Source: Paenibacillus sonchi (GTDB taxonomy: Bacteria > Bacillota > Bacilli > Paenibacillales > Paenibacillaceae). From it: a DNA stretch of 64,000 bases. Under the pieces are notes generated by a model. It did not search any database and had not been told where the DNA came from. It saw only the letters and a list, made by a program, of their open reading frames with translations. Below, one piece after another: positions 1-64,000 of this stretch. The stretch is from the NCBI RefSeq assembly GCF_016772475.1, contig NZ_CP068595.1:4774001-4838000 (forward strand), read 5' to 3'. The translations under genes and the position numbers were made by a program. Each line of letters begins with the position of its first letter. Positions within the stretch are counted from its first letter, which is position 1.

Positions 1-127
1 TGGTTATCAGAATGTCTTTTTGTGCTGTTTCGCTGAATGAATTACCTTGGCTTAATGCGGTGAGATCCCCTCAATGATCCATATAAAATATTAATGAATT
101 GAATTGAAGTTATACAAAAATATGTAA

Positions 128-156
128 TTGACACTATATTAGTTGTGGACTAGAAT
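128..156 (+). promoter_or_regulatory. sigma-A-type promoter of the biosynthetic operon
   Basis: TTGACA at 128-133 and TAGAAT at 151-156 are separated by 17 bp, close to the housekeeping consensus. It lies in an AT-rich 300-base stretch with no other convincing feature, leaving an untranslated leader of about 140 bases before the first gene. It is the only strong promoter seen before the long co-directional gene run that ends near 24.05 kb. Confidence 0.7.
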
Positions 157-300
157 GGTCTATATTATCGAATAAAGTATAAAAATAGCAAAAATATAAT
201 AAATTTATTCAAAAACAAAAATTTAAAAGAGATGTAATGCTCAATGAAGTATTCTTGAAAAAGGCTTTAGAACGTTTACTTAATTACAAGGAGGGCGTTT

Positions 301-2001
301 ATGAGCAAGTACATATTAGGTTTATGTTTATCAGATCATGATTCTTCCGCGTGCTTAATCAAGGATAACCGGATTTTGGTTGCGATCAGCAAAGAAAGAC
401 TAACCCGCATTAAACGGCATGGATGCTCCAAAGGCGACTTTGATAATGAAAGCGTTCAATATTGTCTTGACTATGCGGGAATTTCCATTGACGATGTCGA
501 TTTAATTGTCCAGAACAGCATTTTTACATACCTCAGCGATCCTGCCTACTATGAAACTCTTCAACACTACAAAGGCAGTCATAATTACAGCGAGCGAATC
601 ATTAATATGACACAGCATCCTGTCCTTCCTATTTCGCATCATTTAGCACATGCCTACTCTTCCTACTATTTATCTCCTTTCGATGAAGCTGCGATATTGG
701 TTATTGATTCTATGGGCAATGAAGATCACTCTGTGATGAATTTTTTTCAGGGAGAAGATCGGGAATTTCTATTATCTTCCGGGTACCGTGCAACAGGAGG
801 GTGGGAGAGGGAATCCGTATACACAGCCAAGGGCGGAATAATTACGCCAATAAGCAAACGTTTCGCACGGGACACACAACCGTATGACAGCTTAATAAAA
901 GGGTTCGGCATCATGTATCATGAGGTCTCGGAATACATATTCGGAGATGGTCACAAAGCGGGGGAGACCATGGGGCTTGCTCCTTTCGGCAAAGCCGATT
1001 ATCCGTTGGGCGCTGTTTCATTTACGGAAGAAGGGTACGCGTTCAATGATCAGTGGCTGAAGAAACTGGATAAGCCGCATCTATCCATGGATCAGTGGAA
1101 CGACAGATTTGAGGAATTTGCCAGTTTGGCATATCAGGTGCAAACAGAACTTGAGGATTCGCTTATTCACATGTGCAATCGTATCCACAAAGAGACGGGA
1201 CTTGATCACCTGTGCTTGGCTGGAGGCATTGCATTGAATAGCGTAACCAACAAAAAAATTCTTGACCATACGCCGTTCAAATCCGTTTTTATCCCACCGG
1301 CTGCCGGCGACAGCGGGATCAGCATCGGCTGTGCGCTTAAAGGGTACCGGGAACTGGGCGGTTCGCCCAAGGAATTTGTTTTTCTCAATGATTATCTGGG
1401 GAAGACATATTCCAATGAGGAGATTGTGCAGGCCATTGAGAACTCCGGACTGCAATTCCGCAAATCCGAGGATATCTGCAAAGAGGTCGCAGGGTACCTG
1501 AGCGAAGATCAGATTATCGCCTGGTTTCAGGAAGGAAGCGAATTCGGGCCGAGGGCGCTGGGACACCGCAGCATTCTATGTCAGGCTACAAGTATTGAAA
1601 TGCGGGATTCCCTGAACGCGAGGGTGAAATTCAGGCAGAGCTTCCGGCCATTCGCCCCGAGTGTCATGGAAGAATATGCTCCTGATTTTTTTGAAATGGA
1701 TTTCAAAAGTCCCTTTATGCTCATGGTCACTGATGTCAAGAAGGATAAAGCTGATGTTGTGCCCGGAATAGTGCATGTAGATGGTACCGCCCGGGTCCAG
1801 ACTGTGACGGAGGAAGAAAACGGCATTTACTACAGATTGATTAAAGAATATGCCCAGTTAACCGGAATCCCATTGATTCTCAATACTTCGTTCAACGTCA
1901 ACGGCGAACCGATTGTTGAAACCCCTGCCGATGCTCTGAACTGTTATAAATCTACTAACATAGATATTCTTGTGATTGGTGATTATATCATCAGCAAATA
2001 G
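301..2001 (+). CDS. NodU/CmcH-family O-carbamoyltransferase
   Basis: 566 aa, a full-length member of the carbamoyltransferase family, which uses carbamoyl phosphate and ATP to carbamoylate a hydroxyl (or amine) of a small molecule. The N-terminal Kae1-like half shows HDSSACL near residue 13 and the metal-binding HHLAHAYSSY motif at about 113-122. The C-terminal YrdC-like half shows EFGPRALGHRS at about 415. An AAGGAGG ribosome site at 289-295 fixes the ATG at 301. It is the first gene of the cluster, so it probably tailors the final product or an intermediate. The family is certain; the substrate is not visible from sequence. Confidence 0.93.
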   Translation: MSKYILGLCLSDHDSSACLIKDNRILVAISKERLTRIKRHGCSKGDFDNESVQYCLDYAGISIDDVDLIVQNSIFTYLSDPAYYETLQHYKGSHNYSERIINMTQHPVLPISHHLAHAYSSYYLSPFDEAAILVIDSMGNEDHSVMNFFQGEDREFLLSSGYRATGGWERESVYTAKGGIITPISKRFARDTQPYDSLIKGFGIMYHEVSEYIFGDGHKAGETMGLAPFGKADYPLGAVSFTEEGYAFNDQWLKKLDKPHLSMDQWNDRFEEFASLAYQVQTELEDSLIHMCNRIHKETGLDHLCLAGGIALNSVTNKKILDHTPFKSVFIPPAAGDSGISIGCALKGYRELGGSPKEFVFLNDYLGKTYSNEEIVQAIENSGLQFRKSEDICKEVAGYLSEDQIIAWFQEGSEFGPRALGHRSILCQATSIEMRDSLNARVKFRQSFRPFAPSVMEEYAPDFFEMDFKSPFMLMVTDVKKDKADVVPGIVHVDGTARVQTVTEEENGIYYRLIKEYAQLTGIPLILNTSFNVNGEPIVETPADALNCYKSTNIDILVIGDYIISK

Positions 2002-2048
2002 GTGAAAAATATCACAATTCACCTAATGCCTGCTTGGGAGGAATGGGT

Positions 2049-2618
2049 TTGGGAGACAAACTGATTTGGGAACCGCATGCCGTATTATTTCCGATGCCTA
2101 CTGTAATTATCTCTACCGCATACGAGGGGAAAGAAACCGTTGACACCTGTGCCTGGCTGATGCCGGTGAACCTGGATCCCCCTATGATAGCGCTTGCGCT
2201 AAGGCCGAAATATTTATCATGGGAATATATTAAACAAAGCGGAGAATTTGCAGTTAATATCCCTTATGAGAATCAAACGGAATTTACAGATTATTGTGTC
2301 AGGACAAGCGGTTACACCGAGGACAAGCTGTGCGAGACCGGATGCAATGTGTTTTACGGTAAACACATCAAGGCTCCTCTGTTAAGCGACAGTATAATCA
2401 ACATGGAATGCGCTGTGAAAGAGACTTATGAGATTGGCGGAACGCACAGCATTTTTGTCGCTGAGGTTCTGCAGACATATTTTGATGAGAAGATCGTTGT
2501 TGACAGGGATTGTGATAATTTGAACGATGCCGTATCGCTTCAGAATGCCAAAGGCATTGCATATGTAATGGGTGAGTATTGGAATCTAGGCCATTGTATA
2601 GGCTTAAGGAGTGAGTAG
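2049..2618 (+). CDS. flavin reductase-like FMN-binding protein
   Basis: About 189 aa, a flavin reductase-like split-barrel protein (flavoredoxin/FMN-binding family). The N-terminal IWEPHAVLFPMPTVIIS stretch and the PKYLSWEYIKQSGEFAVNIP stretch are typical of flavin-binding proteins of this kind. The GGGAGGA ribosome site at 2036-2042 best fits a TTG start at 2049; an ATG at 2043 is too close to it. No flavin monooxygenase partner is encoded in the cluster, so it may supply reduced flavin or electrons to another enzyme here, or act directly on a substrate. It ends one base before the next start codon region. Family good, role inferred. Confidence 0.82.
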   Translation: MGDKLIWEPHAVLFPMPTVIISTAYEGKETVDTCAWLMPVNLDPPMIALALRPKYLSWEYIKQSGEFAVNIPYENQTEFTDYCVRTSGYTEDKLCETGCNVFYGKHIKAPLLSDSIINMECAVKETYEIGGTHSIFVAEVLQTYFDEKIVVDRDCDNLNDAVSLQNAKGIAYVMGEYWNLGHCIGLRSE

Positions 2619-2619
2619 G

Positions 2620-4205
2620 ATGGCAGTAAGCAGCGGATTTCGGCCAACAACCGATGATCTGGTTCTTAGCTCAGGCAATAAAGAGATTTTTATGAACATG
2701 TTCATGCAGTTGATGAAAAAAGGGGTAGAATTCAAGCTGAGAGAACCCGTAATCAACTTTGTTGAGCCGGGTGAACTGAACGGTATTCTTGATCGTTTTA
2801 CAGTCAAGCAAGAAGGCATTGAGCTTGTAGAGCTTCTGAATGACTTTGAGACGCTTGGCAAGTATTCGCTTAATTTCAGTTCCGCGAATTTCCTCGCCCA
2901 GCCTGATAGCGGCAATTCAATAGCCGGATTACTGGGGAAATCGGCAAGGTTTTTTTACAGCAGAATACCGTCAATTATGAATATTCACCTGCAGCGACAT
3001 TGTTGGAGATTAAACTTCTTACTTTGCTGCGGGAGATTATTGGTTACCAAGTGCTGCCCAATCCGAAACTGCTTGCCGTCAATACTGGCGGTGCCTTTAC
3101 TTTTGGAGGTTATGGTTCCAACATGTCCTGCTTGCTGGCTGCACGAGAGAAACTTAAGGAGAAGTTGAGGGCACAAGGAAAAATATTTAATCCCAGAAGA
3201 ACAAAGGTAATAGCGGCGGTGCCTTTTGCCCATTATTCGTTGCGCAGAAGCCTGGACATCCTCGGGCTGGGCAATAAGGATCTGTCCGATATCCAACTGG
3301 TGGAAAATGGGCTTGACCGGGAAGCGACCATTCATGTGGAAACGGAGCATTTCCGCATGAATATCTCTGATTTGGAATGCAAGATTGTGGAAGCGGAGGC
3401 GGACGGGACAGATATCATGGCCATCTATGCCATCGCCGGTGAAAGCCGGGCCATGGGGTTTGACCAATTGGCGGAGATTGCCGAACTTGCCCGTAAGCAT
3501 GACATATGGCTGCATGTGGATGCTTGCCAGGGCGGGCAATGTTTGTTTAGTCCCAAACTGAGGAGAACGTTGTTGAACGGAATTGAGCAATGCGACAGCA
3601 TAGCGCTTGATCCGCATAAAGTGTTTTTGTTGCCTTATAATTTAAGTGCTTTCTTTTTAAGAAATCCAAAGGATTTATATTTATTGCCGAAGGGGTCCAC
3701 AATTATCAGCAATGAAGATGATTCTTTGGGGAAATTTACTCCCGGGATCGGAAGCAAGGGATTTATATCCCTGAAACTGTATTTCATGCTGAGGCATTGG
3801 GGGCTGGAGAATGTTGGGCTGGAGATTGACCGGAGGCATGAGCTTGCATTAAGAACCGTTGACATGACCGGACAATTCGAACAGTTGGTAGTACTTAATC
3901 CTGAACCACAGCATAACTCCGTCATGCTTATGTATAAAACGCCGGGATACAGGCATGATCATGTGCTTTTTAACCAGGTTAACCAAAAGATTCATAAACG
4001 CATGACTGAACATGGAACGTATATGGTTCACACTTTTCCCAGTATTGATGATGAGTCCGTAATCAGTAGCAACAAGAGCGTGCAATTCTATCCGCTTCGC
4101 TTGATGTTTGGAAATCCAAACTCTACGGAAGAGAATATCCTGGGCTGCTTAAAAACCATTATTGATCTTGGAGATGAAATCCTGCGTGAACTTAATGTGG
4201 AATAA
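2620..4205 (+). CDS. group II PLP-dependent decarboxylase (frameshifted as read)
   Basis: Repaired length is about 528 aa. It belongs to the PLP decarboxylases related to glutamate, tyrosine and aromatic L-amino acid decarboxylases. HVDACQGG supplies the conserved Asp region, and DPHKVF carries the PLP-binding Lys at about residue 334. The frame breaks at 2938-2940: adding one A to the AAA run joins LLGK to IGKVFLQQNTVNYEYSP and restores a normal family sequence. An AAGGAG site at 2606-2611 supports ATG 2620. It may make an amine building block, or act as a non-decarboxylating lyase. The exact substrate cannot be read. The stop overlaps the next gene. Confidence 0.85.
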
Positions 4206-4977
4206 GCCAAAAGTTAGCGTGATTATGCCCGTCTATAACCGTGAGGAAGTTCTCAGCTGCGCCATTGAAAGTGTACTGAACCAAGACTATGCAAAATTTG
4301 AACTGATCATTGTCGATGATTGCTCGACTGACGGCACGCCTGAAATAATCAGCAAATATGAAAAGCTGGATAAACGTATACGTACTGTGCGGAATGAAAT
4401 GAACAGCAGGCTTGCCCCGCAGGAATGGGAGCCGCGTAACGATGGTCTGAAACTCGCCCAAGGTGAATATGTTGCCTATCTGGATTCGGATAATGAATGG
4501 TGGCCGTCGTTTATCGGGGATATGTCGAAGGTGCTGGAGATGAACCCGGAGATACAGCTGGTCCATTGCAACAGTCTTAATTTCTATCCGCCTCAAGTAC
4601 TCCAGCGTGTTATGGCATCGGATCAGCGAAAACTAGTCTATTGCGGGAATGATTGTGCATGCTTCAGCTGTGAGGAGCTGATCGAAAGCGAATTCGGTGC
4701 TGCCGTCTATATCGATACCAATGAAATGATGCATAGGGCTTCTGTATTCCGGGAGATCGGCGGCTACTGGAATACTTTCCACCCGAGGCGTAAGGAGATT
4801 CAAGCCTACCAAGGCAACCGCTATTTGTATCGAAGACATAATGATCAGGATTTGTTTGAACGCATCTATTACCGTTATTCACGCCAAAGCATATATCATT
4901 TAAACAAAATGCTTGTCAATTATTATTATCCCGGTTCCAACCGCACTCGTCAGCCGCAATGGTTCGAGCATATTTAG
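4195..4977 (+). CDS. family 2 glycosyltransferase
   Basis: 260 aa with a GT-A fold. VSVIMPVYNREEVLSCAIES at the N terminus and LIIVDDCSTDGT are the nucleotide-binding segments. DSDNEWWPSF contains the DxD metal-binding motif. It has no membrane segment, so it is a soluble cytoplasmic sugar transferase using a nucleotide sugar. The start at ATG 4195 overlaps the end of the decarboxylase gene, which suggests translational coupling. In this cluster it probably adds a sugar to the product. Some GT2-like enzymes instead move amino sugars or make glycolipids, so acceptor and donor stay open. Confidence 0.88.
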   Translation: MWNKPKVSVIMPVYNREEVLSCAIESVLNQDYAKFELIIVDDCSTDGTPEIISKYEKLDKRIRTVRNEMNSRLAPQEWEPRNDGLKLAQGEYVAYLDSDNEWWPSFIGDMSKVLEMNPEIQLVHCNSLNFYPPQVLQRVMASDQRKLVYCGNDCACFSCEELIESEFGAAVYIDTNEMMHRASVFREIGGYWNTFHPRRKEIQAYQGNRYLYRRHNDQDLFERIYYRYSRQSIYHLNKMLVNYYYPGSNRTRQPQWFEHI

Positions 4978-4998
4978 CCATAGGGAAGGAGACACGCC

Positions 4999-6266
4999 TT
5001 GTCAATTCTTGACACTGTAATCGAGAACAGTCTCGAGTCGTTGAACATCGAGCATTTTTATAACGATTATCTGGTTGCGGACAAGCGTACGCCTGTCCAT
5101 GATATGAGCCTGGGTGAAATTGCAAATGTCCATTATTCCGAAAATCAATATGGTCTGTATAAGCGGTTTCTTACAGAGCATGATTTGCAGAACAAACTGA
5201 CCAGATATGGGGGGGCTGAAGGAACTCTTGAAACGGTATTAATAACCGCCAAGCATGCAGGAGCGTTAACCGGTTTGTCTGAACTTGACGAAAGGCATAT
5301 CACATTTTTTGACGGTGCGCAGGATGCCATATCCAATGTCATCTCTTGCACGGTATCGCCGCTTGGCTCCGGCTACCGCAACAAGCAATTTGTTCTTGCA
5401 GCCATTCCCTCGTATCCTTATGCTGCATCTATCCTTAATCAGAAGTGCGGCGTGAAACTGTTCCAGGCTTTTTCTGGGGATGAATTTGCCCAAGGGGTCG
5501 TAGATTGCATTGATGAAACGATAGGGGCCATTCTGGTTAATATTCCGCAAAATCCGCTTGGCTACATCCTTACCGCTGATCATGCGGAAAGAATCAACCA
5601 TGCGGCGCGGTTGCACGATTGCGCAATTATTGTGGATATGGTCTACGCGGGATTTACGGACAAAGGCGATATTCAACAGGCATTAAGCCAATTTGATCCT
5701 GAACGGACCATTTACTGCGACAGTTTTTCCAAAATTTTTGGTCTGCCGGGGCTCAGGCTAGGGATGGCCTTCAGTAGCAATCAACAAATTTGCAGTGCAC
5801 TGAGAGCTGTTAAGAGCGCCCATTCGCTGCTGCCCAGTGCACTGAAGTATTTGTTTATCGGTTATTTGCTGAAGAATCATCAAGAACTGATCGAAGCGAT
5901 TCAATCCTCTTTAAGGATGCGGCATCATCTCTTTGCGAGCAGCTTTGAATCTTTGAACAGCTCAGCCGCCAGGCTGTTTCCCTCCGATAATCATTTGTAC
6001 CGGTGCATTGATCTGGGGGGATGTCCATCACTTCAGATAAAGCGTTAGATGAATGGACGTATTCGTTAGAGAAGATGACCGGGGTCAGAGTTACCTCTGG
6101 AAGCAAATTTTTTCCAAACCTTAATTTCGTGCAGAATCATAGTCCCAAATATATGTATTGCAGCAGCGGGCAGACCCATAAGCCGTTCTGGCGGATTTCA
6201 TTGGGGAAAGAATCCGAAATTGAAGCAGTCTCGCAAAAAATATGCAATTTTCTCAGAAACCACTAG
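4999..6266 (+). CDS. class I/II PLP aminotransferase (frameshifted as read)
   Basis: Repaired length is about 422 aa. It is a fold-type I aminotransferase of the histidinol-phosphate/aspartate family. NPLGY is the cofactor-ring segment, IIVDMVY holds the conserved Asp, and DSFSKIFGLPGLRLG carries the Schiff-base Lys at about residue 245. The frame breaks in the G6 run at 6015-6020: one more G joins IDLGG to MSITSDKALDEWTYSLEKMTG, and the C-terminal domain continues to 6266. AAGGAGA at about 4985 precedes the TTG start. It likely transaminates an alpha-keto acid or alpha-amino acid precursor in the pathway. Confidence 0.86.
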
Positions 6267-6279
6267 AAAGGATCAAAAG

Positions 6280-7343
6280 ATGATGGCTGTATATACACAT
6301 GAGCTTTACAACAGAATTAGCCTGGGTTGGAATCAGGATGAGAAGTTTATTCCTGAAATAGCAGCTAAGTACCACGAGTATATCACCGAAATATTCTTCT
6401 CACCCCGCTTGCTTTAAAGCTAGGCAACGGTAAGGAGCATTACAAGGAACTGGAACTGGAAGCTTACAGAGAACAATTGACTGAGATTAAAGCTGCGTAT
6501 CCCCACATTGGCTTAAACATGCTATACAACTTCTTCTGTATGGGAGATCATTTAAAGCCGGATAAAATCAAGAAATTGCTGGATATTCCGCAAAAATTAG
6601 ACGTAGGAATTGAGATGCTTTCCGTCTCAAACTTGCTGCTGGCCGAGATTATTATGAAAGAACTTCCTCATATCAAACTCCATTTATCTGTCAGATTGAA
6701 CATTGACACGTTCGAAAAAGTCGCATTTCTGGTAGATAAATACGGGGAAGATTCGATTTATTGCATCAATCTGGGCAGGAATTCGGTTTACCAGCTGCCG
6801 CTGTTTCAAAAATTAAAGAGGGAATTCCCCGGTATCAAATATAAGATAATCCTCAATGAGTTCTGCACCAGGGATTGCCTGGATTCGGATCTGCACAGCC
6901 AAATGAAGGCCCACAACTCATATTTGCACGTCGAACGGTTTCTGTGCGCTTCTTATCAAAAGCATAACTGGTGGCGCTATTTTACAGGGCAAGGTATTCT
7001 GCCGAACGATATCCATCATTGGTTTGGCCAGATGGATATCTTCAAAATATCTTCCAGATGGCTTCCCACAGATCAAATCGCAAAAATTATGGAGTTCTAC
7101 TTGAATGGAGAGGAAGTCAGCCTGGGAGATATTATCTATACCATTGGTCAAGGCGGTACACGCTTCAGGTATAATCCGGAGTTCATGGCCGAGATTGATG
7201 TGGACAGGAAATATCCCCAAGATTATTGGAACCGCCGCTCCAAGTGCAAGTTCAACTGTACTGAGTGCGGCTATTGCAAACAAGTAGCCGACAGCTTTCT
7301 TAAAGGGGGGAGCAACAATGGAACGGCTGTTGTCTCATCTTAA
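6280..7343 (+). CDS. U32-peptidase-like putative Fe-S protein (frameshifted as read)
   Basis: Repaired length is about 354 aa. The barrel-like sequence resembles the U32 family (UbiU/UbiV/TrhP group), in which non-peptidase members hold a 4Fe-4S cluster and carry out oxygen-independent hydroxylations. Visible cysteines are C196 and C200 in NEFCTRDC with a His near 212, and a C-terminal cluster C323, C327, C330, C333 (KCKFNCTECGYC). The frame breaks at the C4 run 6403-6406; a fifth C joins IFFSP to PLALKLGNGKEHYKELELE. Two adjacent ATGs (6280, 6283) follow AAAGGATC. A hydroxylase role on the pathway intermediate is an inference; assignment to U32 is by motif only. Confidence 0.6.
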
Positions 7344-8553
7344 CTATTTAAAAATGCATGTGCCCTTTTATATGGAGAGAAACCACCAAGCTACTTCCAT
7401 TGCGGAACTTCCAATAATGACAAAGGACATGATCCGCAAACAATACGGCGAATTCTTCAGTAATGAATTTGCCGAAGTAAAAGATCGCCTGGTTGAGTTT
7501 GTGCGGAATCCCGCCATACAAAAAGACCGTACAGACAATGAGCTGTACTTTTCTGAAGATATTATCGTTGAAGAAACTACTGGAACCAGCGGTGTTCCGT
7601 TTCGGTGTGCTAAGACCAAGCCGGAACGGGCCGTACTCTCCTTAGGGATCTGGAAGCAGAGACGGCGGCTGGACCGGAAGGTTAGCCCCGGAAATCTTTT
7701 TCAATTCAATCATATCGGCAAAGATGCTGACAAATTGGATATTTACAATTATGATCCTGAGAATTTATTGAAAATTTACGGCAAAGTCAAGGATGCAAAC
7801 GCCCGCTGGCTGCATACTCCACCCAGTACCATTCAGCATCACGTTGCTTCCTTGCAAAAAAATAATATCCAGCTTGATCTCCCCAAATTAAAAGTGATTG
7901 AGTGCAACGGAGAGTATCTTCGGCCGGAGACGAAAAAGATAATTGAGGAATATTTCAACGTTCAGGTCGTCAATCAGTATGGAACAATCGAAACATGGAC
8001 AATCGGATTGAGCTGTGCCTGCGGCAATTTACATATTAATGAGAATGTGCATGTTGAACTGGTTGATGATGACAACAATCCTATCACCAAGCCCCATGTT
8101 ACGGGACGGCTACTGCTGACTGCGCTTTCGAACCGGTTGCTACCCTTTACACGCTATCTGTCGGGTGATTACGGATACTTTAATGAAGAAACTTGCGGTT
8201 GCGGCAATCCGAACCCCACATTTACGGTCCTTGAAGGCAGGGAGATCAATTTGATCAAAGGCTGCAAAGAAAAATTGTACGGAAATGTGTTTTTCCATCA
8301 GATGGTTAGAAGAGTGCTTAGAGAGCGGCAGATTCCCGGGCTGGAATATATACAAGTCATTCAATCCAATTTGGACCATTTCAATGTCTATACGAATTAT
8401 TTTGATGAGGTAGAAGTGTTCATGGAATTATTTGCTTCCGCAGCCTGTCTGTGTATGGAGCGAGACGTTGCCTTTCAGCACAATATTTTAAGCGAGAGTG
8501 AAATTGTACGGAAGCAGCGAGAGAAGCCGAATGTATTCATTTGCAGATGTTAG
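7318..8553 (+). CDS. PaaK/CapK-like adenylate-forming enzyme
   Basis: 411 aa, related to phenylacetate-CoA ligase and coenzyme F390 synthetase-type proteins. PIMTKDMIRKQYGEF near residue 35 and the ATP-binding TTGTSGVPF at about 88-96 are typical. QYGTIE near 221 corresponds to the adenylation A5 region. Two CxCG motifs (SCACGN near 239, TCGCGNPNPTF near 298) could bind zinc, as in other PaaK-like members. It overlaps the end of the U32-like gene (GGGGGGAG ribosome site), so it is part of the operon. It should activate a carboxylic acid as an adenylate, for CoA or ACP loading or direct amide formation. Confidence 0.8.
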   Translation: MERLLSHLNYLKMHVPFYMERNHQATSIAELPIMTKDMIRKQYGEFFSNEFAEVKDRLVEFVRNPAIQKDRTDNELYFSEDIIVEETTGTSGVPFRCAKTKPERAVLSLGIWKQRRRLDRKVSPGNLFQFNHIGKDADKLDIYNYDPENLLKIYGKVKDANARWLHTPPSTIQHHVASLQKNNIQLDLPKLKVIECNGEYLRPETKKIIEEYFNVQVVNQYGTIETWTIGLSCACGNLHINENVHVELVDDDNNPITKPHVTGRLLLTALSNRLLPFTRYLSGDYGYFNEETCGCGNPNPTFTVLEGREINLIKGCKEKLYGNVFFHQMVRRVLRERQIPGLEYIQVIQSNLDHFNVYTNYFDEVEVFMELFASAACLCMERDVAFQHNILSESEIVRKQREKPNVFICRC

Positions 8554-8562
8554 AGATGGGGA

Positions 8563-10113
8563 ATGCCAATGAGTAGAATGAACAGGCTGTTTCCGGACCT
8601 GAATTCGTTCAAAGACAGCTTGCTCCAGTGGGGTAGCTGGAGGGGCGATTATACTTGGCTCTGCGACAATTCAACACGGGTGTCACAACGACTGCATGAG
8701 CTGGGAATTACCCGGTATATGAATGTAGTTATGATGATGCGGAACTCCCCGGCAATGCTTAGTGCAATTCTTGGAACACTTGCTTGCGATGGAGTTGTTG
8801 TTCCCCTCTATCACAACACGCCGGCGCGTTCATTCGAGTTCATCATTCACGAAACGCAGCCCTTCGCCGTTATATTTGACCGGAGTTGCATCGATAAAGA
8901 AGTGCTTACGCTTCTCAGAAACAAAGGGCATGCGGTACTTTGTATCGACTTCTGCGAAGGAAGCGGGCAACTGGTCATGGAGGAGATAGCTTCTCCGGCC
9001 GGCAGCTTGGCGCCAAGATTGATGGATGAGGATGTATGTGAAATATTGTTCACCTCAGGCTCAACAGGCACTCCCAAGGGTGTGCTGCTCACAGAGGACA
9101 ATGTTAAGCATTGCGCCACCAGTGTACACACTTATCTGGAATTACAGTCAGCCGACAAAGTTCTCTTGACCAAACCTTTGGCTCACTCATCCGGTATGAA
9201 TTCCGAATTGTTTGCCGCGTTATCGGTTGGAGCTTCTATTGTAATTGAACCTGAAGTGCTGGTTCTTTCCCGGCTGATCAGAGGAATCAGGAATTATGGA
9301 GTCACTGTTTTTTTTACGGTTCCTACATTGCTTGAACTGATAAGGAAAGCGGGGCTATTGCCCCGGTTCAGGGAGACGAAATTACGGATTATTCACTTTT
9401 ACGGCGCTCCGGCCGGTCAATCTCTGATCCAGGCATTGATATCTGAAATTCCCCAGGCAGAGATTATTTATGGTTATGGAATATCGGAAGCGGCCTCGCG
9501 GGTCACATATATCAAGACAAGAGAGCTGGGTCTTCTCACTGGCTCGTCTGGCAAGCCTATCGCAGGAGTGCAAGTGGATATTCAGAGGCCGGATGGAACA
9601 TCCGCCGAAGCCGGCGAAATCGGTGAGGTTGCTATAGCGGGTCCAACATTGATGAAAGGTTACTTGTCCGAAACAACCGCAGCGCCATTCCGCGCAGGCT
9701 GGCTGCTCACCGGGGATATTGGCTGGTTGGACAACGACGGTTATTTGTTTCTTTGCGGGCGTAAAGATGACATGATTATCAAGGCCGGGCTTAATATATA
9801 TCCAACCGAGATCGAAGAGGTCTTATTGGAGCACGATGATGTTCATCTGGCTTTGGTTAAGGAAGAAAGCGATCACTTGGGAGGCAGCAGAATAGCCGCC
9901 TATATAGAAGCTTGCTCTGGACGAATATTGTCCACTGCAGATTTAGTCCGTCATTGCCGGCTAAGACTGGATCATCGCAAAGTGCCGGCGGCCTTTTATT
10001 TTGTGGATAAGCTGGAGCGGGGCTTAACCGGTAAAATCAACCGAAAGGGAAGTGGGGGCAATGGCGATGAGATCCGTCCAGCAAGAAGTTTGGAAGTTAA
10101 TCAAGGAGATTAA
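8563..10113 (+). CDS. acyl-AMP ligase (ANL superfamily)
   Basis: 516 aa, a stand-alone adenylation enzyme. LFTSGSTGTPKG at about 163 is the P-loop, YGISEAASR the A5 motif, LLTGDIGWLDNDGYLFLCGR the A7/A8 hinge, and GKINRKG near 490 contains the catalytic Lys. The C-terminal tail extends past that Lys and overlaps the carrier protein gene by about 50 bases, implying coupled translation. The simplest reading is that it loads its acyl substrate onto that carrier protein. It is not linked to condensation or thiolation domains, so this is not a modular NRPS. Substrate unknown. Confidence 0.93.
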   Translation: MPMSRMNRLFPDLNSFKDSLLQWGSWRGDYTWLCDNSTRVSQRLHELGITRYMNVVMMMRNSPAMLSAILGTLACDGVVVPLYHNTPARSFEFIIHETQPFAVIFDRSCIDKEVLTLLRNKGHAVLCIDFCEGSGQLVMEEIASPAGSLAPRLMDEDVCEILFTSGSTGTPKGVLLTEDNVKHCATSVHTYLELQSADKVLLTKPLAHSSGMNSELFAALSVGASIVIEPEVLVLSRLIRGIRNYGVTVFFTVPTLLELIRKAGLLPRFRETKLRIIHFYGAPAGQSLIQALISEIPQAEIIYGYGISEAASRVTYIKTRELGLLTGSSGKPIAGVQVDIQRPDGTSAEAGEIGEVAIAGPTLMKGYLSETTAAPFRAGWLLTGDIGWLDNDGYLFLCGRKDDMIIKAGLNIYPTEIEEVLLEHDDVHLALVKEESDHLGGSRIAAYIEACSGRILSTADLVRHCRLRLDHRKVPAAFYFVDKLERGLTGKINRKGSGGNGDEIRPARSLEVNQGD

Positions 10114-10330
10114 ACCCGAAATGGATTTACCTGATTCAGCGGCTCCTGATACGGATCTGATGAACAGTCTAGGATTCGATTCCATTCAGTTAATCCAGCT
10201 GATAGTGAACTTAGAGACAACGCTGGATTTTGAATTTGAAGACCAGGATATGTCGATGGAACACTTTTTGAAATTGGAAGATTTAGTTCATTTGGTAGAG
10301 CAACGGATCACAGAACAAACCACATTATAA
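10061..10330 (+). CDS. acyl carrier protein
   Basis: 89 aa, acidic, four-helix carrier protein. The motif LGFDSIQL places the phosphopantetheine Ser at about residue 41. The start is taken as ATG 10061, inside the 3' end of the ligase gene; ATG 10067 is an alternative. Directly after an acyl-AMP ligase and upstream of a BtrH-like protein, it is the natural tether for the acyl intermediate. This arrangement is comparable to the ligase, carrier and acyltransferase steps of butirosin side-chain assembly. Confidence 0.92.
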   Translation: MAMRSVQQEVWKLIKEIKPEMDLPDSAAPDTDLMNSLGFDSIQLIQLIVNLETTLDFEFEDQDMSMEHFLKLEDLVHLVEQRITEQTTL

Positions 10331-10350
10331 AAACCCCGGAGGTAATAAAC

Positions 10351-11352
10351 ATGATTTCGTACATTTTAGAAGGACCCAAAAATATGATACCGGTGGATGC
10401 TGAAATTCCGGAGCCGTCCCCGTATGAAGTCCGCATCAAAATAGCTTATACCGGTGTATGCGCCTCGGATATTTCCATCTATCTTGGTAAACGATCGCCG
10501 GAAATGTATACGGAAGGCCCAGTACTGCTTGGTCATGAGCCTTCGGGAGTTATAGACAAGATAGGAAGCATGGTCACTGGGTTAAGGGTTGGTGACCGTG
10601 TTACCTGTATAGGTGTCTGGGGCTGTTTCTCCGAATATGTAGTCACTGAGCCGATGAATGTGTTAAAGCTGCACCCTGACCTTTCTTTGGTTGACAGCAG
10701 TATAGTTGAAGTTTTGCCGAGTATAGCGATGACTGCCATGAAAACGGGAATTACGGAATCGAGCGATGTTCTGATCTATGGACAAGGTTTGACCGGACTG
10801 ATCATGACCCGTCTGGTCCGGTTCTTCGGTTGTAAAAAACTGATCGTTGCCGATCTATATGAAGAAAAGCTGCGGATTGCCAAAGAATTCGGTGCAACTT
10901 ATTTCATTAATACTTCTACCGAAAATATGACGGAGCGGATCAAAGAAATTGTACCTGAAGGCGTTGATATTGCCATTATTGCCACGCGGGACGGCAATGA
11001 TGTGGAGAAAGCTATCGACTGGACCAGAATAAGAGGGAAGATCGTTAACTTTGGCGGAATTGGCCCCTGCGACGGATTTGACTACTTTAAACTGCACAGA
11101 AAGGGACTTTCTGTGGTTAAAGAAAGTATGAATATTTCAGGTGTATTCGAGCACCGCAAACTGTGGCGTGACGCGATGGAGTTGGTAGCGGACGGGATTC
11201 TGCCGACACCGCGCCTTCGGACGCATATTTTTCCTATGGATCAATTACAACAAGCTCTCGATTTACGTGCAGAATGCAGTGCCGGTGCGATTCATGTATT
11301 GATGGAGAATGAGTGGGCGCGCGAGAAAAGGCTCAACGGAGAATTTTTCTAA
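10351..11352 (+). CDS. zinc-type alcohol/polyol dehydrogenase (MDR)
   Basis: 333 aa, medium-chain dehydrogenase/reductase. Catalytic zinc ligands are seen as C37 (TGVCASD) and H65-E66 (LLGHEPSG). A Rossmann segment follows (VLIYGQGLTGLIMTRLVRFF). The four-Cys structural zinc lobe is absent; only one Cys remains in GVWGCFSEYV, as in some sugar dehydrogenases. GGAGG at about 10338 precedes ATG 10351. It likely oxidises an alcohol or reduces a carbonyl of a sugar- or polyol-like pathway intermediate with NAD(P). Specificity cannot be called. Confidence 0.88.
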   Translation: MISYILEGPKNMIPVDAEIPEPSPYEVRIKIAYTGVCASDISIYLGKRSPEMYTEGPVLLGHEPSGVIDKIGSMVTGLRVGDRVTCIGVWGCFSEYVVTEPMNVLKLHPDLSLVDSSIVEVLPSIAMTAMKTGITESSDVLIYGQGLTGLIMTRLVRFFGCKKLIVADLYEEKLRIAKEFGATYFINTSTENMTERIKEIVPEGVDIAIIATRDGNDVEKAIDWTRIRGKIVNFGGIGPCDGFDYFKLHRKGLSVVKESMNISGVFEHRKLWRDAMELVADGILPTPRLRTHIFPMDQLQQALDLRAECSAGAIHVLMENEWAREKRLNGEFF

Positions 11353-11375
11353 GCCTTAATGACAGGGGGATCGGA

Positions 11376-12260
11376 ATGGATCAGCATAAAGGCAATATGA
11401 TCGCAACTTATAGTGACAGCCGTCAAAGCAACATTGTTAAAGCCGGGAGCACCAAAGGATTTATGAATCTTGGATATGAACGGTACTCCCTTGAAAAGAC
11501 AAGCTCCAGACAGAAGCAAATCCAGATGGTTGACCATATTTTCGAATTGCTTAAACCGGAAGTAAATGAAGATATCGCAGATGTGGGCTGCGGTATCGGC
11601 GGAGCTATGACCAGGCTTTTAAGTACATTTTCCGTCAAATCCGTGACCGGTTTCAATATTGATCCGCTGCAGCTTGAAGCGTGCCGAAGCCTGCTGGAAG
11701 AACATCGCGTTGTGCAGCGAGCCCATTTGAACGAAGTCAACCTGGAAGAGGAAGGCCTCAGGGGACAACTCTTTGATAAGATATACGGCATTGAAATCTT
11801 GACCCATATCCGTAACAAGGAGAAATTTCTACAGCATTTATACAATGGAATCAAACCTGGCGGCAGACTGGTTTTGGCTTACACCACGTTGGCAAGGCCG
11901 TTCCATGAATTTCGGGGTGAGGATCAGGAGTTTATGCTGAAGATCGGAGAGTACTTCAAAGAGACGCCGGAGGACTTTCTGACGGAAAGGGATTATAAAG
12001 AATTGCTTAATGACGTAGGCTTCCGCGAAGAAAAGACAATAAATGTTTCGGATCATGTCTTCCCGCACCGGCACGCCCATATGGCTAAAACCTATGCGCA
12101 GCTGAATTCTAAGAACCGGATTGTCAAAACCGTGAGTTCGTATTATTGGAAGAACAAAGAACGGTGCGATATCGATTATCTGAATACGTTCCTTAAAGAT
12201 CAAATAGCGAAGCATCAATGCAGGATGTACGAGTATTATTTGACCGCTTGGAGGAAATAA
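11376..12260 (+). CDS. SAM-dependent class I methyltransferase
   Basis: About 294 aa. The SAM-binding motif I is DIADVGCGIGGA (near 67-78), followed by an acidic loop region (GFNIDPLQLE), IYGIEILTHI (post-II) and LYNGIKPGGRLVLA (motif III). This is the layout of sarcosine/sterol-type small-molecule methyltransferases. ATG 11376 is chosen over upstream in-frame codons because it follows AGGGGGATCGG; the upstream part overlaps the dehydrogenase gene. It probably performs an O- or N-methylation on the product, separate from the radical methylations expected of the two B12 enzymes downstream. Confidence 0.87.
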   Translation: MDQHKGNMIATYSDSRQSNIVKAGSTKGFMNLGYERYSLEKTSSRQKQIQMVDHIFELLKPEVNEDIADVGCGIGGAMTRLLSTFSVKSVTGFNIDPLQLEACRSLLEEHRVVQRAHLNEVNLEEEGLRGQLFDKIYGIEILTHIRNKEKFLQHLYNGIKPGGRLVLAYTTLARPFHEFRGEDQEFMLKIGEYFKETPEDFLTERDYKELLNDVGFREEKTINVSDHVFPHRHAHMAKTYAQLNSKNRIVKTVSSYYWKNKERCDIDYLNTFLKDQIAKHQCRMYEYYLTAWRK

Positions 12261-12314
12261 ACGACGAATGTCGCAGGGATAACCGCATAAGTCGAAAAGT
12301 AAGGAGGTTTCATA

Positions 12315-14024
12315 ATGGACTTGGATTTACTCTTAATATCTCCTCCGTATTGGGATTTTTACTCTCCCTTTCTGGCTTTGCCGAGTTTGAGCGGATTTCT
12401 GCGTTCCAAAGGATTCGCTGTACGGCAGCTTGATTTAAATATTGTTCATTTCAACCGGATGATCGATAAGCAGGGGTTCGCCATTCTTAAAGAACTGCAA
12501 AATGATGATGTATATGACGGTCTGGACACTGCATATAAAAATGTGTTCAAAGCAAACGATGCAAAAGAGTTTACCAGAAAGAGTGCTTTTATACAGCCGG
12601 GACAATTAAGCGGACAATTTCTCAAGAAAAATTTCTATCAATTTACATTGGATGAAATTAATTTTTTGGATGGCATCTTTCATTATATTTATTTTAATCA
12701 GCTGTACAAAAAGAACTATTGGGATAAATTGGCGGAGTTTGAGCTGGACAGTATTATGGAGGAGGTTAGCAGCGGGCTGTTGACGGACACCTTGATGGGC
12801 AACGAGTGCATGACGTTGATTCAGCAAGGGCTTCGGCTGATTGGATTTTCCAGTACCAGCTTCGATCAGTTCATTGTTTCCTGCATTTACGCCAGAATGA
12901 TTAAAAGGATACACCCAGAGGTAAAGATTATATTTGGCGGCAGCTACATCCCTGTGCTTGTGAAGACGGTGCGCCCTGACAAACAGAGAAAGATCTTCGA
13001 TTTATGTGATTATATAGTAAACGGAGAAGGAGAAACCGCCTTGGAGTTAATTATTCAGTACACCTCCAAGGGGCAAGGCGAATTAGCGGACATTCCTAAT
13101 CTTTGCTTTATGGACCCTTCGGGACAGGTTGTTCATAATGCGGCTAAATTTGAAAATTTTCAACAGCTGCCGGAACCTGACTTCAATGATTTGGATTTTG
13201 AATTATACTTGATGCCTGAAATTATGCTTCCCTATCAGAGCTCACGCGGTTGTTTTTGGGGCCACTGTACATTTTGCGACCATGATGCCAATTACCGGTA
13301 TAATTTTAGAAGCAAAACTGCTGAGACGGTTGTAGAAAATTTAGCTGCTTTGAAGAAAAAATATAACAACCAACATATACAATTTGTCGATGAAGCAATT
13401 AAACCGGAGAAACTGAAGGAAATTGTAGCGGAGATGGAAGCACGTGAATTGAACTCGTTGGATTGGATGTATTACTCTCGGATCAGCGGGGAATATACGG
13501 ATGATCTTGTACAGAGGGCCAGAGCTTTAGGTTGCCGGCTGGTTTTGTTTGGCGTTGAAACGTTTAATTTGCGGCTTATAAAAATGATTCGTAAAGGCAT
13601 TTCCGAGAAAAATATATCCAAGAATTTAAGCATGTTTAATAAATTTGGCATTAAGAATATAATATGGATGATTTGTGGATTTCCTTCACAAAGGGAAGAA
13701 GAGATATGGTATGATATTGATAAACTTAAGGAAAATTCACCCAATTTAAAGGGGGTTTTCGCCGGTTTGTACCGCTTGGAACGTAACTGCGATATGTACA
13801 GTGCACCGGAAAAATTCAATATCATCGATTCTGACCCGGATAATCCGTACATCTTCAAATCGCATTACAACGGCGAACTGATCGATCAAAATCAAATCTT
13901 CTCTCTTTACAAACAGGAGTATGCTCCGCTTGTTAGTGAGCTTTCCCGCTCACACAACAGGTATATTATCTATTTTCGCCAGGAGGAACAGGATGAGCCA
14001 ATGGAAAGGGGCTTGTCCAAATGA
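12315..14024 (+). CDS. B12-binding radical SAM enzyme 1
   Basis: 569 aa. The N-terminal half is a cobalamin-binding-like domain (LLLISPPYWDFYSPFLALP, then FGGSYIP and VNGEGETALELI). The radical SAM core starts at about residue 305 with SSRGCFWGHCTFCDH; the cluster cysteines C313, C318 and C321 have CX4CX2C spacing, not the common CX3CX2C. Wider-spaced cysteines occur in several B12-radical SAM subfamilies. AAGGAGG at about 12301 fixes the ATG. Such enzymes methylate unactivated carbon or phosphorus, or catalyse ring rearrangements and contractions. The reaction here is unknown. The stop overlaps the next start (ATGA). Confidence 0.9.
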   Translation: MDLDLLLISPPYWDFYSPFLALPSLSGFLRSKGFAVRQLDLNIVHFNRMIDKQGFAILKELQNDDVYDGLDTAYKNVFKANDAKEFTRKSAFIQPGQLSGQFLKKNFYQFTLDEINFLDGIFHYIYFNQLYKKNYWDKLAEFELDSIMEEVSSGLLTDTLMGNECMTLIQQGLRLIGFSSTSFDQFIVSCIYARMIKRIHPEVKIIFGGSYIPVLVKTVRPDKQRKIFDLCDYIVNGEGETALELIIQYTSKGQGELADIPNLCFMDPSGQVVHNAAKFENFQQLPEPDFNDLDFELYLMPEIMLPYQSSRGCFWGHCTFCDHDANYRYNFRSKTAETVVENLAALKKKYNNQHIQFVDEAIKPEKLKEIVAEMEARELNSLDWMYYSRISGEYTDDLVQRARALGCRLVLFGVETFNLRLIKMIRKGISEKNISKNLSMFNKFGIKNIIWMICGFPSQREEEIWYDIDKLKENSPNLKGVFAGLYRLERNCDMYSAPEKFNIIDSDPDNPYIFKSHYNGELIDQNQIFSLYKQEYAPLVSELSRSHNRYIIYFRQEEQDEPMERGLSK

Positions 14025-15727
14025 ATGTAGCGCTCTGGCATTATACCAATGAGAATGACAAGTCTACGTATATGCCTCTTGGAATTCGTTATCTTAAATC
14101 TTATGCCGAACAATATTGTGAACAACATCACAATGTTACGATAATCGAGCGGCTTCACGAGTTGACGGATGATGTGGATGTTGTGGCTATATCCTGCATG
14201 TCACAAGATTTTGAACTTTTAAAGGAGCAGTTACAGGAGATACGGAAACGGGTGCGGGACATTGTTCTGGGGGGATATCATATTTCCTTAATGCCGGAAA
14301 CGCTTCCGGAGGAAATTGCTGTTGGCGTAAGATTTGAAGGCGAAGAAACCTTCAGAGAGATTCTGGATATTAGAGCCAGGAACGGTTCCTTGCAGCCCGA
14401 GTACTTAAGTGATGTCAAGGGAATTGTATACCGCAATAAAGGAAACGTGCAGATCAATCCCTTGCGTGAGCCGATCAAGAAAATGGAAACAATCCCTTTT
14501 CCCGACCGAACCTCTTTAATGAAGCCGTGGTGGCAAAAGAAACAAAACCTGTTTTCCTCACGGGGGTGCCCTTTTAAATGTGTATTCTGCTCTTCCACCA
14601 ATTTCTGGAGCCGGTTTAGAAGATTCGGCGCAGAATATGTAGTTGACGAGATTTGCGCCATCTTAAGAGACTTCCCGGACACTCAGGAAATCACTTTCGT
14701 GGATGATTTGTTTACCGCTGACCGAAAACGACTGCGTAACATTATCAGTCTGATGGAAGAACGCAATATTCTGGGGAAGTTGCTGATCAACATCTCTATC
14801 CGCGCAGATCAGGTGGATGATGAAATGTGCCAGCTGCTTAAGGCGCTGAATGCCAATTTCATTTATTTCGGTATGGAGTCTGCGAGCCCCCGTATTCTGA
14901 ATTACCTCAAGAAAGGCACTTTAACCGTGCCTCAGATACAGCATGCGCTTGATTTACTTTACCGGAACGGCATTCCCATCAGTGCCTCAATCATTGTCGG
15001 TTCTCCTGGGGAGACTGAAGAAGATCTGCGGATGACCTATGATTTTGTTGTCAGGAATATGCGTGAAGGAAAGCTGAATGAAGTGGCTGCGAACATCTTG
15101 TCTCCGATGCCCGGTACGGAGTTGTGGGAGGAGGGCAAGACAAGGGGGATCATTCAGGAGCCTGTTGAGTGGAGCCGTATGCTTTATTATGGATATACGC
15201 ATACCGAGAAGTTCTATAACAGGCCCTTTCAGGAATGGGTCAAACTGAGAAGTCAGTACGACAGCTTTTATTTGAATGATGAGATGTCTCAGCACCGGCT
15301 TTATGAAATTATGCTGGAATACGATGTGCAGATCAAAAAGATATTTGTTGGACGGATCTACCGAAAATATCGAGATCTGATCGAAAATATTTTTGCTCAG
15401 CTCCAGCCGGGCCGGAAATTGATTGTGTATCACGTGAATGAAATTTCTTATACTCTGGTCCATCTCCTAAGAGAACAGAACTTTGAGGTCTCCTATGTAA
15501 TAACGGATGATGATGAGATGAACTATACGTATCTGTCGGATGTACCGGTCCTTCAATCCGGACAATGGTCCCGAATTGAGGACGGCCACATTGTAATCAG
15601 CTGCAGCGAGAAAGACTCCGTTGAAGTACAACGCCTTACAGAGAAAAAAAGGCTGGACCTAATCAATTTAACGGCAGAAACACTCCGGGTAGGAGGGGGA
15701 AAGGTTCTTGAAGCAGAGCGAAAATAA
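14021..15727 (+). CDS. B12-binding radical SAM enzyme 2
   Basis: 568 aa. An N-terminal B12-binding-like domain (VVAISCMSQDFELLKEQL, VLGGYHISLMPE, FEGEETFREIL) is followed by a radical SAM core with canonical CPFKCVFC (C183, C187, C190), FVDDLF and GMESASPRIL. A roughly 150-residue C-terminal region ends in a Rossmann-like KLIVYHVNEISYTLVHLLRE stretch that may be an extra domain. It overlaps its upstream neighbour by 4 bases, so the two are made together. Likely a cobalamin-dependent C-methylase or related radical enzyme of the pathway; substrate unknown. Confidence 0.9.
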   Translation: MNVALWHYTNENDKSTYMPLGIRYLKSYAEQYCEQHHNVTIIERLHELTDDVDVVAISCMSQDFELLKEQLQEIRKRVRDIVLGGYHISLMPETLPEEIAVGVRFEGEETFREILDIRARNGSLQPEYLSDVKGIVYRNKGNVQINPLREPIKKMETIPFPDRTSLMKPWWQKKQNLFSSRGCPFKCVFCSSTNFWSRFRRFGAEYVVDEICAILRDFPDTQEITFVDDLFTADRKRLRNIISLMEERNILGKLLINISIRADQVDDEMCQLLKALNANFIYFGMESASPRILNYLKKGTLTVPQIQHALDLLYRNGIPISASIIVGSPGETEEDLRMTYDFVVRNMREGKLNEVAANILSPMPGTELWEEGKTRGIIQEPVEWSRMLYYGYTHTEKFYNRPFQEWVKLRSQYDSFYLNDEMSQHRLYEIMLEYDVQIKKIFVGRIYRKYRDLIENIFAQLQPGRKLIVYHVNEISYTLVHLLREQNFEVSYVITDDDEMNYTYLSDVPVLQSGQWSRIEDGHIVISCSEKDSVEVQRLTEKKRLDLINLTAETLRVGGGKVLEAERK

Positions 15728-17477
15728 GCCGGGGTCTTCCTGGAGAGTACTCACCTCCCTGTTGCAAATCAACAGAAAATTGTGGCCACAGTATGTATTT
15801 TTAATCATTTGTATTATTTTGGCCGCTGGCATTGATGTGGCGGGAACTGAAGCGTTCAGACGCATGATTTCGGCCGCCACCGACAGTAATATGGGGGCTC
15901 TGCGGGAGTCTTTATTGCTGGCTGGAGGGGTTATAGCCGGAACTGTAATTCTAGGGTCCTGTGCTTCCCTGCTCACGGAATTTGTAAATTACAGATCTTC
16001 GGTGCATCTGGAATCTTTAATGGTTCAAAAATTACTTCATATGAATATTGCCTCCCATAGAAATTACCACTCCGGAGATCTGGTGAAGAGGGTAAGCGAC
16101 AATGCACGCAACGGCCAAATTGCACTGAACAATAATCTGATGGACGGGTTCCGGGTATTTGCAGTCATTGTTCTAAATCTGGTGTATTTGAGCGCTATTA
16201 ATATCCTGTTTACCGTAAGCTGCCTTGTTGTCGCGCTGCTTCTTCCCTTCGCTCTAAAATACTTGTCCCGAAAATTAAATGTCATTTACGGGCGTAAGCT
16301 CGATGCCGAATCGGCGCTGAATGCATTCACGCAGGAGTGTATTGACGGCGCCGAGGTGGTCCGTACCACCTCTCTGGGGGAGCGGACCGATTCAATCTTC
16401 CACAGCAAATATGCGGAATTCATGAAGTGGACCAAAAAGGGGATCTGGTTCGAGTCGCTAACGAATCAGGTGAACTTTTTTATCCGTATCGGCGGCATGA
16501 TCTTCATCATTGGCTACGGCGGTGTTCTCGTCAAGCAGGAGATCATTGGTGTCAGCAGCGTTGTAGCCTTTATTCTCGTATTCTGGAGAATGCTTAATCC
16601 GATATCCAATGCTATGGTGATGTGGCCCAGAGTTCAGAATTCGTTAAGCCAATTGTCCCGTGCATTGGAGATTCTTGAAATGGAGGAAGAACGCGGTATA
16701 CATAATGGTAATGAAATGTCCCGGAGCAGCAGTGAACCGGCGATGGTACAGTTCTCCAATGTAAGCTTTGCTTATTCGCCCGGTAGAGTTGCGCTCGACG
16801 CCATTTCTTTTACGGTGAAAGCAGGCACTGTTACGGCAATCGTTGGCCCAAGCGGAAGCGGAAAAAGTACAATACTTCAGTTACTCCTCGGGTTTCTGCA
16901 ACCAGCGTCAGGAGAGATCAGGATTGGTTCCGCACTGCAGGCAGAGCGTGGTGTTTTGCAATGGCGAAGTGATATTTCGTATATCAGCCAGGAAATGTAT
17001 GTGTTCTCCGGGACCTTCTTTGAGAACATTGCTTTGGGTAAGCTTGATGCTACCTTGACAGAGGTTATGGATGCAGCCCAAAAAGTAAACATGCACGATA
17101 TGATCATGAGTACGCCTGAAGGCTATGGTACCTTGATCGGTGAAGGCGGGCTGACACTCTCCGGCGGAGAGTGCCAGCGGATCTCCATTGCCCGGGCACT
17201 GCTGAAGCAGGCCTCCATTTTTGTAATGGATGAACCTACCTCTGCGCTGGATGGAGAGAATGAGGCGGCTATCTTTCGGGAATTTAAGAACATGATTAAG
17301 GATAAGACGCTAATTATTGTCAGCCATAAGCCGTTGCGGTTGGAGCAGGTGGACCAATACTTGTATCTGGACCATGGACAGATTGTGGAACAGGGAACTT
17401 ATGAGCAGTTGATTGCCCGGAAGGGCAAATACTACAACTTGCTAAACGGATATGCAGAGGAGCATGATATCGCATGA
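15708..17477 (+). CDS. ABC exporter half-transporter, fused TM-ATPase (first of pair)
   Basis: 589 aa with an N-terminal exporter-type membrane domain (about 20-310, six predicted helices) and a C-terminal ATPase. Walker A GPSGSGKST is at about 380, the signature LSGGECQRISIARAL, Walker B IFVMDEPTSALD and the H-loop VSHKPL. AGGAGGGGG at 15691-15699 supports the TTG start, which lies inside the radical SAM gene. It overlaps the next ABC gene by 4 bases; the two probably form a heterodimer that exports the cluster product, giving self-protection. Confidence 0.92.
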   Translation: MKQSENKPGSSWRVLTSLLQINRKLWPQYVFLIICIILAAGIDVAGTEAFRRMISAATDSNMGALRESLLLAGGVIAGTVILGSCASLLTEFVNYRSSVHLESLMVQKLLHMNIASHRNYHSGDLVKRVSDNARNGQIALNNNLMDGFRVFAVIVLNLVYLSAINILFTVSCLVVALLLPFALKYLSRKLNVIYGRKLDAESALNAFTQECIDGAEVVRTTSLGERTDSIFHSKYAEFMKWTKKGIWFESLTNQVNFFIRIGGMIFIIGYGGVLVKQEIIGVSSVVAFILVFWRMLNPISNAMVMWPRVQNSLSQLSRALEILEMEEERGIHNGNEMSRSSSEPAMVQFSNVSFAYSPGRVALDAISFTVKAGTVTAIVGPSGSGKSTILQLLLGFLQPASGEIRIGSALQAERGVLQWRSDISYISQEMYVFSGTFFENIALGKLDATLTEVMDAAQKVNMHDMIMSTPEGYGTLIGEGGLTLSGGECQRISIARALLKQASIFVMDEPTSALDGENEAAIFREFKNMIKDKTLIIVSHKPLRLEQVDQYLYLDHGQIVEQGTYEQLIARKGKYYNLLNGYAEEHDIA

Positions 17478-19216
17478 AGCATAAAGGAGCCTCCATCTTC
17501 TTGAGAGTATTCACTTATGTGAAGAACGGCAAAAATCTGCTTCTGTTTGGCCTGATTTTATTGATGGTTGATGTCGCTTTTAATATCGGCATAGCCAAGG
17601 TTCAGCAGTCCTTTTTGGATGTTCTGAATCAAGGGGATTTCAAGCGATTATCCTTCTATCTGATTGTGTTTTCCATCTGCTTCTTGCTTGCGATGATTCT
17701 TACCTTTGTGGGCTATTTCTTCAGAGAATATTCTTTTTCTTTGCTGACAAGAAATTTTCAGTTTGACACCTTCTCCATGCTAAACAAGTTGCCTTATGAA
17801 GAGCTCAAGGGACGGCATTCCGGGGATTTGATATCCCGCGCCTCCTATGATGTCCAAGACTGCAGCAGACATTTGAAAGACGGGCTCTTCGGGATTTTTG
17901 AGAACGCACTGCAGTTTGCTGTTGCTTTGACCTATTTGTGCTTTATCAATTTTCCGCTGGCCGTTACAGTGGCCATTACGGGCGTCCTTATCTTTTTTTG
18001 CAGCAGTATATTTAATCCCAAGCTCCGGAAAATATCTTCAGAAATATATAACAAGGAGTCTGATATCAAGAATTTAATTAAAGAAATGGCGCAAGGAATT
18101 TCTGTCGTGAAGGCTTACGGGCTGCAAAGCTATTTCGGGGAGAAATATGCAAAGTATAGAAGGGATACTTATCTGTTATACAGGAAAAGCATACTCACCA
18201 ATGTGTTTATGCAGCAACTGCTGAATATTATGAGGGAATCAGTCTGGATCATAGGTGTATTTCTGATCTGTCTTTCCGCAATAAACGGAGAAATGACGGT
18301 TGGCCTTGTGCTTACCTTCACGTTGCTGATGAGTCAGGTTTTGTGGCCGTTTGTAATTATCGCAGATCGCTGGAGAACACTGAATAACAGCTACGGATCT
18401 GCATATCGGGCACTGGATCTTGCCGCCTTCGGACAAAATTCGCAATCGGAGAAGATAGAAGTCACAAATCCATTATTGCCTCCCGCAGAAGACATTGCCG
18501 TCCTATTGCGCAATGTATCGTTTAAGCCGGACAAAAGCGTCGAAGAGCCGCTGTTTGAGTCTTTTGATCTTGAAATCCGCCGAGGTGAGAAGGTAGCCAT
18601 CGTGGGGGCAAGCGGTTCAGGGAAGAGCTCCCTGCTGAAATTGATAACCGGTCTTTACCGGCATGACAGCGGACTAATAACGATTTTTGATAAGCAGGTT
18701 GACGGAACTTCTGAAGTAAAGGACTTTTATTCCTATGTTCCGCAGCATAATTACCTGTTTACGGGAACAATTAGCGAGAATATATCCTTCGGAGCAATTT
18801 CCTTTGATGATGACCATATCAAACGCGCTGCTGAGGCAGCCAATGCGGATGAGTTTATTTCCCAGCTTGAGCAGGGGTACAGCACTCCCGTAAAAGAGGG
18901 GGGAGCTACACTATCCGGCGGACAAAAACAGCGGATTGCCATTGCAAGGGCAATGTTAAAGAATGCCCCGTTGCTTATTTTGGATGAAGCTACATCTTCT
19001 TTGGATCGCCGGAATGCGATGAAAATTCAACGCTTACTGGAAAGCTTGCCAACAGAAACAACGTGTATTTTTGTGACGCATTCCCCTGCTTCCCTGTCCT
19101 TTGTAGATCGGATTGTCATACTGGAGAAGGGGCGGATAGCAGCCTCGGGAAGTCTTGAAGAACTAACACAGCGAAATCTTCTTTATCAGGAGTTATTTAA
19201 CTCCGCCGAAGTTTGA
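17474..19216 (+). CDS. ABC exporter half-transporter, fused TM-ATPase (second of pair)
   Basis: 580 aa, same architecture as its upstream partner. The membrane domain spans about 1-310. The ATPase shows Walker A GASGSGKSS near 378, the signature TLSGGQKQRIAIARAML, Walker B LLILDEATSSLD and H-loop FVTHSPASL. Both halves keep the Walker B Glu, so neither site is obviously dead. It begins with ATGA overlap. Heterodimeric export of the pathway product is inferred from pairing and position. Confidence 0.92.
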   Translation: MKHKGASIFLRVFTYVKNGKNLLLFGLILLMVDVAFNIGIAKVQQSFLDVLNQGDFKRLSFYLIVFSICFLLAMILTFVGYFFREYSFSLLTRNFQFDTFSMLNKLPYEELKGRHSGDLISRASYDVQDCSRHLKDGLFGIFENALQFAVALTYLCFINFPLAVTVAITGVLIFFCSSIFNPKLRKISSEIYNKESDIKNLIKEMAQGISVVKAYGLQSYFGEKYAKYRRDTYLLYRKSILTNVFMQQLLNIMRESVWIIGVFLICLSAINGEMTVGLVLTFTLLMSQVLWPFVIIADRWRTLNNSYGSAYRALDLAAFGQNSQSEKIEVTNPLLPPAEDIAVLLRNVSFKPDKSVEEPLFESFDLEIRRGEKVAIVGASGSGKSSLLKLITGLYRHDSGLITIFDKQVDGTSEVKDFYSYVPQHNYLFTGTISENISFGAISFDDDHIKRAAEAANADEFISQLEQGYSTPVKEGGATLSGGQKQRIAIARAMLKNAPLLILDEATSSLDRRNAMKIQRLLESLPTETTCIFVTHSPASLSFVDRIVILEKGRIAASGSLEELTQRNLLYQELFNSAEV

Positions 19217-19257
19217 ATGAAATCTAATTATTTGCGCTATTATGGAGGGGAATAATA

Positions 19258-20289
19258 ATGAAAACCAAGCTAGACGAGCTGTCTCTTGAGGCAAAGAAAG
19301 CTATACTACAGGCGAAGAGTCTTGCCGAACTGAATGAGTTGCGGGTGAAATATTTCGGCAAGAAAGGACTCATTACCGAGATTTCCAAAAACATGAACAC
19401 CCTCAGTTCGGAAGACAGACCCATAATCGGCATGATGGTTAATTCGGTAAGAGAATCTATAAAAGATCAGCTGAACGGGAAATCGAAAGAAATTGAGCAG
19501 GGAATACTAAAAGAACAATTGTCTAAGGAAACCATTGACGTTACGCTGCCGGGAAATCCGGCTCCTATAGGCTCGGTTCATCCGCTCAGCAAGGTTACTC
19601 AGGAGCTAGAGGATATTTTTATTGGCATGGGCTATTCCGTCGAGGAAGGCCCCGAAGTAGAAAGGGATTACTATAACTTTGAAGCTCTGAATCTTCCCAA
19701 GGATCATCCGGCTCGGGATATGCAGGATACATTCTATATTACGGAAGAGATTTTGCTGCGATCCCATACTTCCCCGGTGCAGATAAGAACTATGGAGCGA
19801 ATGAAAGGTCAAGTTCCGGTCAAAATTATTTGCCCGGGGAAAGTATACCGCCGCGACGATGATGTCACCCATTCCCATCTGTTCACACAGATTGAGGGGT
19901 TGGTGATTGACCGCCATATCAGAATGAGCGACCTGAAGGGAACCCTGCTTCAATTTGTGCAGAAGATGTTTGGGACTCAAACGCAAATCCGGTTGCGGCC
20001 CAGCTATTTTCCGTTCACGGAGCCCAGTGCGGAAGTGGATATATCCTGTATGTTCTGCGGTCAGGCAGGGTGCAGAATTTGCAAAAACAGCGGGTGGATC
20101 GAAGTGCTTGGCTCAGGTATGGTTCATCCGAATGTATTGGAAATGTCAGGATACGATTCAACCCAATACAGCGGGTTTGCATTTGGGGTCGGTGTGGAGC
20201 GGATAGCGATGCTTAAATATGGTGTGAATGATATCCGCAACTTCTACACCAATGATTTACGGTTATTGACACAATTTAATCATATATAA
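19258..20289 (+). CDS. pheS: phenylalanyl-tRNA synthetase alpha subunit, cluster copy
   Basis: 343 aa, complete PheS: N-terminal coiled coil (about 1-90), then the class II catalytic core with motif 2 region ([21 protein letters not shown], quoted only in part: KVYRRDDD) and motif 3 [14 protein letters not shown]. The pocket Ala equivalent to E. coli Ala294 is kept. The next position after FAFG is Val, where Bacillus-type PheS as I recall it has Met. ATG 19258 follows GGAGGGG. It sits between the exporters and a BtrH-like gene, so it is probably a second genomic copy serving resistance or a dedicated aminoacylation. Whether a housekeeping pheST exists elsewhere cannot be seen. Confidence 0.93.
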
Positions 20290-20336
20290 CCCGTCGTTTA
20301 TTTCCGGCATATCATTATAGTTAAAGGGGAATAAAG

Positions 20337-22462
20337 ATGAAAGTATCCACTACTTGGTTATCCGAATATATAGATTTGAAAGGATATACAGGCGAAGAAC
20401 TGGCAGAACAATTAACCGCCCATGGAATTGAAGTAGACAGTGTGCTGTCAACTGATGAACTTTACGGACAGGAGTCATCGCTTCAAGAGACGAAGGATAA
20501 CATTCTCGACCTGGATCTTACACCCAACCGTTCAGATTGCCTCAGTATCATCGGCACGGCATATGAAATGGGGGCAGTGCTGGGAAGATATATGGATAGC
20601 AACAGTCTGAACCGTTACAACGTGTCCTCCTATAATTATTCACCTCTGAATTCATTCTCGGTTAATAACGAGGCAGAGCAGGAATGTAAGTGTTATGCAC
20701 TTGCATTAATAGAGAATGTTCAGATAGGGCCTTCACCGCTATGGATTCAGCACCGCTTGTCCGCTTTGGGAGTTGCACCGGTCAATAATGTGTGTGATTT
20801 TGCCAATTATATTATGCTTGAATGCGGTCAACCTATTAATATATATGATGCGGATCAATTTTCCGGTGCCCAGATACAGATCCGGTTTGCCGATGAAGAA
20901 AACATCATGACTGCAGATGGTCTGAAAAGGACAGTCGATTCCACGGCCCTGCTTATTTCAGATGGACGGAAGCCTGCTTCCATTGCCGGTATTGCCAATG
21001 CTGCCGACTATGAAATATCACCGGGTACCCATAGAATATTGATAGAATCCGCCCACTTCTCAGGAAGTGTCACTCGTAAGACCTCCAGGAAGCTTGGGTT
21101 GCGCAATGAAAAGACTGTTCGCTTTGAAAAAGAAATTAATTTGGAGATGATTCTCCCTGCGCTGTTGCGGGTCTCGGAGCTGATCGTCGCTGCTTCACCT
21201 GGGGCTAAACTGTCCGGTGTCTCACATTGGCAGTATGCACCTATTGAACACAAGACCATCAAAGTGAGCCAAGAAAAGATCAATCGCTATCTGGGTACTG
21301 AAATATCCGGAGAACAAATTGAAGCAATTCTGAAATATCTCCATTTTCCATTTGAGATTCCGGAGAATTCTGTCTATCTCATCTCCGTTCCTAAACGACG
21401 GGGGATATTAGCCAGGAGGTCGATATCATCGAGGAAATCGCCAGATTGTACGGCTATGAGCATATTCCTGTGTCTCTGGTACAGGGCGTTACAACACCAG
21501 GAAAATTAACGAATGAACAGCGGATCCGGCGCAGCATCAGACATATTTTAATTCAAAACGGGTTTAACGAGACGATCACATATTCTTTGACTCACCCTAA
21601 GCATTTCAATATGATCCCTGTAAACCCGCTGTATCCACAAGCCGTCTTCTTGAACAATCCCATGACAGAAGACCGCTCCATGCTGCGGATGAGTCTATTG
21701 CCTCACCTTCTGGAGACAGCGTCGTTCAACTTGAAATATGGTACAGAGAACGTTTCTATATTCGAAATTGGTAATATCTATTGCAGTAATGAGCCCGTTT
21801 TAACGCAGCTGCCGCAGGAGTTCCCCTGCCTGGGGATGCTGCTCACGGGGAAACGGAATCACTCCCACTGGAATTGCCCAGCCCAACCAGTATCTTACTA
21901 TGACATAAAGGGAACTGTCGAGAAGATGCTGAACTATCTGGGGATTGAAAACTATTCCTTTGAAGGGGCCAAAATCCAAGGTCTTCATCCCGGGCGGACA
22001 GCAAGCATTTACTTAAAGGATAACGACGGTAATCCAATTTACGTTGGTTATGCGGCACAGTTGCATCCGGATGTCCAGAAACAATATGACCTTAAGGAAA
22101 CCTTTGTGCTGGAGCTTTCTCTCAAGCCTATCTATCGACTAACCGATTTTGGAATATCCGCTCAATCGGCACCGAAGTATCCTTCGGTCCAAAGGGATAT
22201 CGCGGTAGTGGTGCATGCCCATGTTTTCGCCGCTGCAATGATTGCCGGCATCAAATCATCCGCAGGAGAATGGTTGGAAGAGGTGTCTATTTTTGATGTC
22301 TATTCCAGCGGCAGTCTGGCCCAGACAGGCCAGAAGAGCATTGCCTTCTCGCTTGTGTTCCGTCATCCGGACCGGACGCTTACGGATGATGATATCTATC
22401 CGGTATATGAACGAGTGGTTAATACATTAAAAGAACAATTCGCTGCCGAATTAAGACAATAA
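20337..22462 (+). CDS. pheT: phenylalanyl-tRNA synthetase beta subunit, truncated and editing-degenerate (frameshifted as read)
   Basis: Repaired length about 708 aa versus roughly 800 for a normal PheT. The N-terminal MKVSTTWLSEYIDLKG runs directly from HGIEVDSVL (about 29-37) into LDLDLTPNRSDC (about 57-68), so the roughly 100-residue EMAPII-like tRNA-binding domain is absent. The B3/B4 editing region is present but altered: QPINIYD has Asn168 where the family has His (QPLHAFD), GIANA (218-222) replaces GxMGG, and Lys259 lies where E. coli has Ala356; Glu237 is kept. The C-terminal anticodon-binding domain is intact. The frame breaks at the G5 run 21400-21404; a sixth G restores DISQEVDIIEEIARLYGYEH. 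See the PheS entry for role. Confidence 0.9.
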
Positions 22463-22475
22463 AGGGCGGAATGCG

Positions 22476-24047
22476 ATGTTAACAAGAAATGGTGCCGATA
22501 AGCAGGAAAGAAATGTTCTCGGTCATATTCGTCCCCTATATAGCTCCTATACGCTGGATTATGTCAATTGTCTGGAGAATCCCATAGGTCTCGCAGTAGA
22601 AGGAATCCGGCCGCAGTACGGAGCTCTCTTCTATATCGGCCTGAAGCTCTTTAGAGCCTACAACCATCATCTAAAGGCCGAAGGGGAGTCATTTCAATTT
22701 TACATGGGTCAGGCGCTGGCTGCCTGCGGGTTACAGTTGCATTTTTTAAACGGGATAGAGGATTTGGTTTCTGCGGTGAAAGCGGAAATCGACCGGAGAA
22801 ATCCTGTTTTTGTTTTTGGGAATTTAAAGGAATTATATTATTCCAATCATTATAAAACCTCAGATTGGATGCATAATTTTCTTATCAAAGGATACGACGT
22901 TCATAAGAAGTTGTTCATGGTAATTGACGGATGTCAGAAGAAAAACGACGAACATAACTACGAGGAGTTTGTAATCCCCTTTGAAATTATGGACCTGCTG
23001 AATGCTTCTTTCATCGAAACGTACGGTCATCCTTGTGTCTTCTCCATCATCAAATCAGATAATCCGCCACCGGGGCGAATTGAACTTTTATTGGACTATA
23101 TTGATTTTATGTCTACGCAGCTGGCAACACAGCCATATAAAGAGCTTGAAATGATGAAGAACGGTATCGGTGGGGAGGCCCCTTCGATCAATTCGCTCAG
23201 TTTGCCGTTATTCGAAATTATTAAGAACAAGGATGTTCTATACTCGGAAATTATACGGGTTATGCTCGAAAGCTGCGTTGCTGAAGCAACCGTTAAAGAG
23301 CTCAATGAACACAAAGCTGTAATGTTAGCCCAGGGATATTTACTCATCAATAATTATGTCGTCAGCCAAACGCGGGGAAAACATTTTGATATTGAGGACA
23401 AAGCCGAATCATTTATCCAAGCGGACGGTGTACTGAGAGAATCGCTGATGCGGATCATTTCAGATTTGCGGGAGGAATTGCAAAGGTATGATGAGCAAAA
23501 GGAGACGCTGCTGGCGTTCGAAAACAATGCTGATCAAATTATTTCGCAAGCCAACGAAAAGGTAATCTTTAATTTTAAAGGAGATAAGCTGTATAACTGC
23601 TGGATCACAGATGAATCTCCAAAGGCAGTGCATCAGCAAACAGAGAAGCTGGCTAAAGATTTTTGGTTCTCGGCGGATATCGAATGCTCATCTTTGAGCA
23701 GCGAGGTTTTTTTTCACGCAGGACTAATCTTCAGAACAGCCCCCGGGGATTTATACTTTTGGGGAATCATGAACAATGAATCGGTAGTCCTTGGGAAAAC
23801 AGGTGAATTTCAGGAGTTGTTTATTTCCGAGCTCTATGCCCAGCCTCTTACATTAAGCATTCGAATGGAGAAGAATGGTTACCTGTTTGAACTGCATTCC
23901 GCCCAGTCGCGTAAAAGTGTGGCATTCAAGGCTTCTGAAATTGGACAAATTGTCCAAGTTGGACTAGGGTGCAAAACATGGAATCGGCCTGAGCCATTGA
24001 CCATCGAATTTAATCATTACGGATTTGTTACGCAATCAAGCATTTGA
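22476..24047 (+). CDS. BtrH-like N-terminal domain protein, putative acyltransferase
   Basis: 523 aa. The N-terminal 200 residues resemble the BtrH_N (butirosin biosynthesis protein H) fold: DYVNCLENPIGLAVEG near 29-44 offers a candidate catalytic Cys, and LYYSNHYKTSDWMHNFLIKG near 118-137 with VIDGCQ gives the His/Asp region. The C-terminal part (about 370-523) reads as a beta-rich, concanavalin-like module (VFFHAGLIFRTAPGDLYFWG). BtrH moves an acyl group from an ACP to an aminoglycoside, so this protein may transfer the ACP-bound acyl chain to an amine here. It closes the operon. Match is by motif recognition; moderate confidence. Confidence 0.6.
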   Translation: MLTRNGADKQERNVLGHIRPLYSSYTLDYVNCLENPIGLAVEGIRPQYGALFYIGLKLFRAYNHHLKAEGESFQFYMGQALAACGLQLHFLNGIEDLVSAVKAEIDRRNPVFVFGNLKELYYSNHYKTSDWMHNFLIKGYDVHKKLFMVIDGCQKKNDEHNYEEFVIPFEIMDLLNASFIETYGHPCVFSIIKSDNPPPGRIELLLDYIDFMSTQLATQPYKELEMMKNGIGGEAPSINSLSLPLFEIIKNKDVLYSEIIRVMLESCVAEATVKELNEHKAVMLAQGYLLINNYVVSQTRGKHFDIEDKAESFIQADGVLRESLMRIISDLREELQRYDEQKETLLAFENNADQIISQANEKVIFNFKGDKLYNCWITDESPKAVHQQTEKLAKDFWFSADIECSSLSSEVFFHAGLIFRTAPGDLYFWGIMNNESVVLGKTGEFQELFISELYAQPLTLSIRMEKNGYLFELHSAQSRKSVAFKASEIGQIVQVGLGCKTWNRPEPLTIEFNHYGFVTQSSI

Positions 24048-24064
24048 ACAGTTGTACGCAAAAA

Positions 24065-24113
24065 TGCTCCCCTTATAAAGCGGTATTATATACCGCTACA
24101 TAAGAGGAGCATG
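24065..24113 (-). terminator. hairpin between the cluster and the convergent stalk-domain gene
   Basis: ATGCTCCCCTTAT (24065-24077) pairs with ATAAGAGGAGCAT (24101-24113) with one mismatch, and an inner AGCGGTAT/ATACCGCT stem extends it. On the minus strand the stem is followed by a T run (AAAAA at 24061-24065 on plus), so it is a good terminator for the minus-strand gene. It may also end the plus-strand operon, though the plus side lacks a clear T tract. Confidence 0.72.
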
Positions 24114-24138
24114 TTAACTTGTGGATCTTTTATTTCCG

Positions 24139-25638
24139 CTATTTCAGCGTAATTGCAATCCGCTCTTCCTTCGGCAACCATTCCACCGTTGCCCCCAGCT
24201 TCTCGCTGATGAAGCGCAGCGGCAGGTACAGGACTCCATTTACGGTAAAAGGCTTGTTCGCGAGCGTCACAGCTTGACCATTTAATGTGGTCTGGCCGCT
24301 CTTGGCGTTGACACTGATTTTAAGTGCCGGAAGGCTGGGGTTGGTGCGCGTGACGGTCGCCAGCTTGCTTGTGCCATCAAAGCCGATTTCGGCCCCAAGC
24401 TTGTCGAACAGCGAGCGGAGCGGGACGAAATTTTGGCCGTTCCGGGTAATCACTCCGGCGGTAAGGGTCACATTCTCCCCATTCAGGGATACGGCGACCG
24501 GTTTCTGCACAGGGACAGGAGTATCATGCATGAATTCATAATCCCCATATCCAAGCTCCGAATTTTTGTTCACGCCCCAGCCCCATAGGCTGCCATCTTT
24601 CTTCTGCATAATCATATGCCTTCCGCCGTTCTTGATCTTACTAATATCCGAGGCGAGCAGCACAAAGTTTGGATTTGCCGGCATGGCATCCCGGGCAACG
24701 GATGTGGAATAGACCTTGTTGTCAAGCGTCTGGACGATTAGCGAATGCTCGACAACAAAAGCATCCTTGACGTTCCGGATGCTGGTTATAAGAACGGGAT
24801 CGGGGTGATCCGCATACGTCCAGCCGTCCGAATAACCGGTTACCGTACCGCCCCAGAACCACAGGCGGGACTGCTTGTCGATGGCGAGCGTGGACCTCTG
24901 CTCGTGTTTAAGGGTTTGGATATTGGTTAACGCGGTAAATTTGGAGGCAGCCGAAGCGCTTGCCGGAGGATTTTTTTCTGCAAAGGCTGCAGGCCAAGTC
25001 CAGACGGTCCCGTCTTTTTGCAAGGCATAGTTCTCCGCTATTTGCACAATATCATGCAGGTTCTGAATAGGCTCGAACTCCTGCAGCTCTCCGTTGTCTC
25101 TCCAGACAGTTCCGTCTTTTTTCAGAAACAAATGCCGGTACCTCATTGAATCCGAATATTCCTCCGTATATATTTCAATGTCCGCCACATTGTCTATACC
25201 TGCCACCGGGGTGTAGGTTACTTCACTTTGAGACTGTGAATCGTCTGCTCTGACTTTCGTATACACCGCCCCGGCGGCATCCGCTACAAGGGTGCCATTC
25301 CAGGCGAGGACATCCTGGATGGAGTTTATTCCGCTGACCGACTTGACCGTTATCACCGGAGTATAATAATCGTTACTCCATTGCTTAATTGTCTGATCCC
25401 CCATTACCACCAGTCCTCCCGGATAAGAATCGGTGGCCCCGGTCAGCCCGGGAATCTGTGTTGGGACGGATTGGTTGTAATCCCAGATCCAGAAGCTGCC
25501 GTCCGTTTTGGTCAGCCAGTCCGCTCCGAAGGACTTAATGCTGGAGGCGGATGTTATGTCCGTAGCAGCGGAGGCAGCTGTGCTGGAAACGAGGCTTACC
25601 CCCAGAAGAGTAATGCAGAAGAGTGTCCATTTTTTCAT
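24139..25638 (-). CDS. secreted RCC1-repeat-like protein with copper-amine-oxidase-type stalk domain
   Basis: 499 aa. A signal peptide is clear (MKKWTLFCITLLGVSLVSS, then ASAATD). Residues about 30-370 contain repeated KKDGTVW/KDGSLWGWG-type units, as in RCC1-like beta-propellers. The C terminus (about 380-499) is a copper amine oxidase N-terminal-like domain with two FVPLR(S)LF / YLPLRFISEKLGA motifs, common on Paenibacillus exported proteins; it does not itself indicate an amine oxidase. Probably an extracellular or wall-associated binding protein. It converges on the biosynthetic operon and appears unrelated to it. Confidence 0.85.
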   Translation of the reverse strand: MKKWTLFCITLLGVSLVSSTAASAATDITSASSIKSFGADWLTKTDGSFWIWDYNQSVPTQIPGLTGATDSYPGGLVVMGDQTIKQWSNDYYTPVITVKSVSGINSIQDVLAWNGTLVADAAGAVYTKVRADDSQSQSEVTYTPVAGIDNVADIEIYTEEYSDSMRYRHLFLKKDGTVWRDNGELQEFEPIQNLHDIVQIAENYALQKDGTVWTWPAAFAEKNPPASASAASKFTALTNIQTLKHEQRSTLAIDKQSRLWFWGGTVTGYSDGWTYADHPDPVLITSIRNVKDAFVVEHSLIVQTLDNKVYSTSVARDAMPANPNFVLLASDISKIKNGGRHMIMQKKDGSLWGWGVNKNSELGYGDYEFMHDTPVPVQKPVAVSLNGENVTLTAGVITRNGQNFVPLRSLFDKLGAEIGFDGTSKLATVTRTNPSLPALKISVNAKSGQTTLNGQAVTLANKPFTVNGVLYLPLRFISEKLGATVEWLPKEERIAITLK

Positions 25639-25851
25639 AAGTGTTCCCTCTCATTTCGATGATTGTTATAATCTGCAATAACGGATTACCCATTATATTA
25701 CATGTAGACGCTTCTAAACCCCGAAAGGTTCCTCCACAATTAAAACACTCATACACAGCTCTCCTGTGATACAATAGTTTAGTCTGTTTTTAGATTAAAT
25801 TTTAGTGAGCTTCACCGGCAATGTCCATATTTGAGGAGGAAATCAGCGTTA

Positions 25852-26475
25852 ATGAAACATGCACCTTTTATTGCCGTGGAAGGCCCGATCGGGGCCGGTA
25901 AAACCACATTGGCAACCATGCTGGCCGGAGAATTGCAGCTGCCGGTCATTAAAGAAATTGTTGAGGAGAATCCGTTCCTGGACAAGTTCTATCAGAATAT
26001 GGACGACTGGAGCTTTCAGCTTGAGATGTTTTTTCTGTGCAACCGCTACAAGCAGCTTGAAGATACCGTGAACCAGTACATAAATAAAGGTAAACCGGTG
26101 ATATCGGATTATCATATTTATAAGAATCTGATCTTTGGCGAGCGTACACTGAAGGGAACGAAGCGGGAAAAATACCGGGAGATCTATCACGTGCTGACCG
26201 ATGATCTGCCGAAGCCGGATATTATTCTCTACATTCGTGCAGATCTGGACACCCTGCTGGCACGTATCGCGAAGCGCGGACGCCAATTCGAGGAGGACAT
26301 CGCCCCCGCCTATTTGCAGCAGTTAATCGAGGATTATGATGCAGCTATGGCTTCACTTGCTCTTACCGAACCGTCCACGGTCATCGTCACCATCGATGGG
26401 AATCAGGTTGATTTTGTAGAGAACAAGGAAGACTTCACCAGAGTCGCCTCACAGCTAAAGGAGTTAATGAAATGA
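25852..26475 (+). CDS. dgk: deoxyguanosine kinase-type deoxynucleoside kinase
   Basis: 207 aa, the same length as B. subtilis Dgk as I recall it. The P-loop is EGPIGAGKTT near residue 8; DDWSFQLEMFFLCNRYKQLE and ISDYHIYKNLIF are the substrate-pocket and ERS-like regions, and the lid region is IAKRGRQFEEDI. It salvages purine deoxynucleosides with ATP in the cytoplasm. A GAGGAGG site at about 25832 precedes the ATG at a somewhat long distance. It overlaps the next kinase by 4 bases, the usual dgk-dck pair. Confidence 0.92.
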   Translation: MKHAPFIAVEGPIGAGKTTLATMLAGELQLPVIKEIVEENPFLDKFYQNMDDWSFQLEMFFLCNRYKQLEDTVNQYINKGKPVISDYHIYKNLIFGERTLKGTKREKYREIYHVLTDDLPKPDIILYIRADLDTLLARIAKRGRQFEEDIAPAYLQQLIEDYDAAMASLALTEPSTVIVTIDGNQVDFVENKEDFTRVASQLKELMK

Positions 26476-27134
26476 ACGCATACAACATTCCGGATAATGC
26501 CATTATCACCGTAGCCGGTACGGTGGGTGTCGGTAAATCGACGCTGACTGCCGCCCTGGCGGAACAGCTGAACTTCCAGACTTCGCTGGAGCAGGTGGAT
26601 CATAACCCGTACCTGGAGAAGTTTTATCATGATTTTGAGCGGTGGAGTTTTCATCTGCAGATTTATTTTCTGGCCGAACGCTTCAAGGAGCAGAAAAAGA
26701 TGTTTGAGCTGGGCGGCGGGTTTGTGCAGGACCGTTCGATCTATGAGGACACCGGTATTTTTGCCAAAATGCATGCCGATCAGGGCACCATGTCGAAAAC
26801 CGACTATGACACCTATACCAGCCTGTATGAAGCCATGGTGATGACGCCGTATTTCCCGCACCCCGATGTGCTGATCTATATCGAAGGCAGCCTGCCTTCG
26901 ATCCTGACCCGCATCAATGAACGCGGACGCGAAATGGAAATCCAGACCGATGTCTCCTACTGGGAACACATGCACGGCCGTTATTCGCAGTGGATTAGTG
27001 AATTCAACGCCTGCCCGGTGCTGCGCCTGAACATCGACGATTATGATGTGAATGATCCGGCTTCGATGACGGAGATTCTCAAGCAGGTAGGCGCGGCCAT
27101 TGGGCGGACACCGGTTGGAACTCAGGGAAGCTGA
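26472..27134 (+). CDS. dck: deoxyadenosine/deoxycytidine kinase
   Basis: 220 aa. P-loop AGTVGVGKSTLT near residue 15, ERWSFHLQIYFLAERFKEQK, QDRSIYEDTGIFAKMH and the lid RINERGREME are all highly typical of the Bacillus Dck enzyme. It phosphorylates deoxyadenosine and deoxycytidine for salvage. The start overlaps the dgk stop (ATGA), so the two kinases are translationally coupled. Confidence 0.93.
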   Translation: MNAYNIPDNAIITVAGTVGVGKSTLTAALAEQLNFQTSLEQVDHNPYLEKFYHDFERWSFHLQIYFLAERFKEQKKMFELGGGFVQDRSIYEDTGIFAKMHADQGTMSKTDYDTYTSLYEAMVMTPYFPHPDVLIYIEGSLPSILTRINERGREMEIQTDVSYWEHMHGRYSQWISEFNACPVLRLNIDDYDVNDPASMTEILKQVGAAIGRTPVGTQGS

Positions 27135-27232
27135 GGTTACAGCAATCTGAAGTTCTATGAGTCTGAAGCAGGTGCCGGAAGGTTCTCCCCATGGTACAAT
27201 AAATGAACAAGCAGAAAGGATGGGGATTCTAG

Positions 27233-28410
27233 TTGAAGTATGATTTTAACCGGATCATTGACCGCCGCAATACCCGCTCATACAAATGGGACCAGTCCGA
27301 GAAGCTGTTCGGAGACAAGGATATTCTTCCGCTCTGGGTAGCCGATATGGACTTTGAAAGCCCGCCTGCCGTGAAGGAAGCGATTCTGCGCCGCGTGCAG
27401 GAGGGGATATACGGCTATAGCGTGACAAGTGATTCCTACAAATCAGCGATTGCCGGCTGGTACCGCAGACGCCATGACTGGGAGATTCAAAAGGAATGGA
27501 TTACAGATTCCCCCGGCATCGTTACCTCGCTTAGCCTGTCGGTAGAGCTGTTCAGCAACCCGGGCGATCAGGTGATTCTGCAGTCGCCGGTGTATTATCC
27601 TTTTTATGATGTGATCCGGATGAATGACCGGAAGGTGGCCATCAATCCGCTGAAACTCGAAGACGGCCATTATGTCATGGATTATGAACAGCTCGAGGAG
27701 CTGATGAGAGGCGGCGCCAGGCTGCTGCTGCTGTGCAGTCCGCATAACCCGGGGGGCAGAGTGTGGGAACGGGCGGAGCTGCTGCGCCTTGGAGAACTGT
27801 GCCTGCGGTACGGCGTGACGGTCATTTCAGATGAAATTCATTGCGATCTGGCGTTGCCGGGCCATAAGCATATTCCATTCGCTTCTTTATCGAAGGAGCT
27901 GTCGGATATTACGCTGACCACACTCGCCGCAACGAAGACATTTAATCTGCCCGGCCTGCAGACCTCGTATATCGTCACCTCCAATCCTGAATTGAGACGG
28001 AAATTTGAATACAAGCTGAAGGCGCTTAGCCTGCACATGTCCGCTTTTTTGCACCGGAGGCGGTGGAAGCGGCATACAATGAAGGCGGGGAATGGCTGGA
28101 CCAGCTCATTCAGCATATCAGCAGCAATGCGGAGTATGCCATAAGCTACCTTGCAGAGCATCTGCCGCAAGTGAAGCCAATGAGGCCGGAGGCTACTTAC
28201 CTGCTGTGGGTGAATTGCCGCGAACTCGGACTAGATCCCGAGGGCCTGAAAAAGCTGATGTACCGCGAGGCCAAAGTGGCGTTTAACGAAGGCTCCATTT
28301 TTGGTACGGAAGGCCAGGGCCATCTGCGGATTAATCTCGCTTGTCCGCGTTCGATTCTGACCGAAGCGCTGGAGCGTTTCACCCGGGCTGCTGCACCTTA
28401 TGTAAAATAA
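27233..28410 (+). CDS. patB: MalY/PatB-type cystathionine beta-lyase (frameshifted as read)
   Basis: Repaired length about 392 aa, fold-type I PLP enzyme. FDYxxINRRGT-like N terminus (KYDFNRIIDRRNTRSYKWD), LPLWVADMDFESPPAV, SPHNPGGRVW and AATKTFNLPGLQ with the PLP Lys near 235 match MalY/PatB proteins, which cleave C-S bonds of cystathionine and related thioethers. The frame breaks in the T6 run 28045-28050; a seventh T joins MSAFF to APEAVEAAYNEGGEWLDQL. The TTG start follows GAAAGGATGGGG. Symbol is by family resemblance. Confidence 0.86.
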
Positions 28411-28433
28411 GAAGGCTAACGTTCTTTTCATAG

Positions 28434-28486
28434 GCCGCCGCTTCTCCGTTGAACCGGGTATGTTCACGGGGAGCGGCGGCTTTTTG
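28434..28486 (+). terminator. rho-independent terminator after the beta-lyase gene
   Basis: GCCGCCGCTTCTCC (28434-28447) pairs with GGGGAGCGGCGGC (28468-28480), followed by TTTTTG. Confidence 0.85.
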
Positions 28487-28614
28487 TAATCAATCAGAAA
28501 GGCAATAGTTACAATCTATTAATTTGCTAAAAATACCTGGTTTGGTAGAATGGTAGGAGCGCAAGCGGTTGAGAGATTCGAATTCATATCCTACTTAGAA
28601 TGGGGAATCCGGCA

Positions 28615-29859
28615 ATGAAATGGTTGGCCAAAATAGTATTGTGCGCAGCAGTTACAGCAGCAGGTTTTACGTCACTTCCGGCAGAAGGTGTTAAGGCTGC
28701 TGCAGGCGGTGTCAGTATCGTACTCGATGGATATCCGCTTCCTTTTCCGGTAGAACCGGCGGTGATGAGCGGGACTACGATGGTGCCTTTCCGGGCGATC
28801 TCCGAGGCACTGGGTGTTAAGGTGGAATGGAATCAGGCGGCTAAGCAAATTACAGCAACCCATAAAGAGGCTTCAGGCACCCAAAAAGTAATACTGACCC
28901 TGGGCAGCAAAAGTGCATCGGTGAACAGCTCGGCCGTGAAGCTGGCCGTGGCTCCGCAAAACATCCGCGGCACCACGATGATTCCGCTCAGTTTTTTTGG
29001 GCAGCAGTTCGGTGCAGGCGTATCCTGGAATCAGGCCACAAAGACGGTGTCCATCACCTCACCGAAGAAAGATTTATATACCCTTGGGTTCTACGCGCAG
29101 GGTGCATATAGTGAGGTTTCCCTGATCCCGGATTTTGACGCTGTTGCCTTTGGCTGGAGCCGGATTGACCGCAGCGGCCAATACACGACCTCGGGGACAG
29201 AGTTCAGATGGCCGCAGGCCGCCGGTGATGTCACACCGGAATCAATCGTCCAGAATGCCGCAGCCGGGGGGACCGCTCCTTATCTGATGGTATACTCAGG
29301 GGACAAGGAATTGGAGCTGACCAAGAATGTGGAGAATCTGCAGCTTCAGCAGCAGACGATTGCCGGTATCGTAGATACGGCAACACAGAAAGGATTCCGG
29401 GGGATTGCCCTTGACCTGGAGGGGCTTGGCATGACCGGGGATAAGGCGGTTGTGCAGAGCCAGTACAACACTTTTGTCAAGAATCTGTCCGCCAAAGCCA
29501 AGGCCGCGAACCTCAAGCTTACAGTCATTCTGCATCCGCTCAACAGCTCCTATAAAGGTTATGATTATAAGACGCTGGCCACGATTGCCGACGACCTGGT
29601 GATTATGGCTTACGCTTATGAGGGTGAAACCGGACCGGAGCCGATGAACAAGGTGGATGAATCCATCCGTCTGGCCCTCCAGCAGGTCAGCAAGGACAAG
29701 CTGATCCTGGGCATTTCGGTATACAGCGAGAATGAAACCTCGGTCAATGCCAAGATCGGCCTGGCTAAACGTTATGGTCTCAAGGGCATCGCCATCTGGC
29801 GCCTCGGTCTGATCGGACAACCGGTGTGGAGTGAAATGGGCGAATCGGTAGAATGGTAG
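28615..29859 (+). CDS. secreted GH18-like glycosidase with stalk domain
   Basis: 414 aa. A signal peptide (MKWLAKIVLCAAVTAAGFTS, then LPAEGVKAAA) leads into a copper amine oxidase N-terminal-like stalk (about 35-150, with MVPFRAISEALGV and MIPLSFFGQQFGA). The C-terminal TIM barrel resembles glycoside hydrolase family 18: FRGIALDLEGLG corresponds to the DxxDxDxE catalytic segment with the terminal Asp and Glu retained, and VIMAYAYEG and GIAIWRLG are later barrel strands. It probably acts on cell-wall or spore-coat glycans. ATG 28600 is an alternative start but has no ribosome site. Confidence 0.83.
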   Translation: MKWLAKIVLCAAVTAAGFTSLPAEGVKAAAGGVSIVLDGYPLPFPVEPAVMSGTTMVPFRAISEALGVKVEWNQAAKQITATHKEASGTQKVILTLGSKSASVNSSAVKLAVAPQNIRGTTMIPLSFFGQQFGAGVSWNQATKTVSITSPKKDLYTLGFYAQGAYSEVSLIPDFDAVAFGWSRIDRSGQYTTSGTEFRWPQAAGDVTPESIVQNAAAGGTAPYLMVYSGDKELELTKNVENLQLQQQTIAGIVDTATQKGFRGIALDLEGLGMTGDKAVVQSQYNTFVKNLSAKAKAANLKLTVILHPLNSSYKGYDYKTLATIADDLVIMAYAYEGETGPEPMNKVDESIRLALQQVSKDKLILGISVYSENETSVNAKIGLAKRYGLKGIAIWRLGLIGQPVWSEMGESVEW

Positions 29860-29912
29860 AACTTGCCGGGTTAAGTAAGCGGGTCCTTATAAATATAGCT
29901 TTAAGCGGGCCC

Positions 29913-29944
29913 AAAGGCTGCCGTTACCGGCAGCCTTTTGTTTA
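29913..29944 (+). terminator. rho-independent terminator after the GH18-like gene
   Basis: GGCTGCCG (29916-29923) and CGGCAGCC (29928-29935) form an 8-bp stem with a TTAC loop, followed by TTTTGTTT and flanked by AAA. Confidence 0.88.
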
Positions 29945-30053
29945 TCCCCTCATTCGTATAGGCTGCTAATGTAACTGATAAGCGAATTTGTGTAACCAAG
30001 TGGTCATTGAGGATATTTTCAACAAAAAGTTATAATTCAATTGACTAGTCGCA

Positions 30054-30242
30054 ATGAGAGTGCTGAATCACCCTGAGTACTGGCAGGCTTATGTTTGGCT
30101 TTTGAACTACCTGATTGCAGACGGCAGATGTATAGAAGCAAAAGCAGTTCTGGAACAATTGAACCAAATCCATCCCGGTCATTTATATCAAAAATATGGA
30201 GGTCTGAAGGCGAGACAGTTGATTTTTATCATAGAGAAATAG
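30054..30242 (+). CDS. short TPR-like ORF, possible gene remnant
   Basis: 62 aa (ATG 30054). YWQAYVWLLNYLIADGRCIE and AKAVLEQLNQIHPGH have the helix-turn-helix look of one TPR unit. There is no ribosome site before the ATG, and the ORF is flanked by non-coding sequence on both sides. It is more likely a decayed fragment of a larger TPR protein than a working gene. Confidence 0.3.
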   Translation: MRVLNHPEYWQAYVWLLNYLIADGRCIEAKAVLEQLNQIHPGHLYQKYGGLKARQLIFIIEK

Positions 30243-30430
30243 AAAATCTAAAGATCATGCTGGCATAACCCGTTTAATTTGCTGAAGAAGATGACGTGAC
30301 AGACTGCCCCTGCTGATGTTCCGGTTCTTTATATAACAACAAATGTCACATTAACTTATGCGGCGAACCTGTATAATTTGTAGGGTTGACCTTAGCGGGA
30401 GACATCTTACTTTCAGGAGGAATACAGAGC

Positions 30431-31384
30431 ATGAGCATGAAATATAAATCACTGGAGCTGGATAAACCGCTGACTTATGAGCTGGAGGGGCTGGAGGTCG
30501 GGGTAACCTCGAACTGCAATTTCCGCTGCGATTACTGCTGCGCATATAACAGAAATGACGGACAGAGCATCAAAGGCAGAGAAGTGGTCCGTATCCTGGA
30601 GGAGCTGCCGAATCTTAAGCGGGTTCGTCTCTCTGGAGGAGAAGTCACCCTCAAATTCGAAGATTGTGTGGAAATTGTCAGCTACTGCGCCTCCCGGGGC
30701 ATTCAGACCCAGTTGAATTCCAATGGCAGCCTTCTGAACGCAGAGCGGATTGAACAGCTGGAGAAGGCCGGGCTGACCACGATCCATATTTCCTTCAACT
30801 TTACAACCGCCGAGGCGTTTTCACGTTATTATAATATCCATACCAGCATCTATGACAAAATCAGAGAGAACATCACGATGTTCGCCAAAACCAGTGTGGA
30901 TGTGGTCCTGGAAACGCTGCTGTTCAGTGAGACACAGGATAAGATGCAGGAGATCAGCGACCATGTCTATGCGATGGGGGTTAGAACCCACGAAATCCAG
31001 AACAGCATTATTATGGGCCATACCGGCTGGAAGGCGATTGCGGCCCGTGAACAATTGAAGAATGCCGTAAACGAGCTGATTGCCCGCAAAAAAGAGGATA
31101 CGACCCTCTATTTCACCTGCATGGACCGTTTTATGGAGCAACTGGGCTTTCAGGAGCAGCCAGGGGTATATTTCCCGCACTGCATTGAAGGCAAGAAGCA
31201 GCTTCACCTGCACGGCAATGGGGATATTCTGATCTCCGAGCTGTGCCACCCGGTCATTATCGGCAATATCTATAAAGGCACCTCGTTAAAAGATCTTTAC
31301 AGCAATATGCCTGCACCGCTTTCCGATTTCCTTGACAAGCTTCCTTGCCCGGCACTGGATGCCCTGTTCCCGCAGGAAGTATAA
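30431..31384 (+). CDS. orphan radical SAM protein (MoaA/SPASM-like)
   Basis: 317 aa. CNFRCDYC near residues 28-35 is the canonical CX3CX2C cluster motif; VRLSGGEVTL follows as the SAM-binding GGE motif. A C-terminal region with several Cys (CIEGKKQLHL, LCHPVIIGNIYKG, KLPCPALDALFP) resembles a reduced SPASM-like tail. AGGAGG at 30415-30420 sets ATG 30431. No RiPP precursor or partner enzyme is evident within 1 kb on either side. Substrate and role unknown. Confidence 0.82.
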   Translation: MSMKYKSLELDKPLTYELEGLEVGVTSNCNFRCDYCCAYNRNDGQSIKGREVVRILEELPNLKRVRLSGGEVTLKFEDCVEIVSYCASRGIQTQLNSNGSLLNAERIEQLEKAGLTTIHISFNFTTAEAFSRYYNIHTSIYDKIRENITMFAKTSVDVVLETLLFSETQDKMQEISDHVYAMGVRTHEIQNSIIMGHTGWKAIAAREQLKNAVNELIARKKEDTTLYFTCMDRFMEQLGFQEQPGVYFPHCIEGKKQLHLHGNGDILISELCHPVIIGNIYKGTSLKDLYSNMPAPLSDFLDKLPCPALDALFPQEV

Positions 31385-31450
31385 TCCCTCGCAATCAGCG
31401 GGAAATAGAAGGGACATTTATGGCGTGAAGCGTATAAATTATATTTTAAA

Positions 31451-31486
31451 CAAGACCGCAGCCGGGTGCTGCGGTCTTGTTTTTAA
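31451..31486 (+). terminator. rho-independent terminator after the radical SAM gene
   Basis: A 12-bp perfect stem, CAAGACCGCAGC (31451-31462) with GCTGCGGTCTTG (31468-31479), is followed by TTTTTAAG. Confidence 0.92.
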
Positions 31487-31599
31487 GATATTTATACGGG
31501 TAAGCGATTGTATAGCAAATTATATAGTGAAAAAAAGTGTGGATATCTTGGAAGTCTCCGAGGATATAAGCGATGCAGAAGGATTGGGCTCCATCAGCC

Positions 31600-31760
31600 C
31601 ATCCGCGGACTGAAGCGGACAGAGGAGCCCTTATTTTGCCAAAAATCTTGCTTTTTCAGCGGTTACGGACTCAGGAGTCGTTAGTTCGTTCGATGGAGCC
31701 TGGAATAAAGGGGAAAGGGACAAATAAGGGCATCTCGGTCCGTTGTCCTGCGGAACAGAC
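31600..31760. repeat. intergenic inverted-repeat element, type 3, copy A
   Basis: The arm around 31611-31637 (GCGGACAGAGGAGCCCTTAT) is mirrored near 31717-31752 (AAATAAGGGCATCTCGGTCC) in inverted orientation. A similarly organised element lies at about 52956-53037. No protein-coding signal supports this stretch. Confidence 0.45.
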
Positions 31761-31821
31761 GAATCTTCTTTTAATAACGGCTTTCCTGTCCGCAACGGCT
31801 GCGGATCGATCGTGAAGGAAG

Positions 31822-32140
31822 CTCATCGTGTCCGCAGAATCCCACACCATATTAAGGCCCCCAATGCATGTCTTAACTGACTTCGGGGCGAGCGTTGTGC
31901 ATGCAGTATAACAATATGAGCTCTAAGCAAGTCAAAGGACGCTAAGCCTGCCTATCATACAACGTCCGTCTTCAGCATGCCCCCGTTGATTTTGGAGTGG
32001 TGGGGAATCCCTGCGGCCGTAAGCCTAGTGTTGTTATTCACACACCAGGATGATTTTGTTCTTTTGGGCTAAGCGATTGCATAGGAAACCGTTGTTAGAG
32101 CGCCGGAGGCCGACTTCCCCCTTATCTGGAAACTATAAAG
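31822..32140. other. gene-free stretch without recognised feature
   Basis: No ORF with a ribosome site or family resemblance, no tRNA and no clear hairpin terminator is visible here. It may be the remains of a lost insertion element, but no transposase piece can be recognised. Confidence 0.4.
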
Positions 32141-32144
32141 TTGA

Positions 32145-32370
32145 TTAGCCGGTCTAGATATCCTCATTCCAGCCAGTACTTGTTTACCGGCTTCTTCGTC
32201 AGGCGCTAGTGGGAAAAGGTAAAGCTAATTGGGCCATATTTCTTGTCCAATAGATGGCGAAATGAACTGAATTAGTGTACCTTTTTCCACTTCACCTGTC
32301 GAGGACAGGATACTCTAGCAAATGAGTTAACCTTTTTCCACTTAAAGAGTTGCAGTAGGATTTATGAGGA
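32145..32370. repeat. dispersed GTGGAAAAAG repeat element, type 1, copy A
   Basis: Carries a forward arm at 32208 (TAGTGGGAAAAGGTAAAGCT) and inverted arms at 32271 (ATTAGTGTACCTTTTTCCAC) and 32322 (ATGAGTTAACCTTTTTCCAC), 51 bases apart. The preceding TCTAGATATCCT and CTTACCGGCTTCTTCG-like segments recur at 52.7 kb, so this copy and that at 52683-52945 are clearly homologous over more than 200 bases. Confidence 0.75.
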
Positions 32371-32400
32371 GTTGTTCTCCAGGTAACGCTAGATCCAAGG

Positions 32401-32442
32401 CGGCTGTACTGTCCCGTGGGGGGTGACACAGCCGTTTTTTTC
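32401..32442 (+). terminator. terminator-like hairpin without an upstream gene
   Basis: CGGCTGT (32401-32407) pairs with ACAGCCG (32428-32434), followed by TTTTTTTC. No gene precedes it within 1 kb, so it may be a relic or end an unrecognised small RNA. Confidence 0.55.
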
Positions 32443-32722
32443 TTGGCTTCTCGCAGTCAATGTTGACCATAGCTTAGAAATGAAACAAGCACCTGTGCCG
32501 GGAGATATTCTATGCAAGGAACCTGTTTTGGGTTAGCTTATCCTACTAAAAACTTAAAACTATAGACCTAGGTTTCGACAAAATACGATAATATATCCTA
32601 ATTTTCTCTATGTAATATTCACTATTCAAGGCTTGAATCCGATAATTAATGTAATAAATGTTACTGCTTAAAGATGTGAACAGAATTACCTAGGAAATCA
32701 GGACGAAAGGATGTAGAACAAG

Positions 32723-34756
32723 ATGAAGATTCGGATGAAGCTATCAGTATTGATGATCGTCGTTACACTGATTTCTACAGTATTAATGGGGGCTTTTACG
32801 TACAGCAAATCCACACGGACCATTCTCAATCTGACCGAAACCTCCATGGCCCAGGTCAATACGAACAAAGCGCAGACCATCGAAGCGATGATAGACAAAG
32901 AAAAGCGCAGCATGGAGCTTGTTGCGGGTGAATCGGAAATAGCCGAGCTGCTGCTGAAGGATGCAAGCGGAGGTCTCGCCAGCGGGGACCCGCTTCGGGC
33001 TGAGGTGAATGCCAAGTTTCAGCAGATGGTGAAGGACGCGGGCAATCTGGAGCATATATTTGTAGCCGATATGAAAGGAATAGGGATTGCGGATAGCGAT
33101 ACCAAGCTCATAGGAGCGGATTTCAGCGAAAGAAATTATACGAAAGATGTGCTCAAAACCGCCGGGCCGGTCATCAGTGAAACGCTGAAGTCCAAATCTA
33201 CAGGCGCGTATGTCCTCGCTTTTATACACCCGGTGATGAGCGGCGGCAAAATGATCGGTTTCGTGGGTTCAGCTGTCAACGCGAACAGCATTATCAAATA
33301 TTTGGCCGATGCCAAGGTGGCGAATGCACCTTCTTCCTATGCCTATCTTGTGGATGAGACAGGCAATATTCTGTACCATCCCGATGAAGCCAAGATCGGA
33401 TCACCGCTGGAGAACGCACAGATCAAAGCAGTTGTGGAACGGGTGAAGGCTGGTGTGACAGTAGCTGACGGGAATGTAGAATATACCTTCAACGGCGCGG
33501 AGAAAAAAGCAGCGTTCACCGTTTTGCCGGAAACGAAATGGACACTGGTGCTCACCGGTGATATCGATGAGGTGATGAAGCCGGTCGACAACATGACGAA
33601 TTTTATTATTCTGCTGGGACTCGGGAGCCTGCTGCTGACCTTACTGGTTGGCATCTCTGTGGCTACACGGATTTCTTCGCCGATCATTAAGCTGACAGAG
33701 CTGATTAACCGTACGGCAGAACTGGATCTCAAATATGATACACAATATGAGTACCTGACCAAAAATAAAGATGAGACCGGTACGATCGCCAAAGCGATGT
33801 TCCATACACGGGCTGTGCTGCGGGAAATGGCCGGCAGTCTGGTTACGATCTCCACCAAGGTGCTGGACAATGCGGAGACGCTGGAAAAGCTGTCCATTGA
33901 TGTGCGGGAGAATGCCCATGACAACTCGGCGACTACAGAGCAGCTGTCGGCAGGTATGGAGGAGACAGCGGCCTCTACCCAGGAGATGACAGCGGCAATT
34001 CATGAGGTTGAGAATAATGTCCGGGTGATCTCCGGACGTGTTAAGGAAGGTGCAGGTGTGTCCGTACAGATCACCGAACGGGCTCTGGCACTGCAGCATG
34101 ATGCCACCGAGTCCATCGGCAATACCCGGGAAATCTATCATTCGGTAAAAGTGGAAATGCAAAAAGCGATTGAGCAGTCAGACTCCATTCATGAAATCAA
34201 CGTTCTCGCCGATACGATTCTCTCCATCACAAGCCAGACCAACCTGCTGGCGCTGAATGCGGCGATTGAGGCGGCGCGCGCCGGAGAAGCGGGCCGGGGA
34301 TTTGCCGTGGTGGCGGGAGAAATCCGCAAGCTGGCCGAAAAATCGTCCGAAACGGCAGCGGGCATTCAGGACGTTGTCAAAAATGTCTACTCTTCCGTGG
34401 AACAGATGAAGGGGAATTCCGAGGCAATCCTGGACTTTATTGATCAGAATGTGCTGGGAGATTATGAGCGTCTAGCGGAGGTCAGCGAGCAGTACAACAG
34501 TGACGCCACAGCGATTAATGGGCTGATGAGCCAGTTCGAGGAAGCTGCGGACCATCTGAGCGAGACAGTGTCCAGCATTGCTATTGCCGTCAACGAGGTA
34601 GCAGCTACCGTCAATGAAGGTGCGGTCGGGGTGCAGGACATTGCTGTGAAAACTGCGGATATCGTAGAAAAAACCTTCCACGAAGCAAAAATGGCTGATG
34701 AGAATACACAAAGCGCCAAAGAAATGCAGCAACTGGTGGAACAATTCAAAATATAA
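32723..34756 (+). CDS. methyl-accepting chemotaxis protein with Cache-type sensor
   Basis: 677 aa. TM1 is at about 9-27; a periplasm-facing double Cache-like domain follows to about 290 ([24 protein letters not shown] ligand loop and [14 protein letters not shown]). TM2 ([20 protein letters not shown]) leads into a HAMP segment and the signalling domain, whose hairpin tip is [20 protein letters not shown]. It senses an extracellular small molecule and signals to CheA. The gene stands alone with its own terminator, as is usual for chemoreceptors. Confidence 0.95.
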
Positions 34757-34845
34757 TGAAGTTAATGCAATCTTTAGCCGGTTTTCATTAGGATTTAAGC
34801 TTGCAGGGGTATATTAAATCCATACCCCCCTTTAATATAGCATTT

Positions 34846-34878
34846 GGCCCCGCCGGTTGCCGGCGGGGTCCTTTTTTT
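34846..34878 (+). terminator. rho-independent terminator after the chemoreceptor gene
   Basis: CCCCGCCGG (34848-34856) and CCGGCGGGG (34860-34868) form a 9-bp GC stem with a 3-base loop, then TCCTTTTTTT. A short 8-base tandem repeat (GGCAATCT, three times) follows directly. Confidence 0.93.
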
Positions 34879-34962
34879 GGCAATCTGGCAATCTGGCAAT
34901 CTGGCAGCGGCATTACGACCCGGATTTTTGGTCCATAATGTTACCAAGAGGTGAGGGTCAAA

Positions 34963-36288
34963 ATGAGGGATTATTTGCTAAGGCCGGCGGCATATGAAGA
35001 GCTGCATGAGCTGCCGGGCAATCCGGGCCGGGAATTCGGGTCGAAGGCGCAGAATCAACGTGTCCCGGATCACGGGGATTTGCGTAATAATGACCAAGTA
35101 CAGCTGCTGCAGGAGAGCTTTTTGCTGCAAATGGTTCGGGACGAGTGGCCTAATCTCACGGTGATTAGGGAACGTTTGCAGCAGCTAGGGCTGGCCCCGC
35201 TGGCGGCAGATGATCTGAGGCTGCAGTGTGCAGCAGCAGAGGCGAGAATGCCATCAGAGACCTTGGCAGACCGCCGGGAACGCCGGAACCTGCTGAATCT
35301 GGCTTTTCAGAAGCTCTGCCGGGAAACGTCCTCTGATTATAAAGGAATTTATCCGTTTGGCAGCACTGCAGATTCGGCAATAATGTATTTTCTTGTGATC
35401 CTGAAACCGGGAGCGGAGCATGCCCGGAAGACCCGGCGGTTCATGGAGCAACTGAATCACAGCGTTGCCAGTGAACTGAAGATGGAATGTGTGAGCGGGA
35501 TTGGCGGAGAAGTGAAGGGACTGAAACGGCTGAAGAACAGCTATGCCTCCTGCATGTTGCCCTGGGCCCGGAGCGGCAGCGGTAAGGAAGGAGATGTGCG
35601 TTACCGTGATCTGGAATTGTCTCCGGCCTTTACTCCGGAGGTTGAGCGAAAGCTGAAGCAGTTAATCGAAAATCCGGACATGCACGGCTTCCGCCAGCAG
35701 CTGGACAGCCTGATGAATAACGAAAGAGATATCCCTGTTATTACTTTTCTGGCCCTCAGGCTGGTACTGCTGCTTGCCTCCATTGCCAAAAAGTTTGAGC
35801 TGGGCAGTTCCTCATTGCAGAGGTACATCTGGAACTCCCGGATGCCCGTTGTGAATGCCCACTCGTGCGAAGAGGTACGGAGGTTACTGGATGAACTGGC
35901 GCTGCTTGTGATGGAAGAAGTGAAGAAGGTCCGCTTCTCAGACGGCTGGCACCTTATTGAGGCCGTCCGGAAATATGCCGGGGAGAATTTCTGCTGCAGG
36001 CTGGAGCTATCCTCCCTGGCAGAAATGTTTTACTTGAATGAGGCCGATTTGCCAAGACAGTTCAAGCAGCATGTCGGCATAGCCTTCAGCGACTATATTA
36101 CCAAGCTGCGGATGACCAAAGCTGAGCAGCTGCTGCAGGATAACGGGCTTAAGGTGGGTGATATCGCCAGGCTTGCCGGATATTCCGGCTTCGGCGGCTT
36201 CTGCTCCGCTTTCAAAAAATACAGCGGCCAAAGCCCCAAAGCATACCGGGAACGGTTTTCACAGGGGCGTGCGGCCAGAGGCTGCTGA
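34963..36288 (+). CDS. AraC-family regulator resembling a receiver-less YesN-type response regulator
   Basis: 441 aa. The first residues, MRDYLLRPAAYEEL, look like the last helix of a response-regulator receiver domain, but no receiver precedes them. The middle (about 50-320) resembles the variable central region of YesN-like regulators. Two helix-turn-helix units form the C terminus (LSSLAEMFYLNEADLPRQFK and VGDIARLAGYSGFGGFCSAF). Start ATG 34963 follows AAGAGGTGAGGG. The upstream 200 bases are non-coding, so the receiver is truly absent in this copy. No adjacent histidine kinase. Target genes unknown. Confidence 0.8.
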   Translation: MRDYLLRPAAYEELHELPGNPGREFGSKAQNQRVPDHGDLRNNDQVQLLQESFLLQMVRDEWPNLTVIRERLQQLGLAPLAADDLRLQCAAAEARMPSETLADRRERRNLLNLAFQKLCRETSSDYKGIYPFGSTADSAIMYFLVILKPGAEHARKTRRFMEQLNHSVASELKMECVSGIGGEVKGLKRLKNSYASCMLPWARSGSGKEGDVRYRDLELSPAFTPEVERKLKQLIENPDMHGFRQQLDSLMNNERDIPVITFLALRLVLLLASIAKKFELGSSSLQRYIWNSRMPVVNAHSCEEVRRLLDELALLVMEEVKKVRFSDGWHLIEAVRKYAGENFCCRLELSSLAEMFYLNEADLPRQFKQHVGIAFSDYITKLRMTKAEQLLQDNGLKVGDIARLAGYSGFGGFCSAFKKYSGQSPKAYRERFSQGRAARGC

Positions 36289-36372
36289 TGGGGAGTGTTT
36301 GCATCTCCCGATCAATGGTACAATAAGGAAAGGTATGTTTCATACCCACCGGATATAGAAGGGAGGATGAGG

Positions 36373-36471
36373 ATGAGTATAAGAAGATTAGGGTTCCGCT
36401 CTATGCAGAGTCTATGGTTGAACAACAATGGCGGTTGTTTGCATAGGGCGGGAAGCATAACACCGCTATAA
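36373..36471 (+). CDS. possible 32-aa small ORF
   Basis: ATG 36373 lies 6 bases after a strong GGGAGG (36361-36366). The predicted peptide begins MSIRRLGFRSMQSLWLNNN and ends near HRAGSITPL. It resembles no known family, and codon usage cannot be judged at this length. It could be a small protein or leader; low confidence. Confidence 0.25.
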   Translation: MSIRRLGFRSMQSLWLNNNGGCLHRAGSITPL

Positions 36472-36551
36472 TAGCATGCAAGAGTAACGTTGTTCATCCT
36501 GTAGACTTTGCCACCTTAAAAAGTTCATTAATTTTAAGGAGCGGAGCTGCG

Positions 36552-36818
36552 ATGAAATATGTTAACGCGGATATAGTATTGCCGGAAGATTTGCTTAAGG
36601 AAGTCCAGAAATATATACACGGCGGGATGCTCTACGTGCCAAAGCCGGAAGGGATAAAGGCCAAATGGGGTGAGAACTCCGGCGGCAGAGCATATCTGAC
36701 CCACAGGAATAATGAGATCCGTAAGCAGTATAGGGCAGGGCTCGGCATTGGGCATCTGGCAGAACAATTCTGCCTCTCCTGCGACAGCATCAAAAAAATC
36801 GTCTATGGCAAGAAATAG
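36552..36818 (+). CDS. CD3324-family small protein
   Basis: 88 aa. The sequence (MKYVNADIVLPEDLLKEVQK, KWGENSGGR, IGHLAEQFCLSCDSIKKIVY) matches the conserved Firmicute family named after Clostridioides difficile CD3324. The C-terminal half looks like a helix-turn-helix, so a DNA-binding role is plausible but unproven. An AAGGAG site at about 36536 precedes the ATG. Single-gene unit with a downstream hairpin. Confidence 0.8.
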   Translation: MKYVNADIVLPEDLLKEVQKYIHGGMLYVPKPEGIKAKWGENSGGRAYLTHRNNEIRKQYRAGLGIGHLAEQFCLSCDSIKKIVYGKK

Positions 36819-36826
36819 ACGGCTGC

Positions 36827-36868
36827 GAAGGCCGCATCGGATGTTTATCCCGGTGCGGCTTGTTTAGC
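36827..36868 (+). terminator. terminator after the CD3324-family gene
   Basis: GGCCGCATCGG (from 36830) pairs with CCGGTGCGGCTT (to about 36862), followed by GTTTAG. The T tract is short. Confidence 0.6.
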
Positions 36869-37020
36869 ATATCAGAAAGAATATAAATCCATTCATTTTA
36901 GTTTTCTGCTGTACTGGTGCCTAATCAAAAATCAAACTGACCCATCAGGGTTAATCACCCAAACTCTTTCATTATAAACGGCATTTAATAAAAATGCAGG
37001 CTAATAAGAAAGGGTGTATG

Positions 37021-37242
37021 ATGATGAAAAAAGTTGGCGTAAGAAAAGCAGCACCGGTCAAAAAGAGAGCAACTGCAAAGCCGCCGTATAAGGCAAGACA
37101 AAGAACACAACTTGAGAATGCGCTTCAACAATTGAATGATGCACGGCAAATTATCAACGCCAGCCGTGCTGCGCTCTTTGACGCACGTAATAGAGTCAAC
37201 GATGCAAGAGATTTAATCAACGAGGCGTTAGATGAATTGTAA
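37021..37242 (+). CDS. small basic protein with repeated NDAR/DAR motif
   Basis: About 73 aa; ATG 37018, 37021 and 37024 are equally possible after AAGAAAGGGTG. The N-terminal third is rich in Lys, Arg and Ala (KKVGVRKAAPVKKRATAKPP). The rest is an amphipathic helix with the near-repeat LNDARQIINASRAALFDARN, then VNDARDLINEA, spaced about 22 residues apart. It may bind nucleic acid through the basic tail. No family recognised. Confidence 0.55.
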   Translation: MMKKVGVRKAAPVKKRATAKPPYKARQRTQLENALQQLNDARQIINASRAALFDARNRVNDARDLINEALDEL

Positions 37243-37334
37243 CAACTAGCCTCAATCGTGAAAACGAATGAAGCGAGCTAACTTGATATTCAAATTAAGA
37301 CATGGCCTGGATTAATTTCGGGGCTTATTAGTTT

Positions 37335-37382
37335 ATGGGGTAAAGTTCCTGTCAAAACCAAATGACAAAAACTTTATCCCAT
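37335..37382. terminator. hairpin between the small basic protein gene and hisS
   Basis: ATGGGGTAAAGTT (37335-37347) pairs with AACTTTATCCCAT (37370-37382) with one mismatch, and inner TGTCA/TGACA arms extend it. T runs are weak on both sides; it may end either convergent gene. Confidence 0.45.
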
Positions 37383-37406
37383 TCCCGGTTTTACAAGAAC
37401 CTTATC

Positions 37407-38693
37407 TCATTCGACGGATTTAATGATAGCAACGGCTGCTTCCACCGTAAGCAGTTCCTCGCTTTGCTGCGACATATCCTTGAGCCGGAGCTTGCCTTCG
37501 GCTGCTTCGCTCTCCCCGACTAGAATGACGTAGCGGATACCTTTCGTGTTCGCTGCGGCCAGCGTTTTCTTCAGCTTGCGTTTCCCCGTATCCACAGCAG
37601 TACGGATGCCGGCAGCACGGATTGCAGCGGCTGCTGTCAGGGCCTGCGGCAAACACTCCCCGACAGGTATGACCAGCACCCCTGATGTTTCCACACGGAC
37701 AGCCCGTTCGCCAAGCAGAGCCATAATCGACTCCATGCCGAAGGAAATGCCCACCGTGGGATATCCGATGTCCTCGCGCCCCACCAGCTTTCCGATGATC
37801 GAGTCATATCTGCCTCCGCCGCCAAGGCTGGAAGTGTAGGCACTGGAAGCATCGAAGATCTCGTATACCGTCCCCGTGTAGAATGAAAGTCCCCGTGACA
37901 GAAAAGGATCGAATACGCAGGTCTCCGCGAGTCCAACCGCCGCGATCAGCCGCTGCAGTGCCAGCACCTCCAGAGCACCCGGTTGCCCGCCCAGTCCATA
38001 GTTCTCCGCCAGCGCTTCAAAAGATGGAGCATCCATGTCCAGCAGCTCCGCGAGCGCACTTACAGCAGCCGGAGCCACGCCTTTCCCTTCAAGCTCCGCG
38101 AGCACGCCGCGGCTGCCGATTTTGGCCAGCTTGTCGAGCGTCAGCATCACTGAGAGATGCTCCTCCGCAGGCACGCCAACCGCCGTCAGAATTTCCCCGA
38201 GAAACCTCCGGTTGTTCCATTTCAGGGTGACGGGAATCTCCAGTCTGCGGAAGGCTTCCGCCGCAAGCTGCATCAGCTCGGCTTCTCCCTGCGGCCCGGC
38301 AATCCCCACCACATCGGCGTCGCATTGCAGAAATTCGCGCAGCCGGCCTTTTTTGACCGGACCATCGCGGAATACCTTGCCGATCTCATAGCGCTTGTAA
38401 GGAAATTCAATGCCCGGATTCAGGGCGATCACTTTGGCAAAAGGAATCGTCAGATCGTAGCGCAGTCCGAGCTGGCGGCCGCCCTGATCGGTGAGCTGAT
38501 ACATCTCGCGCAAAATCTCATCGCCTCCCGCATATTTGGAGGTCAGCAGCTCCAGCTCATTCAGCAGGGTGGTATCCATGGATTCAAAGTCATAGAGTTC
38601 AAACAGTTCGCTCAGCGTAGAGCGGACCTTCTGGCGGATGGCCTGCTCCCGGCCGAAATAATCATAGGTTCCTTTGACGTTCTGCATAATCAT
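37407..38693 (-). CDS. hisS: histidyl-tRNA synthetase
   Basis: 428 aa, class II synthetase. Visible are motif 1 region (VRSTLSELFELYDFESMDTT), motif 2 (YEIGKVFRDGPVKKGRLREF), the histidine-binding segments GLSFYTGTVYEIF and LGGGGRYDSIIG, and the motif 3-type GISFGMESI. The C-terminal Rossmann-like domain binds the His anticodon. It charges tRNA-His. The ATG at 38691-38693 region (MIMQNVKGTYDY) could also be read from the second Met. A leader with a His-rich peptide and attenuator precedes it on the same strand, separated from the gene by a type 2 repeat. Confidence 0.95.
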   Translation of the reverse strand: MIMQNVKGTYDYFGREQAIRQKVRSTLSELFELYDFESMDTTLLNELELLTSKYAGGDEILREMYQLTDQGGRQLGLRYDLTIPFAKVIALNPGIEFPYKRYEIGKVFRDGPVKKGRLREFLQCDADVVGIAGPQGEAELMQLAAEAFRRLEIPVTLKWNNRRFLGEILTAVGVPAEEHLSVMLTLDKLAKIGSRGVLAELEGKGVAPAAVSALAELLDMDAPSFEALAENYGLGGQPGALEVLALQRLIAAVGLAETCVFDPFLSRGLSFYTGTVYEIFDASSAYTSSLGGGGRYDSIIGKLVGREDIGYPTVGISFGMESIMALLGERAVRVETSGVLVIPVGECLPQALTAAAAIRAAGIRTAVDTGKRKLKKTLAAANTKGIRYVILVGESEAAEGKLRLKDMSQQSEELLTVEAAVAIIKSVE

Positions 38694-38734
38694 TAACCCC
38701 GTTTCCTTTTTTTAAAATATAAGAAAGTATAAGT

Positions 38735-38814
38735 TTCACACAATACTTTATCCTTATATTTCTCGCTGAAACGGATACCGTCCTTTTAAGGACGGCGCAG
38801 CCGTTTCTGCTTGG
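38735..38814. repeat. hairpin repeat type 2, copy A (within the hisS leader)
   Basis: Shares the opening TTCACACAATACTTTATCCT and CTCGCTGAAACGGATACCGT with copies at about 45086 and 46603. It folds as nested stems: GTCCTT with AAGGAC inside AAACGG with CCGTTT. Confidence 0.7.
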
Positions 38815-38826
38815 CTCTGTACAAAT

Positions 38827-38867
38827 AAAAAACGCGCCGGACCTCTTGGTCCCGCGCGCAAATATGC
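38827..38867 (-). terminator. attenuator-type terminator in the hisS leader
   Basis: Read on the minus strand, CGCGCGGGACC and GGTCCGGCGCG form an 11-bp stem (one mismatch) with loop AAGA, followed by TTTTTTATTTGT. It lies between the His-rich leader peptide and hisS, so transcripts must pass it to reach the gene. A second stable hairpin, CAGGGAGG with CCTCCCTG around an ACGCA/TGCGT stem (38871-38907), sits just before it. Confidence 0.82.
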
Positions 38868-38922
38868 GGCAGGGAGGCCAAACGCAAAATGCGTCAGCCC
38901 TCCCTGGAAAATGTCAGGAGTG

Positions 38923-38982
38923 CTAACGCTGCTTGTGGTGATGCTGCCGATTCAGTATGATAGTTATGCTGTTCATGAGCAT
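38923..38982 (-). CDS. hisS leader peptide with three consecutive His codons
   Basis: A 19-residue minus-strand ORF, MLMNSITIILNRQHHHKQR, with CAT CAC CAC near its 3' end and a TAG stop at 38923-38925. AAAGGA (38987-38992) is its ribosome site; ATG 38976 is an alternative start with better spacing. It is preceded by a strong promoter and followed by a hairpin and a terminator before hisS. This is the layout of amino-acid leader-peptide attenuation: scarce charged tRNA-His would stall the ribosome on the His codons and favour read-through into hisS. No T-box consensus is present. The gene product itself needs no function. Confidence 0.65.
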   Translation of the reverse strand: MLMNSITIILNRQHHHKQR

Positions 38983-39011
38983 CAGATCCTTTCAAGGCTG
39001 GATTACAGCAC

Positions 39012-39040
39012 ATTATAGCGGATCGGGCGGAGTCATGCAA
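39012..39040 (-). promoter_or_regulatory. hisS promoter
   Basis: On the minus strand TTGCAT (39040-39035) and TATAAT (39017-39012) are separated by exactly 17 bp. Transcription would start near 39005, about 20 bases upstream of the leader peptide ORF. Confidence 0.8.
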
Positions 39041-39086
39041 GGCCAGGACCGCAGATTCGATCCATAAACAAAGGGAGTATTGTACT

Positions 39087-39758
39087 ATGAACGATACACA
39101 AATCATTGCCGCTGCCGAACAATTCGCCCAAGAGCAATTGGGCCAGGACACCACCGGCCATGACTGGTTCCATACGGACCGTGTGCGCAATATGGCGGGT
39201 CTGATCGCAGAGATGGAACAGGCGGATGTGTTTGTCTGCACCTTAGCCGCACTGCTGCATGATGTGGCCGACGAGAAGCTGAATCCCTCCAAAGAAGCTG
39301 GGCTGCAAAAAGTACATAGCTGGCTGGCCGGGCATCTGGGTGATGAAGGGCAGATCCGGCATATTCTGCAGATCATTGAAACGATGTCTTTTAGCGGCGG
39401 AGGCGGCAAGCCTATGACTACTCTTGAAGGTCAAGTGGTGCAGGACGCGGACCGGCTGGATGCGCTGGGGGCGATCGGGATTACGCGGGTGATGGTTTTT
39501 TCGGGGGCCAAGGGACGTCCGGTCTATGATCCGGAAATTGCGCCGCGTGACGAATCCTTGCAGAAGGAGTACCGCGACTATTCCAAGGGAACGGCGGTCA
39601 ATCATTTTTACGAGAAGCTGCTGAAGTTGAAGGACTTGATGAATACTCCCTATGGGCGCAAGCTGGCGGAGGAGCGGCACGCGTTCATGGAGAGCTTTTT
39701 GGAGCAGTTTTATAAGGAATGGAATCAAGGAAGCCGGAAGCAGGGGAATCCCGCTTGA
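39087..39758 (+). CDS. HD-domain phosphohydrolase (YpgQ/YedJ-like)
   Basis: 223 aa. The metal-binding residues of the HD fold are visible: HDWFHTDRV near 24, HDVADEK near 56 and DADRLDALGAIG near 120. The arrangement and length match the YpgQ/YedJ family, in which B. subtilis YpgQ acts on nucleotide triphosphates. It is transcribed divergently from hisS. It ends about 35 bases before dbpA and could share its transcript. Confidence 0.87.
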   Translation: MNDTQIIAAAEQFAQEQLGQDTTGHDWFHTDRVRNMAGLIAEMEQADVFVCTLAALLHDVADEKLNPSKEAGLQKVHSWLAGHLGDEGQIRHILQIIETMSFSGGGGKPMTTLEGQVVQDADRLDALGAIGITRVMVFSGAKGRPVYDPEIAPRDESLQKEYRDYSKGTAVNHFYEKLLKLKDLMNTPYGRKLAEERHAFMESFLEQFYKEWNQGSRKQGNPA

Positions 39759-39794
39759 ACCGGAACAATCGGCATAGAAGAGGTAGATAACTAC

Positions 39795-41234
39795 ATGAGT
39801 GTATTTAGAGATTACGGGTTAAATGAAGTGATTATCCGCGCGCTGGATGTGCTGAATTATCTGGAGCCTACCGAGGTGCAGAGCAAGGTCATTCCTGCGG
39901 CCCTGAAGGGCCAGGATCTCATCGTCAAGTCACAGACCGGCAGCGGCAAAACCGCATCGTTCGGCATCCCGCTCTGTGAACTGGCGGACTGGGCGGAGAA
40001 CAAGCCGCAGGCGTTGGTGCTGACACCAACCCGCGAGCTGGCTGCACAGGTTAAGGAAGACATTACGAACATCGGGCGCTTTAAGCGGATTAAGGCGGTT
40101 GCGTTATTCGGCAAGCAGCCGTTTGCCCCGCAAAAAACCGAGCTTACCCAAAAAACGCATATCGTCGTAGGCACACCGGGACGTGTGTTCGACCATATCG
40201 AACGCGGCACGCTGCCGCTCAGCCGGATCAGATATTTGGTGATTGATGAGGCGGATGAGATGCTGAGCATGGGGTTCATCGAGCAGATTGAACAGATTAT
40301 CGAGAAGCTGCCCCGTGAGCGCATGACGATGCTGTTCTCCGCGACGCTGCCGGATGCCGTGAAGAAGCTGTGCCTGAAGTATATGAGCGGACCGGTGGAC
40401 ATTGAGATCGAAGCCAGCGGCATTACGACGGCGGCAATTGAGCATGCCCTGATTGAAGTCAGACAAGCTGCGAAGTTTGGGCTGCTGCTTGACGTGCTGA
40501 CAGTGGAGAATCCGGACAGCTGTATTGTTTTTTGCCGGACGCAGGAGCAGGTGAACGAGCTGTTCCGCGGTATGGCGGACCTGGAGTATCCGGTGGATAA
40601 AATCCACGGCGGGATGATGCAGGACGAGCGGTTTGAGGTCATGAACGCTTTTAAAAGAGGCCGGTTCCGCTATCTGATCGCCACCGATGTAGCCGCGCGC
40701 GGGATTGATATTGAGAACATCACCCATGTGATCAACTACGATATTCCGATGGAAAAAGAGAGCTACGTGCACCGTACCGGACGCACCGCACGCGCAGGCA
40801 AAAGCGGCAAAGCCATCACCTTCGCCACACCGGACGAACACAAATGGGTCGGGGAAATTGAGCGCTATATCGGATTCAGCCTCCCGGTGATGGATGCTCC
40901 TTCGGAGGATGCTGTGGCCGATGCCAAGCCTGCGTTTGAAGCAAAGCTGGGCAAGCAGCAGGTCCGCAAGAAGGGCAAGACTGAGGTCATGAATGAAGAC
41001 ATCGTGAAGCTGTATTTTAACGGGGGCAAGAAAAAGAAGCTGAGAGCCGTCGATTTCGTCGGCACCATTGCGAAGCTGGAAGGGATCACCGCTGACGACA
41101 TCGGGATCATCACGATCCAGGATAATGTTACTTATGTCGATATCCTGAACGGCAAAGGCGCGCAGGTGCTGCAGGCGATGAAGGACACCACCGTGAAGGG
41201 CAAGCTGCTGAAGGTGCATATTGCGAAGAAGTAG
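39795..41234 (+). CDS. dbpA: DEAD-box RNA helicase DbpA (YxiN)
   Basis: 479 aa. All helicase motifs are seen: the Q motif region [35 protein letters not shown] ([10 protein letters not shown]), SAT, then [13 protein letters not shown] and [10 protein letters not shown]. The C-terminal ~75 residues ([20 protein letters not shown]) form the DbpA RNA-binding domain that targets hairpin 92 of 23S rRNA. It remodels large-subunit RNA during ribosome assembly. Confidence 0.96.
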
Positions 41235-41297
41235 GGCGGCACAGTGGCCGGGATGAAGCGGAAGCAGGCAAGGTGATAAAGTAATATTTGGCAAGCT

Positions 41298-41346
41298 GAA
41301 ACAAAGCCGCTGCAAGGCCTAAGAGGCGATGCAGCGGCTTTGTTTC
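41298..41346. terminator. long bidirectional terminator after dbpA
   Basis: A perfect 17-bp stem, GAAACAAAGCCGCTGCA (41298-41314) with TGCAGCGGCTTTGTTTC (41330-41346). The stem itself is rich in T at its 3' end (TTTGTTT). Confidence 0.9.
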
Positions 41347-41510
41347 AAAATTATAAGTTTCTAACTATTCATTATCCTGCTCTTTCTTGCTGAAACGTTA
41401 CTTGAAAGCGAACTCTGTATCGCTGCCTTGGAAGTGTAGACTACTTAAATAGGACGAATAAAGCCGTTCATGCTTACAGCATCTTATTACGGCTCCATCC
41501 GCAAAGAGCT

Positions 41511-41811
41511 AAGTGGAAAAAGTAAACTTAATGCCCCCGCAATAAGCAATCGTGGATATTTAGGTGGAAAAAGTAAACTTAATTTGGCTAGATTCCCCTG
41601 TCGGGACTAAAGTGAGCCTGATTAGTGATACTTATTCCACTTAATGCTGCCCAATACAGTGGGTTCGAGCAAATTAGTGGTACTTTTTCCACTTAAGCTG
41701 TCCAATACAAGGGGATTCGAGCAAATTAGTGACACTTATGAAAGTAGAATTGGTCCACTTAAGCTGCCCCAATACGGAATTTGAACAAATTAGTGATACT
41801 TTTTCCACGTT
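41511..41811. repeat. dispersed GTGGAAAAAG repeat element, type 1, copy B (longest)
   Basis: Two forward arms (AAGTGGAAAAAGTAAACTTA at 41511; 41562) are followed by four inverted arms (ATTAGTGATACTTATTCCAC at 41621; 41673; a 14-base-interrupted one at 41724; 41789). Successive starts are 51-52 bases apart apart from the interrupted unit. Between inverted arms the segment CTTAAGCTGTCCAATACA and TTCGAGCAA recurs. Forward and inverted arms can pair into a large cruciform or RNA hairpin. The rest of the 600-base gap after dbpA (41347-41510) holds a partial type 2 repeat near 41365-41402. Confidence 0.8.
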
Positions 41812-41832
41812 AGCAAACGGCAGCTAAAGCTG

Positions 41833-44097
41833 TTACTGATGAGCGTCCCCATAGGCCCTAATCTCGATCAGCTCCGCATGGCGGCTTCCGTTCGTGGATT
41901 CAATGATAACCCGGAGGCTCCGCGCCTGCACAGGCTCCGGCAGCTGGTGAACGGCCTTGCGCTTGCGGTTGCCGGCTCCGGCAGCAATTTCCGTCCAGAC
42001 TCCGCCTGCGCCGAGGGCTTCCACCCGGTAATCGCGGACCAGTTCCGGGATGATGGCAAAAGATGTGCGGTGATGATGCAGATTCACCAGGTCCTCATTG
42101 ACATCATCGTTGAAGGTTAGATGAATCTCGCCAAACGTCTGCTCAGAATCCCAATCCAGCTGCAGCCACTCCGGTTTGCCGTCCTTCATCGGCTCCGACA
42201 TCCACTGCTGCGGTCCGCCGTACGGGCGGTGGTAGCCGTTCACTGCTTTGTCCGCCGCGAACGCCGCGGTTGGCGAACCCAGCCGGAAGCAGAAGGGCCG
42301 GCGCGCCTGGCCGTTCATCTTCCAGAGGACGACAAGCTGATCCGTGGAGTGGTCCTCCAGATCTTTGGAAACCTGCGGCTGTTCATCCTTGAAGAAGACC
42401 AGCACCCCGCTGTGCGGCTCCAGCGAATGATGAAGGCTGACCGCAGGGTTCGCCTTGATGATTACAAAGGCGTTCTGCGGCTGCTCCGGCTGCCACTGCA
42501 GATTAAAGGCCACCCACTGCCGCTCCCCGGCTTCGGCATGTGCGGTTGCCCGTGCCTGCAAAGTATGCGGCACGTAGTTCTCCCCGCGGCCGGTGTCCCA
42601 CAGCTCGGCCGTCACTTCCGCTGCCTGCTCCGCGTCCAGCAGCAGCTCAAAGCCGCTGATTCCCGGGTCCGCCGGGAACAGCACGGCCACATCCTGCCGC
42701 AGCCGGTAGGCTTCGCCCGGCTGCGCCAGTTCAAGTGCGGACTGCACGCTGGAGGCGCTGACCCGCGCCCGGCGTGCAAGATCCGCTTCATCGGTGCTGC
42801 GCAGGCCGATGACTGAAGCGTCCTGCCGCAGCAGCGTCTGCCGCAGCTCCGCAAGGTGCCGCGCGTGCAGCTCGCGCGGCGCGGCGCCCAGGCGGCGGCT
42901 CAGCGCCGCCCCGGTGCCGGCGGCTTCGCCGATGACGGCGCAGGTCGCCATCACCCGCGTCGTGCCGAAGGCGACATGGGAGGCGCTGATATCGCGCCCG
43001 GCCATCAGCATATTCCGCACATTGGCGGAATACAGGGAGCGGAAGGGGATGTGATACACCCCGTCTGCATGCATATGCTTCGAGCCGCTGGCTTCGGCGT
43101 ACATCCCCTGCGGGGGATGGAGATCGATCGACCAGCCGCCAAAAGCCACCGCGTCCGCGAACTCGCGCTGGGCGATGATGTCATTCTGGTTCAGCACGTA
43201 GTCGCCGATGAACCGCCGGTATTCGCGTTTGCCGGGCAGCGAGCCGACCCATTCCAGCGTCATGTTCCCGGCGCTGAATTTGCCGGAGTTTTTGATATAG
43301 TCCCAAATGCCGTAAATGACCGACCACAGCTCGTCGCGGATCATCTCGTTGTCATGCACCGTGTCATGCTCGCCGCCCCATTCAATCCACCAGTAGTGGC
43401 AGCCGGAGTCGCCGCTTCGGATCACCCGGCGGAGCGGAATCGTCGTTTCCGAAATATCCTTGGCAAAAGAAGGCGGGACAAAGTTCACCGGTACCCCCGC
43501 ATCTTTGGTATAAAACAGAATGGTGCTGCCTAGTGTGATGCCGTCAGCCGCCTCCGGAGCCCACTCTTCGTTGTATTCACTGCGGGCTTCCCGCCCCAGA
43601 GAGAATTTGGCTCCGGCCAGGAAACCGATCAGTCCATCGCCTGTACAGTCCAGATATACACTGCTTTTGAACGTGATCCGCCGCTCCGAGCCCATCATCC
43701 AGCCGACTACGGCGGTGATTGTCCGGTCATCCTCCGGGCCTTCGGCCTGCACCTCATGGACATCTGTATTCAAATACAGGGTAATATTCGCCTCGGCTTT
43801 TACAGCCTCCAGAACCACCAGATCCCAAAGATAAGGATTGCCCTCCGGGTTGCGGTACTGGTTCTCCAGGAACAGCTCGCCCATAATGCCTGTTTCCCGG
43901 GCATAACGGTTCGTTCCATGCGCGGTTGCCCCGCAGACCCAGACGCGCACCTCGCTGCTGGAGTTGCCCCCGAGGACGGGGCGGTTCTGCACCAGCGCCA
44001 CCTTTTGTCCCAGTCTGGCTGCAGCAATGGTTGCACACACCCCGGCCAGTCCGCCGCCGATTACCGTAATGTCATTGTCCACTAGCTCCTGCTTCAT
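41833..44097 (-). CDS. FAD-dependent oxidoreductase with discoidin-like C-terminal domain
   Basis: 754 aa. The dinucleotide-binding motif VIGGGLAGVCATIAAARLG near 12-30 and VLGGNSSSEVRVWVCGATAHG match the large FAD-dependent oxidoreductase family (PF12831 type). VYLDCTGDGLIGFLAGA and LMAGRDISASHVAFGTTRVM are further FAD contacts. Residues about 480-754 are beta-rich and end like an F5/8-type carbohydrate-binding module (VRDYRVEALGAGGVWTEIAA). Its regulator is divergent next door. Probably oxidises a sugar or related carbon source; exact substrate unknown. No signal peptide is visible. Confidence 0.85.
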   Translation of the reverse strand: MKQELVDNDITVIGGGLAGVCATIAAARLGQKVALVQNRPVLGGNSSSEVRVWVCGATAHGTNRYARETGIMGELFLENQYRNPEGNPYLWDLVVLEAVKAEANITLYLNTDVHEVQAEGPEDDRTITAVVGWMMGSERRITFKSSVYLDCTGDGLIGFLAGAKFSLGREARSEYNEEWAPEAADGITLGSTILFYTKDAGVPVNFVPPSFAKDISETTIPLRRVIRSGDSGCHYWWIEWGGEHDTVHDNEMIRDELWSVIYGIWDYIKNSGKFSAGNMTLEWVGSLPGKREYRRFIGDYVLNQNDIIAQREFADAVAFGGWSIDLHPPQGMYAEASGSKHMHADGVYHIPFRSLYSANVRNMLMAGRDISASHVAFGTTRVMATCAVIGEAAGTGAALSRRLGAAPRELHARHLAELRQTLLRQDASVIGLRSTDEADLARRARVSASSVQSALELAQPGEAYRLRQDVAVLFPADPGISGFELLLDAEQAAEVTAELWDTGRGENYVPHTLQARATAHAEAGERQWVAFNLQWQPEQPQNAFVIIKANPAVSLHHSLEPHSGVLVFFKDEQPQVSKDLEDHSTDQLVVLWKMNGQARRPFCFRLGSPTAAFAADKAVNGYHRPYGGPQQWMSEPMKDGKPEWLQLDWDSEQTFGEIHLTFNDDVNEDLVNLHHHRTSFAIIPELVRDYRVEALGAGGVWTEIAAGAGNRKRKAVHQLPEPVQARSLRVIIESTNGSRHAELIEIRAYGDAHQ

Positions 44098-44242
44098 AGC
44101 TATTCACTCCCGTAACCTCATTTAGATGAACCTGAATGATTAATTCATATCTATAATTTCATCTTAGACGCTGCAATTTACTTTTTAAATGCACTATATT
44201 ATCATCTATCATATACTTTATTTCACTGGGGATGGATGATTC

Positions 44243-45010
44243 ATGGAGCTTTTGAACCATATTTACTGGCGGCAGAAAAGAGCTTTCGACCTGGCAGAAG
44301 ATCTCTACGATACTTGGGTGGCTTTTGCCGTGGAAGAAGGCATATTCCGTTATGAAATTGGAGCCGATTCGGGAGAAGCGGGCTTTGCCGATGTGGTGCT
44401 GTGTCCGCCGGGGGTTCCCTTCCGCCGGGCGGCCATCACTCCGCTGACCTTTCACTATTTGCAGTTCAGCGCCAGCAGAGAAGAGGCGGCAGAGCTTCTT
44501 CCGCCTGCCGGCAGATCGTTCATCAACGATACCAAGCGGCTCACTTCGACCTATGCTTGTTTGCGTCAGGCGGGCGAGGAGAATGACTTGCCTTCCGGGC
44601 ACTGGAAGAATCATCTTCTTCTGGATCTTTGGCAGCTGTTTCAATGGGAGCGCAGACAGAGCCGGCTGAAGGAGCGGACATTCACTGAGGATGCTTTAAT
44701 GGCGGAAGCAGCAGGTCTGCTGGAAGAACAGGCCGGGGAGGCGGTCAGCCTTCAGGAGCTGGCCCGCCGGCTGGCATTAAGTCCGGTGCAGCTTACCAGA
44801 AGGTTCCGCGAGGCTTTTCAGGTGACGCCTTCCGATTATCTGAGAGCAGTCCGGCTCAAAAAAGCGCGCAGCCTGCTGGCCGAAAGCACGCTCACCCTCG
44901 CACAGATTGCCGAGCGCTGCGGCTATGAGAACGGTTTTTACCTGAGCCGAGTCTTCTCCAAAGCCATGGGCGTCAGCCCCTCAGAATACCGCAGACGGAG
45001 CCGGGTGTAA
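44243..45010 (+). CDS. AraC-family transcriptional regulator
   Basis: 255 aa. A cupin-like ligand domain (about 1-150) is followed by the two-helix-turn-helix AraC domain: SLQELARRLALSPVQLTRRF and LAQIAERCGYENGFYLSRVF, ending MGVSPSEYRRRSRV. The 145-base gap to the FAD oxidoreductase is a shared divergent promoter region, so local control of that gene by a sugar is likely. ATG 44243 follows GGGGATGG. Confidence 0.9.
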   Translation: MELLNHIYWRQKRAFDLAEDLYDTWVAFAVEEGIFRYEIGADSGEAGFADVVLCPPGVPFRRAAITPLTFHYLQFSASREEAAELLPPAGRSFINDTKRLTSTYACLRQAGEENDLPSGHWKNHLLLDLWQLFQWERRQSRLKERTFTEDALMAEAAGLLEEQAGEAVSLQELARRLALSPVQLTRRFREAFQVTPSDYLRAVRLKKARSLLAESTLTLAQIAERCGYENGFYLSRVFSKAMGVSPSEYRRRSRV

Positions 45011-45031
45011 GGAGAACACACGGGTCACAGA

Positions 45032-45065
45032 GGCCGGGGATCACAGATCTCCGGCTTATTTTTAA
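45032..45065 (+). terminator. terminator after the AraC gene
   Basis: GGCCGGGGAT (45032-45041) pairs with ATCTCCGGC (45047-45055), followed by TTATTTTT. Confidence 0.75.
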
Positions 45066-45085
45066 AAATTCAAGAATTTATATGG

Positions 45086-45164
45086 TTCACGCAATAAATG
45101 TGCCTTATATTTCTAAGCTAAAAGGATACCGTTCTTAGAAAGGACGGTATCCTTTCCACTTGGC
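45086..45164. repeat. hairpin repeat type 2, copy B (just upstream of padR)
   Basis: Starts TTCACGCAATAAATGTGCCT and contains a perfect 12-bp stem, AAAGGATACCGT with ACGGTATCCTTT. Same backbone as copies at 38735 and 46603 but with different, internally compensating stem bases. Confidence 0.72.
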
Positions 45165-45238
45165 ATCCAACCTTGCGTTACGTGGAATATTATATTACGA
45201 TGTACTTAATAACGCGAGGTAATTGGGGAGGAATGAGA

Positions 45239-45577
45239 TTGGAATTTGAAAAAGAGCTGCTCAAGGGCTACATCGATATTATTTTGATCAGCATTGTAAA
45301 AGAGAAGCCGATGTACGGTTATGAGATTGCCAAAAAAGTCCGCGACATCAGCGGCGGAGCTTTTGACCTCAAAGAGGCTACCTTGTATATGGCGCTGAAG
45401 CGGCTGGAGAAGCAGGGAGTAGTGGAAGCTTTTTGGGGCGGGGAACACGAAGCGAGCGGCGGCGGCAGAAGAAAATATTATCGTCTGCTTGCTGCGGGTG
45501 AAGAACGGCTGCGCGGAAGCAGGCAAGGCTGGACGATCTTCCGGAATTTTATGGATTCATTAATGGGGAGGGAATAG
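45239..45577 (+). CDS. PadR-family transcriptional regulator
   Basis: About 112 aa winged-helix protein: LKGYIDIILISIVKEKPMYG, YEIAKKV, then ATLYMALKRLEKQGVV and GRRKYYRL, the PadR signature. A TTG at 45239 is 6-8 bases after GGGGAGGA, a better distance than ATG 45233. It is followed 3 bases later by a HAAS-type membrane protein, the standard PadR partner arrangement. Confidence 0.9.
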   Translation: MEFEKELLKGYIDIILISIVKEKPMYGYEIAKKVRDISGGAFDLKEATLYMALKRLEKQGVVEAFWGGEHEASGGGRRKYYRLLAAGEERLRGSRQGWTIFRNFMDSLMGRE

Positions 45578-45580
45578 ATC

Positions 45581-46528
45581 ATGACTGATTATAAGCTGAA
45601 CGGTAAATCTGCCGGGCGCATTGCAGCATATGTAGAGAATCTGTGCCGGCATATGAAGGAGCCAAGCGAACAGGTGAATGATTTCCGCGAGGAAATGACT
45701 GCCAATCTTACCTCATCTGTACTTGAACAGATGGATCAGGGCTTGCCGGAGGAGGAGGCCGTAACCGAAGCGCTTGCGCGGTTTGGAGAACTGGGTGAAG
45801 TGAAGAAAGAACTGGTGCGCATCTACAACATTAAAAGAACTTTTGCAGGCATTGTCCTTAAAGGCGCCTTATCCCTGCTTTTACTAAGTGCCGTTGTACT
45901 CGGGCTGATCATCGGAGTGTGGAATGAACGGGCTGTGTCCAAGTATCCTAAGGAGGCCTATGCTATGGTGCGGGAGGAAGCCAATGTCCGTGGAACTGCG
46001 TCATTGTCTGAGCCTCTGCAGCAGAAATTGCAGAACTGGGTGGACCGTACCTGGGGCGTCAAAGGGGTGAGCGTTGAGCCGACTTACGGGAGCGTGGATT
46101 TTAGAGGCGTGGATCATAGAGTGAACCTGTTCATGTATGCCGGGAACCCGCTTGCCGAAGGAATGCTAAGATTTGTGAATGACTCTGAGGATGCTCCCGC
46201 ACCTAAGCAAGACGGATTTTTGGTCAAAACCAATGCGTTCAGCGAAGTAGGATATAACGCTGCAGATTTTGATCTTGATCTTACACAGTATCGTTTTGTC
46301 GTTCATGTGGCAATGACTTATTTTAACTACACATTCTTTTACAGCCTGGGTTTGTTCCTGCTTGGGGGATATGTTCTGCTCTTTGCTGTATGGGCAAGTA
46401 TGAACGCCTATTATGAGCGCCGCGGCAATGTGGCTTGGGTGCTGCTTTTCCTGTTAACAAATGTGCTTGGCTACGGGCTGTATGTGGTCTCGCGAAGATG
46501 GGATCATCCGGGGCTTCAGGTGAATTAA
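45581..46528 (+). CDS. HAAS-type membrane protein paired with PadR
   Basis: 315 aa. The first ~80 residues form a helical HAAS (permease-prefix) domain (SEQVNDFREEMTANLTSSVL, EEEAVTEALARFGELGEVKK). TM1 is at about 93-113 (GALSLLLLSAVVLGLIIGV); an extracytoplasmic domain follows; two further TM segments lie near 245-300. Such proteins are regulated by the adjacent PadR and are thought to act in membrane stress or signalling. Specific function unknown. Confidence 0.75.
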   Translation: MTDYKLNGKSAGRIAAYVENLCRHMKEPSEQVNDFREEMTANLTSSVLEQMDQGLPEEEAVTEALARFGELGEVKKELVRIYNIKRTFAGIVLKGALSLLLLSAVVLGLIIGVWNERAVSKYPKEAYAMVREEANVRGTASLSEPLQQKLQNWVDRTWGVKGVSVEPTYGSVDFRGVDHRVNLFMYAGNPLAEGMLRFVNDSEDAPAPKQDGFLVKTNAFSEVGYNAADFDLDLTQYRFVVHVAMTYFNYTFFYSLGLFLLGGYVLLFAVWASMNAYYERRGNVAWVLLFLLTNVLGYGLYVVSRRWDHPGLQVN

Positions 46529-46602
46529 GTCTTATACAGCTGATCGGATTTCCTGTCCGCATCAGCCGCTGGTCTTCCGGGGAGCAAATATAATTTATTG
46601 GC

Positions 46603-46678
46603 TTCACGCAATACATTATCCTTGTATTTCTCGCTGAAGCGGTACCGTTCTGTGAAAGGAGAGTACTGCTTCAGCTTG
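46603..46678. repeat. hairpin repeat type 2, copy C
   Basis: Starts TTCACGCAATACATTATCCT and folds as GCTGAAGC(GGTAC) with (GTACT)GCTTCAGC. With copy B it flanks the padR pair as a direct repeat. Confidence 0.7.
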
Positions 46679-46718
46679 TTTATTCCACTATTCTACTTTA
46701 CGCAGAGCTGCAAGCCAT

Positions 46719-48449
46719 TTACGCATGATACTGCGCCTGATACAGGCGGCTGTAAGTACCTCCGGCGTTGACCAGCTCCTCGTGACGGCCCTCCTCGGAG
46801 ATGCCGTCTTCATTGACGACGATGATCCGGTCGGCATTTTTGATCGTGGTGAGACGGTGGGCGATAACAAGTGTCGTCCGTCCTACCGACAGATCCGCCA
46901 GCGATTGCTGGATTGCCGCTTCGGTCTCGGTGTCCAGTGCCGAGGTCGCTTCATCCAGAATCAGAATCGGCGGATTCTTCAGGAACATCCGGGCGATGGC
47001 CAGCCGCTGCTTTTGCCCGCCGGAGAGCTTCACGCCGCGTTCCCCGATCACGGTATCCATTCCGGCCGGGAGGCCGTTAATCAGCTCCTCCAGATGGGCG
47101 CGTCTGGCCGCCTCCCAGATTTCCGGCAGTCCGGCATCCAGCTTGCCGTAGGCAATGTTCTCGCGGATGGTGCCGGAGAAGAGGAAGACATCCTGCTGCA
47201 CAATCCCGATTTGCTTCCGCAGCGCGTTCAGCTTCATGTCGCGGATGTCGGTTCCATCAATGGAGATAGAGCCGCCGGTGACCTCATAGAAGCGGGGCAG
47301 CAGGCTGCAAATGGTCGTTTTTCCGGCCCCTGAAGGACCTACAAAAGCAATGGTCTCCCCGGCGCTCACCCTCAGGCTGATGCCATCCAGCACCGGCCGG
47401 CCCGGATCATAACCAAAGCTGACCTGGTCAAAAACGATATCCCCGCGCAGCGGACCGGCATCCACAGCGCCGGGCTTGTCAGCGATGTCAGGCTCTGTAT
47501 CGATGACCTCAAGGTAGCGTTTGAACCCGGCAATGCCCTTCGGATAGCTCTCGATCACGGCGTTGATTTTGTCAATCGGGCGGAAAAAGATATTGGACAG
47601 CAGAATAAAAGCCACGAATTCACCGATCTCCAGCTCTCCCTGAATGAAGAACCAGGCACCGCAGATCATCACAACGATCGTAATCAGACGGGTCATCATA
47701 TAGCTGACCGACGAGCTTTTGGCCATCAGCTTGTATGCCATCAGCTTGGTTGAGCGGAACATCTGGTTGTCGGCGGCAAAAAGCCGCTTCTCATGTTCTT
47801 CATTGGCAAAAGACTGAACCACACGGATGCCTCCGACATTATCCTCGATCCGGGCATTGAAGCTGCCCACGTTGCCGAAGAGCTGATGATAGGTGCTGGT
47901 CATGTTGCGGCCGAAATGGATGATGATCCAGGCCATGAGCGGAACTACAATAAAGGTGATAACCGCCAGTTTGAGATTTATATCAGCCATCAGGACAAAT
48001 GCGCCTACAAGTGTCATTACAGCGATGAACACATCCTCCGGCCCATGATGCGCCACCTCGCCGATATCGTTCAGGTCATTTGTGATCCGGCCGATCAGAT
48101 GCCCGGTTTTGTTGTTGTCAAAAAAACGGAAGGATAACTTCTGGATGTGATCGAACATCTTTTTGCGCATATCTGTTTCGATGTTGATCCCCAGCATATG
48201 GCCCCAGTAGGTGACGATATATTGCATCGCGGTATTCAAGGCGTAAATGGCCATCAGCGCTATGCAGGCGATCAGAATCAGCGGCCAGTTCTGCCCCGGC
48301 AGCAGGTCATCAATGAATTTATTAACGGCCACCGGAAAGGCCAGTTCCAGCAGGCCGGCTCCCACCGCACAGGTGAAGTCGAGAACAAACAATTTTTTGT
48401 ACGGACGGTAATAGGAAAAAAAACGACGCAGCATCTCTTGCTCACTCAT
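46719..48449 (-). CDS. ABC exporter, fused TM-ATPase
   Basis: 576 aa. The six-helix exporter domain occupies about 15-310. The ATPase has Walker A GPSGAGKTT near 366, Q-loop IVQQDVFLFSGT, signature LSGGQKQRLAIAR, Walker B ILILDEATSALD and H-loop IAHRL. It probably functions as a homodimer exporting drugs, lipids or peptides. The gene stands alone and has a Fur-like box 24 bases upstream of its start, so iron control is possible. Confidence 0.93.
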   Translation of the reverse strand: MSEQEMLRRFFSYYRPYKKLFVLDFTCAVGAGLLELAFPVAVNKFIDDLLPGQNWPLILIACIALMAIYALNTAMQYIVTYWGHMLGINIETDMRKKMFDHIQKLSFRFFDNNKTGHLIGRITNDLNDIGEVAHHGPEDVFIAVMTLVGAFVLMADINLKLAVITFIVVPLMAWIIIHFGRNMTSTYHQLFGNVGSFNARIEDNVGGIRVVQSFANEEHEKRLFAADNQMFRSTKLMAYKLMAKSSSVSYMMTRLITIVVMICGAWFFIQGELEIGEFVAFILLSNIFFRPIDKINAVIESYPKGIAGFKRYLEVIDTEPDIADKPGAVDAGPLRGDIVFDQVSFGYDPGRPVLDGISLRVSAGETIAFVGPSGAGKTTICSLLPRFYEVTGGSISIDGTDIRDMKLNALRKQIGIVQQDVFLFSGTIRENIAYGKLDAGLPEIWEAARRAHLEELINGLPAGMDTVIGERGVKLSGGQKQRLAIARMFLKNPPILILDEATSALDTETEAAIQQSLADLSVGRTTLVIAHRLTTIKNADRIIVVNEDGISEEGRHEELVNAGGTYSRLYQAQYHA

Positions 48450-48470
48450 TTCTGTATATTATAACTCTCT

Positions 48471-48489
48471 ATTGAGAGTCATTCTCAGT
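48471..48489 (-). promoter_or_regulatory. Fur-box-like palindrome
   Basis: TGAGAGTCATTCTCA (48473-48487) is a 7-1-7 inverted repeat with one mismatch, resembling the Bacillus Fur consensus TGATAATNATTATCA. It sits just upstream of the ABC exporter start. Confidence 0.5.
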
Positions 48490-48647
48490 AAGGACCTCAT
48501 GTTAAGGATACTAAAGAGGCTGGAGTGATTTGTCAACGGAAAAGATAATTATAATGAACAGTGCCGGCGTTTTTTACCGGGTTACCCAATCCTAATCAAC
48601 CCTTTCTACATAAATTAAATGTATTCCAGGAAGAAGGAGGAGTAATC

Positions 48648-48749
48648 ATGGGCGAAAATGTTGGAGGGTACGGCGCTTTTACGTCTACAGGTGCCATTCT
48701 GGTTCTGTTCATCCTGCTCGTAATCATTACTAAATCTCTCTGGGTATAA
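48648..48749 (+). CDS. YjcZ-like single-pass mini-protein
   Basis: 33 aa: a Gly-rich N terminus (MGENVGGYGAFTS) and one hydrophobic helix (TGAILVLFILLVIITKSLWV). It resembles the YjcZ family of small sporulation-associated membrane proteins. AGAAGGAGG at 48632-48640 gives a strong start at ATG 48648, and a terminator follows at once, making a small single-gene unit. Confidence 0.72.
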   Translation: MGENVGGYGAFTSTGAILVLFILLVIITKSLWV

Positions 48750-48775
48750 TTGCAATTCTTCTTAATAGGTTTCTT

Positions 48776-48805
48776 AAGCCAGTTCCAAGAACTGGCTTTT
48801 TTTTA
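48776..48805 (+). terminator. terminator after the YjcZ-like gene
   Basis: AAGCCAGTTC (48776-48785) and GAACTGGCTT (48789-48798), 3-base loop, followed by TTTTTT. Confidence 0.93.
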
Positions 48806-48859
48806 CTGCATGCAGCGGCCGATATGCCAAAAACCTATGCATGGTCAGCGGTAAAAGAA

Positions 48860-48886
48860 TATAATGTAACAATGTGATTATTACAT
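48860..48886 (+). promoter_or_regulatory. promoter -10 with overlapping palindrome before the MFS gene
   Basis: TATAAT (48860-48865) overlaps an inverted repeat, ATGTAA (48864-48869) with TTACAT (48881-48886). The layout suggests a repressor site for the transporter gene. The -35 is not obvious. Confidence 0.4.
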
Positions 48887-48955
48887 AGAATAGCGCATTC
48901 CCTCGGACAAGCCTGTGATTTTGTTCGGAAAATGTGCTGCAACCGGGAGGAAATC

Positions 48956-50185
48956 ATGAAATCCAAACAACAAACCGCTGCTACGCTAGAATTGGACAAG
49001 ACCCGGCAGGACACCGGAGCAAACCGCTTCCTGCTGGTGGTGGGCATTATTTTTGTTGCAGCAGCTCTCCGTGCCCCCTTTACATCCGTTGGGCCTTTGC
49101 TGGGCATGATCCGCGATGATTTGGGGTTGTCCAACACGCTGGCGGGAGCGATTACGACATTGCCGCTGCTGGCATTTGCTCTGTTGTCGCCTTTTGCGCC
49201 GCAGCTTGCCCGCCGGTTTGGCACCGCCAATGTTCTGATGCTGGCTCTGCTGGCCTTGTCCATGGGCATTCTGATCCGTTCGGGTTCGGGTACGGTTATG
49301 CTGTTCGCAGGCACCGCGATGATCGGGTTGTCCATCGCGGTGTGCAATGTGCTGCTGCCGGGATTGATCAAGGGGAAGTTTCCGGAGCGTATCGGACTGA
49401 TGACCGGTGTGTATACCGTTTCCATGAATATCTGTGCAGCTGCCGCCTCAGGCATCAGCGTTCCACTGGCGCAGCATGCCGGATTCGGCTGGCGGGGTAC
49501 ATTGGCGCTGTGGTTTGCCGTAGCCTCGTTAGCAACAATATTCTGGATTCCGCAGATGCGGAATATGACTAAGGGAAGTACTGCAGATCACAAACAATCC
49601 TCCATCCGGATCTGGCGATCCCCGCTCGCGTGGCAGGTTACCCTGTTCATGGGTCTGCAATCGCTGCTGTATTACGTGCTGATCGCCTGGTTTTCCGTGA
49701 TTTTGAGTGAGCGGGGGATGTCCTCCAGCCATGCAGGCTGGATTCTGTCCCTCATGCAGCTGGCCCAGCTGCCGTTTACCTTTTTTGTGCCGCTCTGGGC
49801 GGGCCGGATGAAAAACCAGCGCAGTCTGGTGGTCATAACATTCATTCTTTTTATGATTGGTATTCTCGGTGTCTGGCTGGGCAGCACTGCCTGGATGGCT
49901 GTTTGGGCTATTGGGATCGGAATCGCCGGGGGGTTTGCCTTCGGACTTGCGATGATGTTTTTCAACCTGAGGACCCGCAGCACACAGGAGGCCAGCGAGC
50001 TGTCGGGCATGGCCCAATCTGTCGGGTATCTGCTGGCGGCAATGGGGCCGGCACTGTTTGGGCTGCTGCATGACGTGAATCATAGCTGGAACGTGCCGCT
50101 GGCCTTACTGGCTGTGGCGAGCGTCTTGCTGCTCGTGGCAGGGCTTGGCGCGGGCAGCAGCCGGTTTGTAGGCGACCCCAAATAA
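48956..50185 (+). CDS. MFS transporter, CynX/NimT family
   Basis: 409 aa with about 12 hydrophobic helices. LRAPFTSVGPLLGMIRDDLG in the first helix-loop segment is the hallmark of CynX/NimT-type major facilitator proteins, linked to cyanate, nitroimidazole or other small-molecule transport. ATG 48956 follows GGGAGGA. Stands alone; substrate not predictable. Confidence 0.9.
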   Translation: MKSKQQTAATLELDKTRQDTGANRFLLVVGIIFVAAALRAPFTSVGPLLGMIRDDLGLSNTLAGAITTLPLLAFALLSPFAPQLARRFGTANVLMLALLALSMGILIRSGSGTVMLFAGTAMIGLSIAVCNVLLPGLIKGKFPERIGLMTGVYTVSMNICAAAASGISVPLAQHAGFGWRGTLALWFAVASLATIFWIPQMRNMTKGSTADHKQSSIRIWRSPLAWQVTLFMGLQSLLYYVLIAWFSVILSERGMSSSHAGWILSLMQLAQLPFTFFVPLWAGRMKNQRSLVVITFILFMIGILGVWLGSTAWMAVWAIGIGIAGGFAFGLAMMFFNLRTRSTQEASELSGMAQSVGYLLAAMGPALFGLLHDVNHSWNVPLALLAVASVLLLVAGLGAGSSRFVGDPK

Positions 50186-50219
50186 GGCCGGCAGAGCCGC
50201 CTCCGCCTGAAAACGTGAA

Positions 50220-50981
50220 TCAGAAATTTTTCCTGGCGGCCACACGGATTCGCCTGTAGTCCATGACCCATTGATCACCCTGAAATAATTGCGGCTTCAG
50301 CTCCTGTTCGAGATCAGTGAGAACTTCAGTACGCTGATCAGGGGACAATACGCTCAGAATTCCATCTGCGAAGGTATTCAGCCAGCGCACCAAACCTTGC
50401 GCTCCGCCTTGAAGCGGAGTAGGGCGGTCGAAGCACAGGGCCAGCCCGACGGTGAAGCCGTTCTGCTCCAGCAAGGCAGCGTATTCTCCGATGCTGGGGA
50501 AATACCAGGGCAGCTCCAGCCTGCCGCTGCACCCGATAGCCTCGAAGGCCCGCGGCAGCCCGGCTGCAACAGAGGCGATGTTGCCCTGCCCGCCGAATTC
50601 GGCGATGAGGCGGCCTCCGGGACGCAGGCTGGCGGCCATGCTGGATACTGCTCCCTCTGCATCCAGCAGCCAATGGAGTGCGGCATTGCTGAATATGGCG
50701 TCCGCAGCAGGCTCCGAGCGGTAGGCCTGGCCATCGGCGAGGACGAATTCCAGCTGCGGATATTTGCTGCGGGCGGTTGCGATCATCTCCGGCGATGCAT
50801 CGATTCCGGTGACAGAGGCACCATACCCGGCAATTGCCGCAGCCAAATCTCCGGTGCCGCAGCCCCAATCGATAACCCTTTCACCGGGCTGAGGCTGAAG
50901 CAGTTCAATCAGCGGCTCTCCAAAACGGGAAACAAAAGCCATATCCTTATCATAGGTCCCGGTATTCCACTGCTGGTTCAT
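50220..50981 (-). CDS. class I SAM methyltransferase (Tam/UbiE-like)
   Basis: 253 aa. Motif I ERVIDWGCGTGDLAAAIAG near 33-51, GIDASPEMI, SNAALHWLLD and LRPGGRLIAEFGG resemble trans-aconitate methyltransferase-type enzymes. The start is ATG 50981, preceded by AAAGGAG; the longer in-frame extension has no ribosome site. Likely a small-molecule O-methyltransferase. Confidence 0.85.
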   Translation of the reverse strand: MNQQWNTGTYDKDMAFVSRFGEPLIELLQPQPGERVIDWGCGTGDLAAAIAGYGASVTGIDASPEMIATARSKYPQLEFVLADGQAYRSEPAADAIFSNAALHWLLDAEGAVSSMAASLRPGGRLIAEFGGQGNIASVAAGLPRAFEAIGCSGRLELPWYFPSIGEYAALLEQNGFTVGLALCFDRPTPLQGGAQGLVRWLNTFADGILSVLSPDQRTEVLTDLEQELKPQLFQGDQWVMDYRRIRVAARKNF

Positions 50982-51200
50982 TAGTATGCTCCTTTCGGGT
51001 GAAGCAGGAATTACTACTGTTGTATCATGGTGTGCACTTATAAGTGAAATATATAATACATATAAAAGTAATTGCCTCAGCCTATAACCTGCGGATTGGC
51101 GGGGCAACAGCTATGCCCACCTCTATAAGCTTGGGCATAAGCCCAGAGACAGTGTTGTTTGTGTTGATGCGGCTGGCTGGAAATGTTCTGTGTTCCGGTT

Positions 51201-51826
51201 TCATCTCGGACCATCCATCCCGTTAAGTGCAGTGAGGATGCCGTACAAGCTGAACAGGATCAGGATAGCCGCTGAAGAGAGGTTCAGCCAGCGGGTGAAG
51301 GACGCAGGAAGTTTGCCGCTGATCCATTTGAGTATGGAGACGAACAGCAGCCACCAGCAGCCAGAGCCGGCCGCGATCCCCGCAGGCAGAAACCAGGAGC
51401 TCCCGGCTGTAGTCCCAAGTGAAACCGAAAGCGCCGCAAAGCTCAGAAGGGTGGCCGGATTCGCCAAGGTCAGCAGAAAAGATGACAACAAACAGTAGGG
51501 GGTGCCGCTGCTGCGGGGGAGTCGGGCTTGGGAGTGGACTCGCCCCGCAGCAGGCTTTTTGCACCCAAAAGCCCAAGCAGCAGGCTGCCGGACAGCCGGA
51601 GCGGCAGGGCATAGGCGGAAGTGAAATCATTCACAGCTTTGAAGGCAGAAACGGTAACGAGAGCATATACGGCATCGGCCAGAGCAATGCCGAAGCCGGT
51701 GGCTAAGCCTGCACGGAAACCCTGCTGCAGGGTCCGGTTCATGCAGAGCAGAGACATGGGACCAACAGGAGCGGCTACGACGAAGCCAAAGCCGATGCCG
51801 CTGAGAAGGGGAGCCCAGAAGATCAT
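51201..51826 (-). CDS. LysE/RhtB-family amino acid exporter (frameshifted as read)
   Basis: Repaired length about 208 aa with six hydrophobic segments. The N-terminal GFGFVVAAPVGPMSLLCMNRT and GLATGFGIALADAVYALV are LysE-family hallmarks. The frame breaks in the run at 51498-51502 (G5 on plus, C5 on the coding strand); a sixth base joins the Ala/Pro-rich loop to YCLLSSFLLTLANPATLL. Its start overlaps the stop of the Lrp-type regulator, so they form an operon: the regulator senses an amino acid and this pump exports it. Confidence 0.83.
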
Positions 51827-52290
51827 GGAGCATGTTCCGAAGGGGGCAGCGGGACATTCGGAGTTTCTTTGACCGTTCCTAAGATAATGGTAGTACGGGT
51901 GCGGACAATGCCGGGCAGGCTTTTCAGCTCCCCGCTGATGATCCGGTCGAGATCACGGGTCCCCCGGCAGCGCACCTTCAGCACATAATCGTCATCCCCG
52001 GCTGTATGATGGCATTCCTGAATCTCCGGCAGCTTCTGCACCAGCTCCAAAAAAGCCTGCCGGTGCGCCGGACGCTCCAGCGAGACCGCAATCAGTGCTC
52101 CCAGCCCGTATCCGGCGGATTCGGCATCGATCAGCGCAGTGTATCCTTTAATCATTCCTTGTTCCTCCAGCTTCCGCACCCTGTCCGCCGCCGCCGGTGA
52201 GGAGAGGCCGAGCAGTCCGGCCAGCTCAGCCCAGGTGATCCTTCCATTGTCCATTACTGCCCTGAGGATTTTGTAATCAATGGCATCCAT
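51823..52290 (-). CDS. Lrp/AsnC-family transcriptional regulator
   Basis: About 155 aa. N-terminal helix-turn-helix (DAIDYKILRAVMDNGRITWA, ELAGLLGLSSPAAADRVRKL) and a C-terminal RAM domain (ECHHTAGDDDYVLKVRC). The start at 52290 (MDAIDYK) is 7 bases after AAAGGCGGG; ATG 52308 lacks a site. It controls its own operon with the LysE exporter, most likely through the symmetric sequence just upstream. Confidence 0.9.
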   Translation of the reverse strand: MDAIDYKILRAVMDNGRITWAELAGLLGLSSPAAADRVRKLEEQGMIKGYTALIDAESAGYGLGALIAVSLERPAHRQAFLELVQKLPEIQECHHTAGDDDYVLKVRCRGTRDLDRIISGELKSLPGIVRTRTTIILGTVKETPNVPLPPSEHAP

Positions 52291-52310
52291 AGGAGTCCCG
52301 CCTTTCATTA

Positions 52311-52389
52311 TTGTGTATTTATTACAAATTACCTTATATAATTAATTTAATCAAGATATGTTTATATTAATGTAAGGTGAAATACACAA
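52311..52389. promoter_or_regulatory. nested inverted repeat, likely Lrp operator
   Basis: TTGTGTATTT (52311-52320) mirrors AAATACACAA (52380-52389), and ACCTTATATA mirrors TATATTAATGTAAGGT inside them. The AT-rich centre is about 80 bases long, suitable for an Lrp octamer wrapping DNA. Confidence 0.5.
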
Positions 52390-52513
52390 TTCACTTTGTT
52401 TTCTTTAAAGGAATTTATTTTTTGTCTATGCTGCAATTAAAATCTCTTGCCTTTTCTTCGAAAAGAGAGTATAGTCTTACTTACGGCGATCAAAACGCCA
52501 AAGTACATAATAT

Positions 52514-52597
52514 GCGGTCATGGCGGAATTGGCAGACGCGCTGGCTTCAGGTGCCAGTGGTAGCAATATCGTGGAGGTTCGAGTCCTCTTGACCGCA
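52514..52597 (+). tRNA. tRNA-Leu (CAG anticodon)
   Basis: 84 bases. Acceptor GCGGTCA pairs perfectly with TGACCGC; the D arm is GCGGAATTGGCAGACGC; the anticodon stem CTGGC/GCCAG encloses TTCAGGT, giving anticodon CAG. A variable arm typical of class II tRNAs and the T loop GGTTCGAGTCC follow. The CCA end is not encoded. Confidence 0.95.
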
Positions 52598-52604
52598 TCA
52601 CACA

Positions 52605-52665
52605 AAAAAACCGTTCCTTTGGTGAAATGGAGTACCATCCATTAACCAGGGGAACGGTTTTTTTG
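52605..52665 (+). terminator. terminator after tRNA-Leu
   Basis: CCGTTCC (52611-52617) pairs with GGAACGG (52651-52657) inside flanking A and T runs, with an inner ATGG/CCAT stem; TTTTTTT follows. Confidence 0.9.
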
Positions 52666-52682
52666 TTGTTTAGGATTCGTTG

Positions 52683-52945
52683 GTCTAGATATCCTGAATT
52701 CCAACTAACACTTGCTTACCGGCTTCTTCGCAGGTGCTAGTTGGAAAAAGGGAACTTATTTTTCCGGAAATTAAGAAATCCTGAGATTGAAGTGGAAAAA
52801 GTAAACTTAATTGGGCCACTTTTCTGGAACAATGGCGAAATGAGCTGAATTAGTGTCCCTTTTTCCACTTCATCTGCCGTGGACAGGATGCTATGGAGAA
52901 ATTAGTTAACCTTTTTCCACTAAAGAGTTGCCGTAGGATTCTTTT
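52683..52945. repeat. dispersed GTGGAAAAAG repeat element, type 1, copy C
   Basis: Forward arms at 52738 and 52790 (51 bases apart) and inverted arms at 52849 and 52901 (52 apart). Close to the copy at 32145-32370, including the TCTAGATATCCT lead-in and the GAGTTGCCGTAGGATT tail. Confidence 0.8.
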
Positions 52946-52955
52946 CCGGCTGATT

Positions 52956-53037
52956 CGGACGGACCTGTTCCGTTATTTTGCCCATTTGTTCCTAAAGTGA
53001 GGGGAATGAAGTCAATTAACGGAAGCTGTGTCCGATT
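52956..53037. repeat. intergenic inverted-repeat element, type 3, copy B
   Basis: TCGGACGGACCTGTTCCGTT is mirrored by the segment ending AACGGAAGCTGTGTCCGA. It follows the type 1 element directly, as a similar element accompanies type 1 copy A. The remaining bases to 53131 show nothing else. Confidence 0.5.
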
Positions 53038-53131
53038 GGTCTGGAGAATCGCCTGATCTGCTCGAATAGCAGATTTCCTGTACGCATCCCTAGCGGAAGA
53101 ATCGTGAAGCGGCCCTTTTAGCTCAGAATGT

Positions 53132-55033
53132 TCAAGAGAAGTGAACAGAGAGCATATTCCAATAGAACAAGAAGAAAGTATAGCCCAAGCTCATAACTAC
53201 CAGCAGGTAGCGTCCGTACCGGACCATCCGCATTTCATCTGTATTCTGCTGCTGCCTTACTGTCTTAATGCCCAGGTGGATTGCCGCAGCGGCAGCGACC
53301 AGAGGCAGAGATGAGAATCCCCAGGTGTACCATGCCGGATAGCCGAAGAGAACCTGCGAGTTGCCATACAGGAGTTGGCCGATCAGGTAGATGGAGAAAA
53401 TGACGGCAATCAATGCCGCATGTCCGAGCTTTTGCTGCTTTTTGCGCCGGATAAATCTCAGCAAGCTTCGAATCACCTCTATGAGTACCATAACGGGCCA
53501 CGCCAATCCAATACCGGCATAGATGGCCAGAAGAGTAGAAGGCTGCTGTAAAAACGGAGGTTTTTCCTCTATAGTAACTCCTTGGATAAAGGTTAGCTTC
53601 CAGACGCCCTCTTGCTGGTGGAACGAGATGAACTCCCCGCTCTCTTTGTCCCGGAATAATCCTTCCCGGACAGGAATATAGGTTTTGGACTCCTTCGATC
53701 CCGTTCCCTCCGGAAAGACCCCTGTAATCCGCAGCGTTTCCCCTGCATTTTGCACAGCAAAGTTTTTTCCGCCCAGCCATCTGAACCATTTGCCCCAGCC
53801 ATGCTGCGGTCCCAGACCCATGGTATAGGTACGCGCATATTGCTCCAAGTCGGGAGAGGAGGGGGGAGCTACTGCCGGGTCCTGAATCAGTGGTTCAGGC
53901 AGGAGGCGCACAATAGCATCTGTCACTTGATCGCGCAGCGGTTTTCCGGGTGACTCTGCATTGCTCACAACTAATATGCCAAGCTTATGCTCAGGAATCA
54001 GCTGCATCTTGGCAGCGAAGCCGTCGATGTCTCCTGTGTGGGACAGGGTGAGAATCCCGTTGTCCGTACGATTCCGGAACAAGCCATAACCTACACCTTC
54101 CACACCCGGATGCTCTGTAAACTGCCGGGCCTGCATTTCTTCTACGGTAGTTTGTTTAAGGATATGCTGTCTCTGATAGCTGCCTTCATTCAACAAAGCG
54201 ATCATGTAGTGAGCCAATTCATCAGGTATCACACTGAGGGCGCCTGCCCCCGGCAGATTTGGGTAAGAGTAGGGGATTTCCTGAAAGCTTCCCTCCCGAT
54301 ATTGATAGGATTTAGCCATGTCCGGGTCGCTTTCCTGATGAGCCAGGCTGGCACTCGGCATTTGCAGGGGCCCGAACAGATTGTGCTGCATGTAAGCCTC
54401 AAGCGTGCTTCCCGTTACTTGTTCAACGAGGAAGCTGGCAAGGCCCGCTCCGGGATTGCTGTAAGCATATTCTGTCCCCGGCTCGCGAACGGGGGGCTGT
54501 GTGTCCAGATACTGCCGCAGAAAAGTCTCTGCTGACAAAGCCTTGTCCGCTGACTGCGCCGACAGGTTGTAGACACCTTCATCCAACCCGGCCGTATGCG
54601 TCAGCAGATGGTGCAGGGTAATGGGATGGCCGTGGAATAGGGGAACCTTGAAGTCTGGCAAATAAGTGTTAATATCCTGGTCCATCGCTACCTTCCCTTG
54701 CTCCTGCAATTGCATGACCGCTGTTGCAGTCATGGACTTGGTAAGCGATCCGACCCGCATTACGGTATGTCCGGGATCGACAGGAAGCTGTTTCCCGACA
54801 TCGGCATAGCCGTATCCCTTGCTGAATACAATGCGGTCCCCCTCTGTTACGACAACAGCCGTGCCCGGAATGTGATCCGCCTCCATAATTTTATTAAGAA
54901 GTGGAGTCAGGGTTTCCTCAAGCCGTTCCTGCGTAATGGCATCATCCGTGCCGGCTGCTTGAGCAGCAGGGACGATTCCGAAGATTCCCATCCAGAAAAT
55001 AACAGAAACGATAAATACAGATTTCAACTTCAT
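53132..55033 (-). CDS. exported serine hydrolase of the beta-lactamase/penicillin-binding fold
   Basis: About 633 aa. A signal peptide or anchor (MKLKSVFIVSVIFWMGIFGI, then VPAAQAAG) leads into a class C beta-lactamase-like domain (about 35-380). SLTK is the active-site SxxK, YSN the second motif and HTGD the third (HxG instead of KTG, as in esterase-like members). Residues about 500-630 carry four hydrophobic segments, so the protein is membrane-anchored at the C terminus. GGAGG precedes ATGATG. Divergent from a two-component system; likely a D-aminopeptidase- or esterase-type wall enzyme rather than a true beta-lactamase. Confidence 0.88.
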   Translation of the reverse strand: MKLKSVFIVSVIFWMGIFGIVPAAQAAGTDDAITQERLEETLTPLLNKIMEADHIPGTAVVVTEGDRIVFSKGYGYADVGKQLPVDPGHTVMRVGSLTKSMTATAVMQLQEQGKVAMDQDINTYLPDFKVPLFHGHPITLHHLLTHTAGLDEGVYNLSAQSADKALSAETFLRQYLDTQPPVREPGTEYAYSNPGAGLASFLVEQVTGSTLEAYMQHNLFGPLQMPSASLAHQESDPDMAKSYQYREGSFQEIPYSYPNLPGAGALSVIPDELAHYMIALLNEGSYQRQHILKQTTVEEMQARQFTEHPGVEGVGYGLFRNRTDNGILTLSHTGDIDGFAAKMQLIPEHKLGILVVSNAESPGKPLRDQVTDAIVRLLPEPLIQDPAVAPPSSPDLEQYARTYTMGLGPQHGWGKWFRWLGGKNFAVQNAGETLRITGVFPEGTGSKESKTYIPVREGLFRDKESGEFISFHQQEGVWKLTFIQGVTIEEKPPFLQQPSTLLAIYAGIGLAWPVMVLIEVIRSLLRFIRRKKQQKLGHAALIAVIFSIYLIGQLLYGNSQVLFGYPAWYTWGFSSLPLVAAAAAIHLGIKTVRQQQNTDEMRMVRYGRYLLVVMSLGYTFFLFYWNMLSVHFS

Positions 55034-55104
55034 CATCAGAACCTCCAAAACTAGTGCTGTGTAAATCTTCTGTGATTAGCATAAGGGAGAATTCTTTCAC
55101 AGCT

Positions 55105-55150
55105 ATGTCGCCAATCTTACAATAACCTTAAATCGCTTAAAATAAGCCCG
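55105..55150 (+). promoter_or_regulatory. possible direct-repeat operator before the two-component genes
   Basis: CTTACAATAAC, CTTAAATCG and CTTAAAATAAG follow one another with about 10-base spacing, the layout of an OmpR-family regulator site. It sits in the divergent promoter region of the serine hydrolase and the response regulator. Confidence 0.3.
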
Positions 55151-55203
55151 GAATATGATAGACTAATGGACATGAAAGCGGGAACGAATGAGGAGGCTTG
55201 GAT

Positions 55204-55920
55204 GTGCAGCGAACGGTACTGCTCGTCGACGACAACCGGGAAATTATAGAGCTTTTGAAACTTTTTCTGGAGAAGGAAGGACTGCGTATCTTAGAAGCTT
55301 ATAATGGTGCTCAGGCATGGACATGCATTCAGCAGGAATCCATTGATCTGGCCGTGCTTGATATTATGATGCCTGAGCTTAACGGTGTTCAATTGCTGCA
55401 GCTGCTCCGCGCGGAGTACAAGCTGCCGGTAATTCTGCTGTCTGCCAAAAATCAGGACAGTGATAAAATTCTGGGCCTGCGCCTGGGCGCAGACGATTTC
55501 ATTTCCAAACCGTTTAATCCGCTGGAGGTTGTGGCCCGGATCCATGCCATGCTAAGGCGTACTTATGATTTCAATGAACCGGCAGAACCCGTCCAGGATA
55601 CCCTGGGTCATACCAGTATCGGGGAGCTGATGCTTGACCATACAGACTGCGTGTTGTATAAGGCCGGGCGGGAGATTTCATTAACCGCAATCGAATATAA
55701 GCTGCTGTCCACGCTGATGAATGCGCCTGGGCGCATTTTTACCAAAAAGCAATTGTTCGAGCAGGTCTGGTCAGAGCATTATTATGAGGATGCCAATACC
55801 ATTATGGTGCATATCTCCAGATTGCGGGACAAGGTGGAGGAAACCCCGAAGCAGCCTGTGTATATCCGGACGATCCGGGGACTGGGGTATAAGTTTGCCA
55901 AAAAGGATGATTTCCGCTGA
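55204..55920 (+). CDS. OmpR/PhoB-family response regulator
   Basis: About 238 aa. Receiver domain: DDN near 8-10, phosphorylation Asp in LAVLDIMMPELNG near 52, Lys in FISKPFNPLE. Winged-helix DNA-binding domain follows (LTAIEYKLLSTLMNAPGRIF, ANTIMVHISRLRDKVE, IRTIRGLGYKF). GTG 55204 is 7 bases after AGGAGG and is preferred over TTG 55198. It forms an operon with the kinase downstream. Confidence 0.94.
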   Translation: MQRTVLLVDDNREIIELLKLFLEKEGLRILEAYNGAQAWTCIQQESIDLAVLDIMMPELNGVQLLQLLRAEYKLPVILLSAKNQDSDKILGLRLGADDFISKPFNPLEVVARIHAMLRRTYDFNEPAEPVQDTLGHTSIGELMLDHTDCVLYKAGREISLTAIEYKLLSTLMNAPGRIFTKKQLFEQVWSEHYYEDANTIMVHISRLRDKVEETPKQPVYIRTIRGLGYKFAKKDDFR

Positions 55921-56998
55921 AAAAAACGAAGCTTTTCTCCAAGTTGATCCGATCCTATATTTATTTTGCCCTTACGCTCGGGCTGGTTGTTGTGGTTTTT
56001 CTGATGATCGCTCTCGATATCGATACTCAAACTATAGAACTTAGACTGCCCACTTTGCTGCTGGTGCTGGGGCTGTTTGGCATGAGTATTTATATATTCA
56101 GCCAGTTGATGGTCAAACGCATTACCAGGCCGCTGGAGCATATTGCGGAGGCTATAGAGAGAATGGGCAAAGGAGAGTATAAAGAACGTCTCTCTATTAC
56201 AGCGGACTATGAGTTCTCGGTGATTCAGCACCGTTTTAATGAGATGGCAGAGTCGCTGGAACAGGCCGAGCGGGAGAACCGCAGACTGCAGGATAGCAAA
56301 CAGCGGATGCTCGCTGATCTGTCCCACGATCTAAAAACACCGGTTACGACGATCCAAGGCTATGCCAAGGCACTGCAGCTGGGGCTCGTGGATAGTGAGG
56401 AGAAGAAGGAACGGTACCTGCAGCTCATCTATAACAAAGCTACCGTGGTCACTGCCCTGATCGATGATCTGTTCAGACTGTCCAAGCTGGAGCGTCCGGA
56501 CCATCCTATATCGGTTGAGCGGGGAGATTTGGCAGAATTGCTGAGAGAAATTGCCGCCGATTATTACGATGCCATGGAGGACAAAGGAATGGTTATGGAA
56601 CTGTATATACCTTCGGGTGAGGTTATGGCGGATTATGACCCGGGACTTATGCGCAGAGCCATAGCCAATCTGCTGTCCAACGCAGTACAGCATAACAGCG
56701 GGGGGACGGTAGTTCTGATCGCTCTGGAGGAATTGGCTGAGGATGTGAGGATTAGAGTTCAGGATAACGGGGGCGGAATATCCGATGAATTGAAGGAAGT
56801 GATTTTTGATCCTTTTGTGCGCGGGATGCGGCCCGGCCGGGAGATGGGGGCACCGGGCTGGGGCTGGCAATCTCCAAGCAAATCCTGGAGCTGCATAGAG
56901 GGAAGCTGAAGCTGGATAACCGGAACGGACTGACCGTATTTGAACTTGTGGTCTGCAAGAAATCCGGGACCGGAGAACCGGCGGCAGGACACGAATAA
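55917..56998 (+). CDS. sensor histidine kinase (frameshifted as read)
   Basis: Repaired length about 360 aa. Two TM helices in the first 60 residues, a HAMP segment (RITRPLEHIAEAIERMGKGE), the phospho-acceptor box LADLSHDLKTPVTTIQGYAK near 135, then an ATPase domain with N box NLLSNAVQH and G1 VQDNGGGI. The frame breaks at GGG 56823-56825; one more G gives VRGDAARPGDGGTGLGLAIS, restoring the G2 box and the C terminus. The start is uncertain: a CTG at 55917 that overlaps the regulator stop, or TTG 55944. Signal unknown. Confidence 0.86.
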
Positions 56999-57001
56999 CC
57001 C

Positions 57002-57037
57002 GGAAAGGGCCTTGTGGAATCAAGGCCTTTTTTGGTT
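57002..57037 (+). terminator. terminator after the histidine kinase gene
   Basis: AAGGGCCTTG (about 57004-57013) pairs with CAAGGCCTT (57020-57028), followed by TTTTTT. The group II intron begins within a few bases of it. Confidence 0.85.
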
Positions 57038-57040
57038 TGC

Positions 57041-58966
57041 GTGCCCAGAAGTACGCATTATCTAGTTGGTGAAAGTCCAACCAAGGGAGGGACCAAGCCA
57101 CCTTTGTAGCTAGGATGCTTGCATATGGCGAAATCTGTGTGTAAAAGCGCATCGACAAAAGTATCAGTCAGAGACTGGGCGAGCAACAATCCAGGCCGCA
57201 ACATCAAGTGAATCCTGCCGCGTCGTCAAAAAGGCCCTGCGAAGGGGAACAGAGGGAGCCGAGTCCCGCAACTATGGACGAAGGCCAAGGAAACTGTGCA
57301 GAACTTGGAACAGCAGTGAAGAACTCTCCGGCGTAATGGGAACGGCATGGATTGAAAGATAGTGCAGTGAACTGGGGAGACCCTCCCCCACACGGGAGAA
57401 TTTTTTTTGTAGGAACCCGTAAAGAGACGCTCTATAAGTCCAGAAGACGAAGTGAACCGTCTGTGGGAAGGGAGTCCGAGGGGCTCATAGTACCGAAGAA
57501 CCTAAGGACAACATAACCTTAGGGAGGGAAGGAGCCCTGCTTTGTTTATGCTTTTGGAGGAGGTACGAGTGAGTGAATGCCAAAGGGCTAACGACACCAA
57601 AGGAAAAAGTTCAAGAACTCCAAGAAAAGCTAGGTCATGCGGCCAAGGAGAACAGCAAGCGTAAATTCCATGCCCTGTACGACAAAATCCACCGCTGGGA
57701 CGTGCTGTGCGAAGCCTGGAAACGGGTGAAGGCGAATAAGGGGGCTGCAGGAGTAGATGCCGTGACGCTCGCAGATATTGAGGAACAAGGAGAAACAAGC
57801 TTCCTCAAGGCTTGCGAGAGAGAATTGAAAGAAGGCAACTACTATCCCCAGCCCGTACGGCGGCACTTTATCCCAAAGAAAGACGGGAAGCTAAGACCGC
57901 TGGGCATACCCACTGTTCGCGACCGAGTCATACAGATGGCAACTAAGCTGGTAATTGAACCCATCTTCGAAGCAGACTTCGAAGAAGTCTCTTACGGATT
58001 TCGTCCGAAACGAAGTGCGAAAGGAGCGTTGGAACGAATTCGGAAAGCCTGCAACCGCAAAGGGAATTGGGTAGTCGACGTCGATATCCAAGGTTACTTC
58101 GACAATATTAATCAAGAGAAGCTCATGAAATTGATACAGATGCGTATCAATGACAGGCGGATCCTGAAATTAATACGGAAGTGGCTACAGGCGGGAGTCA
58201 TGGAAGAAGGAAACGTAAAGCGATCTGATTTAGGCACTCCGCAAGGTGGCGTCATTTCACCGCTGCTGGCGAATATCTACCTGCACTACTTTGACCGATT
58301 GTGGGAGAAACACGGAAGTGGATTGGGAGAGCTGACAAGGTATGCAGACGACTTTGTAGTGGTCTGCAAAACCAAAAAGGACGCCGAACATGCGTATGAA
58401 CTCATACGCAGAATCATGGAACGTCTGGAACTCACCCTACACCCGACGAAAACCCGAATTGTAGGCTTGTGGACAGGAGACGAAGGGTTCGACTTTTTAG
58501 GAATGCACCACCGAAAAACGAAAGCAGAAACTTCTCAAGGGAAGGTATATTATACCACGCAACAGTGGCTAACGAAGAAGGCAGAGGAACGGATCCGAGG
58601 CGTGGTCAAAAACAGATTAGCACCGCCGAGCATGCGCTCAAGATCGTTCGCGGAACAGGTGGAATGGCTCAATCCAAAAATTCAAGGATGGAGAAATTAC
58701 TACTACACGAACTATAGCCAAAAGAGGTTAGCTAAGCTGGATTGGTATATTTTGCAGAGATTAACCCGGTGGTATGCGAAGAAGAGACAACGTAGAAGAT
58801 GGATGAGTTCATTATCTGAGGTTAAGTATATTGCCAACATGTATGGACTGAAAACGCTATTGTGATCTGCATGCCCATGAATGACAAACATCGGAAAGCC
58901 GTATGAGGGAAAACCTCACGTACGGTTTGATGAGGAGGGGCTGGTTTAAATCCAGCTCTTTACTCT
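57041..58966 (+). mobile_element. group II intron, class C (bacterial C-type) with internal reverse transcriptase
   Basis: The 5' end is taken near GTGCCCAGAAG (57041) with the typical following TTGGTGAAAGTCC segment. The 3' part holds a domain V hairpin (AAGCCGTATGAGG with CCTCACGTACGGTTT) and a domain VI stem with GGCTGGTTTAAATCCAGC, ending near CTTTACTCTA (about 58966). The element lies directly after a transcription terminator, the target preferred by class C introns. Exact ends are not certain. Confidence 0.8.
57573..58865 (+). CDS. ltrA: group II intron reverse transcriptase/maturase
   Basis: 430 aa. RT motifs: [56 protein letters not shown] and the catalytic YADDFVVV. The GIIM maturase domain closes the protein ([12 protein letters not shown] and WYAKKRQRR). 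There is no HNH endonuclease domain, as in class C introns. A GGAGGAGG site precedes the GTG start. It promotes intron splicing and retrohoming; the ORF is intact. Confidence 0.95.
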
Positions 58967-59013
58967 AGTTTTGGCAATGAGGAAAATGGAGTTGTAGTCT
59001 GATGGCACTATAC

Positions 59014-59042
59014 TGTAACTTTTTTGGGGCGTTCAACGAATA
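59014..59042 (+). promoter_or_regulatory. ECF-type promoter before the sigma factor gene
   Basis: TGTAAC (59014-59019) and CGAATA (59037-59042), 17 bases apart, fit an extracytoplasmic-function sigma promoter and suggest autoregulation. Confidence 0.5.
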
Positions 59043-59075
59043 AGGAGAGTATGACATGGGGAGAGGAGGGAGTCT

Positions 59076-59783
59076 GTGACGGACAGGAACGAGGGAACGG
59101 ACAGCAGTAGCTCCAGACCTAACAGCAAAGACAAGGGCCCGCCGGATGAGGAAGCGGCAATGCTGCTCCGTTTCAGGCAGGGAGAGCGGGAGGCATTTGA
59201 ATGGCTGGTCCGGAAATACCGTCAGCCTGCCGTGCATTTTGCGCACCATTTGACCGGGGATTATCATCTGGCTGAAGACCTGGCTCAGGATTGCTTCGCT
59301 CATCTGCTTGTCTACCCGGAAAAGTACGATTTTCGCGCATCGTTTAAGACCTATCTGTATACGCTCCTCCGGCATAAGTGCATTGACGCTTGGCGCAAAA
59401 GCAAGCGGACCCTGCCGGGCGAAGCAGGGGGCCGGAACGAATCCGGGCGGATGTCTCCGGAAGATCACCCGGATGATGGACAAATGAGCGGAAGATACAT
59501 ATCGCCTTACGCTTTGGATGATCCCGCGCGGCTGGCCATCGTGCGCGAGGAGGACCGGGAATGGCACCGCCGCATGCGGATGCTGAAGCCGGATTACCGG
59601 CTGGCCGTTTATCTTGTCGATATTGCTCAGATGTCTTATGAGGAAGCGTCCTCTATTATGCAGCGAAGTACGGTGAGCTTTAGAGTTCTGCTGCACCGTG
59701 CCCGTAAGAAACTCAGGCAGATTTATGAAGGAGAGGAGTGGGATTGTGAAATCCAGCGAACAGGAGCAGGCATTTCTCGATGA
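59076..59783 (+). CDS. ECF-subfamily RNA polymerase sigma factor
   Basis: 235 aa. Region 2 covers about 25-110 (MLLRFRQGEREAFEWLVRKY, LAEDLAQDCFAHLLVYPEKY, FKTYLYTLLRHKCIDAWRKS); region 4 is at about 165-222 (MLKPDYRLAVYLVDIAQMSY, EEASSIMQRSTVSFRVLLHR). The linker between them is unusually long, about 50 residues. GTG 59076 follows GGAGGGAG. It overlaps the small membrane protein gene downstream, which is the likely anti-sigma factor. Confidence 0.93.
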   Translation: MTDRNEGTDSSSSRPNSKDKGPPDEEAAMLLRFRQGEREAFEWLVRKYRQPAVHFAHHLTGDYHLAEDLAQDCFAHLLVYPEKYDFRASFKTYLYTLLRHKCIDAWRKSKRTLPGEAGGRNESGRMSPEDHPDDGQMSGRYISPYALDDPARLAIVREEDREWHRRMRMLKPDYRLAVYLVDIAQMSYEEASSIMQRSTVSFRVLLHRARKKLRQIYEGEEWDCEIQRTGAGISR

Positions 59784-60039
59784 AGTGTACCGGAAAGCCC
59801 GTCTGCTTGAATATGACAAGCGTGAAGCTGCAAAGGTGCTCCGCAACCGCAAAATACTGGCCAGACAGAAGATGGTGAAGTTTGCGTGTGTTATCGTCAG
59901 TACAGTTGTTATGGCTCTAATCATCCGGCACGGCGGGATCGAACAAGGACTGCGCCTGTGTCTGTCACTCCTTTTAATCGCCGCAGGCATAGCGGTTGAA
60001 TCCATGGAGCTGTCCCGGAGTACAGAAATTGAGGATTAA
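59746..60039 (+). CDS. small two-helix membrane protein, possible anti-sigma factor
   Basis: 97 aa (GTG start after GGAGAGGAG). A charged cytoplasmic N terminus (EQEQAFLDEVYRKARLLEYD, KREAAKVLRNRK) precedes two hydrophobic helices (FACVIVSTVVMALIIR and LRLCLSLLLIAAGIAVE). It has no zinc-finger HxxxCxxC motif, so it is not a typical zinc anti-sigma protein. Overlap with the ECF gene suggests it regulates that sigma factor. Confidence 0.6.
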   Translation: MKSSEQEQAFLDEVYRKARLLEYDKREAAKVLRNRKILARQKMVKFACVIVSTVVMALIIRHGGIEQGLRLCLSLLLIAAGIAVESMELSRSTEIED

Positions 60040-60073
60040 GGGAAAGACAGGAATAAGTGAAGGAGAGAATGGA

Positions 60074-60949
60074 ATGGAATTAATCATTGATCATTTGACG
60101 AAAACCTACGGAGGCAAGCAGGCATTGAATAACGTCAGCTTCCGGGTAGGTGAAGGGATACATGGACTGCTGGGTCCGAACGGAGCAGGAAAAACCACGC
60201 TGATGCGTCTTCTTGCAACCTTGCTTGAGCCGACCTCCGGCCAAGTGGAGATCGGCGGCATCTCTCTGACGGACAAGTCTCAGATTAGACGGATTGTCGG
60301 ATATCTGCCGCAGGAATTTGCTTTTTATCCGGGGATGTCGGTGCTGGAGGCGATGGATTATCTTGCCCTTTTGTCCGGTGTGAAAGGCCGTGCCGAGCGC
60401 AAGCGGAGAATAGACCATTTGCTGGAGCTTGTCAATCTGACTGAACAGCGCCGTACCAAGGTAAAGGCGCTGTCCGGCGGGATGAAGCGCCGGCTTGGCG
60501 TTGCCCAGGCGATGATTCATGAGCCAAAGCTGCTGATTGTCGATGAGCCGACGGCCGGGCTTGATCCGGAGGAGCGGATACGGTTCCGGCGGCTGCTCAG
60601 CAAATTCGCCGAGGGCAGAATCGTCCTGTTGTCCACGCATGTTGTTGAGGATGTGGAATCGACCTGCGAGCAGATGACGGTGCTGCATAAAGGGAGCCTG
60701 CGCTATCACGGCAGAATCGGTGACTTGACGGCCGCCGCTGCCGGACGCGTCTGGACGGCGGAGCTTGACCGTGCCGAGTGGAGCCGGGACAGCGAACGGT
60801 TCCCGGTGCTGTCTGCCGTGCCGGAAGGGGCCGGCATGCGCGTCCGCGTATTGTCTGATGAGCAGCCTTATCCGGGAGCGCAGCAGGCCGTGCCGTCGAT
60901 TGAGGATGCTTACCTGTACATGATGCGCAGGGAGGAAGCCTTCGTATGA
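60074..60949 (+). CDS. ABC-2 transporter ATP-binding protein
   Basis: 291 aa. Walker A GPNGAGKTT near 35, Q-loop YLPQEFAFY, signature LSGGMKRRLGVAQAM, Walker B LLIVDEPTAGLD, H-loop STHVVED. The C-terminal ~80 residues are variable. ATG 60074 lies after AGGAGAG. It energises the two membrane proteins encoded downstream, with coupling by 4-base overlap. Confidence 0.93.
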   Translation: MELIIDHLTKTYGGKQALNNVSFRVGEGIHGLLGPNGAGKTTLMRLLATLLEPTSGQVEIGGISLTDKSQIRRIVGYLPQEFAFYPGMSVLEAMDYLALLSGVKGRAERKRRIDHLLELVNLTEQRRTKVKALSGGMKRRLGVAQAMIHEPKLLIVDEPTAGLDPEERIRFRRLLSKFAEGRIVLLSTHVVEDVESTCEQMTVLHKGSLRYHGRIGDLTAAAAGRVWTAELDRAEWSRDSERFPVLSAVPEGAGMRVRVLSDEQPYPGAQQAVPSIEDAYLYMMRREEAFV

Positions 60950-62169
60950 TATCACTTATAGGCAAAGAAATGCGCATGACCCTGCGCAGCCTCGTTTTTT
61001 ATATATTTATCATCGTAGCCTGTTTTTTTTATTTCACTTCTTATGCCACCAGCGAAACCTGGGGAGAGCTTGGACCTCCTGCCGCCGGCACACCGCAAAA
61101 TATGGGAACCGCAGAACATCCGATGTACGGCTGGAAGCAGCCGGGGAATGCCTTTGAACTGGCAAAACGGATGCGGACGGAGATAGGCTGGGATCTTGAT
61201 AGCGGGACAACAACCAAGTACAAAATCGGCTTTTTAGTGGAAAACAAACTTGACGGGGAAGAGAAGGGGGCCCTTTCCGAAGCCATAGCTAAATTGGATG
61301 TGATCCTGCAGGACCCGGACAAATATACCCTCGATGATGTATACAAGATTTCCGATGAATTGAATACCCAGTTGGGCGGCAGCACCATGTACAAGCGGGG
61401 AGTTGGAAATTTCGGATTTCCTATTGAGTCCTATGATGAGGCTGTAAAAGCGCAGAAAGTGACGCTTGATCTTTATCGTGACAAGGTGGAGGCGGGAGAA
61501 CTTCTGCCCGGGGCGGCAAGGTACTTCTGTGATTATCTGTCGCTGCCCGCAGGTATCTTCCCGGTATTTCTGTCGGCCTTTCTGCTGCTGCGCGACCGTT
61601 CCAGCCGAATGAGCGAGCTAATCTACAGCCGCCGGGTTTCCCCCTGGGCTTATGTCTTCTCGAAGTTTATCGCACTGGGTGTGATGCTTTCCCTTGTCTT
61701 CCTCGTTCTGTCTGTCGTTGGCGGCTGGAAAACAGTAGATATATTAGGATTGGACGGACAGGCTGGAGAGGCGGCTGCAATCTTTCTAGGCTATACGGCC
61801 TGGTGGCTTCTGCCGACGATATGGGCTTCCGTTGCCTTCGGCATGTTTGGCTCCATGTTGTTCCGCCTGGGGATTGTGCCTATTGCGCTGCAAGTCATCT
61901 GGTGGTTTATTTCTGTGCTGCCGCTTATGGGGTCTTACGGGTTGTACCGGCTGCTGATCCGCTTCAATTCACCAGACGATTATGTTCTATACAAGGATTG
62001 GGCGGATGAAATTGCGTTGAACCGCAGCTTTTATCTTGTACTCGCTGTAGCGCTGGCAGCAGGTGCCGCCTGGCTCTGGGAGAGGCACCGCAGCCGGTTG
62101 GATTCAGCGGGAGCCCTTAGCAGGAAACGGTCCAAAAAGAAAATCAAAACCGCAACGGAGGCTGCCTGA
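60946..62169 (+). CDS. ABC-2 transporter membrane protein 1
   Basis: 407 aa. TM1 near 10-28 (SLVFYIFIIVACFFYFTSYA), a roughly 170-residue extracytoplasmic domain, then about five TM helices from 195 to 385 ending in a basic tail. This is the large extracellular-domain type of ABC-2 permease. Start overlaps the ATPase stop. With its ATPase and second permease it forms an exporter under the ECF sigma system; cargo unknown. Confidence 0.82.
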   Translation: MISLIGKEMRMTLRSLVFYIFIIVACFFYFTSYATSETWGELGPPAAGTPQNMGTAEHPMYGWKQPGNAFELAKRMRTEIGWDLDSGTTTKYKIGFLVENKLDGEEKGALSEAIAKLDVILQDPDKYTLDDVYKISDELNTQLGGSTMYKRGVGNFGFPIESYDEAVKAQKVTLDLYRDKVEAGELLPGAARYFCDYLSLPAGIFPVFLSAFLLLRDRSSRMSELIYSRRVSPWAYVFSKFIALGVMLSLVFLVLSVVGGWKTVDILGLDGQAGEAAAIFLGYTAWWLLPTIWASVAFGMFGSMLFRLGIVPIALQVIWWFISVLPLMGSYGLYRLLIRFNSPDDYVLYKDWADEIALNRSFYLVLAVALAAGAAWLWERHRSRLDSAGALSRKRSKKKIKTATEAA

Positions 62170-62800
62170 TGAGAAGGCAAATGAGTACTCCTTTGATCTG
62201 GTATAACCTCAAACTGACCGTCCACTACTCCTGGTGCCTGTCGGTAGTCCTCCTCGCAGTGATCCCTTTTTTCATGGATGCCGGTCTGATGGGCCAGAAC
62301 GAGGTTGCCCGGCTTGGAGAAAGGCTGATCAGCTTCCTGGGCCTGATTGTTTACCCTCATCTTGCTCTGCTGGAGAACGGGGAATTGGTGAGCCACTCTA
62401 CGCCAAGCAGGTGCGTCATCCCCCGATTTTCCTTTTCCGGTGGCTGCTGACTACATTTTATGTCTTTTTGGTGAACGCAGCTTTTTTCGCCTGGCTGAAT
62501 TGGAGTGGTGCTGACTTTAACTTATGGCCAATGACCGGCGGGGTGACTTTTACTGCAGTGGCAATCGGAACTGCGGGGATGACAGCTGCGCTGCTGATTG
62601 GCAACGTATCGGCCGGGTACATAGCAGGCTTCGCCTGGTATCTGCTCGACTTCATGACTAAAGGCCGGATGACCGGGCATTTCTATCTGTTTGGCCTGCT
62701 GGAGCACGAGTGGGATAACGACAAATGGCTGCTTGCCGGACTATCCCTGGTCCTGGCCCTGATCTGCGCCTGTCTGCTTCCGCGCCGGAGACTGGATTAA
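62169..62800 (+). CDS. ABC-2 transporter membrane protein 2 (frameshifted as read)
   Basis: Repaired length about 210 aa with roughly six hydrophobic segments (WCLSVVLLAVIPFFMDAGLM near the start, WLLTTFYVFLVNAAFFAWLN later). The frame breaks around the GGGGAA run 62389-62394; one extra base gives LLENGxIGEPLYAKQVRHPP and a continuous membrane protein. Start ATG 62169 overlaps the previous stop. Confidence 0.78.
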
Positions 62801-62821
62801 GTGCCGAGGCCTGAAAATAGC

Positions 62822-62860
62822 GGGGGAGTATGACTGAACAGTCTGCTCCCTTTTTACATT
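62822..62860 (+). terminator. terminator after the ABC-2 operon
   Basis: GGGGGAG and CTCCC with inner GACTG/CAGTC stem, followed by TTTTTAC. Confidence 0.8.
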
Positions 62861-62980
62861 TTCCCCAGAAATTCCATTCGTAATCACCCCCCGCCCCTTC
62901 ACATCAGAAGCAACTTTTCCGAAAAAAAGGTATACTATGATTAGTTTCAGTCCCCACTTTCACAGAGGAGGCTCTATCAC

Positions 62981-64000
62981 TTGACCGAGACACTCTTTAA
63001 GCATCTGTATTTGCGGTCCTCTATAGGGTTCGCAGTAGTCTCCACAAAAGACGGTACCATGATCATGGCGAATCCTGCTCTTTGCAGCATGTTCGGCTAT
63101 ACGGAAGAGGAAATGATAAAGCTCCGTTATCTGGATATCGCATTGCCGGAGGATGAGCCTGCTGCCGATCATGAGCTTATTATGAAATATTTGCTGCAAA
63201 GCCCCGGAGCGGCTGTAGATAAAGAGAAACGATTTGTACGCAAGGACGGCAGTATCATCTGGATTGCACTACATATTTTTTTAACATTCGATGAAGCTAC
63301 CGGCGCCCCTGTTCATCTGATTGCCGAGATGACGGAAATTACCAGCCGCAAGCTAGCCGAGAACAAGATAGAAGAGGACCGGCTGCTCTATAATCTGATT
63401 ACGCAAAATACGCCGGATATGATCTCCTTTGCCGATGCAGACGGAACGGTGCGGTATGTGTCTCCGTCTGTTGAGAAGCTGCTGGGTTACTCCATTGATG
63501 AGATAATCGGCAGGAAAAGGCCTGATTTCTACCATGAAGAAGATGCGATAGAAATGGAACAGCGCGGGAAGATGTATTCCGACAGTGATGTCTTTACCCA
63601 GCGGGCCCGGCATAGAGACGGACATTATCTCTGGCTCGAAAATTCGTTTCAGGTTATGCGTAACAGCAAGGGCGGCGTGGAGAAGGTTCTGACCATTGCC
63701 CGCGACATTACGGAACGCAAGAAATATGAGAATTTACTTGCAACTGCGCAGGAATTGGGGAACATCGGTTCATGGGAATGGGATTCCCTGAATGAGCGAA
63801 TGACCGTCTCGAAGCAGCTGCGCTCCATTTTTGATTTGTGCCAGGACAGCGGTACGGCCACCCACAGCCAGATCGATTATGTGCAGCTGCTGGCCCGCGT
63901 GGTTCCCGAGGATATGGCTCCGCTTCGGGCCGAACTGAGCAAGACCTTAGAGTCCGGGGTCAACGGCCAATCGGTATTCAGAATTGAAAATGACAAAGGT
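62981..64000 (+). CDS. multi-PAS sensor protein, N-terminal part (cut by window end)
   Basis: 340 residues visible, no stop. TTG start 9 bases after AGAGGAGG. Three PAS units: residues about 12-125 (VVSTKDGTMIMANPALCSMF), about 130-250 (MISFADADGTVRYVSPSVEK) and the start of a third from about 255 (LGNIGSWEWDSLNERM). PAC-type RDITERKK and MTEITSRK close the first two. No signal peptide or TM. Such proteins usually end in a histidine kinase or GGDEF domain, which lies outside the window. Confidence 0.9.
   Translation, partial: MTETLFKHLYLRSSIGFAVVSTKDGTMIMANPALCSMFGYTEEEMIKLRYLDIALPEDEPAADHELIMKYLLQSPGAAVDKEKRFVRKDGSIIWIALHIFLTFDEATGAPVHLIAEMTEITSRKLAENKIEEDRLLYNLITQNTPDMISFADADGTVRYVSPSVEKLLGYSIDEIIGRKRPDFYHEEDAIEMEQRGKMYSDSDVFTQRARHRDGHYLWLENSFQVMRNSKGGVEKVLTIARDITERKKYENLLATAQELGNIGSWEWDSLNERMTVSKQLRSIFDLCQDSGTATHSQIDYVQLLARVVPEDMAPLRAELSKTLESGVNGQSVFRIENDKG

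Follow-up and report, generated by a model that had tools for sequence, protein, structure and literature searches.

The locus described here lies in a window of 64,000 nucleotides of the Paenibacillus sonchi genome and raises two linked questions: what a compact set of genes without NRPS or PKS would produce, and why such a set should carry its own phenylalanyl-tRNA synthetase (PheRS). The ORF list of the window contains, between positions 301 and 24047, 18 co-directional genes on the forward strand (Table 1), whose neighbours are separated by gaps of at most 54 bases, many of them negative with mechanically assigned starts. The one exception, between the end of the aminotransferase gene (6266) and the first U32-like ORF start (6477), is apparent because a frame break masks the true U32-like start, and the two genes overlap in both syntenic genomes (G026 and G030). 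The promoter-like site preceding the genes is the top of eight such matches on both strands of positions 1-2500, where shuffled sequences gave 5.5 +/- 2.5 (9-of-12 level), and its TTGACA and TAGAAT hexamers are unchanged in the two syntenic genomes. The terminator scan detected no excess of terminator-like sites in positions 1-2500 (1 versus 2.4 expected) or on both strands of 5000-24600 (15 versus 17.5 +/- 4.5). No T-box was recognised by Rfam models (gathering threshold), either in the window or in the sequence that carries the housekeeping pheST. Pfam matched no condensation, ketosynthase or thioesterase domain in any of the 18 genes. The preliminary description of near-contiguous genes following a single promoter, free of NRPS and PKS and combining a PheRS, an exporter pair, a carbamoyltransferase and a radical SAM pair, is upheld by the ORFs, gaps, conserved hexamers and gene families, and the locus is almost certainly a biosynthetic gene cluster.

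Table 1. Promoter-like site and genes of the cluster, with positions in the window, strand and supporting matches or motifs.
Feature	Position	Strand	Matches and motifs
sigma-70-type promoter-like site	128..156	+	TTGACA-17-TAGAAT, 11/12 consensus matches
O-carbamoyltransferase, NodU/TobZ type	301..2001	+	PF16861 1.2e-68, PF02543 6.3e-38, HHLAH motif
flavin reductase-like protein	2034..2618	+	PF01613 1.1e-28
PLP-dependent amino-acid decarboxylase	2611..4205	+	PF00282, DPHK motif
GT2 family glycosyltransferase	4162..4977	+	PF00535 1e-30
PLP aminotransferase class I/II	4999..6266	+	PF00155 7e-23, SFSK motif
U32-like Cys-rich protein	6220..7343	+	PF01136 5.4e-4, below cut-off; Cys-rich C terminus
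PaaK/F390-synthetase-like adenylating enzyme	7318..8553	+	PF00501 3.3e-5, NF045666 3e-21, both below cut-off; TTGTSG
AMP-forming acyl/aminoacyl ligase	8563..10113	+	PF00501 1.1e-61, PF13193 1.6e-7; TSGSTGTPKG, TGK
stand-alone acyl carrier protein (ACP)	10052..10330	+	PF00550 8.6e-9, over cut-off; DSI motif
Zn-dependent alcohol/polyol dehydrogenase	10351..11352	+	PF08240 1.9e-16, PF00107 3.8e-19
SAM-dependent methyltransferase	11313..12260	+	PF08242 4e-12
B12-type radical SAM protein 1 (rSAM1)	12315..14024	+	PF04055 2.7e-13; CX4CX2C
B12-type radical SAM protein 2 (rSAM2)	14021..15727	+	PF04055 3.6e-22, PF02310 7.9e-12 over cut-off; CX3CX2C
ABC exporter half-transporter 1	15708..17477	+	PF00664, PF00005; Walker A, LSGG, Walker B
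ABC exporter half-transporter 2	17474..19216	+	PF00664, PF00005; Walker A, LSGG, Walker B
spare PheRS alpha subunit (pheS)	19258..20289	+	TIGR00468 1e-108 over cut-off; PF01409
spare PheRS beta subunit (pheT)	20337..22462	+	PF17759, PF03147, PF03484 over cut-off; without PF01588
BtrH-like transferase candidate	22476..24047	+	PF14399 9.9e-4, below cut-off

Expected catalytic patterns are present in those cluster genes that were checked, and the enzyme roles considered below are candidate assignments by family, the U32-like, PaaK-like and BtrH-like calls lying below curated cut-offs. The top PDB match of the carbamoyltransferase is TobZ (7e-82), glutamate decarboxylase heads the PDB neighbours of the decarboxylase, and the NCBIfam matches listed for the aminotransferase are all below cut-off. 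Of the two B12 radical SAM enzymes initially described, both contain the radical SAM domain and a Cys pattern, but only rSAM2 has a B12-binding domain over the cut-off, the PF02310 match of rSAM1 reaching 26.5 against 32.1. The NCBIfam matches of rSAM1, mostly to B12-type radical SAM families, also stay below cut-off; among them is TIGR03975 (4e-46), and the RiPP pathway that it might indicate was set aside, as was a link to cispentacin through the AmcB match of the ACP (31.8 bits versus a cut-off of 80). For the supposed U32-like Fe-S protein, a weak U32 match and the Cys-rich C terminus stand, although the score is under the Pfam cut-off (19.8 versus 22.4 bits). The BtrH-like protein scores 19.8 bits against BtrH_N (cut-off 29.7), and one of its five homologues bears the Pfam label; Cys32, His133 and Asp151 are invariant in all six aligned rows, two of which are cluster copies. 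Alignments at E <= 1e-10 occur in 8 of 299 genomes of the class, its own included, and the locus characterised further among them (G240) encodes a relative that forms the C terminus of an NRPS, right after the last carrier domain, and aligns over nearly the full length with 22.9% identity. As this NRPS-fused relative passes the BtrH_N cut-off, the early assignment of the protein as BtrH-like is partly sustained, although its own score does not reach that level.

In the window assembly, the decarboxylase, aminotransferase, U32-like and pheT genes are each found in two frames. These four private one-base frame changes within cluster genes could mark the cluster of this strain as a decaying relic. 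However, a malY-like gene beyond the cluster has a fifth break, and each of the five is the loss of a single base, private to the window assembly when compared with the relatives. Both G026 and G030 keep the 18 genes as single frames, including a decarboxylase of 531 aa, an aminotransferase of 422 aa, a U32-like protein of 374 aa (whose N-terminal part lies in the other frame in the window assembly) and an unbroken PheT of 708 aa. Over the aligned stretch, the relatives show genic frame changes only in the G030 RCC1 gene, which has two, next to each other. Elsewhere in the P. sonchi genome, a HisRS-family locus seems to be split as well, as judged from this genome alone. A relic is thus unlikely, and the four frame-broken genes probably reflect sequencing error.

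The order of the 18 genes is kept in 3 of 100 Paenibacillus genomes (P. sonchi, G026 and G030, with P. jilunlii among the relatives). A scattering of the genes in related genomes, which had been named as what would refute the cluster, was not seen, the order being intact in two further genomes. The 18 linked genes are under constraint, with dN/dS values of 0.045-0.316 between G026 and G030. The G+C content of the cluster (0.45) is 7-8 points lower than that of its flanks (0.519 and 0.533), and the block is absent from the position that it occupies in P. sonchi in the five relatives examined. In the three of them with both sides found, the slot is filled by other DNA of about 2-5.5 kb, so that loss in the relatives stays an alternative to gain in P. 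sonchi; horizontal acquisition, as part of the best explanation taken as a whole, is slightly favoured. Regarding single genes, close copies of the GT2 gene were present in 2 of the 295 family genomes drawn (its own and G030), and rSAM1 matches at E <= 0.001 in 54 of 100 genus genomes, none of those listed outside the three clusters exceeding 32% identity. Three genomes besides its own, in a draw of 299 from the phylum, contain U32-like relatives (E <= 1e-8, 23-26% identical), surrounded by no other cluster gene at E <= 1e-4 in 19.9, 19.9 and 12.5 kb. A scan of genome contigs with short exact patterns, which would miss distant relatives, returned 19 matches, one of them encoding a relative (P. 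jilunlii). No described pathway with the same gene combination was found in the literature searched, and the NRPS/PKS-free layout may be overlooked by standard cluster callers.

The PheRS of the cluster is a spare one, since a second pheS-pheT pair lies elsewhere in the genome (two PF01409 loci); the two PheS copies are 64% identical. Match counts give a second full PheT in 3 of 100 genus genomes (again P. sonchi, G026 and G030), plus one assembly with 10% contamination (G061), which was rejected as a fourth case: its second PheT is split and 38-45% identical, and the locus shows, besides pheS/pheT, only weak ABC matches in 11 kb. The spare enzyme comprises alpha and beta subunits with the catalytic core and the B8 anticodon domain, and its PheT is devoid of the B2/tRNA_bind domain (PF01588) present in the housekeeping copy. 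Also missing from the spare PheT copies are a His conserved in 120 of 120 other PheTs and an MGG motif whose M, G and G are kept in 120, 120 and 119 of them, which we take to be the editing site. The B3/4 domain keeps 67 of 94 conserved positions, compared with 82 of 91 in B5, CLM and B8 (Fisher p 0.0014); against a smaller set of 18 housekeeping PheTs, 61 of 85 invariant positions are kept. In the spare PheS, 153 of the 193 positions invariant among eight housekeeping PheS (seven of them partial) are kept and 40 changed; one residue is missing in the RRDDDD stretch, the His of FHQIEG is replaced by Thr, as in the closest PDB chain, and the Phe/ATP side is ordinary-looking. The loss of B2 and of the conserved editing-domain motifs, absent from the preliminary description and new here, is best read as that of an enzyme predicted to be editing-disabled.

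Considering these gene families together, we propose, with a probability of about 0.55, an ACP/BtrH-type pathway to an exported small molecule, with the spare PheRS as a resistant copy of its target. The AMP ligase(s) would activate an amino or aryl acid, to be loaded on the stand-alone ACP, the amine partner would be supplied by the decarboxylase and the aminotransferase, and methyl groups would be added by the radical SAM and SAM enzymes. The BtrH-like protein would pass the chain from the ACP, via a Cys thioester, to an amine, glycosylation would be due to the GT2 enzyme and carbamoylation to the TobZ-like one, and the ABC pair would export the product. This product would inhibit the housekeeping PheRS, and the spare copy would sustain Phe-tRNA synthesis, a self-resistance by target duplication. 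The self-resistance role, taken separately, is reasonably likely: the cluster contains a second essential aaRS besides the housekeeping copy, and there is a precedent in ObaO, the resistant ThrRS copy of the obafluorin cluster (PMC10619133). Two observations point away from it, as the Phe/ATP side is not remodelled as that of a Phe-mimic-resistant enzyme might be, and the loss of editing, unneeded for resistance, could signal a biosynthetic role. As for known effectors, the excerpt of a review on aaRS inhibitors (PMC7916415) gives for PheRS only ochratoxin A, a Phe analogue, and an influence of neomycin B, an aminoglycoside, on the charging of tRNA-Phe. The term 'phenylalanyl-tRNA synthetase' is not mentioned among the literature matches listed.

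Horizontal movement of aaRS genes does occur, and pheST could be a passenger without any link to the product. However, the pair sits between the exporter and the last gene, with gaps of 41 bases from the exporter, 47 within the pair and 13 to the last gene, is kept in all three genomes and shows dN/dS values of 0.10 (pheS) and 0.20 (pheT), which make a passenger highly improbable and a functional tie of the spare PheRS to the cluster very likely. The main rival to self-resistance is instead a biosynthetic PheRS which, disabled in editing, would make a Phe or Phe-analogue adenylate, or a charged tRNA, as acyl donor; such a role is ascribed to the SerRS AbmK for albomycin and to VlmL for valanimycin. 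The loss of the editing motifs and B2, while other domains are better kept, would fit such a role, but among their Pfam matches the 18 genes show no tRNA-dependent transferase domain of the Fem/GNAT or a similar type, and activation would already be provided by two adenylating enzymes and the ACP. The albomycin cluster (PMC9032320) also argues for it, since the aaRS there is likewise accompanied by carbamoyltransferase, methyltransferase and radical SAM genes. The biosynthetic role is on balance rather improbable, and both readings may hold, as they are not exclusive.

The product could also hit the editing/tRNA side of PheRS, outside the Phe pocket, the spare copy being resistant through loss of the site. 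The deletion of B2, the position of B3/4 as the retained domain with most loss and the ordinary Phe side of the spare PheS are consistent with this. Nevertheless, the change in B3/4 may equal relaxed constraint on a part-time enzyme (nonsynonymous to synonymous codon changes in pheT between G026 and G030 are 6:4 in B3/4 and 7:16 elsewhere, p 0.14, not significant), and we know of no natural product acting at that side of PheRS, so that an editing-side target is doubtful. A bolder idea, entertained only tentatively, is that the stripped PheRS has been co-opted, either as adenylate donor or as editing-side resistant copy, in the making of a new class of bacterial PheRS-directed natural products by an ACP/BtrH route without NRPS or PKS.

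Spare target copies in clusters are the basis of resistance-gene-guided mining, and a bacterial cluster whose own PheRS is degenerate in editing would suggest a compound directed at PheRS or built with it. The spare enzyme would, moreover, offer a direct test of the need for PheRS editing and the B2 domain.

Among known systems, butirosin was initially named for a side-chain logic that parts of the cluster resemble; this comparison is right only in part, and a close butirosin logic is not supported. The enzyme families of its pathway include an ATP-grasp ligase, a BtrK-type decarboxylase, a BtrO-type monooxygenase and BtrG. Compared with this Btr set, the cluster has in common a stand-alone ACP, a loading ligase, a flavin reductase, a PLP decarboxylase and a candidate BtrH-type acyltransferase. 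Its decarboxylase (PF00282) and main ligase (AMP-binding), however, are of different families, and some of the Btr enzymes have no counterpart: Pfam matched neither a luciferase-type monooxygenase nor an ATP-grasp domain, a BtrG-like domain or a BtrK-type decarboxylase in the 18 genes. Beyond butirosin, the cluster has a carbamoyltransferase, two radical SAM proteins and a PheRS. Roles of BtrO, BtrK and BtrH in the butirosin pathway are mentioned in two papers (PMC2922099, PMC10318531). The albomycin cluster (abm; PMC9032320) shares an aaRS, a carbamoyltransferase, a methyltransferase, a radical SAM enzyme and a PLP enzyme, a likeness by gene content and not by sequence, and its aaRS is a SerRS, whereas that of the P. 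sonchi cluster is a heterodimeric PheRS. The obafluorin cluster (oba) likewise contains an extra copy of an aaRS, there the resistant target (ObaO; PMC10619133), but this is a ThrRS and the product a beta-lactone, and the likeness does not come from sequence comparison. Finally, TobZ of tobramycin is the closest PDB relative of the first cluster gene, a likeness limited to that gene.

The cluster comprises 18 genes, all on the + strand, whose intergenic gaps by mechanical starts do not exceed 54 bases, with the sole exception of a frame-broken boundary at which the two genes overlap in G026 and G030, two other Paenibacillus genomes with the cluster. By Pfam-type families, the products include a carbamoyltransferase, a flavin reductase, a PLP decarboxylase, a GT2 glycosyltransferase, an aminotransferase, a weak U32-like protein, PaaK-like and AMP ligases, an ACP, an ADH, a methyltransferase, two radical SAM proteins, two ABC half-transporters, PheS and PheT; the last gene is BtrH-like. 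Among the NCBIfam matches shown, only the pheS model exceeded its curated cut-off. Catalytic patterns are as expected in the carbamoyltransferase, ACP, AMP ligase, PaaK-like protein, decarboxylase, aminotransferase, GT2, methyltransferase, radical SAM and ABC proteins. The promoter-like site scores 11/12, and both hexamers are identical in G026 and G030. The arrangement of the preliminary description, some eighteen co-directional genes behind one promoter, stands with corrections, and its reading as an orphan hybrid pathway partly akin to butirosin side-chain assembly finds partial support.

Features of the cluster and its surroundings (window positions unless stated)
Feature	Position	Strand	Remarks
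Promoter-like site	128-156		
Cluster	301-24047	+	
Frame-broken boundary	6266/6477	+	
B12-type radical SAM protein 1	12315-14024	+	query for the genus comparison
RCC1-repeat gene	24139-25638	-	copper-amine-oxidase N-terminal domain; between cluster and deoxynucleoside kinase pair; DNA match in 1 of 5 relatives without the cluster
Restart of homology at deoxynucleoside kinases	25757-25834		
Aminotransferase gene	27233-28410	+	two frames only in this assembly, like the split cluster genes
HisRS-family gene	37407-38693	-	PF13393, 6.5e-40
Group II intron	57063-58969	+	RF02003, RF00029; reverse transcriptase/maturase gene (PF00078, PF08388)
NRPS with BtrH_N-type C-terminal region	8736-16874 of L090	-	2712 aa; stretch from another genome of the class

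Four of the 18 genes are each broken into two frames in this assembly; in G026 and G030 they are single frames. The aligned 28 kb shows five genic frame changes private to this genome, all of them one-base losses, one lying outside the cluster in the aminotransferase gene, which we take to be malY-like. These breaks are taken as assembly errors, and broken frames are described as they stand, unmended. Two more HisRS-family loci occur elsewhere in the genome, one apparently split into two frames.

Copies of radical SAM protein 1 with at least 97% identity were found in three of 100 Paenibacillus genomes (this one, G026 and G030), the remaining genus matches listed having at most 32%. A scan of GTDB genomes confirmed one relative, P. 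jilunlii, and a database protein labelled P. graminis is 97% identical. A GT2 search of 295 family genomes gave close copies only in this genome and G030, G026 not being among the matches shown. The order of all 18 genes is the same in G026 and G030, with flanks in register, and identities per gene or piece are 94.1-99.7%, except for one short aminotransferase piece (91.4%). In five relatives that lack the cluster, DNA homology to this genome ends 48 bases short of the window, where a PF00278 gene terminates; this gene lies downstream of a saccharopine-dehydrogenase-like gene, and the two are presumably a carboxynorspermidine dehydrogenase/decarboxylase pair. Homology restarts at the deoxynucleoside kinases in three of the five, after about 2-5.5 kb of other DNA, which in one case matches the RCC1-like gene over 238 bases; the remaining two show no such restart within the roughly 10-12 kb read. 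The cluster has a G+C content of 0.45, compared with 0.533 upstream and 0.519 downstream, and dN/dS between G026 and G030 is 0.045-0.316 across the 18 genes, the individual ratios being rough with dS of only 0.017-0.181. Taken together, occurrence, slot comparison, G+C and dN/dS suggest one acquisition predating the split of these species and retained by selection, though the cluster may have been lost in the relatives rather than gained here.

The genome carries a further, housekeeping pheS-pheT pair. The spare PheS, encoded in the cluster, is 64% identical to the housekeeping one, retains 153 of 193 positions invariant among eight housekeeping PheS (seven partial) and has as best PDB match 2rhq, a staphylococcal enzyme. 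The PheS side looks ordinary, contrary to what a simple Phe-mimic explanation would lead one to expect. The spare PheT has 708 aa in the relatives; its identity to the housekeeping PheT (815 aa) is 45%, and it lacks about 100 residues where the latter carries the PF01588 (tRNA_bind/B2) domain. PF01588 is annotated in 119 of its 120 best database matches (2368 in all), the exception being the cluster's own protein. When these 119 and the housekeeping copy are aligned with it, the GQPLHAFD motif shows His in 120/120 and Asn in its place in the spare copies, and MGG (kept in 120, 120 and 119) is Ser/Ala-Asn-Ala, residues that we assign to the editing site. With domain limits of our own choosing, conserved positions are retained at 67/94 in B3/4 versus 82/91 in B5+CLM+B8 (p 0.0014); in B3/4 the spare protein has a mean identity of 0.46 to other PheTs and the housekeeping protein one of 0.69, a drop of 0.23, versus drops of 0.10-0.11 in B5, CLM and B8. 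The editing module of the spare PheRS is degenerate. PheT codon changes between G026 and G030 (6 nonsynonymous/4 synonymous in B3/4, 7/16 elsewhere) do not differ significantly.

The BtrH-like protein scores under the Pfam cut-off. A comparison with 7995 candidates gave it five relatives at E <= 1e-3, of which one belongs to the cluster's own type and another bears the label BtrH N-terminal. Cys32, His133 and Asp151, invariant across the six-row alignment, would fit a papain-type triad. BtrH is described as papain-like in PMC2922099; according to PMC10318531, BtrH_N belongs to BtrH, the ACP:aminoglycoside acyltransferase, and is close to the C39/C70 families. One relative (22.9% identity over residues 13-514 of 524) is the C terminus of the NRPS from L090, with two Condensation, two AMP-binding and two PP-binding domains, the best PP-binding stretch (2095-2158) lying just upstream of a BtrH_N match over cut-off (2265-2338).

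Gene content, linkage and constraint are observed, as is the degenerate editing module. The inferred pathway would comprise loading of the ACP, BtrH-type transfer to an amine, tailoring by carbamoyl, glycosyl and methyl groups, and export. Among the matches listed from the open-access literature searched, judged by titles and the starts of abstracts, none dealt with this cluster or with a bacterial cluster carrying its own PheRS, and 'phenylalanyl-tRNA synthetase' was absent among the matches listed in one search. A biosynthetic role of the spare PheRS is kept alive as a possible alternative because the SerRS AbmK and VlmL are reported in PMC9032320 as participants in biosynthesis. The reading proposed here, in which the spare PheRS would be a protected target copy, has its precedent in obafluorin: according to PMC10619133, its ThrRS ObaO is not inhibited by the compound.
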